Shown in pieces: positions 1 through 64,000 of a stretch of DNA of 64,000 nt. Position 1 is the stretch's first letter. Every line of letters begins with the position of its first letter. This DNA comes from Clostridiaceae bacterium AM27-36LB. Its GTDB lineage: Bacteria > Bacillota > Clostridia > Lachnospirales > Lachnospiraceae. The translations under genes and the position numbers were made by a program. The notes below the pieces were generated by a model that was not told the DNA's origin, did not search any database, and worked only from the letters and a program-made list of their open reading frames with translations. The stretch spans positions 124,001-188,000 of the forward strand of contig QUJQ01000001.1 in NCBI GenBank assembly GCA_003480725.1. The letters are read 5' to 3'.

Positions 1-2
1 GT

Positions 3-377
3 ATGTTCAAGCCTTCAGCAGGACTTCAGGGAATCAAGGACTTTATCCTGGAAGTCGTAGAGACCGCAGGCCCGAATCCCTGCCCGCCTATGGTGGTTGG
101 CGTTGGCATTGGAGGAACCTTTGATAAATGTGCGCTGCTGGCTAAGAAAGCTTTGATGCGTCCGCTGGATTCCGAAAATCCGGATCCGTTCTATGCAGAT
201 CTGGAAAAAGAGATGCTGGAGAAGATCAATAAGCTTGGTATCGGACCGCAGGGATTTGGAGGAAAGACCACAGCAATCGGACTGAATATCGAGACTTTAC
301 CGACCCATATTGCAGGCATGCCTTGTGCAGTCAATATCAACTGTCATGTGACACGCCATAAGACGGAGGTGATTTAG
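3..377 (+). CDS. fumA: Fumarate hydratase class I, alpha subunit (3' part only)
   Basis: C-terminal 124 residues of the alpha subunit of a two-subunit, iron-sulfur-dependent class I fumarase (or a close tartrate-dehydratase-type relative), which interconverts fumarate and malate in the cytoplasm. The gene is cut by the window edge, so the ATG at 3 is internal. Visible family features are GVGIGGTFDKCA, the GPQGFGG segment and a late CNINCH-like Cys/His region near the end. The stop codon is directly followed by the beta subunit ATG, indicating translational coupling. Family assignment is strong; fumarate rather than tartrate as substrate is inferred from the pairing and from how common fumarase is in this group. 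Confidence 0.85.
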   Translation: MFKPSAGLQGIKDFILEVVETAGPNPCPPMVVGVGIGGTFDKCALLAKKALMRPLDSENPDPFYADLEKEMLEKINKLGIGPQGFGGKTTAIGLNIETLPTHIAGMPCAVNINCHVTRHKTEVI

Positions 378-941
378 ATGGCAGCAAGAAAGATTACATT
401 ACCATTGACCGAAGAACTGGCAAAGACTCTGCATGCAGGGGACAGTGTTCTCCTGACCGGCACCATCTATACGTCCCGTGATGCTGGACATAAGAGAATG
501 TGTGAAGCATTGGCAAGAGGCGAGAAGCTTCCTTTTGATCCTGCGGATGCAACGATTTATTATGTAGGACCGACACCGGCAAAACCAGGACAGGTCATCG
601 GAAGTGCAGGACCGACCACCAGCGGACGTATGGATGCGTATGCACCAACCATGATGTCTGTAGGTGCCCGTGGTATGATCGGAAAAGGAGCAAGACTTCC
701 GGAAGTAGTGGATGCTATGAAAAAATACAGTGGTGTGTACTTCGGAGCGATCGGCGGAGCAGGAGCACTGCTTGCAAAATGTATCAAGAAATGTGAACTG
801 ATCGCATATGAGGATCTGGGTGCAGAAGCTCTCAGAAAATTGTACGTAGAAGATATGCCGTTAGTAGTTATTATTGACAGTGAGGGTAATAACCTTTATG
901 ATGATGGAAGAAAAGCGTATCTAAAGGAGCATCAAAATTAA
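378..941 (+). CDS. fumB: Fumarate hydratase class I, beta subunit
   Basis: 187 residues, full length for the separate beta subunit. This part carries the swivelling catalytic domain that forms the active site with the alpha subunit's Fe-S cluster. Visible motifs are GDSVLLTGTIYTSRD near residues 22-36, YYVGPTP, the GPTTSGRMD substrate-binding stretch near residue 80, and GGAGALLAKCIK. The gene begins one base after the alpha stop codon, so the two are one operon with coupled translation. Tartrate dehydratase beta is the main alternative. Confidence 0.9.
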   Translation: MAARKITLPLTEELAKTLHAGDSVLLTGTIYTSRDAGHKRMCEALARGEKLPFDPADATIYYVGPTPAKPGQVIGSAGPTTSGRMDAYAPTMMSVGARGMIGKGARLPEVVDAMKKYSGVYFGAIGGAGALLAKCIKKCELIAYEDLGAEALRKLYVEDMPLVVIIDSEGNNLYDDGRKAYLKEHQN

Positions 942-946
942 TCATC

Positions 947-1627
947 ATGAAAAGTTTTTACAAGTTATCAAAAAAGCAGCAGATGTCAGAGGCATTTATC
1001 AATAATGCATTTCTGGCATTATCTGGCGGTTTTCAGGATGCATATACCTATAACACCAGAAATGAAGTCTTTTCCAATGCACAGACTGGAAACGTAGTCC
1101 TTATGAGTCAGAACCTGATGACCGGAAACTGGCAGAAGGGACTTCGATATCTGGTGCCACTTCTGGCTTTTGCAGGAGGTGTACTGGTAGCTGAGAGAAT
1201 CGCAGAACGGTTCCGTTATGCAAAAAAACTCCATTGGAGACAGAGCATCTTGCTGATGGAGATCCTGATCCTGTTTGTTGTAGGATTCATGCCGGCAGAG
1301 ATGAACATGGGAGCAACTGCACTGGTATCCTTTGCATGTGCCATGCAGGTACAGGCATTTCGTAAAGTGGATGGATATGCCTATGCAAGCACCATGTGTA
1401 TTGGCAATCTGAGAAGCGGAATGGCAGCATTATCCGCTTTCATGAGGAATCATAAAAAGCAGCAGCTGGAGCAGGTGGGACATTATTTTGGTGTGATCTT
1501 CCTCTTTGCTGTTGGTGCCGGAATTGGTGGAAATCTCTCCATTCATTATGGCGTGCCGGTAATCTGGGGATCTTGTATCCTGCTGCTTATCAGTTTCTGC
1601 CTCATGTTTGCAGAGCAGATTGAATAG
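947..1627 (+). CDS. DUF1275 (YoaK-like) membrane protein
   Basis: 226-residue integral membrane protein with about six hydrophobic segments. It matches the DUF1275/YoaK family by GGFQDAYTY near the N-terminus, the QTGNVV motif, and the later CAMQVQAFRKVDGYAYASTMCIGNLRSG block. No transport substrate is established for the family. The gene starts five bases after the fumarase beta stop, with its ribosome binding site (AAAGGAGC) inside the end of that gene, so it is probably the last gene of the operon. A repeat-hairpin element lies downstream. Confidence 0.85.
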   Translation: MKSFYKLSKKQQMSEAFINNAFLALSGGFQDAYTYNTRNEVFSNAQTGNVVLMSQNLMTGNWQKGLRYLVPLLAFAGGVLVAERIAERFRYAKKLHWRQSILLMEILILFVVGFMPAEMNMGATALVSFACAMQVQAFRKVDGYAYASTMCIGNLRSGMAALSAFMRNHKKQQLEQVGHYFGVIFLFAVGAGIGGNLSIHYGVPVIWGSCILLLISFCLMFAEQIE

Positions 1628-1670
1628 GTGAGAAGCTCAGAGAGCACATGAGGATATGCAGTCTGTGAAT

Positions 1671-1843
1671 AGCCCAGGAAGGGTATACATATAAGGCTCG
1701 TATGAAGTGTATCGGAGCATAGTCAACAAAAGAGTCCTCACAAGGAGTATATCTTAGCAGATATTCTCCTTGCGAGGACTTTTTGCTGCCTATGTCCGCT
1801 CCAATTCATAGCAGCGCTCTTATATGTAAGCACTCCCTGGGCT
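1671..1843 (+). repeat. Long hairpin repeat family, copy 1 (+ orientation)
   Basis: Imperfect inverted repeat of about 173 bp. Outer arms AGCCCAGGAAGG/CCCTGGGCT are specific to this copy. Inside are conserved blocks shared with copies at 8963 and 11511: a left block containing ATAAGGCTCGTATGAAG then TGTATCGGA, and a right block containing TCCGCTCCAATTCATAG then CAGCGCTCTTATA. The apex (about 1731-1787) is a terminator-like hairpin, AGTCCTC...GAGGACTTTTT. It lies between two convergent genes, the position of a bidirectional terminator. No protein is encoded. Confidence 0.85.
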
Positions 1844-1917
1844 CCTTCAAGGTTACATATGTAGGTGTGCTTCACGGGCTTTTCGAGGTTGTATATGTAT
1901 GTGCTCCCTGGGTTTTA
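1820..1917 (+). repeat. Three degenerate tandem units beside hairpin copy 1
   Basis: Units starting at 1820, 1853 and 1889 share the pattern TTATATGTA...CCTGGG or a close variant, each ending near a CAAGG/CGAGG step. They look like duplicated and decayed arms of the hairpin element. The last unit runs up to the stop codon of the MATE gene. Confidence 0.5.
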
Positions 1918-3273
1918 TTTTGCGGCATCCATTTTTTTGAAGATTCCGTTCATGACGAAGGCTGCAAGGAAGAAGGTGCAGAGGTCGGCGATGGGCTGGG
2001 AGATCTGGATTCCCAGAAGACCGAGGATTGGTGTCAGGATCAGCAGTGCCGGGATCAGGAAGAGTCCCTGGCGGCCGATGGAGACCAGTGTGGCACGGAT
2101 GCCGTAGCCGATTGACTGGGGCATCATATTTCCCATAATGATCACACCCTGTAATGGAAGTGTCACAAGCTGCAATCTCAAAGCCAATGTACCGATGCGG
2201 ATGACATCAGGATCGCCTTTTCGGAACAGTTCTATGATGTGTCCGGAGGAAACAAAACCAGTAACGCAGAAAACCAGCAGGATTGCTGTGCTGACTTTGA
2301 TACAGAACCAGCAGGCTTCTTTGACGCGGCCATACATCTTCGCACCAAAGCAATAGCTGCAGACAGGCTGGAATCCCTGACCGAATCCAATGATCGCTGA
2401 GTTGATAAACATCATAAAACGGCTGACGATAGACATGGCAGCGATCGCCGCGTCTCCGTAAGGATGAGCCATTATATTCATGATGATGGTTGCCACACTG
2501 GCAATTCCCTGACGGCCAAGGGATGGAATACCGCCGTAGATCACATTTTTGTAGATACTTAAGGTTGGCCGAAAATTCTTCGGATGGATCGTGATACATT
2601 CCTTTTTGGTATTGCACATAAAGAACAGAATGCAGAAACTGATCACCTGCGACAGAGCAGTCGCCAATGCTGCACCGGAAGTTCCAAGTCCCAGACTGAA
2701 GATAAAGATAGGATCCAGGATTATATTCAGGATTCCTCCGGTAGTGATACCGACCATGGCAAACAGAGCTTTTCCTTGAAATCGAAGCAGATTATTCATA
2801 ATAAATGAAGTGACCATAAATGGTGCAGCCAGGAAAATATAACGTGCATAGTCCTGGGCAAAAGGAGCAATGGTCTCTGTGGCACCAAGAAAAAATACTA
2901 TATTTCTAAGACTCAGATTTCCCAGAACTGCAATCAGCAGTCCGATGATCAATCCCGTAAAAAATGCAACAGAAGCCACTTGTTCGGCAAGCTGCCGCTT
3001 TCCGGCCCCGATGGAACGTGCAATATAATTGCCGCTACCCATTCCGACCATGAAGGACAGTGCCTGAATGATCGCCATAGCAGAAAATACGATGCCGATG
3101 GCACCAGAAGCACTGGTACCAAGCTGGCTTACAAAAAAGGTATCAGCCATATTATAAATAGATGTGACCAGCATGCTGATAATGGTTGGCACAGCCAGCT
3201 TCGGAATGATTCGGTTGACTGGTGCATTTGCCATCTCATAATACTGATCGTGAACAGTTGTTGTATCAGACAT
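1915..3273 (-). CDS. MATE family multidrug/cation antiporter
   Basis: 452-residue, twelve-helix MATE transporter expected to export drugs or metabolites using a sodium or proton gradient. Typical features are the N-terminal PVNRIIPKLAVPTIISMLVTS segment, YNMADTFFVSQLG in helix 1-2, and the repeated GxGSGNYIAR and GFGQGFQPVCSYCFGAK loops. The chosen ATG has an AGGTG ribosome binding site nine bases upstream; an in-frame ATG 57 bases earlier lacks one. A candidate promoter lies at 3321-3349. The gene is convergent with the fumarase operon. Confidence 0.9.
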   Translation of the reverse strand: MSDTTTVHDQYYEMANAPVNRIIPKLAVPTIISMLVTSIYNMADTFFVSQLGTSASGAIGIVFSAMAIIQALSFMVGMGSGNYIARSIGAGKRQLAEQVASVAFFTGLIIGLLIAVLGNLSLRNIVFFLGATETIAPFAQDYARYIFLAAPFMVTSFIMNNLLRFQGKALFAMVGITTGGILNIILDPIFIFSLGLGTSGAALATALSQVISFCILFFMCNTKKECITIHPKNFRPTLSIYKNVIYGGIPSLGRQGIASVATIIMNIMAHPYGDAAIAAMSIVSRFMMFINSAIIGFGQGFQPVCSYCFGAKMYGRVKEACWFCIKVSTAILLVFCVTGFVSSGHIIELFRKGDPDVIRIGTLALRLQLVTLPLQGVIIMGNMMPQSIGYGIRATLVSIGRQGLFLIPALLILTPILGLLGIQISQPIADLCTFFLAAFVMNGIFKKMDAAK

Positions 3274-3320
3274 AGGTGTACACCTCATTTCTCTTGATTT
3301 GTTGTGTTGTAACAGAGGCA

Positions 3321-3349
3321 AGTATAGCATATTTTGGATAGGTGGGTAA
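3321..3349 (-). promoter_or_regulatory. Candidate sigma-A promoter for the MATE gene
   Basis: On the minus strand, TTACCC, 17 bases, then TATACT (minus 10 at 3321-3326, minus 35 at 3344-3349). It lies about 50 bases before the chosen start. Good minus 10 and spacing, weak minus 35. Confidence 0.45.
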
Positions 3350-3373
3350 GAGACGATTTGTACAAAATCTTGA

Positions 3374-3403
3374 TTGTAAAGTGAATCATAAATACTGTAT
3401 AAT
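3374..3403 (+). promoter_or_regulatory. Candidate sigma-A promoter, divergent from MATE
   Basis: TTGTAA, 18 bases, TATAAT. The next gene on this strand starts at 3629, leaving a leader of about 220 bases. That leader includes a hairpin with arms CACTCCC/GGGAGTG (3519-3537) and a second TATAAT-type box near 3563 that could start a shorter transcript. Confidence 0.4.
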
Positions 3404-3628
3404 GCTATTTACAGAGACATAAGTGTAAATTTATGTTTTTGGTGACGTTTCTATATAAGGAAACGATGATTGAAACATGGAAGATAGATATGGTGATTGT
3501 ACCGTAACTAGTCCAAACACTCCCCATGTGGGAGTGAGAATTTAAGTCAAAACCAGACACGATATAATAGAACTATATGTATTTGAGTTTTGCTAAAAAT
3601 AGAATAAACAATAGAAAGGAATCTACCT

Positions 3629-3799
3629 ATGCTAACCTGTGACTACATTGTAGAAAGAATTGACGGAGACTATGCGTTATTACAGCGCATTGACATGCCG
3701 GAGGAGGAACTGAAGACCGTTGCACGCGATCTTCTTCCACCGGAGATCATGGAGGGGTCAAGATTGCATTATGAATGGATGCAATACAGCCTGATCTGA
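3629..3799 (+). CDS. Small DUF3006-like protein
   Basis: 56 residues beginning MLTCDYIVERIDGDYALLQ, which resembles the DUF3006 family start (a short beta-rich protein with the pattern VDRxEGDYAV). AGAAAGGA lies eight bases before the ATG. The usual DUF3006 C-terminal helix is missing and the protein ends shortly after LPPEIMEGSRL, so it may be a shortened version. Function unknown. The next gene begins about 20 bases downstream, so this is probably the first gene of a small operon. Confidence 0.6.
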   Translation: MLTCDYIVERIDGDYALLQRIDMPEEELKTVARDLLPPEIMEGSRLHYEWMQYSLI

Positions 3800-3819
3800 T
3801 AGAGGGAGGGGATGATGTC

Positions 3820-4263
3820 ATGAGAGATTCCAGAGGAATAGAAGCAGATCTTAGCCGTTTTGTGGAGGCGCATGACCGGTCATACAGCAGAGCTTTAGAA
3901 GAGATCCGTGAGGGACGAAAGCAAAGCCATTGGATGTGGTACATATTTCCGCAGATTGTGGGACTGGGACTCAGCAGCACTTCCAGATTTTATGCGATTG
4001 CGGATCTGGAGGAAGCGAGGGCTTATATGCAGCATCCGATGCTGGGAGCGCATATGATCGAGATCTGTGGTGTTTTGCTTGGGCTTTCTGCGAATGATGC
4101 AGAAGATGTGATGGGATATCCTGATGATTTGAAATTAAGATCTTCTATGACATTATTTTCCCAAGCGGTGCCAAGCGTAAAGATTTTCCAGCAGGTATTG
4201 GACAAGTATTTTGATGGAAAGATGGATCAGAAAACATTGGAAATATTAGGAGAGCATGCATGA
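3820..4263 (+). CDS. DUF1810 family protein
   Basis: 147 residues. The family signature is clear: HWMWYIFPQIVGLG near residue 35, then YAIADLEEARAYMQHPMLG and LKLRSSMTLFSQ. The biochemical function of DUF1810 is not established. The start was chosen at MRDSRGIEADL because GGGAGGGG lies nine bases upstream; a longer in-frame start at 3775 would overlap the previous gene. The stop codon overlaps the next gene's ATG (ATGA), so the two are translationally coupled. Confidence 0.85.
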   Translation: MRDSRGIEADLSRFVEAHDRSYSRALEEIREGRKQSHWMWYIFPQIVGLGLSSTSRFYAIADLEEARAYMQHPMLGAHMIEICGVLLGLSANDAEDVMGYPDDLKLRSSMTLFSQAVPSVKIFQQVLDKYFDGKMDQKTLEILGEHA

Positions 4264-4940
4264 CCATACAGCAACAGATATTTGCACTGCAGGATAAGCC
4301 TTATGGAGAATTTCAGAGCAGACTACTGCCAACGATAGCGAAGGAACGGATTATAGGAGTTCGTATTCCGGTCATGAGAAAGCTGGCAAAGCAGCTGACG
4401 AAGGAGGAGCCGGAGGCGGTGCAGGCATTTCTGGAAGAGCTTTCCCATACATACTATGATGAAGATATTTTACATGCGATTCTGATCTCGGAGATCAAGG
4501 ATTACGATCAATGTATCAGAGAGACGGAGCGGTTCCTTCCATATATAGACAACTGGGCAGTGTGCGATATCATGTCACCGAAAGTGTTCAAGCGGCATAG
4601 ATCGGAGTTGATTGAAAAGATAGGGGGCTGGTCAGCATCGGAACATACGTATACCTGCAGGTTTGGTATGGAAATGCTGATGAGCTTTTATCTGGATGAG
4701 GATTTCCGGTCGGAGTATCTGGAGATTCCGGCGCAGGTGCAGTCGGAGGAATATTATGTAAATATGATGATTGCCTGGTTTTTTGCTACGGCACTTGCCA
4801 AACAGTGGGATGCTGCATTTCCTTATATTCAGGAAGACAGACTTTCTGTCTGGGTGCATAATAAGACGATCCAGAAGGCGAGAGAAAGTTATCGGATCAC
4901 AGATGAGCAGAAGCAGATCCTGAAAGAATTGAAAAGATAA
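4260..4940 (+). CDS. DNA alkylation repair protein, AlkD/HEAT-repeat family
   Basis: 226-residue protein of the DNA alkylation repair family (HEAT-like helical repeats that embrace DNA and remove positively charged alkylpurines such as 3-methyladenine). Visible are GVRIPVMRKLAKQL near residue 31, the DNWAVCD segment near residue 98 that carries the conserved Trp and Asp, and a late NMMIAWFFA helix. Length is normal. It is coupled to DUF1810 by a four-base overlap. Specificity for lesion type is family knowledge, not shown here. Confidence 0.88.
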   Translation: MTIQQQIFALQDKPYGEFQSRLLPTIAKERIIGVRIPVMRKLAKQLTKEEPEAVQAFLEELSHTYYDEDILHAILISEIKDYDQCIRETERFLPYIDNWAVCDIMSPKVFKRHRSELIEKIGGWSASEHTYTCRFGMEMLMSFYLDEDFRSEYLEIPAQVQSEEYYVNMMIAWFFATALAKQWDAAFPYIQEDRLSVWVHNKTIQKARESYRITDEQKQILKELKR

Positions 4941-4952
4941 GGAGAGACAACC

Positions 4953-5858
4953 ATGACGCTTCAACAGTTAAAATACGCCCTGACGATCGCTCGCAGCGGT
5001 TCTATCAATGAGGCGGCGAAGCAGTTATTTATTTCCCAGCCCAGTCTGTCGGAGACGATCCGTGAACTGGAGTCGGAGGTGGGGTTTGACATTTTTCTGC
5101 GATCCAACCGTGGAATTGTCATTACACCGGAGGGAGAAGAATTTTTAAGCTATGCCGGTCAGGTGACGGAGCAGTTTGGATTGTTGGAATCCAAATACAT
5201 TGACAAGAAGACCCGTGAGAAATTCAGTGTTTCCACTCAGCATTATACTTTTGCAGTGAAAGCCTTTGTGGAGACAGTGAAGCAGTTTGGCATGGAGCAG
5301 TATGAGTTTGCAGTGCATGAGACAACCACAGCCAGCGTGATCGAGAACGTGAAGGATTTTAAAAGTGAGATCGGTGTGCTTTGTGAAAATGATTTTAATG
5401 AGCAGGTTCTGAACAAGATGTTCAAGGAGAATGGTCTTGAATTTGTGGAACTGTTTCAGTGTAATACGTTTGTATATTTGTGGGCAGGGCATCCATTGGC
5501 AAAGCAGGACGTGATCTCTATGGAGGAGTTGGATGAGTATCCATGTCTGTCCTTTGATCAGGGAAAGAACAGTTCGCTGTATCTGGCAGAGGAGATGAAA
5601 AGTACCTACGAATACCGTCGATTGATCAAGGCGAATGACCGGGCCACTCTGCTAAATCTCATGAGGGGACTCAATGCTTACACGTTGTGCTCAGGTATCA
5701 TCTGTGAGGACCTTAATGGGGATGAGTATGTGGCAATCCCATTGAAAGAGACAGAGAAGATGAAGATTGGTTATCTGAAGAGGAAGGGTGCAAAGATCAG
5801 CCACATTGGGGAAATCTATGTGAAAGAACTGAAGAAATACAAGGAAAAGGCCATGTAA
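4953..5858 (+). CDS. LysR family transcriptional regulator (likely of the met operon)
   Basis: 301 residues. An N-terminal winged helix-turn-helix (residues 1-60: MTLQQLKYALTIARSGSINEAAKQLFISQPSLSETIRELE) is followed by a periplasmic-binding-like effector domain. It starts 12 bases after the repair gene and ends just upstream of a perfect inverted repeat, a sigma-A promoter, a Met/Cys-rich leader and metNIQ, all on the same strand. This makes methionine or sulfur control of that operon the likely role. CysB-type or MtaR/MetR-type effectors are both possible. Confidence 0.88.
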   Translation: MTLQQLKYALTIARSGSINEAAKQLFISQPSLSETIRELESEVGFDIFLRSNRGIVITPEGEEFLSYAGQVTEQFGLLESKYIDKKTREKFSVSTQHYTFAVKAFVETVKQFGMEQYEFAVHETTTASVIENVKDFKSEIGVLCENDFNEQVLNKMFKENGLEFVELFQCNTFVYLWAGHPLAKQDVISMEELDEYPCLSFDQGKNSSLYLAEEMKSTYEYRRLIKANDRATLLNLMRGLNAYTLCSGIICEDLNGDEYVAIPLKETEKMKIGYLKRKGAKISHIGEIYVKELKKYKEKAM

Positions 5859-5871
5859 ATCCTATAGATTA

Positions 5872-5892
5872 GTTATAGGTTATACCTATAAC
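5872..5892 (+). promoter_or_regulatory. LysR-type operator upstream of the met leader
   Basis: Perfect 8-bp inverted repeat GTTATAGG-N5-CCTATAAC, with the TATAG...CTATA form typical of LysR boxes and close to the TATAG/CTATA met boxes of streptococcal MtaR-type regulators. It sits 13 bases after the lysR stop and upstream of the minus 35, a normal activator position. Confidence 0.65.
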
Positions 5893-5910
5893 GGACTCAA
5901 GGTTACGTGT

Positions 5911-5940
5911 ATTAACACTTTTTTTCTGATCTTGTTATAA
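5911..5940 (+). promoter_or_regulatory. Sigma-A promoter of the leader-metNIQ operon
   Basis: TTAACA, 18 bases rich in T, TATAAT, located between the LysR operator and the leader peptide. Transcription would begin about 40 bases before the leader ATG. Confidence 0.6.
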
Positions 5941-5992
5941 TAGCCATTGTGAACAGGAGAGATCCAAATACAACAGAAAGGAGAACCGGACG

Positions 5993-6115
5993 ATGATGAC
6001 AACAACATTTTTCATGAATACCTCAGGGATGTGCAGCGGCATGATGAAAGGCATGTGTATGTCTATGGGTATGAGAACAGAGATTATGTGTGATGCGTCA
6101 GATGCTTCGGTTTGA
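5993..6115 (+). CDS. Methionine/cysteine-rich leader peptide (attenuator)
   Basis: 40-codon reading frame with an ideal ribosome binding site (AAAGGAG, nine bases upstream). Eleven of its 40 residues are Met and three are Cys; the core reads GMCSGMMKGMCMSMGM. It lies in the leader of the metNIQ operon and is followed at once by a Rho-independent terminator. This is the layout of ribosome-mediated attenuation: when charged Met-tRNA is scarce the ribosome stalls on the Met run and the terminator fails to form. The peptide itself is unlikely to have another job. No S-box or T-box consensus was seen in the same leader. Confidence 0.75.
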   Translation: MMTTTFFMNTSGMCSGMMKGMCMSMGMRTEIMCDASDASV

Positions 6116-6175
6116 TTTTTTGATAAAAGAAAAATCGACAGGAATCATCTTCGCGATGGTGCCTGTTATTTTTTT
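6115..6175 (+). terminator. Attenuator terminator before metN, with an upstream alternative stem
   Basis: Stem ACAGGAATCATC (6138-6149) with GATGGTGCCTGT (6155-6166) and a five-base loop, then TATTTTTTT. A second stem, GATTTTT with AAAAATC, begins at the leader stop codon and ends just before the terminator stem, a candidate competing structure. Confidence 0.7.
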
Positions 6176-6200
6176 GCAATAAAAAGGGAAAGGAAACGTT

Positions 6201-7244
6201 ATGTCTGAAATAGAAGTAAAACACCTGACAAAGACATTCGAGCAAAAAGGACTTCATGTAGAAGCACTGAAGGATATCAACCTTACGATTGAAGCGGGAG
6301 ACATCTACGGAATCATCGGAATGTCAGGAGCAGGAAAAAGTACACTGGTACGATGCCTGAATTATCTGGAGCGACCAACAGAAGGGCAGGTATTGATTGA
6401 AGGAAAAGATCTTGGAAATCTGAGTGAGAAGGAACTGAGAAAGCAGCGCAGTGATATTGCCATGATTTTCCAGCATTTCAATCTGCTGATGCAGAAAAAT
6501 GTGATCGACAATATCTGTTTCCCACTTCAGATCCAGGGAGTTGGCAAGAAGGAAGCGAAGGAAAAGGCCAGAGAGCTTTTGAAAACAGTAGGTCTTGAGG
6601 ATAAGGAAAAAGCATATCCGGCACAGCTGTCCGGTGGACAGAAACAGAGGGTTGCCATTGCAAGAGCGTTGGCATCCAATCCGAAGATCCTGCTCTGTGA
6701 TGAGGCAACCAGTGCATTGGATCCGCAGACTACTGCATCGATTCTGGAACTTCTGAAGCACATCAATGAAGAATTTGGAATCACCATTGTGATCATTACG
6801 CATCAGATGTCAGTAATCCGTGAGATTTGTAACCGTGTGGCGATCATCGAGCGAGGCGCATTGGTAGAAAATGGATTGGTAGAGGATATTTTCAGTCATC
6901 CGAAGTCAAGAGCGGCAAGAGAGCTGATACTGAAAGATTCCCCGGAGACTGGTATTCGCAGAGAAGGAAGAACAGCGGCTCTGATGGAACGGATCCAGGG
7001 AGACCGAAAGTTACGTATTGTATTTTCCGGACAGTCTGCATTTGAACCAGTCATTGCAAACATGATCCTGAAATTTGGAACTCCGGTTAATATCTGGAGA
7101 GCAGATACGAAAAATGTTGGCGGAGTGGCGAAAGGCGAGATGATCTTAGGGCTGCCGGATGACAGACATCTGCAGGTGGATATGGAACAGTATCTGACAG
7201 AACATGGACTGGCAGTTGAGGAGGTGACTGACGATGTGGAGTAG
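6201..7244 (+). CDS. metN: Methionine ABC transporter, ATP-binding protein
   Basis: 347 residues. ABC ATPase domain with Walker A GMSGAGKST (residues 40-48), signature LSGGQKQR (143-150) and Walker B LLCDE (164-168). A C-terminal NIL-type domain of about 90 residues follows; in MetN it binds methionine and mediates transinhibition. The ribosome binding site is AAAGGAAA. It overlaps metI by 11 bases. Energises uptake of methionine by MetI and MetQ at the membrane. Confidence 0.95.
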   Translation: MSEIEVKHLTKTFEQKGLHVEALKDINLTIEAGDIYGIIGMSGAGKSTLVRCLNYLERPTEGQVLIEGKDLGNLSEKELRKQRSDIAMIFQHFNLLMQKNVIDNICFPLQIQGVGKKEAKEKARELLKTVGLEDKEKAYPAQLSGGQKQRVAIARALASNPKILLCDEATSALDPQTTASILELLKHINEEFGITIVIITHQMSVIREICNRVAIIERGALVENGLVEDIFSHPKSRAARELILKDSPETGIRREGRTAALMERIQGDRKLRIVFSGQSAFEPVIANMILKFGTPVNIWRADTKNVGGVAKGEMILGLPDDRHLQVDMEQYLTEHGLAVEEVTDDVE

Positions 7245-7893
7245 TGAAGTAACGAATATGATCATTGCCGGCATCGGAGAGACCCTTTATATGACCTTGG
7301 TTTCCACCATTGCCGGATATATTATAGGACTTCCTATGGGAATTGTCCTTACAGTAACAGATAAGGACGGAATCAGACCCAATGCATTGGTATACAAGAT
7401 CCTGGATGTGATCGTCAATATTGTAAGAAGTATTCCATTTATTATTTTGCTTGTACTGCTGATTCCATTTACCAGATTGTTAGTCGGAAAAAGTTATGGT
7501 TCTACGGCAACGATCGTTCCGCTGGTTGTGGCAGCAGCACCTTACATTGCGCGAATGGTAGAGTCTTCCCTGAAGGAAGTGGATGCCGGAGTGATCGAGG
7601 CGGCAAGATCTATGGGAGCGTCAGATTTTAGGATCATTACCAAAGTGCTCTTGGTAGAAGCCAGAACATCTCTCCTGGTGGGAGCAACTATTTCGCTGGG
7701 AACCATTCTTGGATATTCCGCCATGTCTGGTGCCGTTGGAGGCGGCGGACTGGGAGCTATCGCGATCCGGTATGGATATACCAGATGGCAGACGGATATC
7801 ATGATCGTCACGGTTGTATTGTTGGTCGTTCTGTTCCAGATATTCCAGACTATCGGAATGATGCTGGCAAACAAATTTGACCACAGAAAGTAA
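7234..7893 (+). CDS. metI: Methionine ABC transporter, permease
   Basis: 219 residues with five predicted membrane helices and the family sequence EVDAGVIEAARSMGAS near residues 110-125, the cytoplasmic EAA loop that docks on MetN. The GAVGGGGLGAIAIRYGY segment is characteristic of MetI. It overlaps the end of metN, so translation is coupled. Confidence 0.95.
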   Translation: MWSSEVTNMIIAGIGETLYMTLVSTIAGYIIGLPMGIVLTVTDKDGIRPNALVYKILDVIVNIVRSIPFIILLVLLIPFTRLLVGKSYGSTATIVPLVVAAAPYIARMVESSLKEVDAGVIEAARSMGASDFRIITKVLLVEARTSLLVGATISLGTILGYSAMSGAVGGGGLGAIAIRYGYTRWQTDIMIVTVVLLVVLFQIFQTIGMMLANKFDHRK

Positions 7894-7988
7894 ATATGAT
7901 ATCAGAGGCAAAAGGTATCATAAAACTAATCAAACGTATGTAATTGCATTTTGCAATTCATAATAAAAAGGAAGAGAGGAACCTTATT

Positions 7989-8903
7989 ATGAAAAAAAGA
8001 GTATTAGCAAGCATTTTAGCAGGTGTACTGACAGTCGGAGTACTGACTGGCTGCGGAAGCAAGACTGAGGAAGCAGCAGACACAACTGCAACAGAAGAGA
8101 CCACAGAAGACGCAGCAGAGGATACCGCAGCAGATGCTGAAGAGACCGATGCAGCAGCAACTGAGACCAAAGGAACCATTACTGTAGCAGCTTCTGCAAC
8201 ACCGCACGCAGAGATCCTGGCAGCAGCAAAACCGATCCTGGCTGAGCAGGGATGGGATCTTGAAGTTACCGAGTTCGATGATTATGTACTTCCGAATGAG
8301 GTTGTAGAGAGTGGCGAGATGGATGCAAACTACTTCCAGCATGTACCGTATCTTGACAGCTTCAACGAGGAGAAAGGAACTCACCTGGTAGAGGTTGGTA
8401 AGATCCACTATGAGCCGTTCGGAATCTATCCGGGAACCAAAGCAAGTCTTGATGAAATTGCTGATGGAGATACCATTGCAGTACCGAACGACACTACCAA
8501 CGAGGCACGTGCACTGCTTCTTCTGCAGGATAATGGAATCATCACTCTGAAAGATGGTGCTGGTCTGACTGCAACTGTAAATGATATTGCTGAGAATCCG
8601 CACAACGTAAAGATTGAAGAGCTGGCAGCAGAGTCTGTAGCAAGAGTAGCTGATGAAGTTGCTTATGTTGTATTAAATGGTAACTATGCACTGCAGGCAG
8701 GTTTCTCTGTATCAAAAGATTCCCTTGCATATGAGAAATCTGATTCCGAAGCAGCTAAAACTTATGTAAATGTAGTTGTTGTAAAAGAAGGAAATGAGGA
8801 TAACGAAGGTGTGAAAGCACTGGTAGATGTACTCAAATCTGATGAGATCAAGAACTTCATCAACGAGAAATATGATGGAGCAGTTATCCCGTTCGAGGAG
8901 TAA
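7989..8903 (+). CDS. metQ: Methionine-binding lipoprotein (NlpA family)
   Basis: 304-residue substrate-binding lipoprotein. The signal peptide ends in lipobox LTGC at residues 17-20. A low-complexity acidic Thr/Ala/Glu linker of about 40 residues tethers the binding domain, which starts near TITVAASATPHAEIL. YFQHVPYLDSFN and GIYPGTKASLDEIADGDTIAVPND are typical of MetQ/NlpA. The ATG chosen has GGAAGAGAGGAA upstream and places the lipobox normally; an in-frame ATG 45 bases earlier does not. Confidence 0.94.
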   Translation: MKKRVLASILAGVLTVGVLTGCGSKTEEAADTTATEETTEDAAEDTAADAEETDAAATETKGTITVAASATPHAEILAAAKPILAEQGWDLEVTEFDDYVLPNEVVESGEMDANYFQHVPYLDSFNEEKGTHLVEVGKIHYEPFGIYPGTKASLDEIADGDTIAVPNDTTNEARALLLLQDNGIITLKDGAGLTATVNDIAENPHNVKIEELAAESVARVADEVAYVVLNGNYALQAGFSVSKDSLAYEKSDSEAAKTYVNVVVVKEGNEDNEGVKALVDVLKSDEIKNFINEKYDGAVIPFEE

Positions 8904-8962
8904 TTACTGATACAACATTATCCATGAGGCATCAGCCCCTTGGATAGGAAGTTCGATTACAC

Positions 8963-9135
8963 AGCCAGCAAGCCTCTGGATATAAGGCTCGTATGAAGTG
9001 TATCGGAACATCATAACACAAAGAATCCGGTCAGATCGGACACAAAAAGAAGTGTTCGCCCTGACCGGATTTTTGCGTTATGATGTCCGCTCCAATTCAT
9101 AGCAGCGCTCTTATATTCCAGAGGCTTGCTGGCTG
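8963..9135 (+). repeat. Long hairpin repeat family, copy 2 (+ orientation)
   Basis: 173 bp between metQ and the next gene. The outer arms pair perfectly over 18 bases (CAGCCAGCAAGCCTCTGG with its complement), yet share no sequence with the outer arms of copies 1 and 3. The same conserved internal blocks are present, and the apex (about 9029-9075) is a terminator-like hairpin AATCCGGTCAG...CTGACCGGATTTTTG. The rest of 8904-9288 holds a weak promoter (TATAAT near 9192) for the downstream gene. Confidence 0.87.
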
Positions 9136-9288
9136 TTGAAGGGGTGAAAAATACTTTTGAAGTCCGTTAATCAGTACAGCATTTCTGTTATAATGCAGAT
9201 AATAAGAATTTGTTTTACACTGAGGTTGTATAGATAGCATGTCATATAGAATTCAAAGAAATTTTGTTAAAGAAAGGAAAAGCGAAAT

Positions 9289-10062
9289 ATGCAAAAATAC
9301 AGGATTATGTCTTTAAACGTGAACGATTTTGGCGGGAAGGTGTATCATCTACAGGAATATAAATATTTTAATAAGAATAAAAACAAAAACTGTATTGACT
9401 GGAAGGCTTGGAGCAGGATGGTTGATAAGACAGAAACATGGAGTAGGCTAAAAAAGTATATTCAGGATGTGAATCCAAATATATTGGTTATTGAGGAGCT
9501 GTTGATTAGTTATTATGAGAACATCGATTTTATAAGTGAATTTATGAAAATGGGATATTTTTATTTTAAGGAAAGTTTACCAGAGCGTGGAAATTTTTCT
9601 TTGACAATGATTTTCTATCGGGATATTAAGCCTGAGTATATGGATTCACCGGGTAATTATCGTAGTAACAGAAGCGTTGTATGTAAGGGGAAAGATTTAC
9701 TTATATGTGGGAGCCATTTTCCACCAGAATCAGATGAAAAATTTTTGAAATATATGGAAGAATTTGTGGTTTCAAATATTAACAGTAAATTTATTCTGAT
9801 TGGAGATTTGAATGCAAATGATTCAAATCATGGAAATAAGCAGATGGTTGAAAGGGTGATTCAAAAAGGTATGGTGGATCTCTGGACTGATGCAGGAGGG
9901 GCTGAAAATACGCCAACTGAGGCAAAATATCAGGGCAGATTAGATTATGCGATAGCTTCCCCTTCTCTGGCTGAAAAAGTTCAGAATATAAAAATTGATC
10001 CCTTTCCAATGGAAGATGAAATAACAGATCATGCAGCAATTATTGTTGATATAATAAGTTAA
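9289..10062 (+). CDS. Endonuclease/exonuclease/phosphatase family protein
   Basis: 257 residues with the motifs of the EEP fold in order: MSLNVNDFG (metal-binding Asn), VIEE (catalytic Glu), GSHFPP, GDLNAND near residue 175, RLDYAIAS and TDHAAIIVDI at the C-terminus with the catalytic Asp-His. Members act on nucleic acids or phospho-lipids/sugars; the substrate here cannot be read. The gene is notably AT-rich compared with its neighbours, suggesting horizontal gain. RBS AAAGGAAA. Confidence 0.85.
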   Translation: MQKYRIMSLNVNDFGGKVYHLQEYKYFNKNKNKNCIDWKAWSRMVDKTETWSRLKKYIQDVNPNILVIEELLISYYENIDFISEFMKMGYFYFKESLPERGNFSLTMIFYRDIKPEYMDSPGNYRSNRSVVCKGKDLLICGSHFPPESDEKFLKYMEEFVVSNINSKFILIGDLNANDSNHGNKQMVERVIQKGMVDLWTDAGGAENTPTEAKYQGRLDYAIASPSLAEKVQNIKIDPFPMEDEITDHAAIIVDIIS

Positions 10063-10319
10063 CTTTTGGAAAAGTTTTCTTCATCTAATAAAATGGAAAC
10101 GGGTACATGAAAAATTCGGGAGAAGAAGAGTAATTCATAATCAGGGATTACTCGATCTCCCGTTTCAATTCGACTGATTGCTTTTTGATTCAAATTCATA
10201 CCATCTAATTGCAGTTTGGCAGCTAATTGTTCTTGGGACATTCCTGCCTGTTCTCTTAATTCTTTAATCTTATTTCCTGAAATATTACATCTGTTATTGT
10301 CATATTTGTATAGTTTCAT
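10059..10319 (-). CDS. XRE family transcriptional regulator
   Basis: 86 residues with a Cro/CI-type helix-turn-helix (residues 17-75: IKELREQAGMSQEQLAAKL...NQKAISRIETGDRVIPDYELLFFSRIF). It overlaps the end of the EEP gene by four bases in convergent orientation and is divergent from the lipoprotein gene. A repeated 13-bp sequence in the divergent region is its likely operator. Confidence 0.85.
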   Translation of the reverse strand: MKLYKYDNNRCNISGNKIKELREQAGMSQEQLAAKLQLDGMNLNQKAISRIETGDRVIPDYELLFFSRIFHVPVSILLDEENFSKS

Positions 10320-10344
10320 ACGGTCACCATGTCCTGTTTAAAGT

Positions 10345-10412
10345 TTATGCCAAAGATGGATAAAATATTATTGACCGTAGCATATTCGATGATGTACAAT
10401 TATGCCAAAGAT
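10345..10412 (+). promoter_or_regulatory. Divergent promoter region with paired direct repeat
   Basis: TTATGCCAAAGAT occurs at 10345-10357 and again at 10400-10412. Between them lies a sigma-A promoter facing the lipoprotein gene: TTGACC (10371-10376), 18 bases, TACAAT (10395-10400). The second repeat overlaps the minus 10 and start site, as expected for a repressor operator, presumably of the adjacent XRE protein. Confidence 0.55.
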
Positions 10413-10515
10413 AACTAAACACAAAATATATTGTAGAAAAGGAGAAATTTAACAATGAAATGAAGAAGTAGGATATATGATTATAAAATGCGAAAGAAAG
10501 ATGGAGGTAAAGTGA

Positions 10516-11490
10516 ATGAAAAAGAGAAAAGGTTATTTAATGTTTATTTGCGTTTTGATATTGGGGTGTATTCTGCTGACGGGATGTGGTAAAAAAACAG
10601 TTTCCGAGGCGCAGTTAAAAGAAGATTTGTCGCAAAGTTCTGCGTATACGTTATATGGCGATGGCTTGGATATGTCTATTGATAGTTTTAAAGTAACAAA
10701 ACGTCAAACTGCAACTGAAGACAGGATTGATACAGCATGGGTGGAAGTAGACAGTTCAAGTGATGCGGTAACAGGGCATATGTATTTTGTAATGACATAT
10801 GAATTGTACAATGATGGATGGCAAATCACGAATGTTGAAGAAGATGAGATAGACGAATGGTATTTTACTCCATTGAGGGAAATGACAGACGAAGAAATTG
10901 CCTCATATATTTCAGAAGATGTGCAAATAGTTTCTAAAGATGTTAATTTAGATGAAGGAACAGAATTCATTACTTATACATGGGTGGAGTCTCATGAATA
11001 TTGTGATATAACATATACAAAACAGGATTATTTTACATTTGGTACGTCTAAAATGCTTTATAATGTTGGAACGTGGAGTTGGGTTACAACTAATGATATG
11101 GGCTCAACTGAGGAATGGAATATTGTAGGAACATGGGGGTATGAGGACACCGATCATTATGTTCGCCTGACTATTGATGATTTTCAACCAGATAGTCCAT
11201 TGTTTGCATATTATGATAATGAAGGATATTCTAAATTTAACATAGATGGATATATTGAACATTCCTATAACTATTTGGGAATGGGTCATACGGAAAAAAC
11301 GCAAGGACCTTTTGAAGCTACATATAATAAATTTGTTAGATATTCTGAAGAAGATGTAATGATTAAGGTTGGCTACGATTCTGTTACACTAGGATATCAT
11401 TTTAGCGGTGCACATGCTAAATTTTTAATAACATATGATAAACTACTATATTACGATACAAATATATATGAGTTGAATAAAATTGAATAG
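10516..11490 (+). CDS. Lipoprotein of unknown function
   Basis: 324 residues with a clear lipoprotein signal peptide (lipobox LTGC, Cys24) followed by an acidic, aromatic-rich mature part. No domain is recognised; the middle has two YTWVE/TWSWVTTN-like beta-rich stretches and the second half begins with WNIVGTWGYED, a lipocalin-like or DUF5640-like start. AT-rich like the EEP gene upstream. AGGTAAAG precedes the ATG. Probably controlled by the divergent XRE protein. Confidence 0.7.
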   Translation: MKKRKGYLMFICVLILGCILLTGCGKKTVSEAQLKEDLSQSSAYTLYGDGLDMSIDSFKVTKRQTATEDRIDTAWVEVDSSSDAVTGHMYFVMTYELYNDGWQITNVEEDEIDEWYFTPLREMTDEEIASYISEDVQIVSKDVNLDEGTEFITYTWVESHEYCDITYTKQDYFTFGTSKMLYNVGTWSWVTTNDMGSTEEWNIVGTWGYEDTDHYVRLTIDDFQPDSPLFAYYDNEGYSKFNIDGYIEHSYNYLGMGHTEKTQGPFEATYNKFVRYSEEDVMIKVGYDSVTLGYHFSGAHAKFLITYDKLLYYDTNIYELNKIE

Positions 11491-11510
11491 GTCAAGGCAC
11501 AAACCGCCGT

Positions 11511-11711
11511 ATAGAAAATCTTCCCGGCATGAACGACACCGCAATATAAGAGCGCTGCTATGAATTGGAGCGGACAGCAGGGCAGAAAGAATCCGACCAG
11601 AGCGAACACATTTTGTGTCCGATCTGGTCGGATTCCTTTTGACATGGTGTTCCGATACACTTCATACGAGCCTTATATGTAGTGGCGTTCATGCCCTTGA
11701 AAGTTTTCTAT
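11511..11711 (-). repeat. Long hairpin repeat family, copy 3 (- orientation)
   Basis: About 200 bp between two convergent genes. Outer arms ATAGAAAATCTTCCCGG and its mismatched partner (GGGCATGAACG...TTTTCTAT) differ from the other copies. The conserved blocks appear on the minus strand: left block with ATAAGGCTCGTATGAAG at 11655-11675, right block at 11545-11573. The apex (11589-11636) is GAATCCGACCAG...CTGGTCGGATTC. Confidence 0.85.
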
Positions 11712-11730
11712 GAAGTGTTTCTGGGTAGTA

Positions 11731-11882
11731 TAACGATTCAGAGCCTCATTCGCAAAATCGCCTCTTCGAGGCTTTACTTTTGCTCATGCATGGCTGCTCG
11801 CCATATAGATGTTCCGAAATATGTGCCATCATGCAAGCATGAGTCACATATTTACGGACATCTGCATGGCTCTGAATCGTTA
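11731..11882 (-). repeat. Second type of long inverted repeat at the 3' end of the activase gene
   Basis: Perfect 15-bp arms TAACGATTCAGAGCC (11731-11745) and its complement (11868-11882). Inside are a short hairpin GCCTC-TTC-GAGGC near 11760 and a longer imperfect stem ATGTTCCG...CGGACAT (about 11806-11862). The right arm contains the stop codon of the minus-strand gene, so the element forms its 3' untranslated region and probably its terminator. Confidence 0.6.
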
Positions 11883-14800
11883 CAGGTTTTTATAAGCCGT
11901 GCTCAGCATCAGTTTAATACGGTTCAACTGATTAACCTCACTTGCACCCGGGTCATAATCGATCGCCACGATATTGGAGCTTGGATGACGATGACGAAGC
12001 TCCTTGATAACACCTTTGCCTACGATATGGTTTGGCAGGCAGGCAAATGGCTGGGTACATACGATGTTTGGTGTATCATTTTCAATCAGCTCCAGCATCT
12101 CAGCAGTCAGGAACCAACCCTCACCGGTCTGATTTCCAAGAGATACAATATCAGAAGCCATGGCTGCCATATGGTCGATATTGGAGGCCGGAGAGAAGTG
12201 CGTACTCTTCTCCAGTGCTTTGTTGGCCGGGCTGCGGAAGAATTCCAGTGCCTTGATACCCAGGCGGCCCATGCGGGCGGTCATTTTCTTCTTGCCAAGA
12301 TACTGCGCTTTAAATTCTGTGTTCTTAAAGCAGTACAGCAGGAAATCCATCAGGTCAGGCACAACTGCTTCTGCACCTTCGTGCTCCAACAGGTCTACCA
12401 GACCATTGTTGGCAGACGGAGAGAATTTTACAAGGATCTCGCCTACAATACCAACTCTCGGTTTCTTCTCATCAGTTACCAGAATATGGTCAAATTCATC
12501 TACGATCTGCTGACAGAGCTTTTTATAGCTGCTCCAGGACGGATGCTTCTGCATGAGAAATGCCTTGCAGCGTCCATTCAGCCGCTCATAAACTTTATTT
12601 GCCTCGCCCGGAACCAGTTCATACGGACGGGTGTGATACAGCACCTTCATGAACAGATCTCCGAAGACCAGTGCATACAGTCCCTTGAACAGCATTTCCG
12701 GTGTATATTTGAATCCAGGGTTTTTCTCCAGTCCGCTCAAGTTGATGGAGATGACTGGAATATCCGGGTAACCGGCTTTTGTCAGTGCACGGCGGATAAA
12801 TCCAATATAGTTGGAAGCACGACAGCCGCCGCCGGTCTGAGAGATTAGAATTGCAGTCTTAGTAAGGTCGTATTTTCCAGATAAGACGGCTTCCATGATC
12901 TGACCGATGACGATCAGTGATGGATAGCAGGCATCATTATTTACATATTTAAGTCCAAGATCGACTGCATTCCGTCCGGCTCTTGGAAGGACGTCAATGT
13001 GATATCCGCAGGAGCGGAAGGCAGCTTCCAGCAGATTAAAGTGGATCGGTGACATATCCGGGCAGAGAATGGTGTAATTCTTTCTCATTTCCTCGGTGAA
13101 GATCACACGCTCGTAAGCGGAGGAGACGATCTTTCTCGGCTCCTGTTTTTTCTCGCGGACGCGGATGGCAGCCAGCAGAGAACGGATACGGATACGGGCA
13201 GCTCCCAGGTTGCTGATCTCATCAATCTTCAGGCAGGTGTAGATCTTGCCGGAGTTAGTCAGGATCTCATTGACCTGATCGGTGGTGACAGCATCGAGGC
13301 CACAGCCGAAGGAGTTGAGCTGGATCAGATCCAGATCGTCTCTGGTCTTTACAAAATCAGCGGCAGCATACAGACGGGAGTGATACATCCACTGGTCCAT
13401 GACACGGAGCGGACGGTCAGGCTGTGTCAGATGGGAGACACTGTCTTCCGTGAGCACTGCCATGCCATAGCTGTTAATCAGCTCTGGAATACCGTGATTG
13501 ATCTCACTGTCCACGTGATACGGACGGCCAGCAAGGACAATGCCATGAGAATGAGTCTCCTCCATCCATTTCAGAGTTTCCTCACCCTTCTTGCATACGT
13601 CAAGACGTGCCTGGCGCAGTTCTTCCCAGGCAGCTTTTGCAGCTTCTGTGATCTCAGCGGCAGTCATACCTTTCTCGCCATTGAATTCTTCAATCAGGCG
13701 GTTGGTCATGATCTCCAGACTTTCAAAGCTTAAGAATGGATTGCGGAAATCAAAACGGTCAGATTTCAGCTCTTCCATGTTGTTTTTAATATTCTCCGCA
13801 TAGGAGGTAACGATCGGGCAGTTGTAATGGTTGTTGGCATCTTTGAACTCCGAACGCTCATAAGGAACGCAGGGAAAGAAGATGAACGGAATGTTGTGGG
13901 TCAGCAGCCATTTTACATGTCCATGGGCCAGCTTTGCCGGATAGCACTCGGACTCACTGGGGATGGATTCGATACCCTGCTCATAAAGTTCATGGGTAGA
14001 GCTTGGGGAGAGCACCACCCGGTAACCCAGTCTGGTGAAAAATGTGAACCAGAACGGGTAGTTTTCATACATATTGAGGACGCGGGGGATACCCACAAGA
14101 CCTCTCTTGGCGTCAGCTTCTGCCAGCGGTTCATAGGAGAAGAGGCGTTCATTTTTATAAGCGAACAGGTTCGGAGCCGGATTTTTCTTCTTCTCTTTAC
14201 CAAGTCCGCGTTCGCAGCGGTTGCCGGAGATGTAGCGGCGTCCGCCGGAAAATTTATTGATGGTCAGACGGCAGTTGTTAGTACAGCCGTGGCATTTAGT
14301 CATGGAAGTGGAATATTCCAGTGTCTCCATCTGCTCTTTACTCAGCATGGAAGTCTCCTGGCCTTCATAACGCTCTTTGGCGATCAGTGCAGCACCGAAT
14401 GCGCCCATGATACCGGCGATATCAGGACGGATCACTTCGCAGTCGGCGATCTTCTCAAGGCTTCGGAGAACAGCATTGTTATAGAAAGTACCGCCCTGTA
14501 CCACGATGTGTTTTCCAAGGGAAGAAGCATCGGATACTTTGATAACCTTGAACAGCGCATTTTTAATGACAGAGTAAGCAAGTCCGGCAGAGATATCATC
14601 CACACCGGCGCCTTCCTTCTGGGCCTGCTTTACACGGGAGTTCATAAATACCGTACAGCGGGTTCCCAGGTCAATGGGATGCTTTGCGAAGAGAGCTGCC
14701 TGTGCGAAATCCTGGATCGAAAGGTTCAGAGATTTTGCAAAGGTTTCGATAAAGGAACCACAGCCGGAGGAACATGCCTCGTTGAGCTGTACATTGTCAA

Positions 14801-16106
14801 CTGTATGATTTTTAATACGGATACATTTCATATCCTGACCGCCGATGTCAAGGATACAGTCCACATCCGGGTCGAAGAACTGAGCAGCATAATAGTGGGA
14901 GATGGTCTCCACCTCGCCCTCATCCAGCATCAGTGCCGCTTTTACTAAAGCCTCGCCGTAACCGGTGGAGCAGGAGCGGACAATATGTGCTTTGGGCGGA
15001 AGCTTGTCAAACAGATCCTTCAATGCTTCCAGCGTAATATGTAAAGTACTTCCGTTGTTATTATGATAGAAGGAATACAGAAGGGAGCCGTCCTCGCCGA
15101 CCAGTGCGATCTTGGTGGTGGTGGAACCGGCATCGATTCCGAGGAAACAGTTTCCTTCGTAAGTGGCAAGGTCTTTTTTCACAACCTTTGCCTGAGAGTG
15201 ACGCTCACTGAAGGTGTCAAACTCTGCCTGGTTCTTGAACAGCGGATCCAGTCGCTGGATCTCAAATGCAATCTGGATCTTGTTGTGCAGCCGATCAATC
15301 ATATCCTGTGCGGATACGGCCTTCTCACGCTTGGAGAGAAGTGCGGAACCGGAAGCTGCGAACAGATGAGAAAATGTCGGAATGATCGTGTGTTCCTCAT
15401 CAAGGTTCAGAGTACGGATAAAGCACTCCCGAAGCTCGGACAGGAAATGAAGCGGGCCTCCTAAGAATGCCACATGTCCACGGATCGGTTTACCACAGGC
15501 AAGACCACTGATGGTCTGGTTGACTACTGCCTGGAAAATAGAAGCAGACAGGTCTTCCTTGGTGGCTCCCTCGTTGATCAGGGGCTGGATATCCGTCTTT
15601 GCAAATACACCGCAGCGAGCGGCGATGGAGTACATGGATTTGTAATTTTTTGCATATTCGTTAAGACCGGTTGCATCGGTCTGCAAGAGGGATGCCATCT
15701 GGTCAATAAAAGAACCTGTACCTCCGGCACAGATACCATTCATACGTTGCTCTACATTTCCACCTTCAAAATAGATGATCTTGGCGTCTTCACCGCCCAG
15801 CTCGATGGCAACGTCCGTCTGCGGAGCATAGGTCTGCAGGGCTTCTGCCACGGCGACGACCTCCTGTGCGAATGGCACATCCAGATACTGTGCCAGCGTC
15901 AGTCCGCCGGAACCGGTGATCACCGGATAAATATCGATGGGACCCAGCTTATCAACGGCTTTGGTCAAGAGGTCAGCAAGTGTCTCCTGAATGTTGGCAA
16001 AATGCCGTTCATAATCGGAGAATAAAAAGTGATTTTCATCATCAAGCACCGCAATCTTTACGGTGGTGGAACCGATATCGATTCCAAGTCTGTAACATTT
16101 GTTCAT
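11880..16106 (-). CDS. Giant 2-hydroxyacyl-CoA dehydratase activase-related protein
   Basis: 1408 residues. Two BadF/BadG/BcrA/BcrD (HgdC-type) ATPase domains lie in tandem: the first starts [16 protein letters not shown] near residue 6, the second [17 protein letters not shown] near residue 320. Each has an acetate/sugar kinase-type phosphate loop, and each carries the GGxD/CSSG or CAGGTG switch. A CxxC..C region follows ([10 protein letters not shown]), then DUF2229 and an HgdB-like dehydratase domain. HgdC-type activases pass electrons to radical dehydratases; the role of these fused giants is not settled. Of two near starts, this one has GGAGAG nine bases upstream. Confidence 0.85.
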
Positions 16107-16109
16107 AGT

Positions 16110-16140
16110 CATATCTCTCCGGCAGCGAGTAGCTGCCTTT
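16110..16140 (-). promoter_or_regulatory. Hairpin abutting the ribosome binding site of the activase gene
   Basis: On the minus strand GGCAGC-TACTC-GCTGCC is followed at once by GGAGAG, the ribosome binding site. It may insulate or tune initiation. The promoter lies upstream at 16175-16203. Confidence 0.4.
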
Positions 16141-16174
16141 TCCTCACAATTATCTTCAGTCTGAAACATGCTAC

Positions 16175-16203
16175 ATTATATGGAAAGAATTTCCGAAAGT
16201 CCA
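16175..16203 (-). promoter_or_regulatory. Sigma-A promoter of the activase gene
   Basis: Minus strand TGGACT, 17 bases, TATAAT. The leader to the chosen start is about 60 bases and contains the hairpin at 16121-16137. Confidence 0.5.
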
Positions 16204-16228
16204 TAAAGATAGTGTTAAGATATGTTAG

Positions 16229-16257
16229 TTGACAAACCTATAAGCGGCAGTTAAAAT
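16229..16257 (+). promoter_or_regulatory. Sigma-A promoter of the rhomboid-like gene
   Basis: Consensus TTGACA, 17 bases, TAAAAT; the start codon is about 40 bases downstream. Confidence 0.6.
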
Positions 16258-16297
16258 ATTTTTATATGATTCCGGAGACAAAATGGAGGACTGATCT

Positions 16298-17164
16298 ATG
16301 AATTGGCTTGATAAGCTGGAGCGTAAATTTGGAAAATATGCAATTCACAATTTGATGTATTATATTATTATACTGTATATTCTGGGACTGGTGATCCAGA
16401 TGGTAAATCCCTCTCTTTATACACAATGGCTGGGACTTGATGCTGAGGCAATTTTGCATGGACAGATCTGGAGAATCGTGACCTTTATTATTCAGCCACC
16501 AAATGCCAGTTTTTTGTTTATGGCATTTGCACTGTATTTTTATTATATGGTCGGTCAGGCACTGGAATATATGTGGGGAGCATTCCGATTTAATCTTTAT
16601 TTCTTTTCAGGAGTACTGCTGCATGTGCTCGCCTGCTTGGTGATTTATTTGATTTTTGGAATTAATTTTTCCATGGGTACGTTTTATCTGAACTTATCTC
16701 TGTTTTTTGTGTATGCGTATCTGTTCCCAGATGCAACATTTCTGCTGTTTTTCATTTTTCCGATCAAGGCAAAATGGCTGGGGATCATTGAAGGTATTTT
16801 CTATGGACTGACGATCATAGGAGGTTTGTCCGCACTGGTGAATCCATCGCTGATGTTTACCATGCTTGCCATGGGCATTCCGGCAATTCCTGCCAACAGC
16901 ATTGCAGCGTTGATCTCACTTCTTAACTTTGCAATCTTTGTGATGGGCAGCAAGCGGAATCGATTTTCGCCGAAGGATATTAAACGCAGGAGAACTTATG
17001 CGAAAAAAGTGAAAGCGGCATCGCAGAGTACGCATCATCGCTGTGCTATCTGTGGACGGACCGAGAAGGATGGGGAGGATCTGGAGTTCCGTTTTTGTTC
17101 GAAATGCAAGGGCAATTATGAATACTGCCAGGAGCATCTGTTTACACATGAACACAGAAAATAG
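16298..17164 (+). CDS. Rhomboid-like membrane protein with C-terminal zinc-ribbon tail
   Basis: 288 residues with about six membrane helices arranged like a rhomboid protein (HGQIWRIVTFIIQPPNASFLFMAF, YYMVGQALEYMWGAFRFNLYFFSGVLLH). The catalytic Gly-x-Ser-Gly of active rhomboid proteases is not seen at the expected helix, which reads NFSMGTFYLNL, so it may be an inactive pseudoprotease. After a basic linker the last 45 residues contain CAICG and CSKCKGNYEYCQEH, a treble-clef or zinc-ribbon pattern. Own promoter and downstream terminator make it a single-gene unit. Confidence 0.75.
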   Translation: MNWLDKLERKFGKYAIHNLMYYIIILYILGLVIQMVNPSLYTQWLGLDAEAILHGQIWRIVTFIIQPPNASFLFMAFALYFYYMVGQALEYMWGAFRFNLYFFSGVLLHVLACLVIYLIFGINFSMGTFYLNLSLFFVYAYLFPDATFLLFFIFPIKAKWLGIIEGIFYGLTIIGGLSALVNPSLMFTMLAMGIPAIPANSIAALISLLNFAIFVMGSKRNRFSPKDIKRRRTYAKKVKAASQSTHHRCAICGRTEKDGEDLEFRFCSKCKGNYEYCQEHLFTHEHRK

Positions 17165-17188
17165 GAAACTTAATAATATATGAAGCGG

Positions 17189-17223
17189 TAAGGTGATAGA
17201 TTCCACGTCTATCACCTTTTTTT
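17189..17223 (+). terminator. Rho-independent terminator after the rhomboid-like gene
   Basis: AAGGTGATAGA-N7-TCTATCACCTT followed by a T run. The 3' half of its stem also supplies the minus 35-like CACC of the cotJ promoter. Confidence 0.8.
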
Positions 17224-17241
17224 CGTCTGTTACATAAGATA
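17214..17241 (+). promoter_or_regulatory. Candidate mother-cell (sigma-K/sigma-E type) promoter of cotJ
   Basis: CACC, 16 bases, CATAAGATA. This fits the published sigma-K form (mACm, 16-17 bases, CATAnnnTA) and partly the sigma-E minus 10. It lies 31 bases before cotJA and no sigma-A-like promoter is seen there. B. subtilis cotJ is transcribed by sigma-E, so either mother-cell sigma factor is plausible. Confidence 0.45.
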
Positions 17242-17271
17242 AATGGAAAACAAATAGAGAGGAATTGCTAC

Positions 17272-17463
17272 ATGGAGAATTATCAAAGGTATCAAAATGG
17301 ATGCAGACCGTTTCTACAGGGTGAAGAGTATCCGGTGGCGATGGCTTATGTGCCTTGGCAGTACTGGAATGCTGTGTATGATCTGGAAAAAGGTCTGGCA
17401 TATGGAACAATTTTTCCGGAATTAAATAAACCGTTTCTGGGAGTGAGAGGAGGCTTAAGATGA
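17272..17463 (+). CDS. cotJA: Spore coat-associated protein CotJA
   Basis: 63 residues with the CotJA pattern EEYPVAMAYVPWQYWNAVYDLEKGLAYGTIFPELNKPFLG. Part of the three-gene cotJ operon that makes an inner spore coat component in the mother cell. AGAGAGGA lies upstream. Its end overlaps the start of cotJB by four bases. Confidence 0.93.
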   Translation: MENYQRYQNGCRPFLQGEEYPVAMAYVPWQYWNAVYDLEKGLAYGTIFPELNKPFLGVRGGLR

Positions 17464-17732
17464 TGGCACAGGGAACCCCGTCCAGACAGCAGATGCTTAA
17501 ATGGGTGGATATGTTGAGCTTTGCGGTGCAGGAAGCCAATCTCTATCTGGATACACATCCGTCAGATCAGGCGGCAATGGCATATTTTCAGGAGTATAAT
17601 CAGCTCAGATGCCAGGCACTGAATGATTATGCGGCGCTTTATGGACCGCTGACGATAGAGACTGCCAGAGGTGGAAGAGGAAAATGGGAGTGGATCAATC
17701 GGCCATGGCCATGGGAAGGAGAGGATTGTTAA
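17460..17732 (+). CDS. cotJB: Spore coat protein CotJB
   Basis: 90 residues matching CotJB: QMLKWVDMLSFAVQEANLYLDTHPSDQAAMAYFQEYNQLR and the Trp-rich end WEWINRPWPWEG. Coupled to cotJA, and its stop codon is immediately followed by the cotJC ATG. Confidence 0.93.
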   Translation: MMAQGTPSRQQMLKWVDMLSFAVQEANLYLDTHPSDQAAMAYFQEYNQLRCQALNDYAALYGPLTIETARGGRGKWEWINRPWPWEGEDC

Positions 17733-17833
17733 ATGTGGAATTATGAAAAGAGATTGCAATATCCGGTAAATATTAAAAATCCCAATCCGAAGATGGCACA
17801 GCTGATCATCTCACAGTTCGGTGGTCCCGATGG
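17733..17833 (+). CDS. cotJC: cotJC, first piece (N-terminal 29 codons plus repeat core)
   Basis: Start of the manganese-catalase-like coat protein CotJC (MWNYEKRLQYPVNIKNPNPK...). The CotJC sequence runs through GGPDG, encoded by the 14-bp repeat at 17820-17833, and then changes to unrelated residues that end at a stop at 17913-17915, giving a 60-residue truncated product. The missing sequence resumes in frame at 21844. The coding frame is intact at the junction (29 codons exactly), so this is an interrupted gene rather than a decayed one. Confidence 0.93.
17820..17833 (+). repeat. Left attachment core of element 1
   Basis: GGTGGTCCCGATGG, encoding GGPDG of CotJC. The identical copy is at 21844-21857. 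The flanking bases differ on both sides (C/G before, TT/CG after). Confidence 0.88.
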
Positions 17834-17874
17834 TTGGACGGGCGTTTGCAACTGGTTAGAAAATGCTATAACCG

Positions 17875-17903
17875 TTGAAGTTTTATTCAGTCAGTGTTAT
17901 ATT
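17875..17903 (+). promoter_or_regulatory. Sigma-A promoter of trkA-trkH
   Basis: TTGAAG, 17 bases, TATATT, inside element 1. The cargo genes therefore do not need the cotJ promoter. Confidence 0.6.
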
Positions 17904-17943
17904 AGAGACATCTGAATAACTTACAGGAGGATAGAGGTTTAAG

Positions 17944-19329
17944 ATGAATATAATTATTGCTGGCTGCGGTAAAGTGGGGCGTGCACTGGCAGAGCAGCTC
18001 AGCAGGGAGAAACATGATATTACGGTGATCGATCGGAAGCCGGAAGCTATTCAGCAGATTACAAATATTGCAGATGTGCGTGGGGTTGTGGGGAATGGTG
18101 CCAGCTTTGAAATTCAGATGGATGCTGGCATTGATACGGCAGATCTGATGATTGCAGTGACAGATGCGGATGAGGTGAACCTTCTGTGTTGTCTGATTGC
18201 AAAAAAAGCAGGAGGATGTCAGACGATTGCCCGTGTGCGCAATCCGGTTTATCATCATGAGATTCATCATATTAAGGATGAATTAGGACTTTCTATGGTC
18301 ATCAATCCGGAGTGGGCAGCTGCCATGGAGATGGCGCGTCTTCTTAGATTTCCATCTGCCATTGATATTGATACTTTTGCAAATGGACGGATCGAGTTAT
18401 TGAGATTCCAGCTGGAAGAGCAGAATCCACTTTGCAACAACAAGATCAAGGATCTTCATATGTTGTCCAGATGTGAAGTGCTGATCTGCATTGTAGAGCG
18501 TGGAAATGAGGTACTGATTCCAAGTGGAGAAGTGGAACTGAAGGCAGGAGACATGATTTCAGTGGTAGCTTCGCCGGTCAATGCCAGCCGGTTCTTTAAG
18601 ACCATCGGAATTGAGACTAATCAGGTGAAAAATACCATGATCATTGGAGGCGGAAAGATTTCATTCTATCTGGCAAAGCGTCTGCTGGAGATGGGAATTC
18701 AGGTTAAGATCATAGAAAAGGACAGAGATGCCTGCGAGAGACTGTGTGAGATACTGCCCAAAGCTATGATCATCAATGGAGATGGAACTGACAGGGAACT
18801 TCTGGCAGAAGAAGGACTTGCAAAAGCAGAAGGATTTGCCGCACTGACCAATATGGATGAGGAAAATGTCATGCTGGCGCTGTATGCCAAGAGTATGAGC
18901 AAGGCGAAGAAGATCACGAAAGTCAATCGAAATACGTTTGATACGATCATTGGTTCCTTGAATATTGGAAGTCTGATCTATCCAAAGCACATCACATCAG
19001 AAACGATCCTTCAGTATGTACGGGCTATGCAGAACTCTATCGGAAGTAATGTGGAGACACTGTACCGTCTGGTAGATGGAAATGCAGAGGCATTGGAGTT
19101 CGTAATCAAGGGAAAGAGCGAAGTGACTGATATTCCGTTGCAGGAGCTTCAGCTGAAACCGCATATTCTGGTATGTGCGATCAACCGAAAGGGAAAGATC
19201 ATTATCCCCAAAGGTCAGGACTGCATTCAGGAAGGAGATTCTGTGGTCATCATTACCACAGACTGCGGAGCTTATAAGGACATTCGAGATATTATGAAGA
19301 AAACATCCGGCCCGGTCGGAACACGTTAG
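17944..19329 (+). CDS. trkA: Trk potassium uptake regulatory subunit TrkA
   Basis: 461 residues made of two RCK (TrkA_N plus TrkA_C) repeats. The first Rossmann motif is IIAGCGKVGRALAEQL (residues 4-19) with the NAD-ribose acid in VIDRKPE; the second starts TMIIGGGKISFYLAKRL near residue 222. It gates the TrkH channel in response to nucleotides such as NAD(H), ATP or c-di-AMP. The ribosome binding site is ACAGGAGG. trkH follows after 19 bases, so they form one operon, here wholly inside the element that interrupts cotJC. Confidence 0.93.
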   Translation: MNIIIAGCGKVGRALAEQLSREKHDITVIDRKPEAIQQITNIADVRGVVGNGASFEIQMDAGIDTADLMIAVTDADEVNLLCCLIAKKAGGCQTIARVRNPVYHHEIHHIKDELGLSMVINPEWAAAMEMARLLRFPSAIDIDTFANGRIELLRFQLEEQNPLCNNKIKDLHMLSRCEVLICIVERGNEVLIPSGEVELKAGDMISVVASPVNASRFFKTIGIETNQVKNTMIIGGGKISFYLAKRLLEMGIQVKIIEKDRDACERLCEILPKAMIINGDGTDRELLAEEGLAKAEGFAALTNMDEENVMLALYAKSMSKAKKITKVNRNTFDTIIGSLNIGSLIYPKHITSETILQYVRAMQNSIGSNVETLYRLVDGNAEALEFVIKGKSEVTDIPLQELQLKPHILVCAINRKGKIIIPKGQDCIQEGDSVVIITTDCGAYKDIRDIMKKTSGPVGTR

Positions 19330-19348
19330 ATAAGGTGGTACGTATACA

Positions 19349-20797
19349 ATGAATAAGAAAATGATTCGTTATATTGTGGGTAGTATCATCATGCTGGAAG
19401 CGGCACTTTTGCTGCTTCCAATTCTGACAGCAATCGTATATGGAGAGTGGAATACGCTGCGTGTATTTGCAGGATCAGCCTTGTTCTGTATTGTGGCTGG
19501 TGCGCTTCTGCGAGGTAAAAAACCTGAAAATACGACCATTTTTTCAGTAGAAGGTTATGTGAGTGTTGCTCTTTGCTGGGTGGCACTTAGTATCTGCGGA
19601 GCGATCCCGTTGTGCGTCAGCGGGGTACTGCAGAATCCATTTGATGCATTTTTTGAGATTGTATCTGGATTTACTACCACAGGATCATCTGTAATGCAGA
19701 GTGTGGAGGGTGCGCCAAGAGCGATTCTTATGTGGAGAAGCTTTTCTCACTGGGTTGGCGGTATGGGAGTACTGGTATTTATGCTGGCACTTCTTCCTAT
19801 GGCAGGACCCTCCAGTATGCATCTGATGAAGGCAGAGAGCCCTGGCCCATCTGTAGGAAAACTGGTTCCGAAGGTCAGAAGTACGGCTAAAATACTGTAT
19901 CAGATTTATTTTGTGCTGACAGTTGCAATGCTCGCGTGTATGATTTTGACAGGCTGTCCGCTGTTTGATTCTATCAACTTAACATTTGCAACAGCAGGAA
20001 CCGGTGGTTTTGGCGTGCTTGACAGCAGTGCCGCAGAGTATGGCGCGGCAACCCAGTGGGTCATGACCATTTTTATGATTCTGTTTGGCGTAAACTTTAA
20101 TGTCTATTTCCTGTTTTACGTGAAGCGGTTCAAAGAGGGAATGAAAAGTGAGGAAGCTCGCGCATATCTTGGGATTATTGCGTCTGCAGTCCTGCTGATC
20201 TCTGTGAATATCTTTTATATGGTAAGAAATCTGGAGCTGACGGTTCGTCAGGCAGCTTTCCAGGTGGCGTCGATTATCACGACTACGGGATTTTCAAGCG
20301 TGGACTTTGACCTGTGGCCGGAATTTTCCAAAGGCATTCTGGTTCTGCTCATGTTTTGCGGAGCCTGTGCAGGAAGTACCGGCGGTGGTATAAAAGTGTC
20401 GAGACTCTGTATTATGGCAAAAACAGTTATGAAAGAGTTGGCATTTATCATTCACCCGAGAAATGTCCGCAAGACGCGGTTCGAAGGAAAGACAGTGGAG
20501 CATGAGGTGCTTCGTTCCATCAATGTATTTCTGGTGGCTTATCTGGGGATCTTCGTTCTGTCTGTAATGCTGATCTCGCTGGATAACTTTGATTTTGCAA
20601 CTAACTTTACAGCAGTAGCTGCAACGCTTAATAATATCGGACCTGGACTTGCAAAAGTCGGACCAACACAGAATTTTGGTATCTATTCCAATTTTTCAAA
20701 ACTGGTTCTGGCCTTTGATATGCTGGCAGGGCGTCTGGAAATCTTCCCGATGCTTGTTCCTATGATATATTTGTTAAGAAAAAAACAACTAAGCTGA
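19349..20797 (+). CDS. trkH: Trk potassium transporter membrane subunit TrkH
   Basis: 482-residue TrkH/KtrB family channel-like protein with four pore repeats. Selectivity-filter loops read FTTTGSSV (near residue 110), ATAGTGGFG, ITTTGFSSVDF and NNIGPGLAKVG. Forms the membrane path for potassium with TrkA bound on the cytoplasmic face. Followed by a terminator at 20852-20887. Confidence 0.93.
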   Translation: MNKKMIRYIVGSIIMLEAALLLLPILTAIVYGEWNTLRVFAGSALFCIVAGALLRGKKPENTTIFSVEGYVSVALCWVALSICGAIPLCVSGVLQNPFDAFFEIVSGFTTTGSSVMQSVEGAPRAILMWRSFSHWVGGMGVLVFMLALLPMAGPSSMHLMKAESPGPSVGKLVPKVRSTAKILYQIYFVLTVAMLACMILTGCPLFDSINLTFATAGTGGFGVLDSSAAEYGAATQWVMTIFMILFGVNFNVYFLFYVKRFKEGMKSEEARAYLGIIASAVLLISVNIFYMVRNLELTVRQAAFQVASIITTTGFSSVDFDLWPEFSKGILVLLMFCGACAGSTGGGIKVSRLCIMAKTVMKELAFIIHPRNVRKTRFEGKTVEHEVLRSINVFLVAYLGIFVLSVMLISLDNFDFATNFTAVAATLNNIGPGLAKVGPTQNFGIYSNFSKLVLAFDMLAGRLEIFPMLVPMIYLLRKKQLS

Positions 20798-20851
20798 AAA
20801 TAATTAAAGAAAAAGTCTTCATGCAAACACTGGAGATAACAAGAATCTGCG

Positions 20852-20887
20852 AAGACCGGACCATTAAAAAGGTCCGGTCTTGTCTTG
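20852..20887 (+). terminator. Terminator after trkH
   Basis: Stem AAGACCGGACC (20852-20862) with GGTCCGGTCTT (20871-20881), then a weak T-rich tail. It lies between trkH and the convergent recombinase gene and could serve both strands. Confidence 0.7.
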
Positions 20888-20906
20888 TCTGAACATTATT
20901 TGCAAA

Positions 20907-21764
20907 TTATGATTTTTTCTTCGTACGCATCAACAATGTCTGTGTTTGAAGGAACATTTCGCAGGAAATAATAGGTGGGTGTGTGCCAACAACACAGGTC
21001 ATATGGTCAGCAACATGAAATCGGTCAGATGATAAAGGGGAAGAAACAGAGTGGTGCTCCAGATGACGGCGCATTTGCCCGGTGTAGACAGGGTTGCCGA
21101 GAATGTAGCGGACGCCGCGGCCGTCAAAAGGATTTCCACGGATTGTTCGTACACCGGCTGTCTGTAATTCTTTGGCAATAGAAGGAATGGAAATACCGTT
21201 TAGGTAGGAATCAAAGATCCAGCGAACCCAACATGCCTGTTCCGGCACGATTATGAATTGTCCATCTCTGGCAGTGTAGCCGAAAGGCGGGATGGAGACA
21301 ATACCTCCCCGGCGGAATTTTTCATTCATGCCACGGCGGACTTCCTGAGCCAGATTGACAGAATAGTATTCGTCCATAGCTTCCAGAAGTGCTTCAATCA
21401 GAATCGAAGTAGGATCTGGAGAGAGTGGTTCTGTGATGGAGATCACATCAATACCGCATTCCCGCCGAAGCATGGATTTATAGAAGATACTGTCCTGCCG
21501 ATTTCTTGCAAATCTGGAAAATTTCCACAGGAGAATCAGGTCAAAAGGATGTGGCTTTTTTTGGGCATCAGCGATCATCTGTAAAAAAGCAGGACGTTTG
21601 CTTGCATTTCGTCCGCTGATTCCTTCGTCCAGATAGATGTGAGCAGGGAGTAGTTCAATGTGATGATTCAGAGCATATGCCTGAATACTCCGGAGCTGGC
21701 TGTCCGGGGAAAATTCCATCTGATCTTCAGTAGAGACGCGGATATAAGCAGCTGCAGTTGGCAT
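20907..21764 (-). CDS. Serine recombinase of element 1 (short form)
   Basis: 285 residues. N-terminal resolvase domain with catalytic Ser in YIRVSTEDQ (Ser11) and the ILLWKFSRFARNRQD motif, then a recombinase domain (PPFGYTARDG...VRYILGNPVYTGQM). Large serine integrases normally run to 450-550 residues with a zinc ribbon and coiled coil; both are absent here. Since the coiled coil normally blocks excision without a directionality factor, a short enzyme could act more simply. The gene starts 80 bases inside the right end of element 1, behind a sigma-E-like promoter. It presumably excises element 1. Confidence 0.9.
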   Translation of the reverse strand: MPTAAAYIRVSTEDQMEFSPDSQLRSIQAYALNHHIELLPAHIYLDEGISGRNASKRPAFLQMIADAQKKPHPFDLILLWKFSRFARNRQDSIFYKSMLRRECGIDVISITEPLSPDPTSILIEALLEAMDEYYSVNLAQEVRRGMNEKFRRGGIVSIPPFGYTARDGQFIIVPEQACWVRWIFDSYLNGISIPSIAKELQTAGVRTIRGNPFDGRGVRYILGNPVYTGQMRRHLEHHSVSSPLSSDRFHVADHMTCVVGTHPPIISCEMFLQTQTLLMRTKKKS

Positions 21765-21800
21765 AGAGAATCAAACCTCATAATGGTGGGAGTTACAGAC

Positions 21801-21829
21801 ATTGTATGAAATACAGGCATGTCATATGA
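21801..21829 (-). promoter_or_regulatory. Sigma-E-type (mother-cell) promoter of the element 1 recombinase
   Basis: Minus strand TCATATG, 14 bases, CATACAAT. Minus 10 matches the B. subtilis sigma-E consensus CATACAMT exactly, minus 35 matches KMATATT in six of seven positions, and spacing is optimal. The predicted transcript starts about 30 bases before the ATG, and GAGGT lies 10 bases before it. No competing sigma-A promoter is evident. Confidence 0.7.
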
Positions 21830-21843
21830 TCGTCCTGCCGTTG

Positions 21844-21857
21844 GGTGGTCCCGATGG
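21844..21857 (+). repeat. Right attachment core of element 1
   Basis: Second copy of GGTGGTCCCGATGG. It begins the middle piece of cotJC. Confidence 0.88.
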
Positions 21858-21951
21858 CGAATTGAGTGCCAGTATGCGATATCTGTCGCAGAGATATACG
21901 ATGCCTTATAAAGAGTGTATGGCGACACTTACGGATATTGGAACGGAGGAA
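21844..21951 (+). CDS. cotJC: cotJC, middle piece (36 codons)
   Basis: Encodes GGPDGELSASMRYLSQRY then TMPYKECMATLTDIGTEE, the internal CotJC sequence, with no start codon of its own. It is bounded on the left by the element 1 repeat and on the right by the prophage junction at 21949-21952, after which the frame reads CAHGR and stops. It ends inside the EExxH metal-ligand motif (GTEE here, LAHLE at 58410), so neither this piece nor its neighbours can form the metal site alone. Confidence 0.9.
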
Positions 21952-21972
21952 TGTGCACACGGACGGTAGAGA
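21949..21972 (+). other. Left attachment site of the prophage
   Basis: GAAT junction followed by prophage arm GTGCACACGGACGGTAG. The arm is an imperfect inverted copy of the right prophage arm CTAACCTCCGTGTGCCTAC next to the GAAT at 58407. This is the dyad symmetry expected of a serine-integrase attP. Confidence 0.75.
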
Positions 21973-22013
21973 TGATGAAATTCCATGGAAAATCAATGAA
22001 TTTTAGAGGTTGG

Positions 22014-23606
22014 TCACGCAGGGGTGACACGCGGATAGATCTTCAGTGAGAAGTTATCCGGGTGACCCCAGCGACCGTTCTCAGATTTTGAATATTCAAC
22101 GTGATCGATGACTTCCTTCAGAAGCCGGTTCTTCAGCTCTGCGCTGGTAAGCTTCGGATAGGTGTCATGGATCGTCTGCAGCGTAGGGAGCAGGTTCTTC
22201 ACTGCTTCGTTGCGTTCTGTCTCGGTCTGCAGTTCAGTCTGCAGATCCTTCAGTCTGGAAGTCAGCTCAGACTTCCTTTTCTTCATGATAGCAGATCTCT
22301 CGAAAAAAGTCACCTCATCATAGATCCCTTTTTCTAAAAGATCATATTGTTTCTGGAGCTGTCGGTCTGCCTCTGACAGATCTTCGCTGCAGGAGCTGAC
22401 TGCCTGACGGAGCAGGTCCAGCCGGTCACTGTTGTCTGGAAGGTGATCAGGATCCGGAAGAGTTCCGGAGACCAGCCATTGATCCAGTGCATCCAGGAGC
22501 CGTTGCTCCACCATGGACAGGTCAGATGCCACGGTGCTGCAGCCTTTGGTCGGACAGATCAGGGTGGCTGTCCTGCCGGACTGATAAGGACGGCGCTGCA
22601 TGATCCTGCCGCATTGGGAGCAGCAGACCAGACCAGCCAGTGGATTCTGCTGTGGTTTCACGCGGCTGCTGGAGGATGGAAGCACACGCTTTAACATCCG
22701 GTTGTGGACCGCATCCCAGGTCTCCTGGGAGATGATCGATTCATGGCGGCCGGGATACAGAGTGTAGTCGTTATTCAACGGACGGCTGCGGGTGAGCTTT
22801 CCGTCTACGATCTTCTTGACTTCTTTCCGATATCCTGATTTTATGTATCCGGCATAGACCGGATTACGTAGGATCCCCTGGATCCCATTGGGTGTCCAAC
22901 GAGTACTGGAAGGGGATGGGATGGAGAGACGGTTCAGCTCATCGGAGATGGCTGTGTAGCCAACCGGGATACCTTGCATGCCATTCCGATACCAGTCAAA
23001 GATCATGCGGACAACCTGTGCCTGGTCAGGGATGATTTCCAGGGTCCAGCCCTTTTCCTTCTTCAGCTTCTTCCGGGCATATCCGTAGGGTGGGACATTG
23101 CCGGTGTACTTCCCTTCCCGGCGGGAGGCATCAGATCCGGCAACCAGACGACGGCGGATAGTCTTATATTCCCGGCGGGACATGAATAAACCAAACTCAA
23201 AGTATTCTTCATCAAATTCGTTATTCGGGTCGTAGGTCTTGGAAGGCGTGATGATCAACGTGTTGGAAAACTTGAAGGTCTTGGCCACACGTCCCTGGTC
23301 AGAAGTATCACCTCTGGCCAGACGCTCCACTTCAACGACCAGGACGCCATCATAGATACCGGTCTCCACATCACGGAGCAGCTCCTGCATCTGAGGCCGG
23401 GCGTCAATGGATTCTCCAGAGACCACTTCCGCGTAGATCTTGACCACATTTAGCTCCATGCGCTTTGCCAGGGCTTTCAGGATGTCCAGATGGCGGGAGA
23501 GGGTCTCGCCTTCACCCATGGCTTCTGCATCCAGATCCTTCCGGGACTTCCGCAAGTAGATGGCATAAGCGCCGGATCCGTAAGTATAAGATAGATCTTC
23601 GTACAT
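22014..23606 (-). CDS. Large serine recombinase (prophage integrase/excisionase)
   Basis: 530 residues, standard length. Resolvase domain with catalytic Ser21 (YLRKSRKD), VVEVERLARGDTSDQG, then the recombinase domain (GYARKKLKKEKG...GILRNPVYAG), a zinc ribbon (CCSQCG...CPTKGCS, near residues 335-365) and a long coiled coil (about 400-490). The ATG chosen has GGAGG eight bases upstream. It reads toward the left prophage end, 62 bases from the junction, so it is the enzyme for integration into cotJC. Confidence 0.94.
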   Translation of the reverse strand: MYEDLSYTYGSGAYAIYLRKSRKDLDAEAMGEGETLSRHLDILKALAKRMELNVVKIYAEVVSGESIDARPQMQELLRDVETGIYDGVLVVEVERLARGDTSDQGRVAKTFKFSNTLIITPSKTYDPNNEFDEEYFEFGLFMSRREYKTIRRRLVAGSDASRREGKYTGNVPPYGYARKKLKKEKGWTLEIIPDQAQVVRMIFDWYRNGMQGIPVGYTAISDELNRLSIPSPSSTRWTPNGIQGILRNPVYAGYIKSGYRKEVKKIVDGKLTRSRPLNNDYTLYPGRHESIISQETWDAVHNRMLKRVLPSSSSRVKPQQNPLAGLVCCSQCGRIMQRRPYQSGRTATLICPTKGCSTVASDLSMVEQRLLDALDQWLVSGTLPDPDHLPDNSDRLDLLRQAVSSCSEDLSEADRQLQKQYDLLEKGIYDEVTFFERSAIMKKRKSELTSRLKDLQTELQTETERNEAVKNLLPTLQTIHDTYPKLTSAELKNRLLKEVIDHVEYSKSENGRWGHPDNFSLKIYPRVTPA

Positions 23607-23631
23607 AATATCATCCTCCAGTACAGTGTAT

Positions 23632-23651
23632 GATTTGCGACGTCGCAAATC
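23632..23651. promoter_or_regulatory. 20-bp perfect palindrome upstream of the prophage recombinase
   Basis: GATTTGCGACGTCGCAAATC. It overlaps the region where the recombinase promoter must lie, so it is probably an operator. Related palindromes TTGCGACGTCGCAA (36014-36027) and TTGCGATGTCGCAA (57575-57588) occur elsewhere in the prophage. An adjacent CATACACT (minus strand, 23625-23632) equals the sigma-E minus 10 consensus, but the minus 35 is poor and the implied transcript would begin inside the ribosome binding site. Confidence 0.55.
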
Positions 23652-23816
23652 GCAAAAAGGGTATAAAAATAACAGCCAGCGGGGAACAGGAGTTCCGCTT
23701 GCGTGGCTGTCCGGAAGATGATACAATGTTTTTGGCCTACAGATTGCATCATCCTTCGGGAGTGTGATCTATGTGAGACGGTTCTCTGTTGCAGCAGGGA
23801 GCCGTTTTCTTTTTTT

Positions 23817-23972
23817 TTACTTAATACCAAAGAGTCGGCCTACTTTTGCGCGACGCCCCTGTTTGGTTGTTGGAATGCCGGTTGCCTTGGCAATCTTTCT
23901 CTTTGCACTGGTAATTCCAAGCGCACGTTTCCAGCTAAATGATAATCCAGGGATTCCTTTTTTCTTAGCCAT
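23817..23972 (-). CDS. Small basic protein, 51 residues, next to the recombinase
   Basis: Starts MAKKKGIPGLSFSWKRALG, continues with lysine/arginine-rich helices and ends RLFGIK. A strong ribosome binding site (GGAGG) lies seven bases upstream. Not recognised as a known domain; I associate similar short basic proteins with phage integration regions but cannot name a family. Size, charge and position beside a serine integrase make a recombination directionality factor one possibility, which is only inference. Confidence 0.7.
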   Translation of the reverse strand: MAKKKGIPGLSFSWKRALGITSAKRKIAKATGIPTTKQGRRAKVGRLFGIK

Positions 23973-23992
23973 AGTGATGCCTCCTTTGACAA

Positions 23993-24901
23993 TTATGGGT
24001 TACATTTTCCGCATGGAGAATATCCTTGAGAAATAAGCTCTTCACGGGAATTATTGGATGTACTGTAATTCTGTGGAGCAATCTTTTTGACACTGGAGCA
24101 AGATGGACGATGAAATTTCATCGTGCTTGTATTAAGTACATAGCTTGAAGAAGTGTTTTGTTGCTGCGCATTATCGTATGTGTTGAAGTTGCTTCCATCT
24201 CCCGATCCAGAAGAATTGGATGAAGACTGCGATTCAGATCCGGCAGCAACTGCAGCAACAGATGTGCTAGTGGATGCTTTTGTAGCAGCCTCCTTTTCTG
24301 CTTGCTCTTTGGCGGCCTGTTCTTCTGCGAGACGCTGAGCTTCTGCTTCAGCAGCAGCCTTTTCTTCAGCTTCCCTCTTTGCCTTTTCCTCTGCCTCTTT
24401 AGCAGCCTGTTCCTCGGCAAGTCGTTTTTCTTCAGCTTCTTTTTCAGCTTTTTCTCTGGCAGCAATATCAACTATGTTGATTGTAATTACATTGCTTTGC
24501 ACGCCATCCGCTTGAACGTAAACTTCATAGGATCCTTCCTCTGACCCGGTTTCGATTTCAGAATTTTCAAAAGTAACAGATTCGTCACTGGTAAAATATT
24601 CTAGGTCTTTTGATGTCGCGTCTTCAGGTGTAATTACTATATCGACAGGAATGTTTGTGTTAATGTCGTACTCTTCTTGAACATCTGGAATAGAGAGTGC
24701 AATGGAGTCGACTTTGACTTTTGGAGTGAATAAACTTCCTATGCCGATAATCACAAGAGCTGCGGTTACCACAATCTTTACAGTTTTATTCCACTTCCCA
24801 TATCGCCACATCAGATAAAGTCCGATAGGGAAAAAGAAAATTAGTAACAGTATAATACCAAAAGTCTTTTGGTACCATTTTTGAGGTTCAGCTTCGCTCA
24901 T
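23993..24901 (-). CDS. Membrane-anchored protein with Ada-like C-terminal metal-binding domain
   Basis: 302 residues. Two N-terminal membrane segments, an Ig-like region (about 70-145), an Ala/Glu/Lys-rich coiled coil (about 150-225), a Ser-rich linker, then a C-terminal domain reading YVLNTSTMKFHRPSCSSV...GYSPCGKCNP. That ending (FHxxxC...CxxC) is the small Ada-like zinc domain often attached to surface proteins and nucleases. Its placement beside the repressor in the lysogeny module suggests expression in the lysogen; the role is unknown. Confidence 0.7.
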   Translation of the reverse strand: MSEAEPQKWYQKTFGIILLLIFFFPIGLYLMWRYGKWNKTVKIVVTAALVIIGIGSLFTPKVKVDSIALSIPDVQEEYDINTNIPVDIVITPEDATSKDLEYFTSDESVTFENSEIETGSEEGSYEVYVQADGVQSNVITINIVDIAAREKAEKEAEEKRLAEEQAAKEAEEKAKREAEEKAAAEAEAQRLAEEQAAKEQAEKEAATKASTSTSVAAVAAGSESQSSSNSSGSGDGSNFNTYDNAQQQNTSSSYVLNTSTMKFHRPSCSSVKKIAPQNYSTSNNSREELISQGYSPCGKCNP

Positions 24902-25007
24902 AACACGTTTCCTCCTTAGTATTTAGTTTTCAGCATTTACAGGCAAACATATTTATAATAACCCTTGCGGGATATTACCATTTTTATCCACAATACGTGG
25001 ATGGGTA

Positions 25008-25469
25008 TTACACAAATTTCTCCAGCACTGCCAGTGATGGTTCAAATACGATCAGATATCCGTCCAGCTCCACGGATGTTCCGTATTTGTTGCGATAGCA
25101 GGCGAGCGCTTCGTCCAGAAATTCTTCTGTGACGTCCAGATATTTCGCCAGATCGTACCGGCTCCGACAGTGTGCCTTATATCCCTGGATGATACCGGAG
25201 AGCCCGATCAGCTTGTTGTAAGCCCACAGCCTGGCTTTCCTTTCCTGTTTCATGGAGCCTGTATCAGACTGATCCAGAATATTGCCAACAGTCGTGTAGT
25301 GATGCCCCAACTCTTCCGCAAGCACGCAAGCTTTCTGGTTTTGTGTCAGTTTCTTTTCAATGGCAATATTGCCGTTATAGTACAGTCCCTTCAATCCGGA
25401 GACTTCTGAAAGATCCATTTCCTTCATATTCAGATCAGCATTCTGAATTTGTAATTCTTCGTAGTTCAC
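25008..25469 (-). CDS. ImmA/IrrE family protein (repressor-linked protease)
   Basis: 153 residues of the ImmA/IrrE metallopeptidase-like family, partner of phage and ICE repressors. The active-site helix reads VLAEELGHHYTTVG; the first His of HExxH is replaced by Glu. The GTG start was chosen because AAAGGA lies eight bases upstream and it begins five bases after the repressor stop, so the pair is co-transcribed. It would cleave or relieve the repressor on induction. Confidence 0.82.
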   Translation of the reverse strand: MNYEELQIQNADLNMKEMDLSEVSGLKGLYYNGNIAIEKKLTQNQKACVLAEELGHHYTTVGNILDQSDTGSMKQERKARLWAYNKLIGLSGIIQGYKAHCRSRYDLAKYLDVTEEFLDEALACYRNKYGTSVELDGYLIVFEPSLAVLEKFV

Positions 25470-25473
25470 AGAA

Positions 25474-25803
25474 TCAATCCTTTGGTCTGGCTGCCAGCAG
25501 CAGCTTTTTGTATTCTTCAATCTTGGCCAGTTCCTCTGGCGTAAAGTTCTCACCATCTTTGTGCGCGGCGATGGTATCAGAACTTGTGTTTTTGGCTTCT
25601 ATCTTTCCATCGACTAAAGCATCGGCACTTATTCCGAGAGAATCACATATTTTAATTAGATTATCAACACTGGCCTTTCTGACTCCACGTTTAAAAATAC
25701 TATCGAGAGTAGAGTAGGGCATTTCTAATTGAGTAGTAAATTCTCTTACACTTTTATATTTGGAGAGAATTAAATCTTTTAACAAGTCTTCAGATAATCC
25801 CAT
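25474..25803 (-). CDS. Phage repressor, CI/XRE type
   Basis: 109 residues with an N-terminal helix-turn-helix (VREFTTQLEMPYSTLDSIFKRG...SVDNLIKICDSLGIS) and a short acidic tail. AGGAGG precedes the chosen ATG. It is transcribed leftward with ImmA and divergent from the Cro-like gene, across an operator region with CGAAATATCG-type palindromes. Confidence 0.88.
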   Translation of the reverse strand: MGLSEDLLKDLILSKYKSVREFTTQLEMPYSTLDSIFKRGVRKASVDNLIKICDSLGISADALVDGKIEAKNTSSDTIAAHKDGENFTPEELAKIEEYKKLLLAARPKD

Positions 25804-25846
25804 GTATTTTCCTCCTTTAGCTGAAATTATCGTAACATGTCCATAA

Positions 25847-25939
25847 CGAAATATCAACAATTTTTTATGAAAATTCATAAATCTTTATTGACATTACCGA
25901 AATATCGGTTATAATGAAAACATAATTAACGAATATTCG
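25847..25939. promoter_or_regulatory. Lysogeny switch region: early promoter and operators
   Basis: Rightward promoter TTGACA (25888-25893), 16 bases, TATAAT (25910-25915). The spacer is filled by palindrome ACCGAAATATCGGT (25896-25909). Related sites are CGAATATTCG (25930-25939) and half-site CGAAATATC (25847-25855). Repressor bound to the central site would occlude the promoter. Confidence 0.7.
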
Positions 25940-25956
25940 GAAACGAGGTGATTGAA

Positions 25957-26166
25957 TTGCGTTATTCAAATTTGATAGGAGAGTTGGCAAAAAGAAAGGT
26001 AAGCAAAGAGAAAATTTCTGAATGCTTAAAAATTCACAGAAATAGTGTGACATACAAATTAAACGGTGGAACCTTTTCCGTGGAGGAGGCTGTACAGATT
26101 AGAGATACATTTTTCCCAGAATGCTCGCTGGAATATCTTTTCGCCACAGAGGAGCAGAAGGAGTAG
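25957..26166 (+). CDS. Cro-like/phage antirepressor-type HTH protein
   Basis: 69 residues from a TTG start (GAGGTG six bases upstream); a GTG nine bases earlier is the alternative. Sequence RYSNLIGELAKRKVSKEKISECLKIHRNSVTYKLNGG is a short XRE-type helix-turn-helix, the usual first rightward gene of Lachnospiraceae phages. Confidence 0.8.
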   Translation: MRYSNLIGELAKRKVSKEKISECLKIHRNSVTYKLNGGTFSVEEAVQIRDTFFPECSLEYLFATEEQKE

Positions 26167-26172
26167 GAGAAG

Positions 26173-26379
26173 ATGGAAACGAGGATCATTCGATCAGTAG
26201 ATTCTCAAGGAAGGACGGTGGAAGAAATCCACCATCCAGATGGAACTATAGAGATCACCACCTATATGGGACATGCTATTGAGAATCACCTCATGCGAGA
26301 AGAATCAAAAAGTATAGCTCGGGCAGTATCTCCTTTTATTTTATTGATTGTTGGATACTTAATCGGAAAATTTATGTAA
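26173..26379 (+). CDS. Small membrane protein of the early region
   Basis: 68 residues: a polar, His- and Thr-rich first half and one C-terminal membrane helix (AVSPFILLIVGYLIGKFM). It begins seven bases after the Cro-like gene. No family recognised. Confidence 0.55.
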   Translation: METRIIRSVDSQGRTVEEIHHPDGTIEITTYMGHAIENHLMREESKSIARAVSPFILLIVGYLIGKFM

Positions 26380-26943
26380 TTTAGCTCGGACTACGTGCTT
26401 AGAACGTTTGGCTGTTTTAAATATTACATAGATTTTGAGCGGATTTTCTTTTTCATATGGGAAATATGGGATGAATCCGTAACCTTCAAACGAGTCAAAA
26501 GCCTGTAAACGTAGAGGTGCTTCAAATTGTTTATTCATTGGAAATGAAACATATGATTTTGGATTCAATAAGTGTTTGGCAGGGGGAGCATTTTTCTGAA
26601 GGAGTTTTATAGAATCCGATTCATCATATTTTTCAAATCTTGAGTAGTGTTTGCCTACTGCTAAGTATGCATCGTGTATGGTTATAGGATTTACAGATTT
26701 ATTACAGATTTCCATATGAATCAAGCCTTGATATTTGGATGAGTAAGTTTTAGCTGTTATTGGCTCAAAAAATATACATTCTGGCTTGAAAAAACCGATT
26801 TTTAGGCAATATCTTTCTCGATACAGACGATAAAGATTTATTACAAGTCCAAGACAACCGGTAATGCATCCGATTAAAGCAATTGTTTGGGTTAGATCAA
26901 GAGTTAAATTCTGTGTGTTCAAAGTAAAAATTCTTCCTTTCAT
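26359..26943 (-). CDS. Membrane-anchored protein of unknown function
   Basis: 194 residues from the chosen ATG: a membrane helix near residues 16-36 (TIALIGCITGCLGLVINLY), then a beta-rich domain with VNPITIHDAYLAVG. Its end overlaps the convergent small membrane protein by 21 bases. No clear ribosome binding site was found, so the start is uncertain. An opposite-strand gene in the early region is a typical place for a lysogenic accessory gene. Confidence 0.5.
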   Translation of the reverse strand: MKGRIFTLNTQNLTLDLTQTIALIGCITGCLGLVINLYRLYRERYCLKIGFFKPECIFFEPITAKTYSSKYQGLIHMEICNKSVNPITIHDAYLAVGKHYSRFEKYDESDSIKLLQKNAPPAKHLLNPKSYVSFPMNKQFEAPLRLQAFDSFEGYGFIPYFPYEKENPLKIYVIFKTAKRSKHVVRAKLHKFSD

Positions 26944-27025
26944 ACTTGGCTTTGGCAGAAGCCTGTAAGGAGAGGATAGCACAACTACATAACAGAAGCA
27001 AATGGCATCTGCCAAGATGCCGCAA

Positions 27026-27108
27026 GGACCTGTAGTTCAATGGCAGAACAGCGTAGCGCTACATAAAACAGGGAGAGCAAGATTCGGGTTCGAATCCCGG
27101 CAGGTCCA
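27026..27108 (+). tRNA. tRNA-like gene with abnormal anticodon arm
   Basis: A 7-bp acceptor stem (GGACCTG/CAGGTCC), D arm (GTTC-AATGGCA-GAAC) and T arm (TCGGG-TTCGAAT-CCCGG, one G-U) are intact. The 34 bases between D and T arms (27050-27083) do not form a standard 5-bp anticodon stem with a 7-base loop, so no anticodon can be assigned. It may be a degenerate phage tRNA or a tRNA mimic. The acceptor and D arms resemble tRNA-Gly. Confidence 0.5.
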
Positions 27109-27177
27109 CTAGGGTATAGCTGCAGGTACCCAAAGAATACTCAGTATCTTTTCCCATGGTTTATTACTGCAGCAGTC

Positions 27178-27220
27178 GCAGAGCTGGTTTCATAGGGGTA
27201 TGGAGTTTTTCCAGCTCTGC
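27178..27220. repeat. Perfect 10-bp inverted repeat
   Basis: GCAGAGCTGG, 23 bases, CCAGCTCTGC in the gap between the tRNA-like gene and the next small gene. There is no T run for termination; it may be an RNA structure or protein site. Nothing else is seen in 27109-27280. Confidence 0.45.
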
Positions 27221-27292
27221 CACTAAGAAAGATGTACAACCGGTTTTACATATGATGTAACAAGTCAACAGGTCACATGAAAGGAGAGGCTT

Positions 27293-27454
27293 ATGCAGAA
27301 AGAATTTATGATCGGCCACACCCACATTATCATGGATGATTCGTGCTGTGTTCCGCCGGAAGAGCGGGCGAAGATCATGCAGCGTGTGTCCAACACCCTG
27401 TATCAGGGCTTGCTTCTGGAGGAAGAAAAGAGAAAAAAGAATGAAAGTGCTTAA
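27293..27454 (+). CDS. Small phage protein, 53 residues
   Basis: MQKEFMIGHTHIIMDDSCC start, helical charged end (EEEKRKKNESA). Excellent ribosome binding site (AAAGGAGAGG). Unknown function. It overlaps the next gene by 14 bases. Confidence 0.6.
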   Translation: MQKEFMIGHTHIIMDDSCCVPPEERAKIMQRVSNTLYQGLLLEEEKRKKNESA

Positions 27455-27608
27455 GAGATTAACAGAATTTATCACATTTATGGCATCGCTGTGCTGCCTG
27501 TCTGGTATCGATGCACAGCTGTGGCAGGCGGTACCCGGACTGCTTCTGCTGGGTCTCTTCGTGGCAGAGTTAGCAACATGGGAGGATGGTGTATGCGAAG
27601 AGTGGTAG
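27441..27608 (+). CDS. Small membrane protein, 55 residues
   Basis: Two short hydrophobic stretches (FITFMASLCCLSG and VPGLLLLGLFVAEL). It starts inside the previous gene and ends 16 bases inside the following transglycosylase gene, a tightly packed phage operon. No family recognised. Confidence 0.5.
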   Translation: MKVLKRLTEFITFMASLCCLSGIDAQLWQAVPGLLLLGLFVAELATWEDGVCEEW

Positions 27609-28081
27609 GAACTATTGTTTTAATTTTACTGATGTGGTGTTTCGGTCTGGCGTTGATCGTACAGGCCGAGCACAGCCGGCAGGATGATTGGACGGAATAT
27701 ATTGAACTGATCTGCCTGGACTCGAAGATCTGCCCGGAGCTGGTGGAAGCAATCATCGAAAAGGAATCCAGCTGGGATCCGACTGCAGTCAATGGTGACT
27801 GCGTAGGTCTCATGCAGGTGGATCAGATCATCCACTGGCGGAGAGCCCAGGAGCTTAACTGTCTGGATCTGATGGATCCATACGACAATATCAGGGTCGG
27901 GGTCAGCATCCTGGAAGATCTGGCAGAACGATACGAGGATCCGGCAGCAGCGCTTATGTTTTATAACGCCGGGTACTCGGACAAGCTCGGAATCCGGGCA
28001 TATGAAAATGGTGTGATCAGCAGTTATGCCAGTGAAATTCTGGAGCGAGCTGCTGAGCTTGAAAGATTACATGGGAAGTGA
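27593..28081 (+). CDS. Lytic transglycosylase-like (SLT domain) protein
   Basis: 162 residues: an N-terminal membrane anchor or signal (residues 5-24) and an SLT/lysozyme-like domain with catalytic Glu in IIEKESSWDP (Glu58), VGLMQVD and AALMFYNAGYS. Such enzymes cleave peptidoglycan. Being in the early region rather than the lysis cassette, it may work in entry exclusion or cell-wall remodelling. GGGAGG upstream of the ATG. Confidence 0.8.
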   Translation: MRRVVGTIVLILLMWCFGLALIVQAEHSRQDDWTEYIELICLDSKICPELVEAIIEKESSWDPTAVNGDCVGLMQVDQIIHWRRAQELNCLDLMDPYDNIRVGVSILEDLAERYEDPAAALMFYNAGYSDKLGIRAYENGVISSYASEILERAAELERLHGK

Positions 28082-28091
28082 GGTATGGGAA

Positions 28092-28494
28092 ATGAACTTG
28101 AAGATGATCAACAGAGAGGCAGCGCTGGATGCCATCGAGGATGGTAAAGATGTCTATATTATCCGTCCGGTATCGCTGGACAGTGCAGTGCTGCTGCGGG
28201 ATCTGCTAAAGCTTGAGTTTGCGATCGAGGAGCCAGAGATCTGCAGGGGCACCGATGCTCCGGAACCTCCGAAAGAGGCGGGGGGGGGGGAAAACCTCTG
28301 CCAGGAAGAAACTGGACTGGGGAAAGATAGAAGCCCTGGACAAGGCTGGCTGGAGTGCCGAGCAGATCGCAGATGAGATGGGCGCGACAGTTGGAACGAT
28401 TTGTGTGGGTCTGTCAAAGAGACGGAAAGGAGCGGAGAATGGGAAAACTGAGACCGGAAAGACCGACACTGGCACAGAAGAAGGCAATCAGTAG
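28092..28494 (+). CDS. HTH-containing phage protein interrupted by a G11 tract
   Basis: The first frame gives MNLKMINREAALDAIEDGKD...PPKEAGGG, then leaves frame at 11 consecutive Gs (28280-28290) and stops at 28376. One base fewer (G10) would continue into KTSARKKLDWGKIEALDKAGWSAEQIADEMG...LSKRRK and run to 28494, a Lys-rich linker and a helix-turn-helix that otherwise has no start. The whole would be about 133 residues. A phase-variable tract, a ribosomal slip site or a sequencing error are all possible. The start has AGG and GGGAA upstream. Confidence 0.6.
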
Positions 28495-28597
28495 AGCCGG
28501 GCTGTTACCAGATAACTGGATGGTCCTGGATGACGGATCGGTATCGATGGTGATCCTGAGCCGGAAGTCCGGCCAGAGAAGAGTGATTTCAAAGTAG
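28439..28597 (+). CDS. DUF6906-like small phage protein
   Basis: 52 residues: RPTLAQKKAISRAGLLPDNWMVLDDG and a basic end (SRKSGQRRVISK). This is the pattern of the DUF6906 family, frequent in Lachnospiraceae phages, with no known function. GGAG upstream. It overlaps the second half of the interrupted HTH gene in another frame. Confidence 0.75.
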   Translation: MGKLRPERPTLAQKKAISRAGLLPDNWMVLDDGSVSMVILSRKSGQRRVISK

Positions 28598-28611
28598 GAG
28601 GATAAGGGAAA

Positions 28612-28896
28612 ATGGAAAAACCAACAAAGGCACTTTTACCTGAGATTTTTAATACCAAAACTGATGAAGATTTTGCAAAAGTTATTGAGGAAGCAGCGAC
28701 AGTTTACGCCAATTTAATTGTTGAACTGGTGCAGTCTTTTCCAGAGAAGGACCTTCCGGTGATCTTATTTGCACTTAGGTCTGTGGAAGAAGCATTTGCG
28801 GAACTTTCTCCAGCATCGAAAGTCTTGTCAGATAAGATAGGTAAAGGTCTGAATAGACAGGTAATAGTATGCACCACAGAAGGAGAGGATGTATAA
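28612..28896 (+). CDS. Hypothetical phage protein, 94 residues
   Basis: Acidic, mostly helical protein (TDEDFAKVIEEAATVYANLIVELVQSF). Ribosome binding site AGGAGG. No family recognised. It precedes the replication/recombination genes in the same direction. Confidence 0.6.
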   Translation: MEKPTKALLPEIFNTKTDEDFAKVIEEAATVYANLIVELVQSFPEKDLPVILFALRSVEEAFAELSPASKVLSDKIGKGLNRQVIVCTTEGEDV

Positions 28897-28900
28897 GACC

Positions 28901-29398
28901 ATGGAAAGTTTATATGAGTTGACAGAGCAGTATGCTGCAGTGCGGGACATGCTGTTTGATGAAGATGTGGATGAGCAGGTGATCAATGACACGCTGGAGA
29001 GCATTGAAGGTGCTATTGAGGTGAAAGCAGACAACTATGCGAAGATCATCCGTGAGATGAATGCAACTGCAGCAGTGATCAAGCAGGAAGAAGTCAGGCT
29101 GGCAGCAAGGAGAAAGTCACTGGAGAACAGATCAGCAGCACTGAAGGACCGTCTGGAAGAGAATATGCGCTTTATTGACAAGAAGAAGTTCAAGACGGAT
29201 CTGTTTTCCTTCAATATCCAGACCAATGGTGGTCTGCAGCCTTTACAGGTATCGGATGACATCAATGATATTCCGAGAAAATTCCTGGTGCAGGCAGATC
29301 CTGAACCAAACAATGCAGCTATCAGAGAGTACCTGAAGAATCATGAAGTAGAATGGGCAAAACTTCTCCCGCGTGGGGAGAGTCTGCGAATCAGATAG
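28901..29398 (+). CDS. Siphovirus Gp157 family protein
   Basis: 165 residues with the Gp157 pattern: SLYELTEQYAAV start, a central coiled coil (VKADNYAKIIREMNATAAVIKQEEVRLAARRKSLENR) and DIPRKFLVQ/EPNNAAIREYLK near the end. Gp157 of S. thermophilus phage Sfi is linked to phage resistance and genetically to recombination genes. The inner ATG was chosen because an ATG 12 bases earlier lies almost on the ribosome binding site. Confidence 0.82.
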   Translation: MESLYELTEQYAAVRDMLFDEDVDEQVINDTLESIEGAIEVKADNYAKIIREMNATAAVIKQEEVRLAARRKSLENRSAALKDRLEENMRFIDKKKFKTDLFSFNIQTNGGLQPLQVSDDINDIPRKFLVQADPEPNNAAIREYLKNHEVEWAKLLPRGESLRIR

Positions 29399-29411
29399 GA
29401 GGAGAAAGATT

Positions 29412-30071
29412 GTGGGATTACCTGTATTGATTTACGGAAAGTCTGGCAGCGGAAAGAGCCGGAGCTTGAAGTTCTTTGATGAGAAAGAAATTGTGTTGCT
29501 GAATACCGAGCGGAAGGAATTACCCTTCCGCAAGCGGTTCGTAAAGACTGGTGCCACGGATGATATCAATAAAATCATTGCTACGATCAACAAGAATCCG
29601 GAAAAGGTTTTCGTGATCGATGATGCCGGTTATATTATGACGCATCTTTTCATGTCACAGCACCGGAATAAGAAAGGAAATGCATCCTTTGAAATGTATG
29701 ACGATATTGCAGATGCAATGTACGGTCTGGTGAAGCGGATCAAGACAGAGGTGACCGCTCCTGACAAGATTGTTTACATTATTTTCCATGAGGATACAGA
29801 TGACTTTGGTGTATCCAGACTTCGTACCATTGGAAAACAGTTGGATCGGAAGGTATGCCTGGAGGGAATGGTTACGATCTGTATCCGCTGTATGAGTGAG
29901 AATGGAAATCATTTTTTCCGGACAGTGACCGATGGATCCGACATCACCAAGACTCCAGAAGATATGTTTCCGGAGCCAGAGATTGAGAACAACCTGAAAG
30001 TAGTTGATGATACTATCCGTGATTTTTACGGGTGGGAAAAATATGAATCCAAGGAGGAAGAGCAGGAATGA
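29412..30071 (+). CDS. Sak4-like phage recombination ATPase
   Basis: 219 residues from a GTG start with AGGAGG eight bases upstream. Walker A GKSGSGKS at residues 9-16, Walker B-like VFVIDDAGY near 68, and KIVYIIFHEDTDDFG. This is the AAA/RecA-like single-domain ATPase (Sak4/Erf neighbour) that loads or replaces annealases in phage recombination. It sits between Gp157 and an SSB-like protein, the classical arrangement. Its end overlaps the next gene by four bases. Confidence 0.78.
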   Translation: MGLPVLIYGKSGSGKSRSLKFFDEKEIVLLNTERKELPFRKRFVKTGATDDINKIIATINKNPEKVFVIDDAGYIMTHLFMSQHRNKKGNASFEMYDDIADAMYGLVKRIKTEVTAPDKIVYIIFHEDTDDFGVSRLRTIGKQLDRKVCLEGMVTICIRCMSENGNHFFRTVTDGSDITKTPEDMFPEPEIENNLKVVDDTIRDFYGWEKYESKEEEQE

Positions 30072-30688
30072 TTAAGAAACCAGTAGGATATGATGAAGCG
30101 GCAGCTTATACAGGAGAGTTCCAGCAGTTGCCGAAAGGGAAGTATGTTTGTGTGATCAAGCAGGTTTCTATACAGGAATCCAGAAATGGAAACCAGCAGT
30201 TTGTGATCTTGTTTGATATTGCAGAGGGCGAGTATAAGGACTTCTACAAAAAGATGTTTGATGGGGATAAAGCACAGAATCCCAAGGATGCCAAGTGGAG
30301 AGGTGTATACAAGCAGAACATGGAAGGAAAAGGTCTTCCATGGTTCAAGGGTATCATTACGTCCATTGAGCGTTCCAATAATATTTCTTTCCGGTGGGAT
30401 CAGGAGAAGAATGAAGACAGCCTGAGAGGAAAGAAATTCGGAGGCATTTTCTGGAGACGTCAGTATGAAGCCGCCAACGGCAACCGTCCATTTGCGACAG
30501 AACTCTATCAGATCCGTAGCGTTGAAGGCTTAAAAGATGCGGAAGTTCCGGAAGACAAACTTCTCCCGGAAGGATCAGCACCGACAGCTTCAACTCCTGC
30601 AGTAACGGATCCGGCGCATCCGCTGAGCGGTGACGATGGATTTATAAACATTCCGGACGGTATCGATGAGGAGCTGCCGTTTATGTAA
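30068..30688 (+). CDS. Phage single-stranded DNA-binding-like protein (DUF669-like)
   Basis: 206 residues: an OB-type N-terminal region (LPKGKYVCVIKQVSIQESRNGNQQFVILFDI), a Pro/Thr linker and a C-terminal acidic tip ending DEELPFM, closely like the SSB tail (DDDIPF) that recruits partner proteins. This position beside the Sak4-like ATPase and primase supports an SSB role in replication and recombination. Confidence 0.72.
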   Translation: MIKKPVGYDEAAAYTGEFQQLPKGKYVCVIKQVSIQESRNGNQQFVILFDIAEGEYKDFYKKMFDGDKAQNPKDAKWRGVYKQNMEGKGLPWFKGIITSIERSNNISFRWDQEKNEDSLRGKKFGGIFWRRQYEAANGNRPFATELYQIRSVEGLKDAEVPEDKLLPEGSAPTASTPAVTDPAHPLSGDDGFINIPDGIDEELPFM

Positions 30689-30745
30689 TAGTCGCTTCCG
30701 TCACGGGGTGTGGATTGAAATATGTAAAAAACGGAGGACGCGCAT

Positions 30746-31243
30746 ATGACAGTAGAAGAGATCAAGCAGACATATTCCATGCGCGATATCCTGGACCGGT
30801 ATGGAATCCATGTGAACCGGAGCGGTTTCGCGAGCTGCCCGTTTCACACTGGTGACCGTACTCCGAGTCTGAAAGTTTATAAGAATGATTTTTATTGTTT
30901 TGCCTGTGGAGCTCATGGGGATATTTTCACGTTTGTCCAGAAGATGGATAACCTGACTTTCAGGGAAGCATTCCAGCTTTTGGGTGGAAACTATGAGAAA
31001 TCCACAGTAGCCGCCCGCATGAAGATCTATCATGCACAGAAAGCGCGGGAGATGGAGGCTAAGCGCAGAGCGGCAGCCTGGAAAAAAGTAAAAGATAATC
31101 TGGGGGCCATAGGGCGGCTCAGAGAGGAGATCCCTAAGCTGGAACCGTTCAGTGATGAGTGGTGTGAGGCTCAGAATGAGATGCTCCAGCAGCTTGCCCT
31201 ATTTGACTATATGCAGGAAGAGGATGGACTATGGAGCCATTAA
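30746..31243 (+). CDS. CHC2 zinc-finger DNA primase-type protein
   Basis: 165 residues. The CHC2 zinc finger occupies residues 27-60 (CPFHTGDRTPSLKVY...FYCFACGAHGDIF) and is followed by a helical region. Only the DNA-recognition part of a primase is present, with no TOPRIM domain, so it likely works with the downstream DUF927 protein. Overlaps that gene by 13 bases. Confidence 0.85.
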   Translation: MTVEEIKQTYSMRDILDRYGIHVNRSGFASCPFHTGDRTPSLKVYKNDFYCFACGAHGDIFTFVQKMDNLTFREAFQLLGGNYEKSTVAARMKIYHAQKAREMEAKRRAAAWKKVKDNLGAIGRLREEIPKLEPFSDEWCEAQNEMLQQLALFDYMQEEDGLWSH

Positions 31244-33105
31244 ATCAATTAACGAAAACAAGTATCCTGGACGAACGAATCTTCACAGAGCTGTTTGACC
31301 AGGAGGATGAGATATATAAAGCCAAGCTTATGATTTCACTGGAAGAGCGGGCAGAAGAGCTGGGTGTTAAGACAAAGTTCCGGACGCTTCTGAACGCATA
31401 TAAGCGGGTAGAAAAAGAGACGAAAAAGAAGAGCAGCCGACATGCATGTCTGGTTGAGAACTGGACAAATTTCACAGGTCCTTATGATCGGATGCAGTGC
31501 AAGTCCTGGCAGGCATCAGATGAAGGTATCTATCTGTATAACCCAAACAGCGGGATTCTGGACATTGTAGCCTGTTATCATCCAATCCTTCCGGTGGAAC
31601 GGATGAAGAACCTAGAGACTGGAGAGGAACGGATCAAGCTGGCATATAAGAGAAACAAGCGGTGGAATGAGATCATTGTTCCGAAGACTATGGTGACATC
31701 AGCCAGCAAGATTGTGGCGCTGTCTGGCCGCGGTATTTCCGTGACCAGTGAAAATGCAAAGTTTTTGGTCCGTTATCTGGCAGATGTGGAAAATGCCAAT
31801 GATGATGCAATCAATGTACAGTATTCCAGCGCCAAGCTGGGCTGGATCCAGGGCGGGTTCCTGCCATATGACACGGAGATTGTGTTTGATGGGGATACCC
31901 GTTACGGTCAGATCTATGATAGCATCCAGCAGGTCGGGAGCAGGAACCGGTGGTTTGAGTATGTGTCTGGACTTCGGAAGACAAAGCGTCTGGAGATCAA
32001 GCTGTTGTTGGCTGCATCTTTTGCCAGTGTATTGGTGCAGCCTTTGTCCGGGCTTCCGTTCTTCGTGGACCTCTGGGGCGAGACAGAGGGCGGTAAATCC
32101 GTCACGTTGGCCGTAGCAGCTTCTGTGTGGGCTTGCCCGGAGGAAAATACATATATCAAGGACTATAAGGGAACAGATGTGGGTCTGGAAGTGATTTGTG
32201 ATCTGTTGAATCATCTGCCGCTGATATTGGATGACAGCAGCAAGAAGAACCGGAAGCTGGAAGAAAACTTTGAAGGCCTTGTATACGATCTGTGTTCCGG
32301 AAAAGGAAAGACGAGATCCAACAAGGAGCTTTCCATCAACCGGGAAAACCACTGGAAGAACTGTATCCTGACCAACGGAGAACGTCCCCTGAGCTCCTAT
32401 GTGACACAGGGAGGAGCTATTAACCGTATTCTGGAACTGGAATGCGGTGCGAAGGTTTACGACAATCCTGGCGAGGTAATGGAGCTTATCTGTAAGAACT
32501 ATGGGTATGCTGGCAGGGAGTTCGTGGATTTGATCAAAGATTTGGGAATCCCCAAGATCAAGGAAATCCAGAAGGGCTTCCTGGAGGAACTGTCCGATGA
32601 TGAGAAGATGCAGAAGCAGAGCCTATCTATGTCGATTATCTTGACTGCAGATAAGCTGGCTACAGATTATCTGTTCAAGGATGGTCAGTATATCAGCATG
32701 GAAGAGGCAAAGGAGATCCTTACGGATCGGAGCGCTTTGTCGGACAATGAGAGATGCTATGAGTATCTCATGGATAAGATTGCCATGAATCCGGCCAGAT
32801 TCGAGAGTACCGTAGAGACTCTGGAAAAGTGGGGAATGATCAGCGACGGATATGCCATTATCATCCCTGTAGCATTTGACGGATTGTGTAAAAGTGGTGG
32901 ATTTTCAAAGGCAGCATTTCTGTCTTGGGCAGACAGGAAAGGACTTTTGCAGACTGATGGCAATAGAAAAACGAAGAACAAGAAGATTAATGGACGTTCC
33001 CAGCGTTGTGTTTTTTTGAAGATGAACAATAGGGAAGAAAAGCAGGAAGATAGCGAATTTCATTCTGTCAGCACATATGAACAGGAGGAACTGCCCTTTG
33101 ATTAA
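31231..33105 (+). CDS. DUF927 phage replication ATPase/helicase-like protein
   Basis: 624 residues of the DUF927 type. A helicase-like P-loop reads WGETEGGKSVT near residue 285, followed by DDSSKKNR (Walker B-like ILDDSS) and a conserved ILTNGERPLS sensor segment. Members are found with CHC2 primases in phages and ICEs and are thought to unwind DNA at replication start. It is followed immediately by the iteron region. Confidence 0.85.
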   Translation: MEPLNQLTKTSILDERIFTELFDQEDEIYKAKLMISLEERAEELGVKTKFRTLLNAYKRVEKETKKKSSRHACLVENWTNFTGPYDRMQCKSWQASDEGIYLYNPNSGILDIVACYHPILPVERMKNLETGEERIKLAYKRNKRWNEIIVPKTMVTSASKIVALSGRGISVTSENAKFLVRYLADVENANDDAINVQYSSAKLGWIQGGFLPYDTEIVFDGDTRYGQIYDSIQQVGSRNRWFEYVSGLRKTKRLEIKLLLAASFASVLVQPLSGLPFFVDLWGETEGGKSVTLAVAASVWACPEENTYIKDYKGTDVGLEVICDLLNHLPLILDDSSKKNRKLEENFEGLVYDLCSGKGKTRSNKELSINRENHWKNCILTNGERPLSSYVTQGGAINRILELECGAKVYDNPGEVMELICKNYGYAGREFVDLIKDLGIPKIKEIQKGFLEELSDDEKMQKQSLSMSIILTADKLATDYLFKDGQYISMEEAKEILTDRSALSDNERCYEYLMDKIAMNPARFESTVETLEKWGMISDGYAIIIPVAFDGLCKSGGFSKAAFLSWADRKGLLQTDGNRKTKNKKINGRSQRCVFLKMNNREEKQEDSEFHSVSTYEQEELPFD

Positions 33106-33312
33106 GGTTACCAGGTTACCAAAATTACCAGGTTACCACCCAAAAACGTGTACATATATACAAATAAAAATCTCAAATATTTCAATTATTTTCCCCTATA
33201 TAGGAAAAAGTGTGGGTAACTTGGTAATTTGGTAACCAGATAAGGAAAATCGTTGAAAATACAATGTTTTTTAGGTTACCACTGAATATACCAATTTGGT
33301 AACGCGGTAACC
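33106..33312. repeat. Iteron cluster, candidate prophage replication origin
   Basis: Ten copies of GGTTACC or its complement GGTAACC: six exact (33106, 33114, 33131, 33231, 33274, 33306) and four one-off (33124, 33215, 33223, 33298). Within clusters spacing is 7-10 bases. A strongly AT-rich stretch (33141-33210) lies between the first two clusters, like an unwinding element. It is flanked by primase/helicase genes on the left and a nuclease and helicase on the right. No open frame covers it. Confidence 0.6.
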
Positions 33313-33324
33313 ACAGGAGGATGT

Positions 33325-33738
33325 ATGAGTAATAAATCATCAGGCAACGCATTCGAGCATGACCTAGCGCAGTATATGTCCAGACGCGGCTGGTGGGCGC
33401 ATATATTTCAGGACAATCGCAACGGGCAGCCATTTGATATTGTGCTTGCAAAGGATGGGAAGACACAGGTAGGCGACTGTAAGGTGTGCGAGGACGATGT
33501 GTTCCGCTTAAGCCGTATGGAACCGAATCAGATCAGTGCTATGACATACTGGATGGAATGTGGCAATGAAGATCCATGGTACTTTATCCTGCTGGAGATG
33601 TCTGATCTGGTTGTAAGTATAAAATTCAGTGATCTTATGAAGGCAAGGAAGGCAGGTGTGAAATCGCTGAATGCAGATCAGATGCAGGAGATGGGTGAGC
33701 TGCTATGCAGAGATTGGGAGAAACGGAAATGGAAGTAA
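33325..33738 (+). CDS. Holliday-junction-resolvase-like PD-(D/E)XK nuclease
   Basis: 137 residues: GNAFEHDLAQYMSRRGWWAH, then GQPFDIVLAKDGKTQVGDCKV, matching the Glu ... Asp ... (E/D)xK order of the restriction-enzyme-like nuclease fold used by Hjc and phage resolvases (here D-C-K in place of E-x-K). Likely resolves or trims branched replication intermediates. AGGAGG upstream. Confidence 0.72.
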   Translation: MSNKSSGNAFEHDLAQYMSRRGWWAHIFQDNRNGQPFDIVLAKDGKTQVGDCKVCEDDVFRLSRMEPNQISAMTYWMECGNEDPWYFILLEMSDLVVSIKFSDLMKARKAGVKSLNADQMQEMGELLCRDWEKRKWK

Positions 33739-35111
33739 CAATCAGCAATGAGATCATTGTAAAAGAACCATCAGCAGCATTGATCCAGTGGGCGAGAGAA
33801 AACCTGGTATTCGAAAATCCGGAGTATATCAACCGCACTCGTAGGGGACTGTGGACAGGAAATACAGATCGATATCTGACCATGTACAAGGTTGTATCTG
33901 AGGATCTTGTTCTTCCTTGTGGAGTTGGAAAGCATATCAGGAAATATCTGCAGGGATGCAGGATACAGACAGATCTGGCGGACAATGAACCGTTGGAGTA
34001 TGGAAGTCAGATTCCTCTGTATGATTATCAGATCCCGGCAGTAACGGCTATGAAGCAGTATGGATGCGGGATCCTGCAAAGCCCATGTGGATCGGGTAAA
34101 ACACAGATGGGTATTGCACTGGCAGCATCGATCGGGCGGAAGACCTTATGGGTGACGCATACGCAGGACTTGCTGAATCAGTCCTATGACCGGGCAGCGC
34201 AGTATTTTGGAGCAGATGGTCTTGGAAAGATAACCGGAGGTAAGGTAGAGGTCGGAAGGCTTATGACATTTGCAACAGTGCAGACCTTAAGCAAGATCGA
34301 TCTGGCTGCATTCAAATATACCTGGGATGTGATCATCGTTGATGAATGTCACAGGCTATCCGGAACACCTGCATCTGTGACCATGTTCTATCGAGTTATG
34401 AGTAATCTGGCAGCAAGATATAAATACGGGTTGTCAGCTACTGTATATCGGTCTGATGGACTGATCAGAACCACATTTGCCATCCTGGGAGATATAGCAT
34501 ACAAGGTTCCTGATGAGGCGGTGGCTGATAAGACCATGAAGGTTGGAGTGTTGAAGCGAGAGACACTGATTCCGTTGTCCAGAGAATGCCAGGACACAGA
34601 TGGAACCATGGATTATGCAAAGCTCCTGCCGTATCTGACAGAGAATAACATCCGCAATGCGCAGATTGTATCGGATCTTGTGAGCAATGCAGCACACTCA
34701 AACCTGATCCTGTCGGACAGACTGGAGCATTTGCGGACGATCAGGAGCATGCTTCCGCCGGAGCAGCGGGAACAGAGTGAGATGATTGATGGAAAGATGA
34801 CCAGCAAGAGAGCAAAGGCGGAACGTCTGATGGCTATCGAGCAGATGCGTGCCGGAAAGAAGCGATACCTGTTTGCAACCTATTCGCTGGCGAAAGAGGG
34901 GCTGGATATTCCACGGTTGGATCGGTTGTATCTTACGACTCCGAGAAAAGATTACGCGGTGATCACTCAGAGTATTGGACGGATCGCCAGGACATTTGAG
35001 GGGAAGCAGGACGCGATCTGCTACGACTACGTGGATGATATTGATTTCTGTGAGAATCAGTTTAAGCGCCGGAAAACATCATACCGGAAAGTGGGGTGTG
35101 TATTTTTATGA
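33729..35111 (+). CDS. DEAD/DEAH-box (SF2) helicase
   Basis: 460 residues. Motif I SPCGSGKTQMG near residue 117, motif II VDECHR, motif III LSATVYR, and C-terminal motifs VI QSIGRIAR. It belongs to the phage UvsW/ComF-like SF2 group. The start is chosen for a GGAG six to ten bases upstream; another ATG lies 24 bases earlier. Overlaps the nuclease gene by ten bases. Confidence 0.87.
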   Translation: MEVTISNEIIVKEPSAALIQWARENLVFENPEYINRTRRGLWTGNTDRYLTMYKVVSEDLVLPCGVGKHIRKYLQGCRIQTDLADNEPLEYGSQIPLYDYQIPAVTAMKQYGCGILQSPCGSGKTQMGIALAASIGRKTLWVTHTQDLLNQSYDRAAQYFGADGLGKITGGKVEVGRLMTFATVQTLSKIDLAAFKYTWDVIIVDECHRLSGTPASVTMFYRVMSNLAARYKYGLSATVYRSDGLIRTTFAILGDIAYKVPDEAVADKTMKVGVLKRETLIPLSRECQDTDGTMDYAKLLPYLTENNIRNAQIVSDLVSNAAHSNLILSDRLEHLRTIRSMLPPEQREQSEMIDGKMTSKRAKAERLMAIEQMRAGKKRYLFATYSLAKEGLDIPRLDRLYLTTPRKDYAVITQSIGRIARTFEGKQDAICYDYVDDIDFCENQFKRRKTSYRKVGCVFL

Positions 35112-35455
35112 CAACAGAATTTCGTGATCTGCAGGAGCTATATGAGAAAAAGCGCAAGAATGAACAGGCAGTATCAGAGGAGCTTCTGCAGACCAAGTAT
35201 AAAAGATCTTATGATCAGCTTTGTGGGAATGTGAAACAGAAGCAGTGCGAACTGAGAGCAGCGTACATGGAACGGATGAGAGTGATAACAGGTCTGATGT
35301 CGGAATCTGTTTATCAGGATTTTGGACAGGAAGCAGCATGGGGATGGCTCATGGATCAGGTGGAAGATATTTATCAAAAATATCCGGATCCATTGACCAA
35401 GAAACTGCTGATCGGTATCCAGAGCGCTATTGAGGAGATGGGAAAGGGAGATTAA
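35108..35455 (+). CDS. Hypothetical phage protein, 115 residues
   Basis: Helical, highly charged protein (LQELYEKKRKNEQAVSEELLQTKYKRSYDQ). Overlaps the end of the helicase gene and is followed at once by the next gene. No family recognised. Confidence 0.6.
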   Translation: MTTEFRDLQELYEKKRKNEQAVSEELLQTKYKRSYDQLCGNVKQKQCELRAAYMERMRVITGLMSESVYQDFGQEAAWGWLMDQVEDIYQKYPDPLTKKLLIGIQSAIEEMGKGD

Positions 35456-35457
35456 CC

Positions 35458-36627
35458 ATGGGAGAAATGAGCAGTGAGATCACAAAAAAGACACCTGAGC
35501 AGTGGGTAGAGCACTATCAGGGAGCATACCTGCACAATCTGACGGCGGAGTCTGTGAGTCGGATCATTAAGAGTGATATGACCAACGTGGCACGCCAGTG
35601 TGTGTCGATCGGATTCCATCTGAAGGCGGCAAGGGACAGAGAACTGTACAAAGATGCCGGTTATAGTACGCTGTGGGAATATGCAGCGGATCAGTTCGGA
35701 TTATCGATGTCCTCGGCATCACGGTACATAACCATCAACGACCGTTTTTCTGTTGGTGGAAACACACCGATGCTGATGGAGGAGTACCGGAACTTCAGTA
35801 AGTCACAGCTGCAGGAGATGATCAGTCTCTCTCCAGAGCAAGCGAAGAAGGTAACAGAGAAGACTACAGTAAAGCAGATCCGGGAGATGAAGCCCAAGAA
35901 AGAAAAGCCGAAGGAAGTGCCGGCAGTGGTGATTGATCAGGAAGACACTTCTGATCAGTGCCCCGGTCAGATGCAGGTGGGTGATTATCCCGGTGTAGTT
36001 CCAGAGGAATCTGTTGCGACGTCGCAAAAGAGAAAATGTATGTACCGGCCGGAACCAGAAGAAGTAAAACCGCAAAAAGAGGCGGAAACACCTGAGATTA
36101 TGGAGTATGACCGCAAAACTCTGGAAAACCTGATCAAGGATACCGAGAATATGCTGGATCATATGCGTGATTACTGGATCCAGAATCAGCCACGTACATA
36201 TGCCAAGCACTTTATGCAGTTGCAGGCTTATAAGATGCTCCTGGAGTATCATGAGAATCTGGATGAAGAAGAGGCTGAAGAGGTGATACAGCCTGAACTG
36301 CCTCTGCTGAAGAACAATGACCAGCGGAAAGAATGGTTGCAGAATTATCGGTCATGGGGACTTTGGTATGAGGACGAACATATTGGTATGGCTTATTATA
36401 GATTCATTCTTCCAGATGGAGCTCAGATAATTGCGGATGAATATCTTGAACCTATAAGACGTGGGGTATATGAACCGACCAGTAAGTTTCATTTAGTTGG
36501 TGGTGATAAGAACAGATATAACTATCATGCGGCATATGCGTTGATGGGAGAATCAGAAACAGAAATCATAAATTATTTGAAAAAGTTTAAGAATGAGAAA
36601 AAGTTTAAGAATGAGAGAGTGAAATGA
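35458..36627 (+). CDS. Phage HTH/ParB-like replication-region protein
   Basis: 389 residues. The N-terminal half (VSIGFHLKAARDRELYKDAGYSTLWEYAADQFGLSMSSASRYITI) is a helix-turn-helix region resembling those in Firmicute phage and ICE proteins. A linker rich in Lys/Pro/Glu follows, then a conserved C-terminal domain (RKEWLQNYRSWGLWYEDEHIGMAYYRFILPDGAQI). Function not known; DNA binding is inferred. It contains the TTGCGACGTCGCAA palindrome (36014-36027) in its coding sequence. Confidence 0.62.
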   Translation: MGEMSSEITKKTPEQWVEHYQGAYLHNLTAESVSRIIKSDMTNVARQCVSIGFHLKAARDRELYKDAGYSTLWEYAADQFGLSMSSASRYITINDRFSVGGNTPMLMEEYRNFSKSQLQEMISLSPEQAKKVTEKTTVKQIREMKPKKEKPKEVPAVVIDQEDTSDQCPGQMQVGDYPGVVPEESVATSQKRKCMYRPEPEEVKPQKEAETPEIMEYDRKTLENLIKDTENMLDHMRDYWIQNQPRTYAKHFMQLQAYKMLLEYHENLDEEEAEEVIQPELPLLKNNDQRKEWLQNYRSWGLWYEDEHIGMAYYRFILPDGAQIIADEYLEPIRRGVYEPTSKFHLVGGDKNRYNYHAAYALMGESETEIINYLKKFKNEKKFKNERVK

Positions 36628-37205
36628 TGGCAAAGAAAAAAATACATAAGACTAGGGCGGAGCTGCTGCATGAGTTGAATTACACTGCAAAGTGTCGGCG
36701 CAACAGTTATTCAGCATCATTCTCTGGATTATCAGTGTACCTGACTCATATCCTGGTCTTCCAGGAGCATTGGAGACCGGGGCAGATCGTAAAGCTACAC
36801 CAGGCAATTGCTAAGGGACTGGAAGATGAATCATTTGATGTCGATGCAGCCAATGCCCGGCTAAAAGAGAAGACAGGGGTTGCGTTTGAGGTTGTTATGC
36901 ATGAAGACAGTGACATCCATGTGAGCAGAAAAAAGAAATACCGGTATATGATAGAGCAGAAGCTTAATGAGGCAGAGAATGAGATCATAACGTATTGCAT
37001 GCGTTGGTGCCTGATTGCTTACAGTTATCTGATGGATAATGGATTTGGCAGCAAGCGTATTAACAGAATCAATGATGCACTTAAAGACTGTTTGGAAAAA
37101 TCGGTGTGCGGGGTCGTAGATGTAAAAGTTGCAGTGATGGCACGAGAGCTGGAGGATGCAGGTTACGTCATTGAGATGCCGAAGGAATTTATACTGCAGA
37201 TGTAG
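36624..37205 (+). CDS. Hypothetical phage protein, 193 residues
   Basis: Starts within the end of the previous gene (ATGA overlap). Basic N-terminus, helical throughout (LNYTAKCRRNSYSASFSGLSVYLTHILVFQEHW). No family recognised. Confidence 0.6.
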   Translation: MMAKKKIHKTRAELLHELNYTAKCRRNSYSASFSGLSVYLTHILVFQEHWRPGQIVKLHQAIAKGLEDESFDVDAANARLKEKTGVAFEVVMHEDSDIHVSRKKKYRYMIEQKLNEAENEIITYCMRWCLIAYSYLMDNGFGSKRINRINDALKDCLEKSVCGVVDVKVAVMARELEDAGYVIEMPKEFILQM

Positions 37206-37216
37206 TGGAGGGTAAG

Positions 37217-37570
37217 ATGATGGCAGATGGAATTAAGATAATAGCTGATGAAAATGGTCTGTTTAACATATATGATGATACGTATGATGTGATCATCCAT
37301 TGTGAAAGTGAAGAAGAGCAGAATATGGTGATGGAGACACTGAAGAAGACGGCGAATCCGTGGATTCCGATCACAGAACGGCTTCCGGAAACGGGTGATT
37401 ATATTTTGATCTCATTTGACAATTTTTCCCTGCCAGATATCGGGAGATATGAAGTTGATGAAAATGGCGGCGGGGCATTTTATCCGGGCGATGAGGATGT
37501 AAGCTATGCATCAGTAGGTGTGATTGCGAATGCCTGGATGCCATTACCGCAACCATGGAAAGGAGAATGA
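37217..37570 (+). CDS. DUF551 domain protein
   Basis: 117 residues whose second half has the DUF551 pattern: WIPITERLPETGDYILISFDN and AWMPLPQPWKGE at the end. A small domain common in phages with no known activity. GGAGG six bases before the ATG; the frame also has an upstream GTG that coincides with the previous stop codon. Confidence 0.8.
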   Translation: MMADGIKIIADENGLFNIYDDTYDVIIHCESEEEQNMVMETLKKTANPWIPITERLPETGDYILISFDNFSLPDIGRYEVDENGGGAFYPGDEDVSYASVGVIANAWMPLPQPWKGE

Positions 37571-37572
37571 GC

Positions 37573-37734
37573 ATGTATTGTAATGGCAATTGTGAGCATC
37601 TGGATCGGAAACATAAGAAATGCCTTCTGACCGGGAAGAAGCTGTGCTATATGAAAGTGCGAGGAAGCATTTCATATGACGCGTATGAGCATATTGGATT
37701 TTGTAAGAAAGACGAGGAGAACACGGAGAAGTAA
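37573..37734 (+). CDS. Small Cys-rich phage protein, 53 residues
   Basis: MYCNGNCEHLDRKHKKCLLTG; Cys residues are spaced as in a small zinc or treble-clef knuckle. AAAGGAG upstream. Its stop codon overlaps the next ATG (TAATG). Confidence 0.6.
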   Translation: MYCNGNCEHLDRKHKKCLLTGKKLCYMKVRGSISYDAYEHIGFCKKDEENTEK

Positions 37735-37922
37735 TGAGAATGAAGTGTAGAATTTGTGGAATGTTTCATAGCGATGGAGGCGAGTGCCCGAGTTCATTGG
37801 AACCGTTACCAGGTTTCTCTTGGATACACAGTGAGCAAAAAGAACAACGTGAGAAATGCAGCAATAAGATGCCAGAAGCGGTGGTGGATTTTATCCGGCG
37901 CCGCTTCATGACCAGACAGTAA
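37734..37922 (+). CDS. Small zinc-ribbon-like phage protein, 62 residues
   Basis: MRMKCRICGMFHSDGGECP start with CxxC and a third Cys, then a polar tail. Coupled to the gene before it. Function unknown. Confidence 0.55.
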   Translation: MRMKCRICGMFHSDGGECPSSLEPLPGFSWIHSEQKEQREKCSNKMPEAVVDFIRRRFMTRQ

Positions 37923-37947
37923 CAATAATAACAGGGAGGCGGTAGCA

Positions 37948-38373
37948 ATGGACAAGGATATACTCAAACAATACATAGATGCCTGCGAAGCGGTGAAGGA
38001 GACAGAGGAGCAGATCCGGCGGCTTCAGAAGAACCGGAAGACGGTGGTGGTCGATGCTGTGAATGGGTCCATGCACGACTTCCCTTTTGCCGCGAAGAGC
38101 TTTAAGGTTGCGGGCATCGCCCACTCCGTACTGGAGGATCCAGGACAGCTTGATCGGGAGGAGCTGATCCTGGAAGAGCGACTGCAAAATGCAAAGAGAC
38201 TCAAATGTGATGTAGAAGCATGGCTGAATACTGTTCCTGCAAGAATGCAACGAATCGTTCGATATAAGTTTTTTGAAGAGATGACATGGGAGCAGGTAGC
38301 CAGAAGACTGGGACGAAAAGCAACCGGAGAAGGAGTGCGAAAGGAATTTGAAAATTTTATGGGTAAAAATTAA
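37948..38373 (+). CDS. Late-gene transcriptional regulator, sigma-like (ArpU/RinA type)
   Basis: 141 residues. The C-terminal part (QRIVRYKFFEEMTWEQVARRLGRKATGEGVRKEFENFM) is a sigma-70 region 4-like helix-turn-helix, preceded by coiled helices. Proteins of this kind end the early region and switch on packaging and structural genes in Gram-positive phages. The position directly before the terminase genes fits. GGGAGG upstream. Confidence 0.75.
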   Translation: MDKDILKQYIDACEAVKETEEQIRRLQKNRKTVVVDAVNGSMHDFPFAAKSFKVAGIAHSVLEDPGQLDREELILEERLQNAKRLKCDVEAWLNTVPARMQRIVRYKFFEEMTWEQVARRLGRKATGEGVRKEFENFMGKN

Positions 38374-38508
38374 AAGTTTTTCCGCTTTTTCCGTTTTTTC
38401 CGTTTTTCCTATGGTAAAGTGTAAGCTGAAATCACTGCAGATGCGTTGCATGGTTTAATCTTTTCCCATATCATCCGCCGCTGAGGTGTCAGAGCTTCGG
38501 CGGTGATT
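38374..38508 (+). other. Intergenic region before the phage tRNA: TTTTTCCG repeats and a hairpin
   Basis: TTTTTCCG or a close variant is repeated about four times in 38377-38408. A hairpin with CCGCCG/CGGCGG arms lies at about 38475-38503, just before the tRNA. The region could hold late-promoter control sites for the adjacent regulator. No reading frame of note. Confidence 0.4.
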
Positions 38509-38581
38509 CGCGGGGTAGAGCAGTTGGAAGCTCGCGTGGCCCATAACCACGAGGTCGCAAGTTCGAGTCTTGCCCCCGCAA
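38509..38581 (+). tRNA. Phage tRNA-Met (CAU), initiator-like
   Basis: 73 nt cloverleaf: acceptor CGCGGGG/CCCCGCA, D stem GAGC/GCTC, anticodon stem CGTGG/CCACG with loop CCCATAA (anticodon at 38542-38544), T arm GCAAG-TTCGAGT-CTTGC. C1 faces A72, the unpaired end typical of bacterial initiator tRNA. The three bottom anticodon-stem pairs are UGG/CCA instead of GGG/CCC, so initiator identity is partial. CCA is not encoded. Confidence 0.85.
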
Positions 38582-38620
38582 TTGTCTAGAAATTATTATA
38601 ACCAGTTTATTGTGGGGCTT

Positions 38621-38650
38621 GGAGCTATCTTTACGGATGGCTCCTTTTTC
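38621..38650 (+). terminator. Terminator after the phage tRNA
   Basis: Stem GGAGCTATC with GATGGCTCC (one mismatch), then TTTTTCT. Placed between the tRNA and the terminase operon. Confidence 0.7.
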
Positions 38651-38684
38651 TATCCCAAAATACTAAGGCAAGGAAGGTGAGGTG

Positions 38685-39185
38685 ATGGCGAATAATGAGA
38701 ACCTAAAACCGGTACGAACCAAGAGCGAAGCAAGAGAACGTGGAAGGGCGGGCGGAAAGGCATCCGGAGAAGCCAGACGGAAAAGAGCGGACTTCCGGAA
38801 GACGCTGAATGCCCTTCTGACTGCAGAAATAGATAGCCCTGAATGGAATCCTTTGTTGGAATCATTAGGACTGGATCCGACACTGGAAGCCGCAATCAAT
38901 ATGGCGATGATCAAAGAAGCACTTGCCGGAAATGTGAAGGCTTATGAAGCTGTGACCAGATATGCAGGACAGTCGGGTCAGACGGCTGCGGATGATGAAG
39001 AGCAGCGGATCCGGACAGACAGGGCGAAGAGAGCCAGGGATCAGGAAGTCGGTGACACAGATAATCAGGATGATAATATCCAGAGTTTCCTGAAAGCCAT
39101 GAGACCGACAGAGGAAGATCTGGCTGGATTATTCGAGGAGGATGAAACAGATGCCGAAGCGGAAGAAGAGACCGGCGAAGTTTAA
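38685..39185 (+). CDS. terS: Terminase small subunit
   Basis: 166 residues. Basic N-terminus with SEARERGRAGGKASGEARRKRADFRKTLNALL, helical core and an acidic C-terminus (EEDETDAEAEEETGEV), a known type of Firmicute phage small terminase that recognises phage DNA for packaging. Its end overlaps the large subunit gene. Confidence 0.78.
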   Translation: MANNENLKPVRTKSEARERGRAGGKASGEARRKRADFRKTLNALLTAEIDSPEWNPLLESLGLDPTLEAAINMAMIKEALAGNVKAYEAVTRYAGQSGQTAADDEEQRIRTDRAKRARDQEVGDTDNQDDNIQSFLKAMRPTEEDLAGLFEEDETDAEAEEETGEV

Positions 39186-40494
39186 TTTCAAGCCATTTTC
39201 TCCGCAGCAGCAGAGACTGATCCATTGGTGGAGACCGATGATCAGGGCCTCGGAGAACAATTATGTGATCGCAGACGGATCCATTCGATCAGGCAAGACA
39301 ATAGCCTGTATCATTGGATTCCTTACCTGGTCTCAGGAGATGTTTTCCGGTGAGTCTTTTATCCTGGCCGGAAAGACGATGGGAGCGCTGAAGAAGAATG
39401 TGGTCAGACCGATGCTGCAGATGTTGGAAGCATGGGGATGGCCTTATGAATACATTCGATCTGGCACAGATGCCAGGCTTGAGATCGGAACCAATACCTA
39501 TTACCTGTACGGCGCAAACACAGAGGCAGCGCAGGATGCACTGCAGGGATTAACTGCAGCAGGTGCATATCTGGATGAGGCTGCACTGTTTCCGAAGAGC
39601 TTTGTGGATCAGGCGATTGCCAGATGCTCTGTGGATGGCTGGAAGTTCTGGATGAACTGTAACCCGGCGGGACCGCATCACTTCATCCGCGAGGAGTATC
39701 TGACCGAAGAAGCCATGAAGCAGAAGAAAGTATATCATCTGCACTTTACGATGGATGATAATCTTTCTATATCTCCAAAGCGTAAAGAAGAATACAAGAA
39801 TGCATGGCCGCATGGCAGTGTATTCTACAAGCGTTTTATCCTGGGTAAATGGGTGGCAGCTGACGGTCTGATCTACCAGCAGTTTGCAGATCACACAAAA
39901 GATTATCTGGTCAGCAGTTCCTGGCTTCTGGAGCGTGATGAGCATGGCCGTCTGAAGAACGAAATCGTATATGCAGTTATCGGAGTCGATTTTGGCGGTA
40001 CAAAGTCGGCTCATTCTTTTACCCTGACAGGATTTACAAAAGGGTATAAGCAGGTAGTGGTACTTGATGAGTATTACTGCAAGAAGCGGATCAACCCAAA
40101 ACAGCTGCAGGATGATTTTATTGATTTTGTCAAAAGGGCGCAGGCAAGGTATAAGGTCCTGGAAGCCTACTGCGATTCTGCCGAGCAGACTCTGATCAGC
40201 GGACTGGAGAGCGCATGTATTCAGGCGCACGTAGCAATTGACCTGAGAAACGCGATCAAGGGACCGATCAATGACCGAATTGCATTTTATAACAGCCTGA
40301 TTGCTCAGCGACGCTGGAAGGTAATGAAGCACTGCACCCACATTATTGCGGCCTTTGAAGAGGCTGTATATGACGAAAAGAAAAAGAACATGGATGTCCG
40401 GCTTGATGATGGCGAGATGAACGTGGACAGCTTGGACAGCACCGAATACAGCACAGAGAGTGTCCAGGAAGACATCCTGTACATTGCTGCATAG
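39151..40494 (+). CDS. terL: Terminase large subunit, PBSX family
   Basis: 447 residues. ATPase motif A GSIRSGKT (residues 43-50), motif B-like GAYLDEAALFP, coupling MNCNPAGP, and C-terminal nuclease beginning VIGVDFGGTKSAHSF with later AYCDSAEQ. This motor cuts and packages DNA into the prohead. The ATG chosen has GAGGAGG nine bases upstream. Confidence 0.93.
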   Translation: MPKRKKRPAKFNFKPFSPQQQRLIHWWRPMIRASENNYVIADGSIRSGKTIACIIGFLTWSQEMFSGESFILAGKTMGALKKNVVRPMLQMLEAWGWPYEYIRSGTDARLEIGTNTYYLYGANTEAAQDALQGLTAAGAYLDEAALFPKSFVDQAIARCSVDGWKFWMNCNPAGPHHFIREEYLTEEAMKQKKVYHLHFTMDDNLSISPKRKEEYKNAWPHGSVFYKRFILGKWVAADGLIYQQFADHTKDYLVSSSWLLERDEHGRLKNEIVYAVIGVDFGGTKSAHSFTLTGFTKGYKQVVVLDEYYCKKRINPKQLQDDFIDFVKRAQARYKVLEAYCDSAEQTLISGLESACIQAHVAIDLRNAIKGPINDRIAFYNSLIAQRRWKVMKHCTHIIAAFEEAVYDEKKKNMDVRLDDGEMNVDSLDSTEYSTESVQEDILYIAA

Positions 40495-40503
40495 GGAGGG
40501 CAT

Positions 40504-42012
40504 ATGAATCTATCAACGAATACGATCAAGACATATTTGACTGATCAGAAATATACAGTTCCGGCGGATGAGACATACAGTCATATTGATGAGTGGCTGG
40601 AATGGTATCAGAACGATGTGAAGAAATTTCATCATTACAAGCTGTATAACGGCAGTATCATGACGGAACAGGAACGTTATAAGCTGGGTATGGCAAAGAA
40701 GATCTGTGAAGACTGGGCGAACCTTCTGCTGAATGAGAAGGTGGCTATTAAGGCAGGATCTTATGACAAGCAGCTGAGCATGATCCTGAGCAAAAATAAT
40801 TTTTTTGTGAAAGGTAATCAGCTTGTAGAGCTTGCTTTTGCGCTGGGCACAGGAGCATTTGTGGAATACAAAGATGCAGACGATGCTGTTGTGATTGACT
40901 ACATCAGAGCTGATATGATCTATCCGCTGGCATGGGACAATGGAAAAATTACGGAGTGCGCTTTTGGCACTTATCAGACCATGAACGGAAAAGAATACAT
41001 TTACCTGCAGATCCATCGCCTGGGCAAGGAAGATGGCGAGGATCCGGATATGTACTACATTGAGAACAAGTATGTGGATGCAAAATCCGGAAAAGAGGTA
41101 GAGCCGCCGGAAGAGATTGAGGAGTATGTAGCCACCGGATCCGTAGAACCGCTCTTCCAGATCATCACTCCAACAATCTGCAACAATATCGAGATGGACA
41201 GTCCGCTCGGCATATCCGTGTATGCAAATGCGATCGATCAGGTCAAAGGCTGTGACCTGACATTCGATAGCTACATGAATGAATTTGTACTTGGCCGGAA
41301 GCGGATCATGGTTCCGCTCAGCCAAGCGAAGATGCAAATGCAGCAAGATGGAGTTACAGCACCTACATTCGATCCGCACGATACGGTTTATTATATGATT
41401 CCAGAAGACCGAAGTGGCAGTAATCAGTTGACGGAGATCGATATGAAGATCCGTGCTACAGAGCATGAGCTGGGAATCCAGCGCTGCCTGGATTTGTTGA
41501 GCTTTAAGGCTGGAATGGGTACAGGTCGCTATAAGTTTGAAAACGGCAGCGTAAAGACAGCTACAGAAGTAATCTCAGACAAGTCGGACCTGTACCAGAG
41601 CCGGCAGCGTCATTGCATCTCAATATCAGCGGCTATCCTGAACATGGTCCGCATAATTTCATTTCTTGATACCGGTGCAACTGTTGATGCGACTGTAGAT
41701 TTTGATGATTCCATCATCGAGGACAGTAATGCTACGATCGATAAGAATATCAAACTCGTACAGGCTGGACTCAGATCCAAGCTATCCGCAATCATGGAGA
41801 TCAATAAATGTTCTGAGGCAGAGGCTAAGAAGGAGCTGAAGCGGATTGCCGAGGAAGGGCAGATTACAGGTCAGGACATTGACTGGACAGGAGGGGATGG
41901 GAATGAATCGGAATCGGATGATGATCCGCCCGAAGAGGATGATGAAAAAGACGGTTCAGGAACCGATGCTGATCAGGATTCTGAAAAGGATAATCCAGAA
42001 GATAAAGGATAG
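40504..42012 (+). CDS. Phage portal protein, SPP1 gp6-like
   Basis: 502 residues. Portal signature stretches include DEWLEWYQNDVKKFHHYK, KKICEDWANLLLNEKV and SPLGISVYANAIDQVKGCDLTFDSY, with a long acidic Asp/Glu/Ser tail. Forms the dodecameric ring at the head vertex through which DNA passes. Starts nine bases after terL. Confidence 0.9.
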   Translation: MNLSTNTIKTYLTDQKYTVPADETYSHIDEWLEWYQNDVKKFHHYKLYNGSIMTEQERYKLGMAKKICEDWANLLLNEKVAIKAGSYDKQLSMILSKNNFFVKGNQLVELAFALGTGAFVEYKDADDAVVIDYIRADMIYPLAWDNGKITECAFGTYQTMNGKEYIYLQIHRLGKEDGEDPDMYYIENKYVDAKSGKEVEPPEEIEEYVATGSVEPLFQIITPTICNNIEMDSPLGISVYANAIDQVKGCDLTFDSYMNEFVLGRKRIMVPLSQAKMQMQQDGVTAPTFDPHDTVYYMIPEDRSGSNQLTEIDMKIRATEHELGIQRCLDLLSFKAGMGTGRYKFENGSVKTATEVISDKSDLYQSRQRHCISISAAILNMVRIISFLDTGATVDATVDFDDSIIEDSNATIDKNIKLVQAGLRSKLSAIMEINKCSEAEAKKELKRIAEEGQITGQDIDWTGGDGNESESDDDPPEEDDEKDGSGTDADQDSEKDNPEDKG

Positions 42013-42023
42013 GGTGATCAGTT

Positions 42024-43637
42024 ATGGATTTGCTCGAAAATCAAACAGCAGCGGGATCTGTTGATATTGTGTTCCAGGATCTGGAAGCGATGCTGATGCG
42101 GAATATCATCAGACATTGTCAGGATTATGATCAGCCGATTGCTACAGATACATGGCTGCTGCAGAAGCTGGCAGAGATAGGACGTCTCGATCAGGAAAAC
42201 ATCAAACTGATTGCTCAGATGACGGGAATCTCTCAGACAGCGATGGAGCGGATGCTAAATGAATCTGCTGACGAAGCACTTAAGCGGGTAGAGCCTGCTC
42301 TTGCTTATCTGACACGTGAAGGGCTCGCAGGAAAGCCTGTAAAGCTGAGAAAAAGCAAGAGTGTGCAGAATACCATGAAGGATATGAAAGCCCAGGCAAA
42401 GAGCACTCTGAACCTCTGCAACACAAATATGTTGTATAAGGCGAGGGAAGCTTATCAGAAGCTGGTCAATAAAGTAGCTGCGGATGCTTCCGAGATTGCT
42501 GATAAGCAGTCTTTTCTGGATCGCCTAAATGCGCACGGGACAGCAGTCACGATTGGAGCAGAGTCCAGACAGCAAGCTATGCGGAGATGCATTGAGGAGT
42601 TCAATGACAAAGGCATCCCTGCATTTGTAGATAAGCGTGGCCGTGAATGGACTCCGAAAGCCTATGTAAATATGGCTATGAGAAACACAGCAAAGAACAC
42701 GGCGGATGAAGTACAGACTGCTAGATGCCGTGATTATGGTGTGAACCTGATTGAAATTGATTCCCATTCCGGAGCCAGACCAAAATGCGCTAGGGATCAA
42801 GGAAAGATATATGATCTCAACAATGGCAGCGGATACACGACAGATGCCAAAGGGAGAAAGGTGCAGTATTATCCTTGGAACTCCACTAGCTACGGAGAAC
42901 CAGACGGAATCCTCGGTATCAACTGCAGGCATCACAAATATCCGTTCTTTCCGGGCATGAGCTTACAGACCTATTTTCCGGCAGAGGACCAGGAAGCCAG
43001 TGACCGGCTGTACAAACAGACACAGGTGCAGAGAGCTCTGGAGAGGGATGTCCGGAAGCAGAAGCGAGAGTGTATGCTGTACAAAGAGCTGGGTGACGAT
43101 GAAGCCTTTGAACAGTCCGCAGTAAAGCTGAAAGCGAAGGAAGCAAAGCTGAAAAGCTATGTTGAAAAGACTCCGGATCTGCATCGGCGGAAGGATCGTG
43201 AGCAGGTAGTTGGATTTGACCGGAAAATCAGCGTGGAAGCAGTGGCTGCAAATAAAGCATATACAAAAGCTCAGAATACTGATAAAATACCATTAAAGGA
43301 TACAATTATCCATCGAAGCGTTGGCGCAAAATTTAAGAATTATAAAGTCGTGGATAAAACAACAGGTGTGGAATATGAATTTGCAGCAGGAAGCCGTATC
43401 CAAGATTCAGAAGTATTTGCCGGAAAAGGAACAAAACATCCGCTACACGAAGGTGTTGCAGAAGGTTTAACGGAACAATATGGCGGAAACGTATCAGAGT
43501 GGCAACATGCTAAAGGATATGGTACATTACTTGATCCTGACACAGGAGATGAATTAAGAGCAGAAGTTCACTGGTTTCAGGAGAAAAGTGTTGGTAAAGT
43601 GAAATTCAAAGTAAAGGAGTGGTTAGATGAAGGTTAG
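42024..43637 (+). CDS. Minor capsid protein (Phage_min_cap2/MuF type) with extra C-terminal domain
   Basis: 537 residues. Residues about 1-320 match phage minor head proteins: SHSGARPKCARDQGKIYDLN and GINCRHHKYPFFPGMS are diagnostic. After a basic coiled region, residues about 420-537 form a separate domain (IIHRSVGAKFKNYKVV...HPLHEGVAEGLTEQYGGNVSEWQHAKG...EVHWFQEKSVGKVKFKVKEWLDEG). MuF proteins in temperate phages often carry polymorphic toxin domains there. The domain is not identified; the AT-richer coding and the two tiny genes behind it fit an exchangeable cassette. Confidence 0.85.
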   Translation: MDLLENQTAAGSVDIVFQDLEAMLMRNIIRHCQDYDQPIATDTWLLQKLAEIGRLDQENIKLIAQMTGISQTAMERMLNESADEALKRVEPALAYLTREGLAGKPVKLRKSKSVQNTMKDMKAQAKSTLNLCNTNMLYKAREAYQKLVNKVAADASEIADKQSFLDRLNAHGTAVTIGAESRQQAMRRCIEEFNDKGIPAFVDKRGREWTPKAYVNMAMRNTAKNTADEVQTARCRDYGVNLIEIDSHSGARPKCARDQGKIYDLNNGSGYTTDAKGRKVQYYPWNSTSYGEPDGILGINCRHHKYPFFPGMSLQTYFPAEDQEASDRLYKQTQVQRALERDVRKQKRECMLYKELGDDEAFEQSAVKLKAKEAKLKSYVEKTPDLHRRKDREQVVGFDRKISVEAVAANKAYTKAQNTDKIPLKDTIIHRSVGAKFKNYKVVDKTTGVEYEFAAGSRIQDSEVFAGKGTKHPLHEGVAEGLTEQYGGNVSEWQHAKGYGTLLDPDTGDELRAEVHWFQEKSVGKVKFKVKEWLDEG

Positions 43638-43785
43638 ATATATTGGAAAGACAGAGTTCCTCGTACTTACGAACAGTAAAGTATACGATGTTATTTCTAT
43701 AGAAAAAGGATGGTACCGGATTATTGACGACTCCGGAGAAGACTATTTGTATCCTAAAAAATATTTTGAAGTAGTGGAGTCATAA
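43627..43785 (+). CDS. Small protein following the MuF gene, 52 residues
   Basis: MKVRYIGKTEFLVLTNSKVYDV followed by EKGWYRIIDDSGEDYLYP, a small beta-barrel (SH3-like) pattern common in Lachnospiraceae phages. Overlaps the MuF gene by 11 bases. An immunity or chaperone function for the MuF C-terminal domain is conceivable but not shown. Confidence 0.65.
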   Translation: MKVRYIGKTEFLVLTNSKVYDVISIEKGWYRIIDDSGEDYLYPKKYFEVVES

Positions 43786-43786
43786 A

Positions 43787-43930
43787 ATGGCCAAGATTGA
43801 TATATCAGAATATGATCCAAAGAAAAAGTATCCACCTGTGACGGAATTTGTTTTGGATGATAAACCAACGGAGATTCCGGTGCCAGAGTTTTTGAAAAAG
43901 AAAGAAAAAGATGATACCACCAGTGAGTAG
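43787..43930 (+). CDS. Small acidic protein, 47 residues
   Basis: MAKIDISEYDPKKKYPPVTEFVLDD, Lys/Asp-rich and probably disordered. The transcription terminator below overlaps its last codons. Unknown function. Confidence 0.55.
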   Translation: MAKIDISEYDPKKKYPPVTEFVLDDKPTEIPVPEFLKKKEKDDTTSE

Positions 43931-43948
43931 GCTGGTGGTATTTTTATA
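43914..43948 (+). terminator. Terminator overlapping the end of the small acidic gene
   Basis: Stem ATACCACCAG with CTGGTGGTAT, loop containing the stop codon, then TTTTTATA. It separates the MuF cassette from the capsid genes. Confidence 0.75.
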
Positions 43949-43975
43949 CCCATTTAAGAAAGGGGTGGGGAAGAT

Positions 43976-44188
43976 GTGAGAGAATACTATACAGTTACCA
44001 AAGATGTGGACATCCTGGCACCATCCTGGTTGTCAGAACGCATCAAGAGAGGCATAGCAACGATCCTGTACCGGACCAGAGATGGCCATGCGGAAGTGAA
44101 AGGGGTGAGGGTAAAAGGTGACGATGTGGCACAGATCGGTGACACAATCATGTTCAATGGAAGACGGATATCCGTAGAAAGGCGGTGA
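43976..44188 (+). CDS. Hypothetical phage protein, 70 residues
   Basis: GTG start after GGGGTGGGGAAG. Sequence MREYYTVTKDVDILAPSWLSERIKRG then a beta-rich end (VGDTIMFNG-like QIGDTIMFNGRRISV). Unrecognised. Confidence 0.55.
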   Translation: MREYYTVTKDVDILAPSWLSERIKRGIATILYRTRDGHAEVKGVRVKGDDVAQIGDTIMFNGRRISVERR

Positions 44189-44248
44189 TCCAGATATCTC
44201 GGAGCTGTCCGTTAAACAGTGAGCGACTCCAGGAAGGAGGAATACGTA

Positions 44249-44551
44249 GTGATAACGGTAACTATCACAGAGAATGGCCTTACGGTAGACGGCCATGCGG
44301 GTTACGCAGAAATCGGGAAAGATATTGTATGTGCTGCAGTGTCGAGTCTGACACAGGGACTGATACATTCGCTCAAGGCTTTGACGGATGATGAGATCTC
44401 TTACAGAGTTGCAAGCGGACATGCGGAAATAACGTATAAGGATCTATCAGAAAGGGGAAAGCTTCTGGTCGATTCTTTTTTTATTGCTGTGAGTGACATA
44501 CAGCTTACTTACGGAGATGACTATGTGAAAATAGGCGCCGAACGGGCGTAA
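44249..44551 (+). CDS. Phage-encoded Prp family cysteine protease
   Basis: 100 residues of the Prp family (ribosomal-processing cysteine protease that trims the N-terminus of protein L27 in Firmicutes). Catalytic His16 (VDGHAGYAE) and Cys28 (DIVCAAVSSL) are both present. The GTG start has GGAGG eight bases upstream. It lies directly before scaffold, capsid and tail-tube genes whose products start with LQxFA, the L27-type cleavage site. In staphylococcal phage 80-alpha, host Prp cleaves scaffold and capsid at such a motif; here the phage brings its own copy. Confidence 0.88.
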   Translation: MITVTITENGLTVDGHAGYAEIGKDIVCAAVSSLTQGLIHSLKALTDDEISYRVASGHAEITYKDLSERGKLLVDSFFIAVSDIQLTYGDDYVKIGAERA

Positions 44552-44572
44552 AACGGAAAGGACGGTATAAAA

Positions 44573-45223
44573 ATGAAATTCAGAACACTGGTAGAAGAAG
44601 GTTACAGAATGGATCTGCAGGTATTTGCGGATGATCCTGATGGAACCGATAATGATGGCGATTCTGGTGAGGAAGACACCGATGATGAAGCTGACGACGA
44701 TGACGGCGGAGATGATCAGAACGAGAAAAAGTACACCCAGAAGGACATTGATGAAGCTGTGCAGAAACGTCTCGCCAGAGAAAAGCGTAAATGGCAGCGA
44801 GAACAGCAGAAAAAGGCTGGAGAACCTGACAGCAAGGGTAAAGCTGGAGGAGATGGCAAAAAAGACGAAGAGAACGAGGAGACAAAAGCTCTTCGGGACA
44901 AGGCTGCCAAGGCTGACGATTTGGAGCTGAAGTGGACATGTCTGGAGCACGATGTGGATAAGTCCTGTGTAGATGATGTCCTCGCATTAGCAAAAGTGCA
45001 CATGGCTAAAGATGAGGATATGGACATCGAGGATGCCATTGATGAGGTACTGAAGAAGTATCCACAGTTTAAGGCTGGATCATCCAAGGATGAGGATGAT
45101 GATAACGATGATGAAACAGAAAAGAAAAAGTCCTGGGGACAGCGGCAGAGGGGCGGAAGCAAGAAGACTTCCGGGGTAGAAGCTGCATTCCTGAAACGCA
45201 ATCCAGGACTTAAAATTGATTGA
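44573..45223 (+). CDS. Phage scaffold protein
   Basis: 216 residues, extremely acidic N-terminal half, then a coiled coil (KYTQKDIDEAVQKRLAREKRKWQREQQKK) and a C-terminal helical part, the usual plan of a scaffolding protein removed during head maturation. The N-terminal segment contains RMDLQVFADD, a Prp-like site (LQVFA). GGAAAGGA precedes this ATG; a second in-frame ATG at 44609 would place the motif closer to the start. Confidence 0.82.
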   Translation: MKFRTLVEEGYRMDLQVFADDPDGTDNDGDSGEEDTDDEADDDDGGDDQNEKKYTQKDIDEAVQKRLAREKRKWQREQQKKAGEPDSKGKAGGDGKKDEENEETKALRDKAAKADDLELKWTCLEHDVDKSCVDDVLALAKVHMAKDEDMDIEDAIDEVLKKYPQFKAGSSKDEDDDNDDETEKKKSWGQRQRGGSKKTSGVEAAFLKRNPGLKID

Positions 45224-45237
45224 GGAGGAATAGGAGT

Positions 45238-46131
45238 ATGAAATTTTTAATGTTTTTACAGCTGTTTGCGCATGCACATCAGGAGAGATGGTCTTCCCTG
45301 GTGGATGCGAAACTGCGTCAGACCCTTGTGACCAGAGATAATTATATCTTCAACACCAATTATGAGGGGAACCCGAAATCCGGAAAGGTCAAGGTCCCGG
45401 TAAGAGATACAGAAGTAACAGTGAAGGATTATAACAAGGCTACAGGAGTTGATCTGGAGACTGGAACCACGACTTACATGGATCTGAATATTGACCAGGA
45501 CAAAGCGGTCAATGAGCTGATCGACGGCTTTGACGCTGCGGCAGTCCCGGATAATATTCTGGCTGACCGTCTGGATTCTGCCGGTTATTCCCTTGCACTG
45601 GAGATGGATCAGAAGTCCATTAACCTGCTGGAGACTACAAGCGGAATCAACGTGTGTGCAACCAAGACTGCAGCGACTGATCAGACCGCATACAAGGAAG
45701 TTCTGGCAGCAAAGACCTATCTGACCAGAAAAGGTGTGCCGCAGGCCGGACGCTGGCTGATCTGTTCTCCGGAGTTCATGGCAGTTCTGATGCTGGATGA
45801 TCATTTCATCCGCCAGGGAGATCTGTCTCAGGAGTTGAAAAACGCAGGTGCGGTTGGATCTGTAGCAGGATTTGCTGTGTTTGAGTCTGGAAACACCATG
45901 TATGAAGATACTAAGTTAGTGGCATCCAAGAAGACTACAACTGAGTTTATTGCAGGTCACCCGAACTGGTGTCACCGTGTCCAGGAGTGGGGCGTGGATG
46001 TGCATGCACAGGATCTTGCCGGATCCGGAAAATACATCGGAGCATCTGCGGTGCAGGGTCGTAAGATCTACGGTCTGATGATTTCTAAACCGCAGACTGT
46101 GTATGTGAAGAGAACGGAGGCCGCTGCTTAA
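45238..46131 (+). CDS. Major capsid protein
   Basis: 297 residues beginning MKFLMFLQLFAHAH; the LQLFA is a Prp-type cleavage site. The rest has the HK97-fold features of N4-gp56/P22-like small Firmicute capsids (DKAVNELIDGFDAAAVPDNILADRLDSAGYSLALEMDQ, PEFMAVLMLDDHF). GGAGG and GGAG lie before the ATG. Position after scaffold and before connectors confirms it. Confidence 0.88.
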   Translation: MKFLMFLQLFAHAHQERWSSLVDAKLRQTLVTRDNYIFNTNYEGNPKSGKVKVPVRDTEVTVKDYNKATGVDLETGTTTYMDLNIDQDKAVNELIDGFDAAAVPDNILADRLDSAGYSLALEMDQKSINLLETTSGINVCATKTAATDQTAYKEVLAAKTYLTRKGVPQAGRWLICSPEFMAVLMLDDHFIRQGDLSQELKNAGAVGSVAGFAVFESGNTMYEDTKLVASKKTTTEFIAGHPNWCHRVQEWGVDVHAQDLAGSGKYIGASAVQGRKIYGLMISKPQTVYVKRTEAAA

Positions 46132-46145
46132 GGGGAGCTGATAAA

Positions 46146-46532
46146 ATGGCATATGTAGATGAGGTATACTACAATGATTCCTTCAGTGGGGAGCCAGTCG
46201 ATACGACTGACTTCCCTTCTCTTTGCCGCCGTGCAGAAGAGATCATTGAGGAGATGACATTGTATCGGGTCACTCCGGTTACGTTTCCGGCGATGCCCGA
46301 AGACATGCAGACACGGATAAAGGATGCTGTGTGCGCACAGATAGAGTATCTGGATGCAAACGGCGGAGCTGATCTGGATATGGGAGATGGTCTTGCCGGG
46401 GCATCGCTCGGGAAATTCAGTTACACAGGTGCATCTTCCGGATCCGGTTCGACTGTTCAGTCAATTATTGCACCAAGAGCGGAGCGGATCCTGTGGCCAA
46501 CAGGACTGACGTATAGGGGAGGGAGAGTATGA
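46146..46532 (+). CDS. Head-tail connector protein
   Basis: 128 residues: N-terminal helix-rich segment DTTDFPSLCRRAEEIIEEMTLYRV, then a Gly/Ser-rich tail (GASLGKFSYTGASSGSG) and APRAERILWPTGLTYRGGR. This is the gp6-type connector that extends the portal. Overlaps the next gene by four bases. Confidence 0.75.
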   Translation: MAYVDEVYYNDSFSGEPVDTTDFPSLCRRAEEIIEEMTLYRVTPVTFPAMPEDMQTRIKDAVCAQIEYLDANGGADLDMGDGLAGASLGKFSYTGASSGSGSTVQSIIAPRAERILWPTGLTYRGGRV

Positions 46533-46870
46533 AACCGATACCTAAACGACTGTTAATCCATACGGTTACACTGCACAAGGTAGCAAAGAAGGATGCCTGG
46601 GGATCTGCGACATTGGATGAGGGCACAGAGCTTACTTATGTTCGCATAGAACCGTCAAGTAAGATCGTCCGGGATAAGAACAATGCGGAGATCCAGCTGG
46701 CAGCTACATTGTTTTTGGATTGCAAATATAGCTGCCCTGCGGGGATGGAGATTCAGCTGGATGATATTGTTGTCTTCAATGGCCAGAAGCTCCGTGTACA
46801 GCTCGTAGAGCCTCTGTACGCAGAGAAAAAGTTGCATCATTACGAGATAGGACTGGTGAAGTATGCCTAA
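46529..46870 (+). CDS. Minor capsid protein 1-type head closure protein
   Basis: 113 residues: LLIHTVTLHKVAKKDAWG...LTYVRIEPSSKIVRDKNN and DDIVVFNGQKLRVQLVEPLY, the Minor_capsid_1 family pattern. Part of the head-tail joining module, with overlapping genes on both sides. Confidence 0.8.
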   Translation: MKPIPKRLLIHTVTLHKVAKKDAWGSATLDEGTELTYVRIEPSSKIVRDKNNAEIQLAATLFLDCKYSCPAGMEIQLDDIVVFNGQKLRVQLVEPLYAEKKLHHYEIGLVKYA

Positions 46871-47267
46871 AATAAGCACAAGAGTTACCTTTGACAAGAA
46901 AGCCGCAGCCGCACGGATCCGGGCGGTTGCAAATGATGCACTGACGGTCATGGGAAACCAGGCATTGAAAGATGTTACTCAGTATGTACCGCTTGATCAG
47001 GGAACACTGCGGTCCAGCGGCCTGTCTTCCAGTGATAGAACCGCGCATGATATGAAGTTTGACCTTCGGTGGTCAACACCCTATGCCCAGTATCTTTGGC
47101 ATGGTGATGTCATGTATGGAAATCCTACAAGAAGGACATATGGTCAGGAGAAACTGAGTTTTACCAGTGCTCTTGCCAGGGAAGAATGGGCGAAATATGC
47201 CAGAGAAGTGCATGGCGAAGATTGGAAGAAAGTCTATCAGGCAGCCTTGAAGGAGGGATTGAAGTGA
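46863..47267 (+). CDS. Minor capsid protein 2-type (HK97 gp10-like)
   Basis: 134 residues: YVPLDQGTLRSSG and STPYAQYLWHGDVMYGNPTRRTYG are typical of Minor_capsid_2 proteins. Acts in the head-tail interface. Its stop overlaps the GTG start of the next gene. Confidence 0.82.
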   Translation: MPKISTRVTFDKKAAAARIRAVANDALTVMGNQALKDVTQYVPLDQGTLRSSGLSSSDRTAHDMKFDLRWSTPYAQYLWHGDVMYGNPTRRTYGQEKLSFTSALAREEWAKYAREVHGEDWKKVYQAALKEGLK

Positions 47268-47653
47268 CACCATTGATTGAGTTTATGGAAACTCTGAAAA
47301 GGACTGCAGAGGAAAACTGTTGTCTTGGATCAGAAATCTCGCTGGATGAACTTCCGGCGGGCGGCGGTATTTATGCAGAACCCGGAGAGGGATCAACTGC
47401 AGATACCACTTATAATAAAGCGGAGATGAAGACAATCCCTGTTTTGTTTTTATGCAGGAATGAAAGCCAGCAGAAATGTCTTGAGCAGCTGGAGAGCATT
47501 TGTAATTATTTCCAAAAGCTGAAGAAGCATCCGAATGGTGAGTCTTTCAGTTGGCTCAATACGGAGATTGCAAAGTATCCTTCCAAAATTGGAAGAGACG
47601 AGGATGGAACTTATCATTATTCTTGCATATTGCGTTGTTTATTATATTTTTAG
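47264..47653 (+). CDS. Minor capsid protein 3-type tail completion protein
   Basis: 129 residues from GTG (AGGAGG seven bases upstream). IYAEPGEGSTADTTYNKAEMKTIPVLFLCRN is the Minor_capsid_3 pattern. Completes the neck of the virion. Confidence 0.8.
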   Translation: MTPLIEFMETLKRTAEENCCLGSEISLDELPAGGGIYAEPGEGSTADTTYNKAEMKTIPVLFLCRNESQQKCLEQLESICNYFQKLKKHPNGESFSWLNTEIAKYPSKIGRDEDGTYHYSCILRCLLYF

Positions 47654-47665
47654 AGGAGGAAAATC

Positions 47666-48157
47666 ATGAAAATGAATCTTCAGATGTTTGCGGAGCCGGA
47701 GCTCCCGAAAAGTCCGATTGCTCCGGAAATCAACTATGAGACAAAAGCCTATATCAACACAACACCAGATACCGAGGCATCCCCTACATGGGCAGACATG
47801 GGAAATCTCATGAAGAATATGTCTCAGGCCCTTAATGAAGTCCTTTCCCAGAACAGCTATTATGCGGATCTGGGATGGGGAAGTACGGCCGTGACAGGTG
47901 CTCAGATGACGCTCACAGTAACTGGTGACGTGAAACCTGGGGATGCTGCTTGCGATTATATTCTGTCTGATAAAGTTATGTATGGCTTTGGAGCAGCGCG
48001 TCAGACTCATCTGAAACTGGAGAAAGGTAATAAGATTATTATCTGGCCGATCACACTGGCGAACATTACACCGGCATACGGAGATGCGAATCAGCCGAAT
48101 GCGCTGACTGTTACGGTCCACGGAAACGGGAAACCTGCTATTGGAACAAAATCATAA
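47666..48157 (+). CDS. Major tail (tube) protein
   Basis: 163 residues starting MKMNLQMFAEPELPKSP; NLQMFA is again a Prp-type site, seven to nine residues into the protein as in ribosomal protein L27. The remainder is beta-rich (YADLGWGSTAVTGAQMTLTVTGDVKPGDAACDYI) like phage tail tube subunits. Strong GAGGAGG upstream, terminator downstream, consistent with high expression. Confidence 0.82.
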   Translation: MKMNLQMFAEPELPKSPIAPEINYETKAYINTTPDTEASPTWADMGNLMKNMSQALNEVLSQNSYYADLGWGSTAVTGAQMTLTVTGDVKPGDAACDYILSDKVMYGFGAARQTHLKLEKGNKIIIWPITLANITPAYGDANQPNALTVTVHGNGKPAIGTKS

Positions 48158-48162
48158 GTCTT

Positions 48163-48191
48163 GGCGGGGGTCTATCTCCCCGCCCTTTTTG
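48163..48191 (+). terminator. Terminator after the tail tube gene
   Basis: GGCGGGG, eight-base loop, CCCCGCC, then CTTTTT. Confidence 0.85.
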
Positions 48192-48203
48192 GAGGAATGA
48201 AGA

Positions 48204-48650
48204 ATGGCATATAAAGCAAAAAGACAGGATCGGGTAATTGAAGACCTCGAACTGTGTGGATCTGATGGAAAAGTTGTTAAAACAATTCATGTGGAACTGG
48301 ATGCCGATAACATGGTAAGGAAACTGTCAGAGAAACATGTAGCTTTGATCAATGCGCTGAAAAACGTGCAAGAAATCAAAGATGCCAGCACAGAGGGAGA
48401 GAAAGCAAGTGCTATAACAGTTTTGGGAGCGGCGGTGGTAGATTTGTTTGAAGCTGTGTTTGGAAGAGAAGATGCTAAGTGTATTCTTGATTTTTACGGA
48501 AACCGGTATGTAGAAATGTGCCAGGAAGTTGTTCCCTTCATCACACAGATTGTGATCCCGGAAGTCCGGAAGATTGCGAAGCAGAACAAAAAAGCTGCAC
48601 TGGCCGGATACAGCCGTAGAAATTCTATATTTAATGGGTTCAGAAAATGA
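48204..48650 (+). CDS. Tail assembly chaperone
   Basis: 148 residues between tube and tape measure genes, the position of gpG-type chaperones. Charged helical protein (MVRKLSEKHVALINALKNVQEIKDA...). Overlaps the following gene by four bases (ATGA); a slippage site was not obvious. Confidence 0.7.
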   Translation: MAYKAKRQDRVIEDLELCGSDGKVVKTIHVELDADNMVRKLSEKHVALINALKNVQEIKDASTEGEKASAITVLGAAVVDLFEAVFGREDAKCILDFYGNRYVEMCQEVVPFITQIVIPEVRKIAKQNKKAALAGYSRRNSIFNGFRK

Positions 48651-49246
48651 GCCTTCTAACGGAGTATCCATCCAGGTGGGTGAGGTATGGCGGACATCGG
48701 ATCAGAATCTGCTGCAGTTATGACAATGTGCTGGAAGTACAGAGGCTTTATAAGAACCAGAGCCTGTCCGATCTGGAGAAAGCAGATCAGGCACTTATCA
48801 TGCTTACAGGAAGCCCATTCCAATTATGGCTGATGGGCGAAGGGGATAAGCTTCAACTGCTTAATAAAATCTATGAAGAACAGATCCGGATTTCGAAGAA
48901 ACCATCTGTAGGAAAGCAGATTCGTTCCTTTGATTTTGAATTGGATGCAGAGTATATCTATGCATCATTCATGCAGGACTATGGGATTGATCTGGTAAAA
49001 GAACAGGGACGGCTGCCGTGGAAACAGTTTGTGGCATTGTTTCAGGGGCTGACCAGTAAGACCAAGATCAAAGAGATTATGCGGATCCGCGCGATGGATG
49101 TCCCGGAGCCTAACGGGCATAACCAGAAAGAGATTCAGAACATCATGGAGCTGAAGTCTTATTATGCGCTGCCTGTTGAAGGCGGTGGTGGTCAGAGCGG
49201 CTTGAATGCATTGTTTGCAGCTCTGGAAGCGGAGGCTATGAGATGA
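48647..49246 (+). CDS. Phage Gp15 family protein
   Basis: 199 residues with the Gp15 pattern: MSLLTEYPSRWVRYGG, FDFELDAEYIYASFMQDYGIDL and LPWKQFVALFQGLTSKTKIKEIMRIR. Gp15 normally lies right before the tape measure gene and acts as the second tail chaperone. Confidence 0.85.
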   Translation: MSLLTEYPSRWVRYGGHRIRICCSYDNVLEVQRLYKNQSLSDLEKADQALIMLTGSPFQLWLMGEGDKLQLLNKIYEEQIRISKKPSVGKQIRSFDFELDAEYIYASFMQDYGIDLVKEQGRLPWKQFVALFQGLTSKTKIKEIMRIRAMDVPEPNGHNQKEIQNIMELKSYYALPVEGGGGQSGLNALFAALEAEAMR

Positions 49247-49395
49247 TGGATAAGAAAAAAGTAAAATGTCCCTATTGCGGGCATGAACAGAATATTTTGT
49301 ATGGTCCCCGGGCAATGTGCCGGGGCATTTTTATACGCTGTAAAGCAAGGCAATGCAGAAAAGAATTTGAAATCACGATAAACCAGGACAGGTAG
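49243..49395 (+). CDS. Small zinc-ribbon protein (Com-like)
   Basis: 50 residues: KVKCPYCGHEQNILYG and FIRCKARQCRKEFEI, two Cys pairs resembling the Mu Com zinc finger. Coupled to Gp15 (ATGA-type overlap). The coding sequence contains a CCCCGG/CCGGGG hairpin followed by CATTTTTAT (49306-49333), which could act as an internal terminator. Confidence 0.68.
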   Translation: MMDKKKVKCPYCGHEQNILYGPRAMCRGIFIRCKARQCRKEFEITINQDR

Positions 49396-49443
49396 TGCCT
49401 ATGTGCCGATGTCTGATTTGTAAGGCAGAGGCAGGTGAATGGC

Positions 49444-51777
49444 ATGGCTGTGAAGGGTGAGGTCACATACGAACTCCGGGCGGATGACAGTAAGCTGGAG
49501 TCAGATCTGGAAGAGGCACAGAAAAAGGTTGAGCAGTCTACGGAGAAGACTGCAGATAAAATAGAGCAAACCGAGGAAAAAACTTCTAAGACTGTAAAAA
49601 AGGAAAAAGAAGATGTTACGGATCATCACAAGCAGCAGAATGATGAGAGATGTAAGGACGATCAGGAGACAGGAAAAAAACGGGAAGAAACAGAGCATGA
49701 GACCAGTGAAAAAATAAAATCTATTGCGTCTGGAACGGCGAAAGCGATTGGGGCGGGAATGGCAGCTGCTGCAGCTGGTGCTGTTGCCCTTGGAGGATTT
49801 GCAGTTAAAAGTGCCACAGATATGGATCAGGCAATGAACCAATTCATATCGTCCACTGGAAAAAGTACAGAGGAAACACAACGGTATCAGAATGTCCTTG
49901 AGGATATCTATAAAAACAATTATGGTGAATCATTCGAAGACATTGGGGATGCCATGTCACAGGTCATCAAACAGATGGGGGATATGGATGATCAGTCCTT
50001 GCAGGCTGTTACCGAATCCGCATATGCGCTGAGAGATACCTTTGAGTATGAAATTCCGGAATCTACACGAGCAGCAAAAGCCATGATGGATAACTTTGGA
50101 GTATCCGGAGAAGAAGCGATGAGTCTGATTGCTGCCGGTGCTCAGAATGGTCTGGACTATTCAGGAGAACTTCTGGATAGTATTTCAGAGTATTCGGTTC
50201 AGTTCGGAAAGCTGGGACTCAGTGCGGATGACATGTTCAGCATCTTCCAGGAGGGGGCTGAGTCCGGCGCCTGGAATCTGGACAAGATTGGTGATGCGGT
50301 CAAAGAATTTTCTATCCGTGCGATTGATGGAAGTGAGACCACAAAAGCCGGATTTAAAGCACTTGGCCTGAATGCGGATGAAACGGCTGCGAAGTTTGCA
50401 GCAGGTGGAGATACGGCAAAGGAAGCCTTTCAGGAAGTTGTAAAAGGACTTTCTGAGATGGAGGATCCGCTGGCGCAGAATACTGCTGGTGTCAATCTTT
50501 TCGGCACCATGTGGGAAGATTTGGGACCGGAAGCGGTCGCAGCTCTTGCCAGCATATCTGATGGTGCTTATGATGCTGCAGGAGCAATGGATCAGATTAA
50601 AGAGGTCAAATATGATGATCTTGGATCCATGTTTGAAAGTCTGAAGCGTAGCGTGGAGATGTTAGCCCTACCGCTCGGAGAAGAGCTGATACCGATTCTC
50701 AGTGAGCTGATCGAGGCGGTGCTACCGATGGTAGAAGAAGCATTGCCGCCTCTGGCAGATGCAGCGGGAGAGATGATACAGCAGTTGAGCCCTATGATTG
50801 AAGAGCTGCTTCCGGTGCTAATGGATTGTCTGTCTGATTTACTGCCACCTTTGATGGACATCGTAAATGAGATTCTGCCGGTGTTGACAGAGCTATTTTT
50901 GGAGCTGATTCCTCCGATTGTAGAAGTGGCGGAAGCTCTTCTGCCGGCATTGTTGGATATCATCAATGCGCTATTGCCTATTATAGAGGCTTTGTTTCCA
51001 GTCTTGGAACCACTGATCGAATGTTTTACAAGTCTGTTGGAACCGATACTTGCGTTGATAGAAGAAGCTCTGGTGCCTTTGCTGGAAGCATTGGAGCCTA
51101 TCATCGAGTGCATCCTGGAGTTGGTGATTCCAACACTGCAGATTTTACTTTCAGTGTTTGAAGAAGTTTTTGAGGGGATTGTGTCATCTGTAAGCGGGCA
51201 GATCCAGCGAGTTACAACGGTCATGAAGGAACTGATGGCCTTTATCAAGAATGTATTTACTGGAAACTGGAAGGCTGCCTGGGAAAACGTACGGAAGATC
51301 TTCACGACAATCGCAGAATCAATCGGGGAGTTTTTCAAGATTCCAATAAACCGAATGATTGACCTTATCAACGGTTTTATTGACGGCCTGAATAAAATTA
51401 AGATTCCAGACTGGGTACCTGGTTTTGGAGGGATGTCTTTTAACATTCCAAGAATCCCAAGACTTCGCATTGGAATGGATTATGTCCCGGAAGATGATTA
51501 TCCTGCATTCCTGCATAAAGGAGAGGCTGTCCTTACTGCAGAAGAAAACGCAAGATTGCGAGAAATCGGCGGTGTATGGGGACTCCATTCTGCGGTTACT
51601 GCAGCACCGGAGGTTAATGATCGTATGAGTCGGGTCATGGTTGAAAACATGGCGGCGAATGAGGAAATCGACTATGATCGTCTGGGAACAGCAGTTGCTG
51701 ATGCTCTCATTGATGGAAATGTGAGATTTGTGATTGATGGTCGTGAGTATGCGAGACTTGAAAAGGAGATCAACTGA
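49444..51777 (+). CDS. Tail tape measure protein
   Basis: 777 residues. An N-terminal coiled coil (to about 90) is followed by a helix-rich TP901-type tape measure core (KSATDMDQAMNQFISSTGKSTEE...). A long stretch of hydrophobic amphipathic repeats (about 415-580: ELIPILSELIEAVLPMVEEALPP and so on) is the part expected to insert in the host membrane. The C-terminal segment is GGMSFNIPRIPRLRIGMDYVPEDDYPAFLHKGEAVL. Sets tail length and guides DNA ejection. Confidence 0.92.
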   Translation: MAVKGEVTYELRADDSKLESDLEEAQKKVEQSTEKTADKIEQTEEKTSKTVKKEKEDVTDHHKQQNDERCKDDQETGKKREETEHETSEKIKSIASGTAKAIGAGMAAAAAGAVALGGFAVKSATDMDQAMNQFISSTGKSTEETQRYQNVLEDIYKNNYGESFEDIGDAMSQVIKQMGDMDDQSLQAVTESAYALRDTFEYEIPESTRAAKAMMDNFGVSGEEAMSLIAAGAQNGLDYSGELLDSISEYSVQFGKLGLSADDMFSIFQEGAESGAWNLDKIGDAVKEFSIRAIDGSETTKAGFKALGLNADETAAKFAAGGDTAKEAFQEVVKGLSEMEDPLAQNTAGVNLFGTMWEDLGPEAVAALASISDGAYDAAGAMDQIKEVKYDDLGSMFESLKRSVEMLALPLGEELIPILSELIEAVLPMVEEALPPLADAAGEMIQQLSPMIEELLPVLMDCLSDLLPPLMDIVNEILPVLTELFLELIPPIVEVAEALLPALLDIINALLPIIEALFPVLEPLIECFTSLLEPILALIEEALVPLLEALEPIIECILELVIPTLQILLSVFEEVFEGIVSSVSGQIQRVTTVMKELMAFIKNVFTGNWKAAWENVRKIFTTIAESIGEFFKIPINRMIDLINGFIDGLNKIKIPDWVPGFGGMSFNIPRIPRLRIGMDYVPEDDYPAFLHKGEAVLTAEENARLREIGGVWGLHSAVTAAPEVNDRMSRVMVENMAANEEIDYDRLGTAVADALIDGNVRFVIDGREYARLEKEIN

Positions 51778-52640
51778 TGAAGATATATTATAAAAATCAC
51801 AACGGGCAGGTCTTGGATCTGATGAAGTGGCCATATATGATCAGTGAGTCTGATGTCCTTGGATATGAATGGTCTTATACCGCAACAGAATATACGGGGA
51901 ATCGGAGCGGATCCACGATATCGGATGTAAGGAAAAAAACAGCAAAGGGATCTGTAAAAATTGCCGTTTCAGCCAGAACAAATCAGGAATACACATCAGC
52001 TCTAAATACACTTCTGTCTGTGACAGAATCAGATATCATGGCTGGTGTGCCGGGAATGTTATATGTAGATGATTATTATTACACTTGCTACGTGTATGGC
52101 AGTTCAAAAAAAGAATGGGAAGGCATGACGGCATTCCTGATCAACACTTTGAAAATCGTATCTCCATATCCTTTGTGGTGTCGGGAAATTTCAAAGTCTT
52201 TCCTTAAAAACGGGTCAACTGCTGTAGTTGAGCGCGCAGCGGACACGTACCTGTTTTATCCGGTTGCGTATCCGTATCGATATTCGATGCCCGGTAATGC
52301 CGGTTTCGTGAACAATGATCATTACGGAGATTGTGACTTTAAGATGATCATCTATGGTCCGTGTACAAATCCGGTGATCCGCATCAACGGTCATGCATAC
52401 GAAGTCATAGCGACTTTGTATGCAGGGGAATACATCCTGATCGACAGTCGGGACCATACTGTATACAGGTATCTGATCGATGGCAGGCAGCAGAACCTTT
52501 TTAACCAGAGAAATAAAGAAAGTGACCTGTTTCAAAAGGTGCCGTCTGGTCGTTGTGCTGTCCTGTGGAATGCCGCAGCATTTGGATTTGATTTGATCCT
52601 CTTCCAGGAAAGGAGCGAACCGGCATGGAATTTATCTTAG
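51777..52640 (+). CDS. Distal tail protein (Dit-like)
   Basis: 287 residues, starting in the tape measure stop codon. N-terminal sequence and order match the Dit hub: ESDVLGYEWSYTATEYTGNRSGSTISDVRKKTAKGSVKI, and KNPVIRINGHAYE-like NPVIRINGHAYEVIATL in the second half. Connects tail tube and tip. Overlaps the next gene by 16 bases. Confidence 0.8.
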   Translation: MKIYYKNHNGQVLDLMKWPYMISESDVLGYEWSYTATEYTGNRSGSTISDVRKKTAKGSVKIAVSARTNQEYTSALNTLLSVTESDIMAGVPGMLYVDDYYYTCYVYGSSKKEWEGMTAFLINTLKIVSPYPLWCREISKSFLKNGSTAVVERAADTYLFYPVAYPYRYSMPGNAGFVNNDHYGDCDFKMIIYGPCTNPVIRINGHAYEVIATLYAGEYILIDSRDHTVYRYLIDGRQQNLFNQRNKESDLFQKVPSGRCAVLWNAAAFGFDLILFQERSEPAWNLS

Positions 52641-53626
52641 CTGATCAGGATCGTATGGAGCTTGGAATATTATCTGCAGCAGCATCTCTGGACATTGATC
52701 TGTCCAGGGATGCTGAAAACGCAGAGGGAACCAATGATGGACAGATGACAGTAACAGCGGATGAAGGGATAGAATATGGAATGTATATCTTTTCTCCTGG
52801 CAGCGAGTTTGGTGGACGTATCCTGGATCTGAAGCGCAGCACAGCATCAGAGAGTCTCGTCTGGTATTTTGATACCTGGCGGCGAATGTTGGGGCAGATT
52901 ATCATTGAGCCGCCGGAAGGAGAAGCCTATAAAACGGTGAATGGTGATGCACACACAGTCCTTGCAGAACTTCTGACGGGGCGGTATGAAGGATTTTTTA
53001 CCGTGCCGGAGAAATTGTCGGGTATCACTGTATCCGGTCAATTTAACCGGTACACAACACTTCTGGACGGTATGAATAAACTGCTGGAATCATCCAGTGC
53101 AAGATTGCAGATTCAGGCTGTGCAAGGGGATATCGGAGAAGCTTTTAGGGTTGAAGTATCAGCGGTACCGATCACTGATTACAGTGCTGAGATCGAATAT
53201 AGCCAGGATAATAAGATCGATCTGACCATCCGGGATTACCGGCGGGGGATCAACCATCTGATCTGCCTTGGTACCGGTGAGTTAACAGAGCGCATGGTCC
53301 GGCATCTGTATGTGCAGGCAGATGGCAGTATTGGGATGGTACAGTATTATACCGGGCTGGATGAACGGACTGCAGTGTATGATTATCCAAATGCAGAGGA
53401 TGAAAACGAACTGCTGGAATCCGGAAAAGAGCAGCTTCAGGAACTTGCGAGTTACCAGAAACTGGAGCTGTCCGTGTCTGATGAGCTGGATCTGGCGATT
53501 GGAGACATCATTGCTGGACGAGATCGCTTGACGGGGCTGTATCTGAAAAAGCCTATTGTTAATAAGGTCTTAAAAATCAAGAAGGGGAAAGAGACCATAT
53601 CTTATAAAGTGGAAGGAGATAACTAA
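52625..53626 (+). CDS. Tail-associated protein, ReqiPepy6 Gp37-like (Tal hub)
   Basis: 333 residues: MEFILADQDRMELGIL...DIDLSRDAENAEGTNDGQMTV then VISAGRDRLTGLYL-like IIAGRDRLTGLYLKKPIVNKVLKI at the end, matching siphovirus Gp37-like hub proteins. The stop overlaps the ATG of the receptor-binding candidate. Confidence 0.8.
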   Translation: MEFILADQDRMELGILSAAASLDIDLSRDAENAEGTNDGQMTVTADEGIEYGMYIFSPGSEFGGRILDLKRSTASESLVWYFDTWRRMLGQIIIEPPEGEAYKTVNGDAHTVLAELLTGRYEGFFTVPEKLSGITVSGQFNRYTTLLDGMNKLLESSSARLQIQAVQGDIGEAFRVEVSAVPITDYSAEIEYSQDNKIDLTIRDYRRGINHLICLGTGELTERMVRHLYVQADGSIGMVQYYTGLDERTAVYDYPNAEDENELLESGKEQLQELASYQKLELSVSDELDLAIGDIIAGRDRLTGLYLKKPIVNKVLKIKKGKETISYKVEGDN

Positions 53627-54633
53627 TGCAGATAATTGATGGATATTGTAATGAACCGAATATCTTTGCTGATGATATCGGAGAATATAATACAGCCATT
53701 TGGGGAACCAGAGACTGTGTTCTTCCGGCCGGAGAACGGCTGGGTTATGAACTTGTCAGCAATAATGAGATCAAGATCAAAGATGGTGTATTTTCCACAC
53801 AGGGGCGCCGTGGTGTGATCAAAAAAGGCGCTACAGAAAGCTGCATTATTGAAAATGGTACCCAGGCAGAAAACAGAAATGATCTGATCGTAATCGAGTA
53901 TGCAAAGGACTCTTCCACGCTGGTAGAAAGCCATACCTTAAAAGTGATCAAAGGTACACCGGGAGAGGCCGCTACGGATCCGGATGTTGTGACTGGAGAT
54001 ATCCAGGCGGGTGACGTCCTGCATCAGATGCCTCTGTATCGTGTCAAGCTGGAAGGACTGAATGTGGTTGCAGTGGAAAGACTGTTTTCTGTAGGCAACA
54101 ATGCTATTGGAAAAGAATTTGATCCGGATAAAGACTATGAGATCGGAGATCTGACTCTTCAGTATAACAAGGCGTGGAAATTCAAAGTGAAACATCTGGC
54201 CGGTGCATGGGATGAAAGTCAGATGAAAGAGACGGATGTTTTGACCGAGCTTGCAGCACAAAATAAAAATTTTGGTGGATTAACATTTGCCCAAAATGCA
54301 TCCGGAGCTTGGGGATACAAGGTAGGAGGTGCTGGTTCAGTTATCCCTTTTAAGTCATTGGACATAGTGTACGTTGGAGCAATAACATCGTCAGGTAGCA
54401 TCAATGTCACGAGTAAATGTCCTAATTATAAAAAAATGACAGCTGGTGATTTTCTACTTGATTATCAGTCTATGGCGGTAAGACTATGGGACGGTAAAAT
54501 CGGAGGGTCTACAATTAACGTATCAAAATCCTATAATTCGTCAACTGGAGTACTGACTCTGTCTAATTTGTCAGCGTCTTCAAGTACATCGTATGTCAGG
54601 TGTACAGTTGGTGTTTATGCGAAAGTAAAATGA
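53626..54633 (+). CDS. Tail tip/receptor-binding protein with invertible C-terminus (module A in place)
   Basis: 335 residues. Constant part: 211 codons to 54258, starting MQIIDGYCNEPNIFADDIGEYN, with a baseplate-upper-protein-like N-terminal domain. At 54259 the 16-bp inversion site encodes QNKNF, and the variable module A (GGLTFAQNASGAWGYKVGGAGSVIPFK...) of 124 residues follows. Three other modules after 54633 start with the same site, so inversions would swap the C-terminus. Position after the tail hub and before lysis suggests the host-recognition protein. Confidence 0.85.
   Translation: MQIIDGYCNEPNIFADDIGEYNTAIWGTRDCVLPAGERLGYELVSNNEIKIKDGVFSTQGRRGVIKKGATESCIIENGTQAENRNDLIVIEYAKDSSTLVESHTLKVIKGTPGEAATDPDVVTGDIQAGDVLHQMPLYRVKLEGLNVVAVERLFSVGNNAIGKEFDPDKDYEIGDLTLQYNKAWKFKVKHLAGAWDESQMKETDVLTELAAQNKNFGGLTFAQNASGAWGYKVGGAGSVIPFKSLDIVYVGAITSSGSINVTSKCPNYKKMTAGDFLLDYQSMAVRLWDGKIGGSTINVSKSYNSSTGVLTLSNLSASSSTSYVRCTVGVYAKVK
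54259..54274 (+). repeat. Inversion site 1 (expression site)
   Basis: CAAAATAAAAATTTTG, followed by GTGG. In frame it reads QNKNF. Identical 16-bp cores are at 55040 (inverted), 56218 (direct) and 56909 (inverted); site 2 shares four more bases (GTGG). Confidence 0.88.
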
Positions 54634-54662
54634 TTTCAAAAAAAATACATCTCGAATATATT

Positions 54663-55055
54663 TTATTTAACAATTACGGCATATACAGTCCATGCTATAC
54701 CACCATAAATAATTGATCCCGAATCATTACATATTACCCAATAGCTGTTCGCAGTAGTAACTACTCCAGTATCTTTATTATATGACCATGCTGGTGAAGT
54801 ACCGTTAAAAGTTTGCGTTAATCTACAATTTCCGTAACTGTTAGTAGTAATTGTTATGGTAGTTGGAATAGCTATAATGCCATTTGACTGATATTTTGTA
54901 GGAACAGAAAACGAACCATTACCACCTATAGTGCCTATAGAAACAAGCTGACATTCTCCCTTCTTAAAAGGGACAAGGCTGCCATCAGCCTCATAGTAAC
55001 CGTAATTACCATCTCCATCGATTCCAAATGATACACCACCAAAATTTTTATTTTG
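54663..55055 (-). CDS. Silent tail-protein C-terminal module B
   Basis: 131 codons on the minus strand, open from the QNKNF site to a stop, without its own start signals. It reads GGVSFGIDGDGNYGYYEADGSLVPFKKGECQ..., clearly a diverged relative of module A (GAWGYKVGGAGSVIPFKSLD). Inverting 54259-55055 would fuse it in frame to the constant part. Confidence 0.85.
   Translation of the reverse strand, partial: QNKNFGGVSFGIDGDGNYGYYEADGSLVPFKKGECQLVSIGTIGGNGSFSVPTKYQSNGIIAIPTTITITTNSYGNCRLTQTFNGTSPAWSYNKDTGVVTTANSYWVICNDSGSIIYGGIAWTVYAVIVK
55040..55055 (-). repeat. Inversion site 2
   Basis: Inverted copy of the 16-bp site, in frame with module B. Flanking identity with site 1 extends to 21 bp in total. 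Confidence 0.88.
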
Positions 55056-55111
55056 TTGAGGAAACCGTCTCCCGCTTGATACGATTTGAGTATCGAAAGG
55101 AGGCGGCGTTT

Positions 55112-56107
55112 TTGAAGACAGAAGTAGTGGAAAAGGTGATGAACAGGATGGTGGACAAGCTGGATCCAGGACAATTACAAGAACTGAAGTCGGCACTGGT
55201 GATCAGCCTGGAAGGATATCAGATAACGCATGAAGAGACCCAGTTGTCAACAGAAGTGAATGATAACTGGGCATATGCGCAGAAATTCTTCCAGGCATTG
55301 GTTGTGGCGGGAAAGGCGAAAGGGACGATTGATACCTACAGCATGCATATCAGGATATTGCTGGATGATATTCAGAAAACAATTACAGAGATTACAGATG
55401 AGGATCTGATGTTGCATCTGGCCAGACAGAAGTACAGTCGGAATCTCAGCAACCGATACCTCAACTACAAAAGACTTGTGTTCCGGACATTCTTTGGTTG
55501 GCTCAGGAGGCGTAAATATATTGCAGAGAATCCGGCGGAGCTGTTGGATCAGATTAAGTACGATGTGACTATAAAGAAGCCATACACAGATGAGGAACGG
55601 GAAAAGATCCGGTGCAGCTGCACAAGGGAACGAGATTTAGCATTGGTAGACGTGCTTTACAGCACAGCGGCCAGGGTATCAGAGGTTGCAGCCCTTAATA
55701 GGTCGGATATTGATTTTGTAGAAAACGGCTGCATTGTACACGGAAAGGGTGGAAAAGAAAGAGTTGTGTATCTGAATGCTACTGCTGCATACCATCTGCA
55801 AACATATTTGCTGGGGCGAACAGATACGGATCCGGCATTGTTTGTATCTTGCAAAGTACCGCATAACAGGCTGACCAGAAGTGGGATAGAAGAGATCCTG
55901 CGGACATTGGGGGAACGGGCTGGGGTTAAGTTAGTGCATCCGCATAGATTCAGACGCACAGCTTTAACCAATGCAGCCAACCGGGGGATGCCACTTCAGG
56001 ACGTGCAGTGTTTGGCCGGACACAGCAGCCCGAATACTACAATGATTTATTGCACAGTGGACCAGCATAAGGTCAAAGCTGAGCACAGGATGTATTTAGC
56101 ATCGTAA
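55112..56107 (+). CDS. Tyrosine recombinase (tail-module invertase)
   Basis: 331 residues from a TTG start with AAAGGAGG seven bases upstream. N-terminal SAM-like core-binding domain, then the catalytic domain with Arg in YSTAARVSEVAALNRSD, Lys in GKGGKERVV, HPHRFRRTAL (His-x-x-Arg), LAGHSS (His) and the nucleophile Tyr in TTMIYCTVDQ. Lying between modules B and C of the array, it is analogous to Rci of the R64 shufflon. It is not the prophage integrase, since the attachment ends are served by the serine recombinase. Confidence 0.88.
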   Translation: MKTEVVEKVMNRMVDKLDPGQLQELKSALVISLEGYQITHEETQLSTEVNDNWAYAQKFFQALVVAGKAKGTIDTYSMHIRILLDDIQKTITEITDEDLMLHLARQKYSRNLSNRYLNYKRLVFRTFFGWLRRRKYIAENPAELLDQIKYDVTIKKPYTDEEREKIRCSCTRERDLALVDVLYSTAARVSEVAALNRSDIDFVENGCIVHGKGGKERVVYLNATAAYHLQTYLLGRTDTDPALFVSCKVPHNRLTRSGIEEILRTLGERAGVKLVHPHRFRRTALTNAANRGMPLQDVQCLAGHSSPNTTMIYCTVDQHKVKAEHRMYLAS

Positions 56108-56133
56108 ATCTGTAAATTTATAAATGGGTATGG

Positions 56134-56165
56134 TATAACACTCGGCTCAGTCGGGTGTGTTTGTT
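56134..56165 (+). terminator. Candidate terminator after the invertase gene
   Basis: ACACTCG-N7-CGGGTGT (one G-U pair) followed by TTTGTTGT. Would prevent read-through into module C. Confidence 0.5.
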
Positions 56166-56217
56166 GTGTCTGTGAGGCTGATATGTAGGTACATCTGAGC
56201 GCCATGACGGATCAGAG

Positions 56218-56233
56218 CAAAATAAAAATTTTG
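56218..56233 (+). repeat. Inversion site 3
   Basis: Direct copy of the 16-bp core in frame with module C. Flanks (G before, CCG after) differ from sites 1 and 2. Confidence 0.86.
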
Positions 56234-56613
56234 CCGAACTGAGTGAGAAGATACCGAATCCAGTACTTTTATGGAAAAATCCAGATCCTACGCAGAGATT
56301 TCCTGCTGATGGAACAATAGAGCTATCCAGTGGAGATTATGAATGGTTAGAAATCTATTATTATTCAAATACAACTTCTAATGGGGTTTTGTATCAAAAA
56401 GTTAAAAAGGGGGATATGCCTGTTCTTATACATGCACATTTTACATCATCTGGATCAGGATTTGGATATCGCGCGTTACAATACATTGATGATACTCACC
56501 TAAAAGGTACTGGTTATTCCATTCGGCAATACTTTTCAAACAATGTAACACCACAATTTGACAATAAGGCTACTGCATATGGTATACCTGTAAAAATCTA
56601 CGGAATCAAATAA
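56218..56613 (+). CDS. Silent tail-protein C-terminal module C
   Basis: 132 codons open from the site: QNKNFAELSEKIPNPVLLWKN...SSGDYEWLEIYYYS...IKIYGIK-type end. No start codon with a ribosome binding site. Unlike modules A and B it begins AELSEK and carries a beta-sandwich-like SGDYEWLEI segment common at phage fibre tips. Confidence 0.8.
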   Translation, partial: QNKNFAELSEKIPNPVLLWKNPDPTQRFPADGTIELSSGDYEWLEIYYYSNTTSNGVLYQKVKKGDMPVLIHAHFTSSGSGFGYRALQYIDDTHLKGTGYSIRQYFSNNVTPQFDNKATAYGIPVKIYGIK

Positions 56614-56615
56614 AA

Positions 56616-56924
56616 TCATATCAATGGGATAAAATATCCTTGTGCGTTTGTGCCAGTATATTTTATTGTCATTCCGGCACGCACAAATATGATTGATGCC
56701 ATTGAATTGTTTATCACTACAGAGCTGCTATTCGTGCTACTGAGAGCTACTAAATTGATGTCGTTAATAAAGCCAACGGCTCTCGATTTTTCTTGATATC
56801 CGCATACAACGTGAAAATATCCATCGGAAGGACAAATATAATTTTGATCTTTTACTAGCGTGACTTTATCACCAAAAGTATTCTTGCTTAAGTTCTCAGT
56901 TAGTGCCTCAAAATTTTTATTTTG
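56616..56924 (-). CDS. Silent tail-protein C-terminal module D
   Basis: 103 codons on the minus strand from the site: QNKNFEALTENLSKNTFGDKVTLVKDQNYICPSDGYFHVVCGYQ..., ending GYFIPLI. Open throughout and lacking translation signals. Its stop lies two bases from the stop of module C, so C and D are packed end to end. Confidence 0.8.
   Translation of the reverse strand, partial: QNKNFEALTENLSKNTFGDKVTLVKDQNYICPSDGYFHVVCGYQEKSRAVGFINDINLVALSSTNSSSVVINNSMASIIFVRAGMTIKYTGTNAQGYFIPLI
56909..56924 (-). repeat. Inversion site 4
   Basis: Inverted copy of the 16-bp core in frame with module D; the outermost site of the array. Confidence 0.86.
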
Positions 56925-56934
56925 TCCTACAAAA

Positions 56935-56986
56935 GGTCATTCACATGACTCCGAGCCCATCGGAATCATATGAATGGCTTTTATTA
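56935..56986 (+). terminator. Strong terminator closing the tail array
   Basis: About 20-bp stem GGTCATTCACATGACTCCGA with TCGGAATCATATGAATGGC, then TTTTATTAT. It separates the array from the lysis genes. Confidence 0.85.
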
Positions 56987-57080
56987 TGCCAAGAAAGGAG
57001 AGTGCGTCATATAATGGGAGTACGTGGACATCCGGATAGAGCCGGATATTAAAATAGCAAAGAAAAAAAGGAGAGGACGT

Positions 57081-57539
57081 ATGAATTTGAATTATATTAA
57101 AGCTTTTGTTACTACAATTATGAGTCTGGTGGCATCGATGCTGGGAGTGTTATACATTCCTGTGCTCCTGATGGTTGCCTGCAACGTGATCGATTATGTC
57201 ACTGGCATCTGGGCATCTGGGTATCGTCAGGATGGAGGTGTCAGTTCTTATCGTAGCATGCGTGGGATCATTAAAAAGGTGACCATGTGGTTATTGGTAT
57301 TTGTAGGTGCTATCATTGATCAGCTTCTGGCATATGCATCTCAGACGATAGGATATCAGCTGCCGTTTACATTCTTGGTGGCATGTGTGGTGGCAATTTG
57401 GATCATCTGCAATGAGCTGATCAGCATTCTGGAAAATATGGTCGATATTGGAATCGAACTGCCTGCATTTTTGCTTCCGCTGGTGAGAAAATTGAAAACT
57501 ACAGTGGATAAGATGGGCGGAGCGGACCAGGAAGAATAG
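57081..57539 (+). CDS. Phage holin
   Basis: 152 residues with three to four membrane helices (TIMSLVASMLGVLYIPVLLMVACNVIDYVTG, GIIKKVTMWLLVFVGAIIDQLL, FTFLVACVVAIWIICNELISILENM) and a charged C-terminus. This is the toxin-secretion/phage-lysis holin family of Clostridia. The ATG chosen has AGGAGAGG upstream; a GTG frame extension to 57024 has none. Confidence 0.9.
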   Translation: MNLNYIKAFVTTIMSLVASMLGVLYIPVLLMVACNVIDYVTGIWASGYRQDGGVSSYRSMRGIIKKVTMWLLVFVGAIIDQLLAYASQTIGYQLPFTFLVACVVAIWIICNELISILENMVDIGIELPAFLLPLVRKLKTTVDKMGGADQEE

Positions 57540-57548
57540 TATAAATTG

Positions 57549-57576
57549 TGGGGGCGGCATGAGCTACCCCCTTTTT
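57549..57576 (+). terminator. Hairpin between holin and endolysin
   Basis: GGGGG...CCCCC followed by TTTTT, immediately joined to the palindrome TTGCGATGTCGCAA (57575-57588). The combination sits just before the endolysin ribosome binding site and may set the holin/endolysin ratio. Confidence 0.5.
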
Positions 57577-57602
57577 GCGATGTCGCAAGAAAGGAGAACT
57601 AT

Positions 57603-58376
57603 ATGGCAACAATTATGATCGGATCCGCGCGGATCGATGAGCGCGGCAAGTTATCCGGCGGAGCTGTCGGAGATCAGAAGCAGACATCCAGAACCAACGA
57701 TACCAAGGGCGAGGTAAGCATGCAGCCGTTTTATGTACATAGTAAAGGCTGGTACATCCTGCGACCGAAGAATGCAGCTCTGGCCGCAAAGATGGCTGAG
57801 CGGATGACTGCCGCCTGCAACAACAAAAATATCGGCTATGACCAGGGTAATCGACTGGGAGTCATTATTTATAGTATCAATACCAAGACAAAGACCGAGT
57901 GCGATTGCAGCAGTCTGACCAGACAAGTTGTTAAAGAGGCATCTGGTAAGGATCCGGGTAATTTTACCACGGCAAATGCAGCAGCAGTTCTGGGAGCAAC
58001 TGGGCTGTTTATGTCTAAAATCGCGTATGTGTCTCAGGCAAAGACCCCGATTTACAACGGCGACATCTTGGTGACAAAGACCAAAGGGCATATTGTAGTA
58101 GTGGTGTCTGGACACCCTCGGAGTCAGACGCAGAACAGCGGGTCAGGAAGCAGTGTAGCGAAAGGAGAATATAATATGCAGACAATCAGAAAAGGCAGCA
58201 AAGGAAAAGCAGTGAAGATCTGGCAGGTAATACTGGGATACACCGGAAGCAAGATTGACGGAATCTTCGGATCCGGCACTGAGGCAGATACAAGGACCTG
58301 GCAGAAAGCACATGGCCTGACTGCTGATGGAATTGTTGGAGCGAAGAGCTGGAAAGCTGGTCTGGAATCAGCATAA
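57603..58376 (+). CDS. Phage endolysin with peptidoglycan-binding domain
   Basis: 257 residues. N-terminal cysteine peptidase/amidase-type domain with probable catalytic Cys102 (ECDCSSLTRQ) and His163 (KGHIVVVV), as in NlpC/P60 or CHAP enzymes of clostridial phages. A Ser/Gly linker leads to a PG_binding_1 domain (about 191-257: IRKGSKGKAVKIWQVILG...GIFGSGTEADTRTWQKAHGLTADGIVG). Cleaves host peptidoglycan at the end of the lytic cycle. Last gene of the prophage, ending 30 bases before the right junction. Confidence 0.9.
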   Translation: MATIMIGSARIDERGKLSGGAVGDQKQTSRTNDTKGEVSMQPFYVHSKGWYILRPKNAALAAKMAERMTAACNNKNIGYDQGNRLGVIIYSINTKTKTECDCSSLTRQVVKEASGKDPGNFTTANAAAVLGATGLFMSKIAYVSQAKTPIYNGDILVTKTKGHIVVVVSGHPRSQTQNSGSGSSVAKGEYNMQTIRKGSKGKAVKIWQVILGYTGSKIDGIFGSGTEADTRTWQKAHGLTADGIVGAKSWKAGLESA

Positions 58377-58384
58377 AAATATCA

Positions 58385-58410
58385 TCTCTAACCTCCGTGT
58401 GCCTACGAAT
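58385..58410 (+). other. Right attachment site of the prophage
   Basis: Prophage arm CTAACCTCCGTGTGCCTAC then GAAT and cotJC sequence. With the left arm (GTGCACACGGACGGTAG) it forms an imperfect palindrome around the crossover. Confidence 0.75.
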
Positions 58411-58835
58411 TAGCCCATCTTGAAATGATTTGTACCATTGTTTATCAGCTGACCAAGAATATGACCATAGAAGAATTAAAGGCATCTGGTTTTGATAAAT
58501 ATTATGTGGATCACACAGCAGCACTATGGCCACAGGCAGCAGGTGGAATTCCCTTCAATGCCTGTGAGTTCCAGTCCAAGGGAGATGTGATCACAGATCT
58601 TCATGAGGATCTCGCAGCAGAACAGAAAGCAAGAACCACATATGACAACCTGCTTCGGTTGGTCAAAGACCCGGAAGTGGCAGATCCGTTACGTTTTCTG
58701 AGGGAGAGAGAAATTGTTCATTATCAGAGATTTGGAGAATGTTTAAGAATCACACAGGAACATCTGGATGCGAAGAACTTCTATATTATGAATCCTGAAT
58801 TTGATACGGGAATCCAGGGAAATTGTAAGAATTAA
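58407..58835 (+). CDS. cotJC: cotJC, third piece (C-terminal 142 codons)
   Basis: In frame from GAA-TTA: ELAHLEMICTIVYQLTKNMT...DHTAALWPQAAGGIPFNACEFQSKGDVITDLHEDLAAEQKARTTYDNLLRL...REREIVHYQRFGE, ending GNCKN. It contains the His of EExxH, the central HEDLAAEQ ligand region and the late ExxH of the manganese-catalase fold. There is no promoter or proper start here, so the piece is silent unless both elements are removed. Joined to codons 1-65 it gives a standard CotJC of 206 residues. Confidence 0.93.
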   Translation, partial: ELAHLEMICTIVYQLTKNMTIEELKASGFDKYYVDHTAALWPQAAGGIPFNACEFQSKGDVITDLHEDLAAEQKARTTYDNLLRLVKDPEVADPLRFLREREIVHYQRFGECLRITQEHLDAKNFYIMNPEFDTGIQGNCKN

Positions 58836-58938
58836 ATTGTGCAGGCCTGGATATACGTTGTTGTGACTACAAGCAGTAGAGTAACATTTTATGATGAAGA
58901 TCAGTACAGGATGCAACACGAAATGCAACATAAAAATA

Positions 58939-58966
58939 AAAAACCCCGAGATTTCGGGGTTTTTTG
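58939..58966. terminator. Bidirectional terminator between cotJC and tRNA-Leu
   Basis: AAAACCCCGA-N4-TCGGGGTTTTTT; both strands end in a T run. Closes the cotJ operon and the minus-strand tRNA. Confidence 0.85.
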
Positions 58967-58968
58967 TA

Positions 58969-59051
58969 TGCAGGAGATGGGACTTGAACCCACACGAAGT
59001 CACCCTCGTCAGATTTTGAGTCTGATGCGTCTGCCATTCCGCCACTCCTGC
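58969..59051 (-). tRNA. tRNA-Leu (CAA)
   Basis: 83-nt class II cloverleaf on the minus strand: acceptor GCAGGAG/CTCCTGC, D arm with AATGGCAGACGC, anticodon stem TCAGA/TCTGA with loop CTCAAAA, long variable arm, T arm GTGGG-TTCAAGT-CCCAT (one G-T pair). Discriminator A. It is outside the prophage, whose right end lies in cotJC. Confidence 0.93.
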
Positions 59052-59127
59052 GCATCTAACTCTGATATTCTATCACAGGTTTCTTCAAAGTTCAAGTGTT
59101 TATTTCCAACTAAGCATTATTTTTTAG

Positions 59128-60414
59128 TTATTTATCAGCAATCAGTTTATTCAAGGTTTCGCCGATCTCAAAGCAATCAAAGGTTGCGAAGTAGTCATGC
59201 AGGGTCTCAGCTCTGCGGATCAGCTGTACACTGCCGTTTTCTTTTAACAGAAGTTCAGCAGAGCGTAATTTGCCGTTGTAGTTATACCCCATGGAATGTC
59301 CGTGAGCACCAGCATCATGGATGAAGAGGTAATCGCCCTTGTCGATCTTCGGAAGTTTGCGGTCAACAGCGAATTTATCACAGTTCTCACAGAGGGATCC
59401 GGTTACATCATAAGTATGATCGCAAGGCTCATTTTCTTTGCCAAGGACGGTAATGTGATGATAAGCACCGTAGATCGCCGGACGCATCAGGTTAGCTGCG
59501 CAGGCATCTACACCGATATACTCCTTGTAAGTATGTTTTTCATGGATGGCTTTGGTGATCAGTCCGTCATAAGGACCAGTCATAAAACGACCAAGCTCGG
59601 TACACAGGGATACATCCCCCATTCCGGCCGGAATGAGAACCTCGTCATATACTTTATGAACTCCTTCACCGATAACCATAATATCATTCGGCTCCTGATC
59701 CGGGGTATACGGGATACCGATTCCACCGGACAGGTTGATGAAGGTAATGTGTGCACCGGTTTTCTCTTTTAATTTGACAGCCAGTTCAAAGAGAACCTTT
59801 GCAAGCATTGGATAGTATTCGTTCGTTACAGTATTGCTGGCAAGAAATGCATGGATACCGAAGTTCTCCACACCTTTGGATTTCATGATACGAAATGCCT
59901 CGGTAATCTGTTCTTCGGTCATACCGTATTTAGAATCACCAGGATTGTCCATGATTCCGTTGCTCATTTTAAAATATCCGCCTGGATTGAAACGGCAGCT
60001 CATAGTCTTAGGAAGATATCCTACGGATTTTTCCACGGCTTCAATATGAGTAATATCATCCAGGTTAATGATTCCTCCAAGTTTTTCACACAGCGCGAAT
60101 TCATTCAGCGGTGTGTCGTTGGAAGAAAACATAATGTCATGTCCAGTAATCCCAACAGCCTCGGACAGAAGCAGCTCTGCTTCTGATGAACAATCACTTC
60201 CACAACCGTATTCTTTCAAAATGCTCATCAGAAATGGGTTAGGAGTTGCTTTGACGGCAAAATATTCTTTATATCCCGGATTCCAGGAAAATGCCTCATA
60301 CAGACGCTTGGCATTTTCACGGAGACCTTTTTCATCATACAGATGGAAAGGAGTCGGGTAGGTTTTGACGATTTCTTCAATCTGTTCTTTGGTTACAAAA
60401 GGTACTTTTTTCAT
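59128..60414 (-). CDS. lysA: Diaminopimelate decarboxylase
   Basis: 428 residues, PLP-dependent fold-III decarboxylase making lysine from meso-diaminopimelate. The PLP lysine lies in YFAVKATPNP (Lys55); NLSGGIGIPY binds the phosphate; ELGRFMTGPYDGLITKAI, CENCDKFAVDR (catalytic Cys region) and HDAGAHGHSMGYNYNG are conserved. It belongs to the long clostridial subgroup, and a related amino acid decarboxylase activity cannot be excluded. GAGGAGC upstream. Stands alone between two tRNA genes. Confidence 0.88.
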   Translation of the reverse strand: MKKVPFVTKEQIEEIVKTYPTPFHLYDEKGLRENAKRLYEAFSWNPGYKEYFAVKATPNPFLMSILKEYGCGSDCSSEAELLLSEAVGITGHDIMFSSNDTPLNEFALCEKLGGIINLDDITHIEAVEKSVGYLPKTMSCRFNPGGYFKMSNGIMDNPGDSKYGMTEEQITEAFRIMKSKGVENFGIHAFLASNTVTNEYYPMLAKVLFELAVKLKEKTGAHITFINLSGGIGIPYTPDQEPNDIMVIGEGVHKVYDEVLIPAGMGDVSLCTELGRFMTGPYDGLITKAIHEKHTYKEYIGVDACAANLMRPAIYGAYHHITVLGKENEPCDHTYDVTGSLCENCDKFAVDRKLPKIDKGDYLFIHDAGAHGHSMGYNYNGKLRSAELLLKENGSVQLIRRAETLHDYFATFDCFEIGETLNKLIADK

Positions 60415-60507
60415 ATGTGTTTGCTCCTCGTAAATGCGTGGTAAATGATTTTGACAAAATTTATTTGATTAACTTATGGGGGATTGTTAGGATTCTGTCA
60501 AGTAACA

Positions 60508-60540
60508 GAAAAGGGAGCCTACATTGTTTGTAGACCCCCT
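60508..60540 (-). terminator. Terminator after tRNA-Pro (minus strand)
   Basis: Minus strand GGGGGTCTACA-AACAA-TGTAGGCTCCC followed by TTTT. Placed directly downstream of the tRNA gene. Confidence 0.6.
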
Positions 60541-60576
60541 CCTTGGAGTGAAGCTACGATCGGCAGCCTCTTGAAA

Positions 60577-60651
60577 TCGGGGTAACAGGATTCGAACCTG
60601 CGACCTCACGGCCCCCAGCCGTGCGCTCTAGCCAAACTGAGCCATACCCCG
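60577..60651 (-). tRNA. tRNA-Pro (GGG)
   Basis: 75-nt cloverleaf on the minus strand: acceptor CGGGGTA/TACCCCG, D arm GCTC-AGTTTGGCTA-GAGC, anticodon stem CACGG/CCGTG with loop CTGGGGG, T arm GCAGG-TTCGAAT-CCTGT. Discriminator A. Confidence 0.92.
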
Positions 60652-60724
60652 ATAACGCAACTAATTATATTATAGATATGTGGAAAAAGCAAGTACAAAA
60701 TTTCCCATAATACAAAACGCCTGG

Positions 60725-60753
60725 TTGCATTGCATTCCACGTTTGGGTATAAT
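60725..60753 (+). promoter_or_regulatory. Sigma-A promoter of the zf-HC2/polA/coaE operon
   Basis: TTGCAT, 17 bases, TATAAT; start codon about 30 bases downstream. Confidence 0.6.
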
Positions 60754-60782
60754 AAGCACATATGAGGACAGGAGCGATCGTT

Positions 60783-61109
60783 ATGAACTGTAAACAGGTA
60801 CAGCGGCAGTTGGTATCCTATATCAACGGTGAGCTGGAGGAAAAAGAAGAGGAAGAATTCGTAAAGCATATCCGGCATTGCCCGGAGTGTTATGAAGAAC
60901 TGGAAGTCTATTCCACTGTTTTTGCCGGTATTCGGCAGTTGGACGGCGCAGAAGAAGAGATTGATTACCGCACATTGGTGGAGGATTATCTGGAAACGTC
61001 AGAGGAAGATGCGAAAGACGAACATTTTCTGTCTACCTATGTGTTTTTGCTGCGCATTGTGGTTACGGTGTTGTTGTTCTACATGATCGTGAGGTGCTTT
61101 TTAGGATGA
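60783..61109 (+). CDS. zf-HC2 (anti-sigma-type) membrane protein
   Basis: 108 residues. The N-terminal zinc motif of ZAS anti-sigma factors is present: His29-x3-Cys33-x2-Cys36 with Cys3 nearby. A single membrane helix (LRIVVTVLLFYMIVRCFLG) ends the protein with no outside domain. No sigma factor gene is adjacent. AGGAGC seven bases before the chosen ATG. Its stop overlaps the polA start. Confidence 0.78.
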   Translation: MNCKQVQRQLVSYINGELEEKEEEEFVKHIRHCPECYEELEVYSTVFAGIRQLDGAEEEIDYRTLVEDYLETSEEDAKDEHFLSTYVFLLRIVVTVLLFYMIVRCFLG

Positions 61110-63637
61110 GTGAAAAAATAGTTTTAATTGATGGTCATAGTATTATTAACCGTGCTTTTTATGGAGTGCCGGATCTGACCAATTCTGAAGGACTCCATAC
61201 CAATGCAATCTATGGATTTTTGAATATTATGTTTCGGATTCTGGATGAGGAGAAGCCGGATTATCTGGCAGTTGCATTTGATCTGAAGGCTCCAACCTTC
61301 CGCCATCAGATGTATGATGCTTATAAAGGAACGAGAAAACCCATGCCGGAAGAATTGCGGGAGCAGGTTCCGGTATTAAAGGAAGTTCTGCAGGCTATGG
61401 GTATTCCGCTTTTGATGAAAGAAGGATTTGAGGCTGATGATCTCCTTGGAACGGCGGCGAGAGTCAGTGAGGAAAAAGGAATCAGCGCTGTTATTGTATC
61501 TGGTGACAGGGATCTGTTGCAGCTGGCAACGGACAATGTGTTGATCCGGATGCCAAAGACCAAAAGAGGAACCACAGAGATTGAAAATTATTATGCGGCT
61601 GACGTGAAGGAAGCTTATCAGGTGAATCCGCCTCAGATCATTGAACTGAAGGCATTGATGGGTGATGCTTCTGATAATATTCCGGGTGTGCCGGGGATCG
61701 GTGAAAAAACGGCAACTAATCTGATCGTAGCATATGGTTCTATTGAAAATGCTTATGCACATGTGGAAGAGATCAAGCCAAATCGTGCAAAAGAAGCTCT
61801 TCGTAACCATTATGACATGGCTAAGATGAGTAAAAAGCTTGCAACCATCTGTGTGCAGGCTCCATTAGAACTGTCATGGGAAAATGCAAAGCTTACCAAT
61901 CTTTATACGCCAGAAGTGTATGAGTGGTTCAAAAAGCTGAATTTTAAAAAGCTTCTGTCCAGATTTGATTTGACAGGAACGGAACTTCCTTCAGTGCCGG
62001 AAGTGAAGCGGGTAACAGAGCTAGGCGAGGCGGAAAGCATTTTTGCAAAGGCAGCAGACCAGGATCGCCTGGCGTTTGAAATCTGTCAGTCCAAGGATGA
62101 ATTTGGCATCTCTCTGGCACTGTCCGAACAGGAAGTTTATTATTTGGCAGCAGAAGGATTTCTGACCGAGGAATACCTGACAGATCATATGACACAAGTG
62201 GTGGAACAGGTGCCTTTGTGTGCGGCTTCGGACGTGAAAAAACTGTTGAAAATGGTTCATCCGGTACACAGAGAGCATTTCTTCGATATTGAAATTGCAG
62301 CATATCTGATCAATCCGCTGATCAGCAGCTACGCACATGAGGATCTGGGAACACCTCATGCGGCATTGACCACGTTGAAAAAACTGCCGGAATTATTGAA
62401 TAAGCTTGATGAAATGGAAATGCGCTCTTTGTTTGATGAGGTTGAGATGCCATTGGTATTTACCTTGTTTGATATGGAGCAGGAAGGGATGCGAGTCAAT
62501 GCAGAAGAACTGAAAGCATATGGCGAAGCACTGGTGGACAAGATCAGTGCATTGGAAAAGAGCATTCATGAGGCAGCGGGAGAAGAATTCAATATCAATT
62601 CCCCAAAGCAGCTTGGTGTGATCCTGTTTGAAAAGCTGGGCATGAAGGGTGGTAAGAAGACCAAGACCGGTTATTCTACTTCTGCGGAAGTGCTTGATAA
62701 ACTGGCACCGGAACATCCGATAGTTCGGGATATTCTGGAATACCGACAGCTTACCAAATTAAAATCCACCTATGCAGATGGCCTGGCAGGATGCATTGCA
62801 GCAGATGGTCGGATTCATAGTAGTTTCAATCAGACGATTACGGCAACCGGTCGGATCAGCAGTACAGAGCCGAATCTTCAGAATATTCCGGTTCGTATGG
62901 AACTGGGACGTCTGATCCGAAAGGTATTTATTCCATCGGATGGTTATGTATTTGTGGATGCAGATTACTCTCAGATCGAACTGCGTGTGCTGGCACATAT
63001 GTCAGGTGATGAGAAGCTGATCGAAGCTTATAGACAGGCAGAGGATATTCACCGGATTACAGCTTCTCAGGTATTTCATGTGCCGTTTGATGAAGTAACA
63101 CCACTTCAGAGAAGAAATGCAAAAGCAGTAAATTTTGGAATTGTTTATGGCATCAGTTCCTTTGGCCTGTCGCAGGATCTGAGCATTTCTACGAAGGAAG
63201 CAAAGGAATATATTGACCGGTATTTTGAAACTTATCCTGGAATCAAGGTATTTCTTGATAAGCTGGTACAGGATGCAAAAGAGCAGGGATATGTGACTAC
63301 CATGTTTGGAAGACGCAGACCGGTGCCGGAACTGAAATCTTCTAATTTTATGCAGCGTTCCTTTGGTGAACGTGTAGCTATGAACTCTCCGATCCAGGGT
63401 ACGGCTGCAGATATTATCAAGATTGCCATGAACCGGGTTCATGACCGTCTGCTAAGAGAAGGGCTGGAGTCCCGCCTGATCCTTCAGGTGCACGATGAAC
63501 TTTTGATAGAAGCAAAATTGTCGGAAGCAGATCAGGTGGAGCAGATCTTACGGGAAGAGATGCAGCAGGCGGCAGATCTTCAGGTTCCGTTGGAAATTGA
63601 TCTGCATAGAGGAAATAACTGGTATGAGGCGAAATAA
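61106..63637 (+). CDS. polA: DNA polymerase I
   Basis: 843 residues. N-terminal 5'-nuclease domain (LIDGHSIINRAFYGVP; GVPGIGEKTATNL helix-hairpin-helix), a degenerate 3'-5' exonuclease-like domain (FDIEIAAYLINPL), and family A polymerase domain with TATGRISSTEPNLQNIP, DADYSQIELR (motif A), RRNAKAVNFGIVYGIS (motif B) and QVHDELLIEA (motif C). Functions in Okazaki fragment processing and repair. The ATG at 61106 overlaps the previous stop; coaE follows immediately. Confidence 0.96.
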   Translation: MSEKIVLIDGHSIINRAFYGVPDLTNSEGLHTNAIYGFLNIMFRILDEEKPDYLAVAFDLKAPTFRHQMYDAYKGTRKPMPEELREQVPVLKEVLQAMGIPLLMKEGFEADDLLGTAARVSEEKGISAVIVSGDRDLLQLATDNVLIRMPKTKRGTTEIENYYAADVKEAYQVNPPQIIELKALMGDASDNIPGVPGIGEKTATNLIVAYGSIENAYAHVEEIKPNRAKEALRNHYDMAKMSKKLATICVQAPLELSWENAKLTNLYTPEVYEWFKKLNFKKLLSRFDLTGTELPSVPEVKRVTELGEAESIFAKAADQDRLAFEICQSKDEFGISLALSEQEVYYLAAEGFLTEEYLTDHMTQVVEQVPLCAASDVKKLLKMVHPVHREHFFDIEIAAYLINPLISSYAHEDLGTPHAALTTLKKLPELLNKLDEMEMRSLFDEVEMPLVFTLFDMEQEGMRVNAEELKAYGEALVDKISALEKSIHEAAGEEFNINSPKQLGVILFEKLGMKGGKKTKTGYSTSAEVLDKLAPEHPIVRDILEYRQLTKLKSTYADGLAGCIAADGRIHSSFNQTITATGRISSTEPNLQNIPVRMELGRLIRKVFIPSDGYVFVDADYSQIELRVLAHMSGDEKLIEAYRQAEDIHRITASQVFHVPFDEVTPLQRRNAKAVNFGIVYGISSFGLSQDLSISTKEAKEYIDRYFETYPGIKVFLDKLVQDAKEQGYVTTMFGRRRPVPELKSSNFMQRSFGERVAMNSPIQGTAADIIKIAMNRVHDRLLREGLESRLILQVHDELLIEAKLSEADQVEQILREEMQQAADLQVPLEIDLHRGNNWYEAK

Positions 63638-64000
63638 ATGAAGATCATTGGAGTGACCGGAGGCGTAGGAGCAGGGAAAAGCACGGTGCTTGATTATTTG
63701 AAGGAAACCTATCATGCCCACCTGATCCTGGCTGATCTGGTGGGACATGAAGTCATGGAGCCGGGGCTTTCGGCTTATGATGCGATTATAGAAACCTTTG
63801 GCAGAGAGATTCTGAGTGAGGATCAGACCATTGACCGAAAGAAGCTTGGAGATATTGTATTTCATAAGGAAGAGATGCGCCAGAAGCTTAACGCCATCGT
63901 TCATCCGGCTGTAAAACAGGAGATTCTCAGGAGGATTGAACAGGCAAAGTTGGAGAATGTGTCATATACAGTGGTAGAAGCCGCATTATTTCTGGAAGAA
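63638..64000 (+). CDS. coaE: Dephospho-CoA kinase (5' part)
   Basis: First 121 codons; the gene runs off the window. P-loop GVTGGVGAGKST at residues 5-16, then LADLVGHEVMEPG and VHPAV, all typical of CoaE, which phosphorylates dephospho-CoA in the last step of CoA synthesis. One base separates it from the polA stop, the polA-coaE order being common in Firmicutes. Confidence 0.95.
   Translation, partial: MKIIGVTGGVGAGKSTVLDYLKETYHAHLILADLVGHEVMEPGLSAYDAIIETFGREILSEDQTIDRKKLGDIVFHKEEMRQKLNAIVHPAVKQEILRRIEQAKLENVSYTVVEAALFLEE

Follow-up and report, generated by a model that had tools for sequence, protein, structure and literature searches.

The sporulation gene cotJC of Clostridiaceae bacterium AM27-36LB (Lachnospiraceae) is interrupted by two independent serine-recombinase elements, whose predicted excision in the mother cell would probably restore a 206-residue coat protein of the manganese catalase type. 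Within the window analysed here (64,000 nucleotides of contig QUJQ01000001.1) the gene lies in three pieces, all on the plus strand, at 17733-17819, 21844-21948 and 58407-58835. Upstream are cotJA and cotJB, giving the cotJABC gene order, and a promoter motif preceding cotJA, which we take to be sigma-K-like, was found at 95 of 106 loci.

17212-17240, + strand: promoter-like site of the cotJ operon, TCACCTT-N14-CATAAGAT, the conserved motif upstream of cotJA
17272-17463, + strand: cotJA (PF11007)
17460-17732, + strand: cotJB (PF12652)
17733-17819, + strand: cotJC piece 1, residues 1-29
21844-21948, + strand: cotJC piece 2, residues 30-64
58407-58835, + strand: cotJC piece 3, residues 65-206 and stop (PF05067)

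When joined, the pieces encode a CotJC of normal size that reads TEELAHLEM across the second junction (site B), with the GAA codon taken once. Membership of the manganese catalase family is indicated by PF05067 in piece 3 and by matches of the joined protein to 1jku and 6j42. The sequence confirms the proposal of a preliminary description of this DNA that the three pieces restore one 206-residue protein. Its statement that no codon is lost or gained holds in that the joins are precise, but not for the coordinates used at the time, in which piece 2 ran to 21951; these yield 207 residues with TEEELAH, because the site-B GAA codon is counted in both pieces, and they were rejected.

The element boundaries are marked by repeated cores.

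17820-17833, + strand: site A core, left copy (attL1), GGTGGTCCCGATGG, 14 bp
21844-21857, + strand: site A core, right copy (attR1), 14 bp
21949-21952, + strand: site B core GAAT, left copy (attL2), 4 bp
58407-58410, + strand: site B core GAAT, right copy (attR2), 4 bp

The cores at the two ends of each element are direct repeats (14 bp for A, 4 bp for B), and recombination between them therefore deletes rather than inverts. Precise recombination at each site would restore cotJC, the repeated core standing in the same codon register. With one core copy counted, the length of element A is 4,024 bp and that of element B is 36,458 bp; each has its own serine recombinase adjoining an att site (int1 in A, int2 in B). 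Int1 and Int2 are 27% identical over 260 residues, in agreement with the earlier view that two independent elements with different serine recombinases are involved. The accompanying idea that the excisions must be ordered or simultaneous was abandoned, since elements A and B sit side by side and neither order nor simultaneity is needed.

Element A combines a small recombinase with potassium uptake genes.

17834-21843: element A, 4.0 kb
17944-19329, + strand: trkA, potassium uptake, element A cargo (PF02254/PF02080)
19349-20797, + strand: trkH, potassium uptake, element A cargo (PF02386)
20907-21764, - strand: int1, element A serine recombinase, 285 aa (PF00239 and PF07508)

Alignment indicates that Int1 has neither the zinc ribbon nor the coiled-coil region found in its longer relatives; according to the available text of one report, deletion of regions of this type can abolish activity (PMC10754689). 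In the closest relative, L001, cotJC is intact and trkA-trkH lies directly downstream, outside the gene; the trkA and trkH of element A match those copies at 88% and 80%, respectively. Element A had been presented as an intervening element, and its own recombinase agrees with this, but it is not simply a foreign element, its cargo being the host-type block found next to cotJC in L001. The trkA-trkH pair and an int1 relative were present in 15 of 15 elements A of the window's clade, and adhE is additional cargo beside trkA-trkH in seven element-A cases. Moreover, element A recurs across species and trees return the same small groups. It looks like an old, inherited, domesticated interruption. 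The trkA-trkH block may have entered cotJC once, with a reversal afterwards in L001, or may have been captured repeatedly. We discarded the notion that TrkH is encoded in element A alone, as another TrkH was found in 15 of 15 genomes.

Element B is a tailed-phage prophage with structural and lysis genes (terminase, portal, head, tape measure, holin, endolysin-like).

21953-58406: element B, tailed-phage prophage, 36.5 kb
22014-23606, - strand: int2, prophage large serine recombinase, 530 aa, ATG at 23606 (PF00239, PF07508; PF13408 just under the cut-off)
31231-33105, + strand: phage primase/helicase
39142-40494, + strand: terminase large subunit
40504-42012, + strand: portal protein
45220-46131, + strand: major head protein
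49435-51777, + strand: tail tape measure protein
57024-57539, + strand: holin
57546-58376, + strand: endolysin-like protein (PF25309, PF01471)

No near match to window positions 22000-46000 turned up among phage records, and an exact 27-base core pattern returned nothing in viral contigs. Of the 67 viral contigs with int2 relatives, 15 have next to the integrase a cotJC piece that begins within residues 61-64. Element B has the look of a lysogen that is still variable, from a phage family with site B as its attB.

We scanned for promoters of the mother-cell sigma factor sigma E using a model trained on regions upstream of spoIIID and spoIVA, genes found in 28/30 and 27/30 relatives, respectively; 46 of 51 upstream regions were used and five were dropped (no frame or start). 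This model replaced one built from cotJA, which failed because the cotJA promoter is of another, apparently sigma-K-like type. With both strands of the window scanned, the highest-scoring sigma-E-type site stands immediately before int1.

21801-21829, - strand: sigma-E-type promoter site before int1, TCATATG-N14-CATACAAT, 15.2 bits

The same scan of the window detected no sigma-E site of 12 bits serving int2 or any prophage gene. A score of at least 12 bits was reached by 9 of 13 scored element-A recombinases, by none of 19 other recombinases and by 12 of 1500 random windows. Outside the window's element-A clade this score was found for one of five other site-A recombinases and for no site-B (0/10) or site-C (0/6) recombinase. 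A wider draw gave 2/13 beside cotJC, both in genomes already counted, and 2/16 elsewhere, with several more of the recombinases away from cotJC at 11-12 bits. The sigma-E signal is thus confined to the window's element-A clade and is not general in the wider recombinase family. Within this clade 12 bits is reached by 9 of 10 recombinases in which the coiled-coil region is mostly or wholly absent and by none of the three in which it is present. As a general rule, that coiled-coil loss goes with a sigma-E site was rejected: it held in the clade and failed on L317, a truncated wider relative scoring 6.4 bits.

A comparison with relatives, as the preliminary description had proposed, revealed both intact cotJC (L001) and splits at one or several sites. 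A cotJC match was present in 128 of 195 related genomes, and in 49 of these 128 the gene reads as split at least once; the interruptions use four recurring sites, all of them in well conserved codons, and the count leaves out G030, where the partner piece starts at a contig end. Fourteen genomes are split at two or more sites, with a maximum of three elements per cotJC, so the double interruption is not the isolated case it had been taken for. Four near-identical public proteins (P0004, P0006, P0007 and P0009; 95-97%) have their start at the element-A junction and continue uninterrupted across site B, indicating that close relatives include a B-empty allele. An A-empty allele of this species was not detected: among the 120 proteins listed, those running through site A do not exceed 88%; such an allele could be hidden because the protein database is clustered at 90%.

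The pieces were also compared across relatives for stops and selection. None of 24 assembled sets (the window and 23 genomes) contains an internal stop, in reading frames taken from homology; stop flags occur in some split genes outside these sets (four in G126, two each in G031 and G138). Median dN/dS was 0.040 for split-split pairs (11 pairs) versus 0.043 for intact-intact pairs (44 pairs), and 0.148 for mixed split-intact pairs (4 pairs), the pairs being drawn from three clades and not independent. Piece 1 alone gave a pN/pS of 0.044 over 15 within-clade pairs, and in one clade 26 synonymous versus 0 non-synonymous differences, summed over 6 pairs. The window compared with L001 gave no usable dS, and the selection figures come from relatives. 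In the three testable clades purifying selection is the same on split cotJC copies, the orphan N-terminal piece included, as on intact copies, which supports reconstitution of cotJC.

These data bear on other explanations. The four conserved cotJC sequences could be attB sites of an integration hot spot, with cotJC dead in its carriers and no developmental excision. We consider this unlikely: well conserved codons at the cores, a phage family using site B, a prophage in which no mother-cell promoter was found and stop flags in some split genes would all fit, yet split pieces, piece 1 among them, evolve like intact genes in three clades, every assembled set is stop-free and element A is retained over many species. 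A population mixture, in which low-level stochastic excision occurs in growing cells and only element-free cells make normal spores, seems very unlikely. It would agree with the B-empty allele of close relatives and with the yin element of yabG, described in the available text as excised at all time points (PMC10747680); however, the spore line would then have lost element A together with trkA-trkH, whereas A is found again in matching groups across species, and a sigma-E-type site precedes int1.

Also very unlikely is the proposal that element A provides a start of its own, with the downstream piece made alone as MIVLPL-GGPDG... and excision of A unnecessary. There is an in-frame ATG at 21826 in the window, and the predicted proteins P0004, P0006, P0007 and P0009 begin there or just upstream; against this, stops are found no more than a few codons ahead of the downstream piece in other site-A genomes (L118, L119, L139, L144 and L151), and piece 1 is under the same selection.

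Excision in the mother cell would proceed as follows. Sigma E, the early mother-cell sigma factor, would make Int1, which would join attL1 and attR1 and remove element A; the prophage would leave through Int2 with a putative directionality factor, the two excisions following no fixed order. The rebuilt cotJABC operon would then be read from the later, sigma-K-like promoter. The forespore would keep both elements, and only the dying mother cell would lose the trkA-trkH cargo. The sequence itself establishes the three pieces, direct-repeat cores that keep the same codon register, a recombinase for each element, purifying selection acting on each piece in split relatives, the recurrence of element A with trkA-trkH in different species and the sigma-E-type site before int1. 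These features are best read as those of skin-like elements that would be cut out in the mother cell; a gene can have several of them, and one carries host genes.

More tentatively, and with slightly less than even confidence, we suggest that cotJC of the Lachnospiraceae resembles a multi-exon gene, with up to three elements at four fixed sites, each with its own recombinase and all having to leave the mother-cell chromosome before any coat protein is produced, and that the oldest of them has made trkA-trkH (in some species with adhE) a germline-only block programmed for deletion in a terminal cell. If true, a host block in an excisable element would amount to programmed host-gene loss in a bacterial terminal cell. 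The gene is a serial target, with four recurring sites, doubles and triples, and an old domesticated element beside a variable prophage, and purifying selection argues that split cotJC still works. Questions that become testable are how cells coordinate multiple excisions, by what route a prophage turns into a skin-like element, and what leads phages to settle in a gene needed only by the doomed mother cell.

Literature searches found no paper on cotJC interruption. As the available portions of the respective reports describe them, skin, SPbeta, gin, vfbin and yin are each a single insertion in their gene (PMC10747680, PMC5595907, PMC4191935). The skin element in sigK of Bacillus subtilis and Clostridioides difficile likewise has a serine recombinase and interrupts a sporulation gene of the mother cell, and the precise restoration of sigK and its mother-cell control are predicted for cotJC as well (PMC10747680, PMC5595907); skin differs in being one element in a sigma factor gene, whereas cotJC encodes a coat protein and the cargo includes a host block. 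SPbeta in spsM of B. subtilis (PMC4191935) is like element B in being an entire prophage, equipped with a large serine recombinase, that splits a spore-envelope gene, but element B shares its gene with a second element, and promoter scans found at it no SprB-like factor or mother-cell promoter. The gin element in gerE of B. cereus is, like element A, a non-phage intervening element with serine recombinases; unlike element A it is 28.6 kb long and has three recombinases, and the description is of a single element (PMC5595907). Mobile elements also split sporulation genes in the cases of vfbin in spoVFB and yin in yabG, but with one element each and in other genes (PMC10747680). Finally, cyanobacterial heterocyst interruption elements, as far as the accessible text describes them, belong to another lineage and other genes, yet there too genes of a terminal cell type are recurrently interrupted, with many elements per clade (PMC4874684).

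The cotJABC operon, in which cotJA and cotJB were assigned by Pfam, starts at position 17272. Two breaks, one behind codon 29 and one behind codon 64, divide its cotJC gene, which starts at 17733, into three pieces:

17733-17819, first piece of cotJC
21844-21948, second piece of cotJC
58407-58835, third piece of cotJC

Together these make one 206-residue CotJC. The preliminary description had this three-piece structure right and only the end of the second piece wrong, repeating a GAA codon and giving 207 residues. The direct-repeat cores are GGTGGTCCCGATGG at site A, which holds the 4.0-kb element A, and GAAT at site B, which holds the 36.5-kb prophage. The reconstructed prophage attP forms a strong dyad, with 21 of 30 positions paired and none of 500 shuffles equalling it; the element A attP forms a weaker one, with 16 of 30 positions paired and 13 of 500 shuffles equalling it. 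By CotJC the nearest genome in our collection is Eubacteriales bacterium isolate S27M_St_57 (G001, locus L001; 93%), and the 79 next closest loci are mostly Lachnospiraceae, their genera, or Clostridiales. By homology, the joined CotJC is related to 1jku and 6j42. The break points that recur among relatives, sites A to D, lie at GGPDG, TEE/LAH, AAE and FGEA; we take sites A to C to touch or abut manganese-catalase ligand codons, and D to lie a few residues past one. Beyond cotJC (58900-59051) the DNA leads into a tRNA-Leu gene, with a short stretch there resembling an integrase tail, possibly the scar of another element.

Of 195 genomes, comprising G001 and its relatives, 128 contain a match to the joined CotJC; 74 of the 128 were re-searched at E up to 10, with pieces read by hand and a site scored as split when one piece ends and another starts there. 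By this rule 49 genomes carry a split gene: in 29 the two pieces flanking at least one site share a contig, and in 20 the split is seen across contigs only; sites A, B, C and D are split in 28, 20, 14 and 4. The preliminary description knew of no described double case in cotJC. Comparison with related genomes revealed both intact and split cotJC, and in 14 of the 49 more than one site is split (G004, G008, G010, G011, G013, G014, G016, G018, G019, G078, G116, G138, G181, G184). Every piece lies on one contig in six of these (G004, G008, G013, G014, G016, G018); G016 carries three elements on one contig, and G011 and G184 have three sites across contigs. Left out of the count for lack of a clear partner or site were G030, G035, G067, G076, G114, G140 and G056, which is frameshifted, as well as a second site each in G015 and G019. 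Stops seen, for example, in G005, G006, G008, G047 and G065 are, when the DNA is read, element sequence just before the piece; counted genomes with stop flags outside this DNA-level reading are G126 (four) and G031 and G138 (two). An intact cotJC exists elsewhere in five split genomes (G010, G013, G048, G052, G065) and a distant intact one (31%) in G132 and G181; the search at E≤10 found no further full-length cotJC in the others. Contig C68 of G079 has two tandem cotJC 3' pieces (residues 58-200; 14657-15088 and 18197-18628), whereas its 5' piece lies on a different contig. Degenerate cotJC fragments past the split gene's 3' end in G009 (L120:784-942) and G017 (L131:13943-14008) are perhaps remnants of duplication or of an old att site. 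Our literature searches, with most subscription journals outside their coverage, listed no report of an interrupted cotJC, nor of a sporulation gene holding several elements.

In the three clades tested, the divided gene evolves under purifying selection. Besides the window, 23 of the 49 split genomes yielded an assembled set of pieces; G006, G015, G019, G116, G117 and the uncounted G030 were incomplete. Because homology sets the frame of each join, "in frame" is to some degree built in; two observations do not depend on this, namely that none of the 24 sets has an internal stop and that the repeated core keeps one codon register to either side of the joins. Median dN/dS (Nei-Gojobori; pairs with dS 0.15-1.2) was 0.040 for split-split (11 pairs), 0.043 for intact-intact (44 pairs) and 0.148 for mixed comparisons (4 pairs). 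By segment, pN/pS was 0.044 for residues 1-29, 0.038 for 30-64, 0.071 for 65-133 and 0.048 for 134-197 (15 pairs, three clades), and the orphan N-terminal piece is as strictly kept as the remainder.

Among public CotJC proteins, P0004, P0006 (which stands for a cluster of 302), P0007 and P0009 all begin at, or slightly ahead of, MIVLPLGGPDG, which is the window's right element-A junction, and read through site B; close relatives therefore have element A without the prophage. Among the matches listed, no protein above 88% spans site A, which, because the database is clustered at 90%, hints only weakly that element A is fixed. Two proteins, P0001 and P0005, appear to be chimaeras; in two other predicted CotJC proteins, P0002 and P0010, a stretch of some 25-50 residues near sites C to D is duplicated in tandem.

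Between its site-A cores, element A carries trkA, trkH and, on the minus strand, int1, encoding a 285-residue serine recombinase. Within the window's clade, each of the 15 element-A loci (the window, G004-G006, G008-G011, G013-G019) has both trk genes and an int1 relative (~58-63% identity), and seven (L118-L121, L125, L131, L132) also hold an 872-residue protein that, from its sequence, we presume to be adhE. In 15 of 15 genomes examined, a further TrkH gene is present. In L001 the intact cotJC is followed directly by trkA, trkH and the putative adhE; among 110 loci (at least 3 kb after cotJC present in 65), trk genes lie downstream of a full-length-type cotJC only in L001 (= L087), L002 and L073. 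In G117, trkA follows the cotJC 3' piece. Trees of trkA, trkH and cotJC recover the same small groups, with the window and L001 paired in both trk trees; their deeper branching disagrees or lacks support. Element A with its captured host block reads as vertically inherited, in which case either L001 has reverted or the window captured the block independently. In the five other site-A elements (G033, G047, G052, G065, G093) the int1 relatives are more distant, and the available stretches, which span the whole element only for G047 and G093, contain no trk genes. In G005 the element-A trkA is split into two overlapping frames (L118:2025-3421), unlike other copies; the G065 element spans ~87 kb (contig C1, 6.93 Mb; 2098502-2185809). 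In viral contig L313 an int1 relative (49%) adjoins a cotJC piece of residues 28-65, and L313 is thus apparently another A and B double.

The prophage has int2 by its left end. Its other assigned genes include primase/helicase, terminase, portal, head, tape measure, holin and endolysin-like genes. Relatives of int2 occur in 67 viral contigs; in 15 of them there is a cotJC piece that begins at residues 61-64, at most ~75 bases from the integrase match except in L310 (~1.4 kb); a sixteenth match, L311, is weak (E 0.007), and many of the remainder stop right after the integrase, leaving no flank to read. These pieces indicate that site B is a usual attB of this phage family. In L276 and L290 the piece breaks off again at site C (residue 136). 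The prophage also contains a tRNA-Met gene (38508-38582) and, on the minus strand at 35234, a strong cotJ-type promoter match (18.9 bits) ahead of a 44-codon frame.

A sigma-E-type promoter model was built on spoIIID and spoIVA upstream regions, of which 43 of 46 fit. Four sites of at least 12 bits were found on both strands of the window, the highest (15.2 bits) directly before int1; none serves int2. Nine of 13 scorable element-A recombinases (15 in total) reach 12 bits: those of the window, five of the G004 clade, G009, G017 and G006. Among controls, 12 of 1500 random windows and none of 19 further recombinases from these genomes did so, the 19 being the best-scoring 30 loci minus nine in cotJC and two unscorable, with a few near-duplicates among them. 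Elsewhere in cotJC the figures were 1/5 for other site-A, 0/10 for site-B and 0/6 for site-C recombinases; those at site D could not be scored. In a broader sample of 397 genomes, a close int1 relative was present in 50, and 29 of 30 loci taken from it were scored: 12 bits was reached by 2 of 13 recombinases adjoining cotJC (G017 and G093, both counted before) and by 2 of 16 others, with five further non-cotJC recombinases at ~11-12 bits. The site is thus a property of the window's element-A clade rather than a general mark of cotJC elements. Seven int1-family recombinases at 11-13 bits have no cotJC within 1.5 kb (L324, L326, L334, L341, L342, L344, L345) and may sit in other sporulation genes.

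The sequences themselves establish the anatomy, its recurrence, the selection, the concordant tree groups and the promoter-like site. From there we infer that sigma E would drive Int1 in the mother cell, leading to excision of element A, while the prophage would leave through Int2 and an additional factor. The rebuilt operon would then be expressed from its later promoter, and the forespore would retain both elements. Of 14 aligned element-A recombinases, only those of G005, G008, G013 and G018 have a complete long coiled-coil region, and the window's Int1 is without the zinc ribbon as well. This short form is not a one-off, since a 285-residue protein 97% identical to Int1 heads a 751-sequence cluster and, among the matches listed, 50 of 120 relatives have 274-298 residues (65 are longer). 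Coiled-coil deletion is reported to impair directionality control in one serine integrase and to abolish activity in another (PMC10754689); the short Int1 may thus act one-way unaided or may need help.
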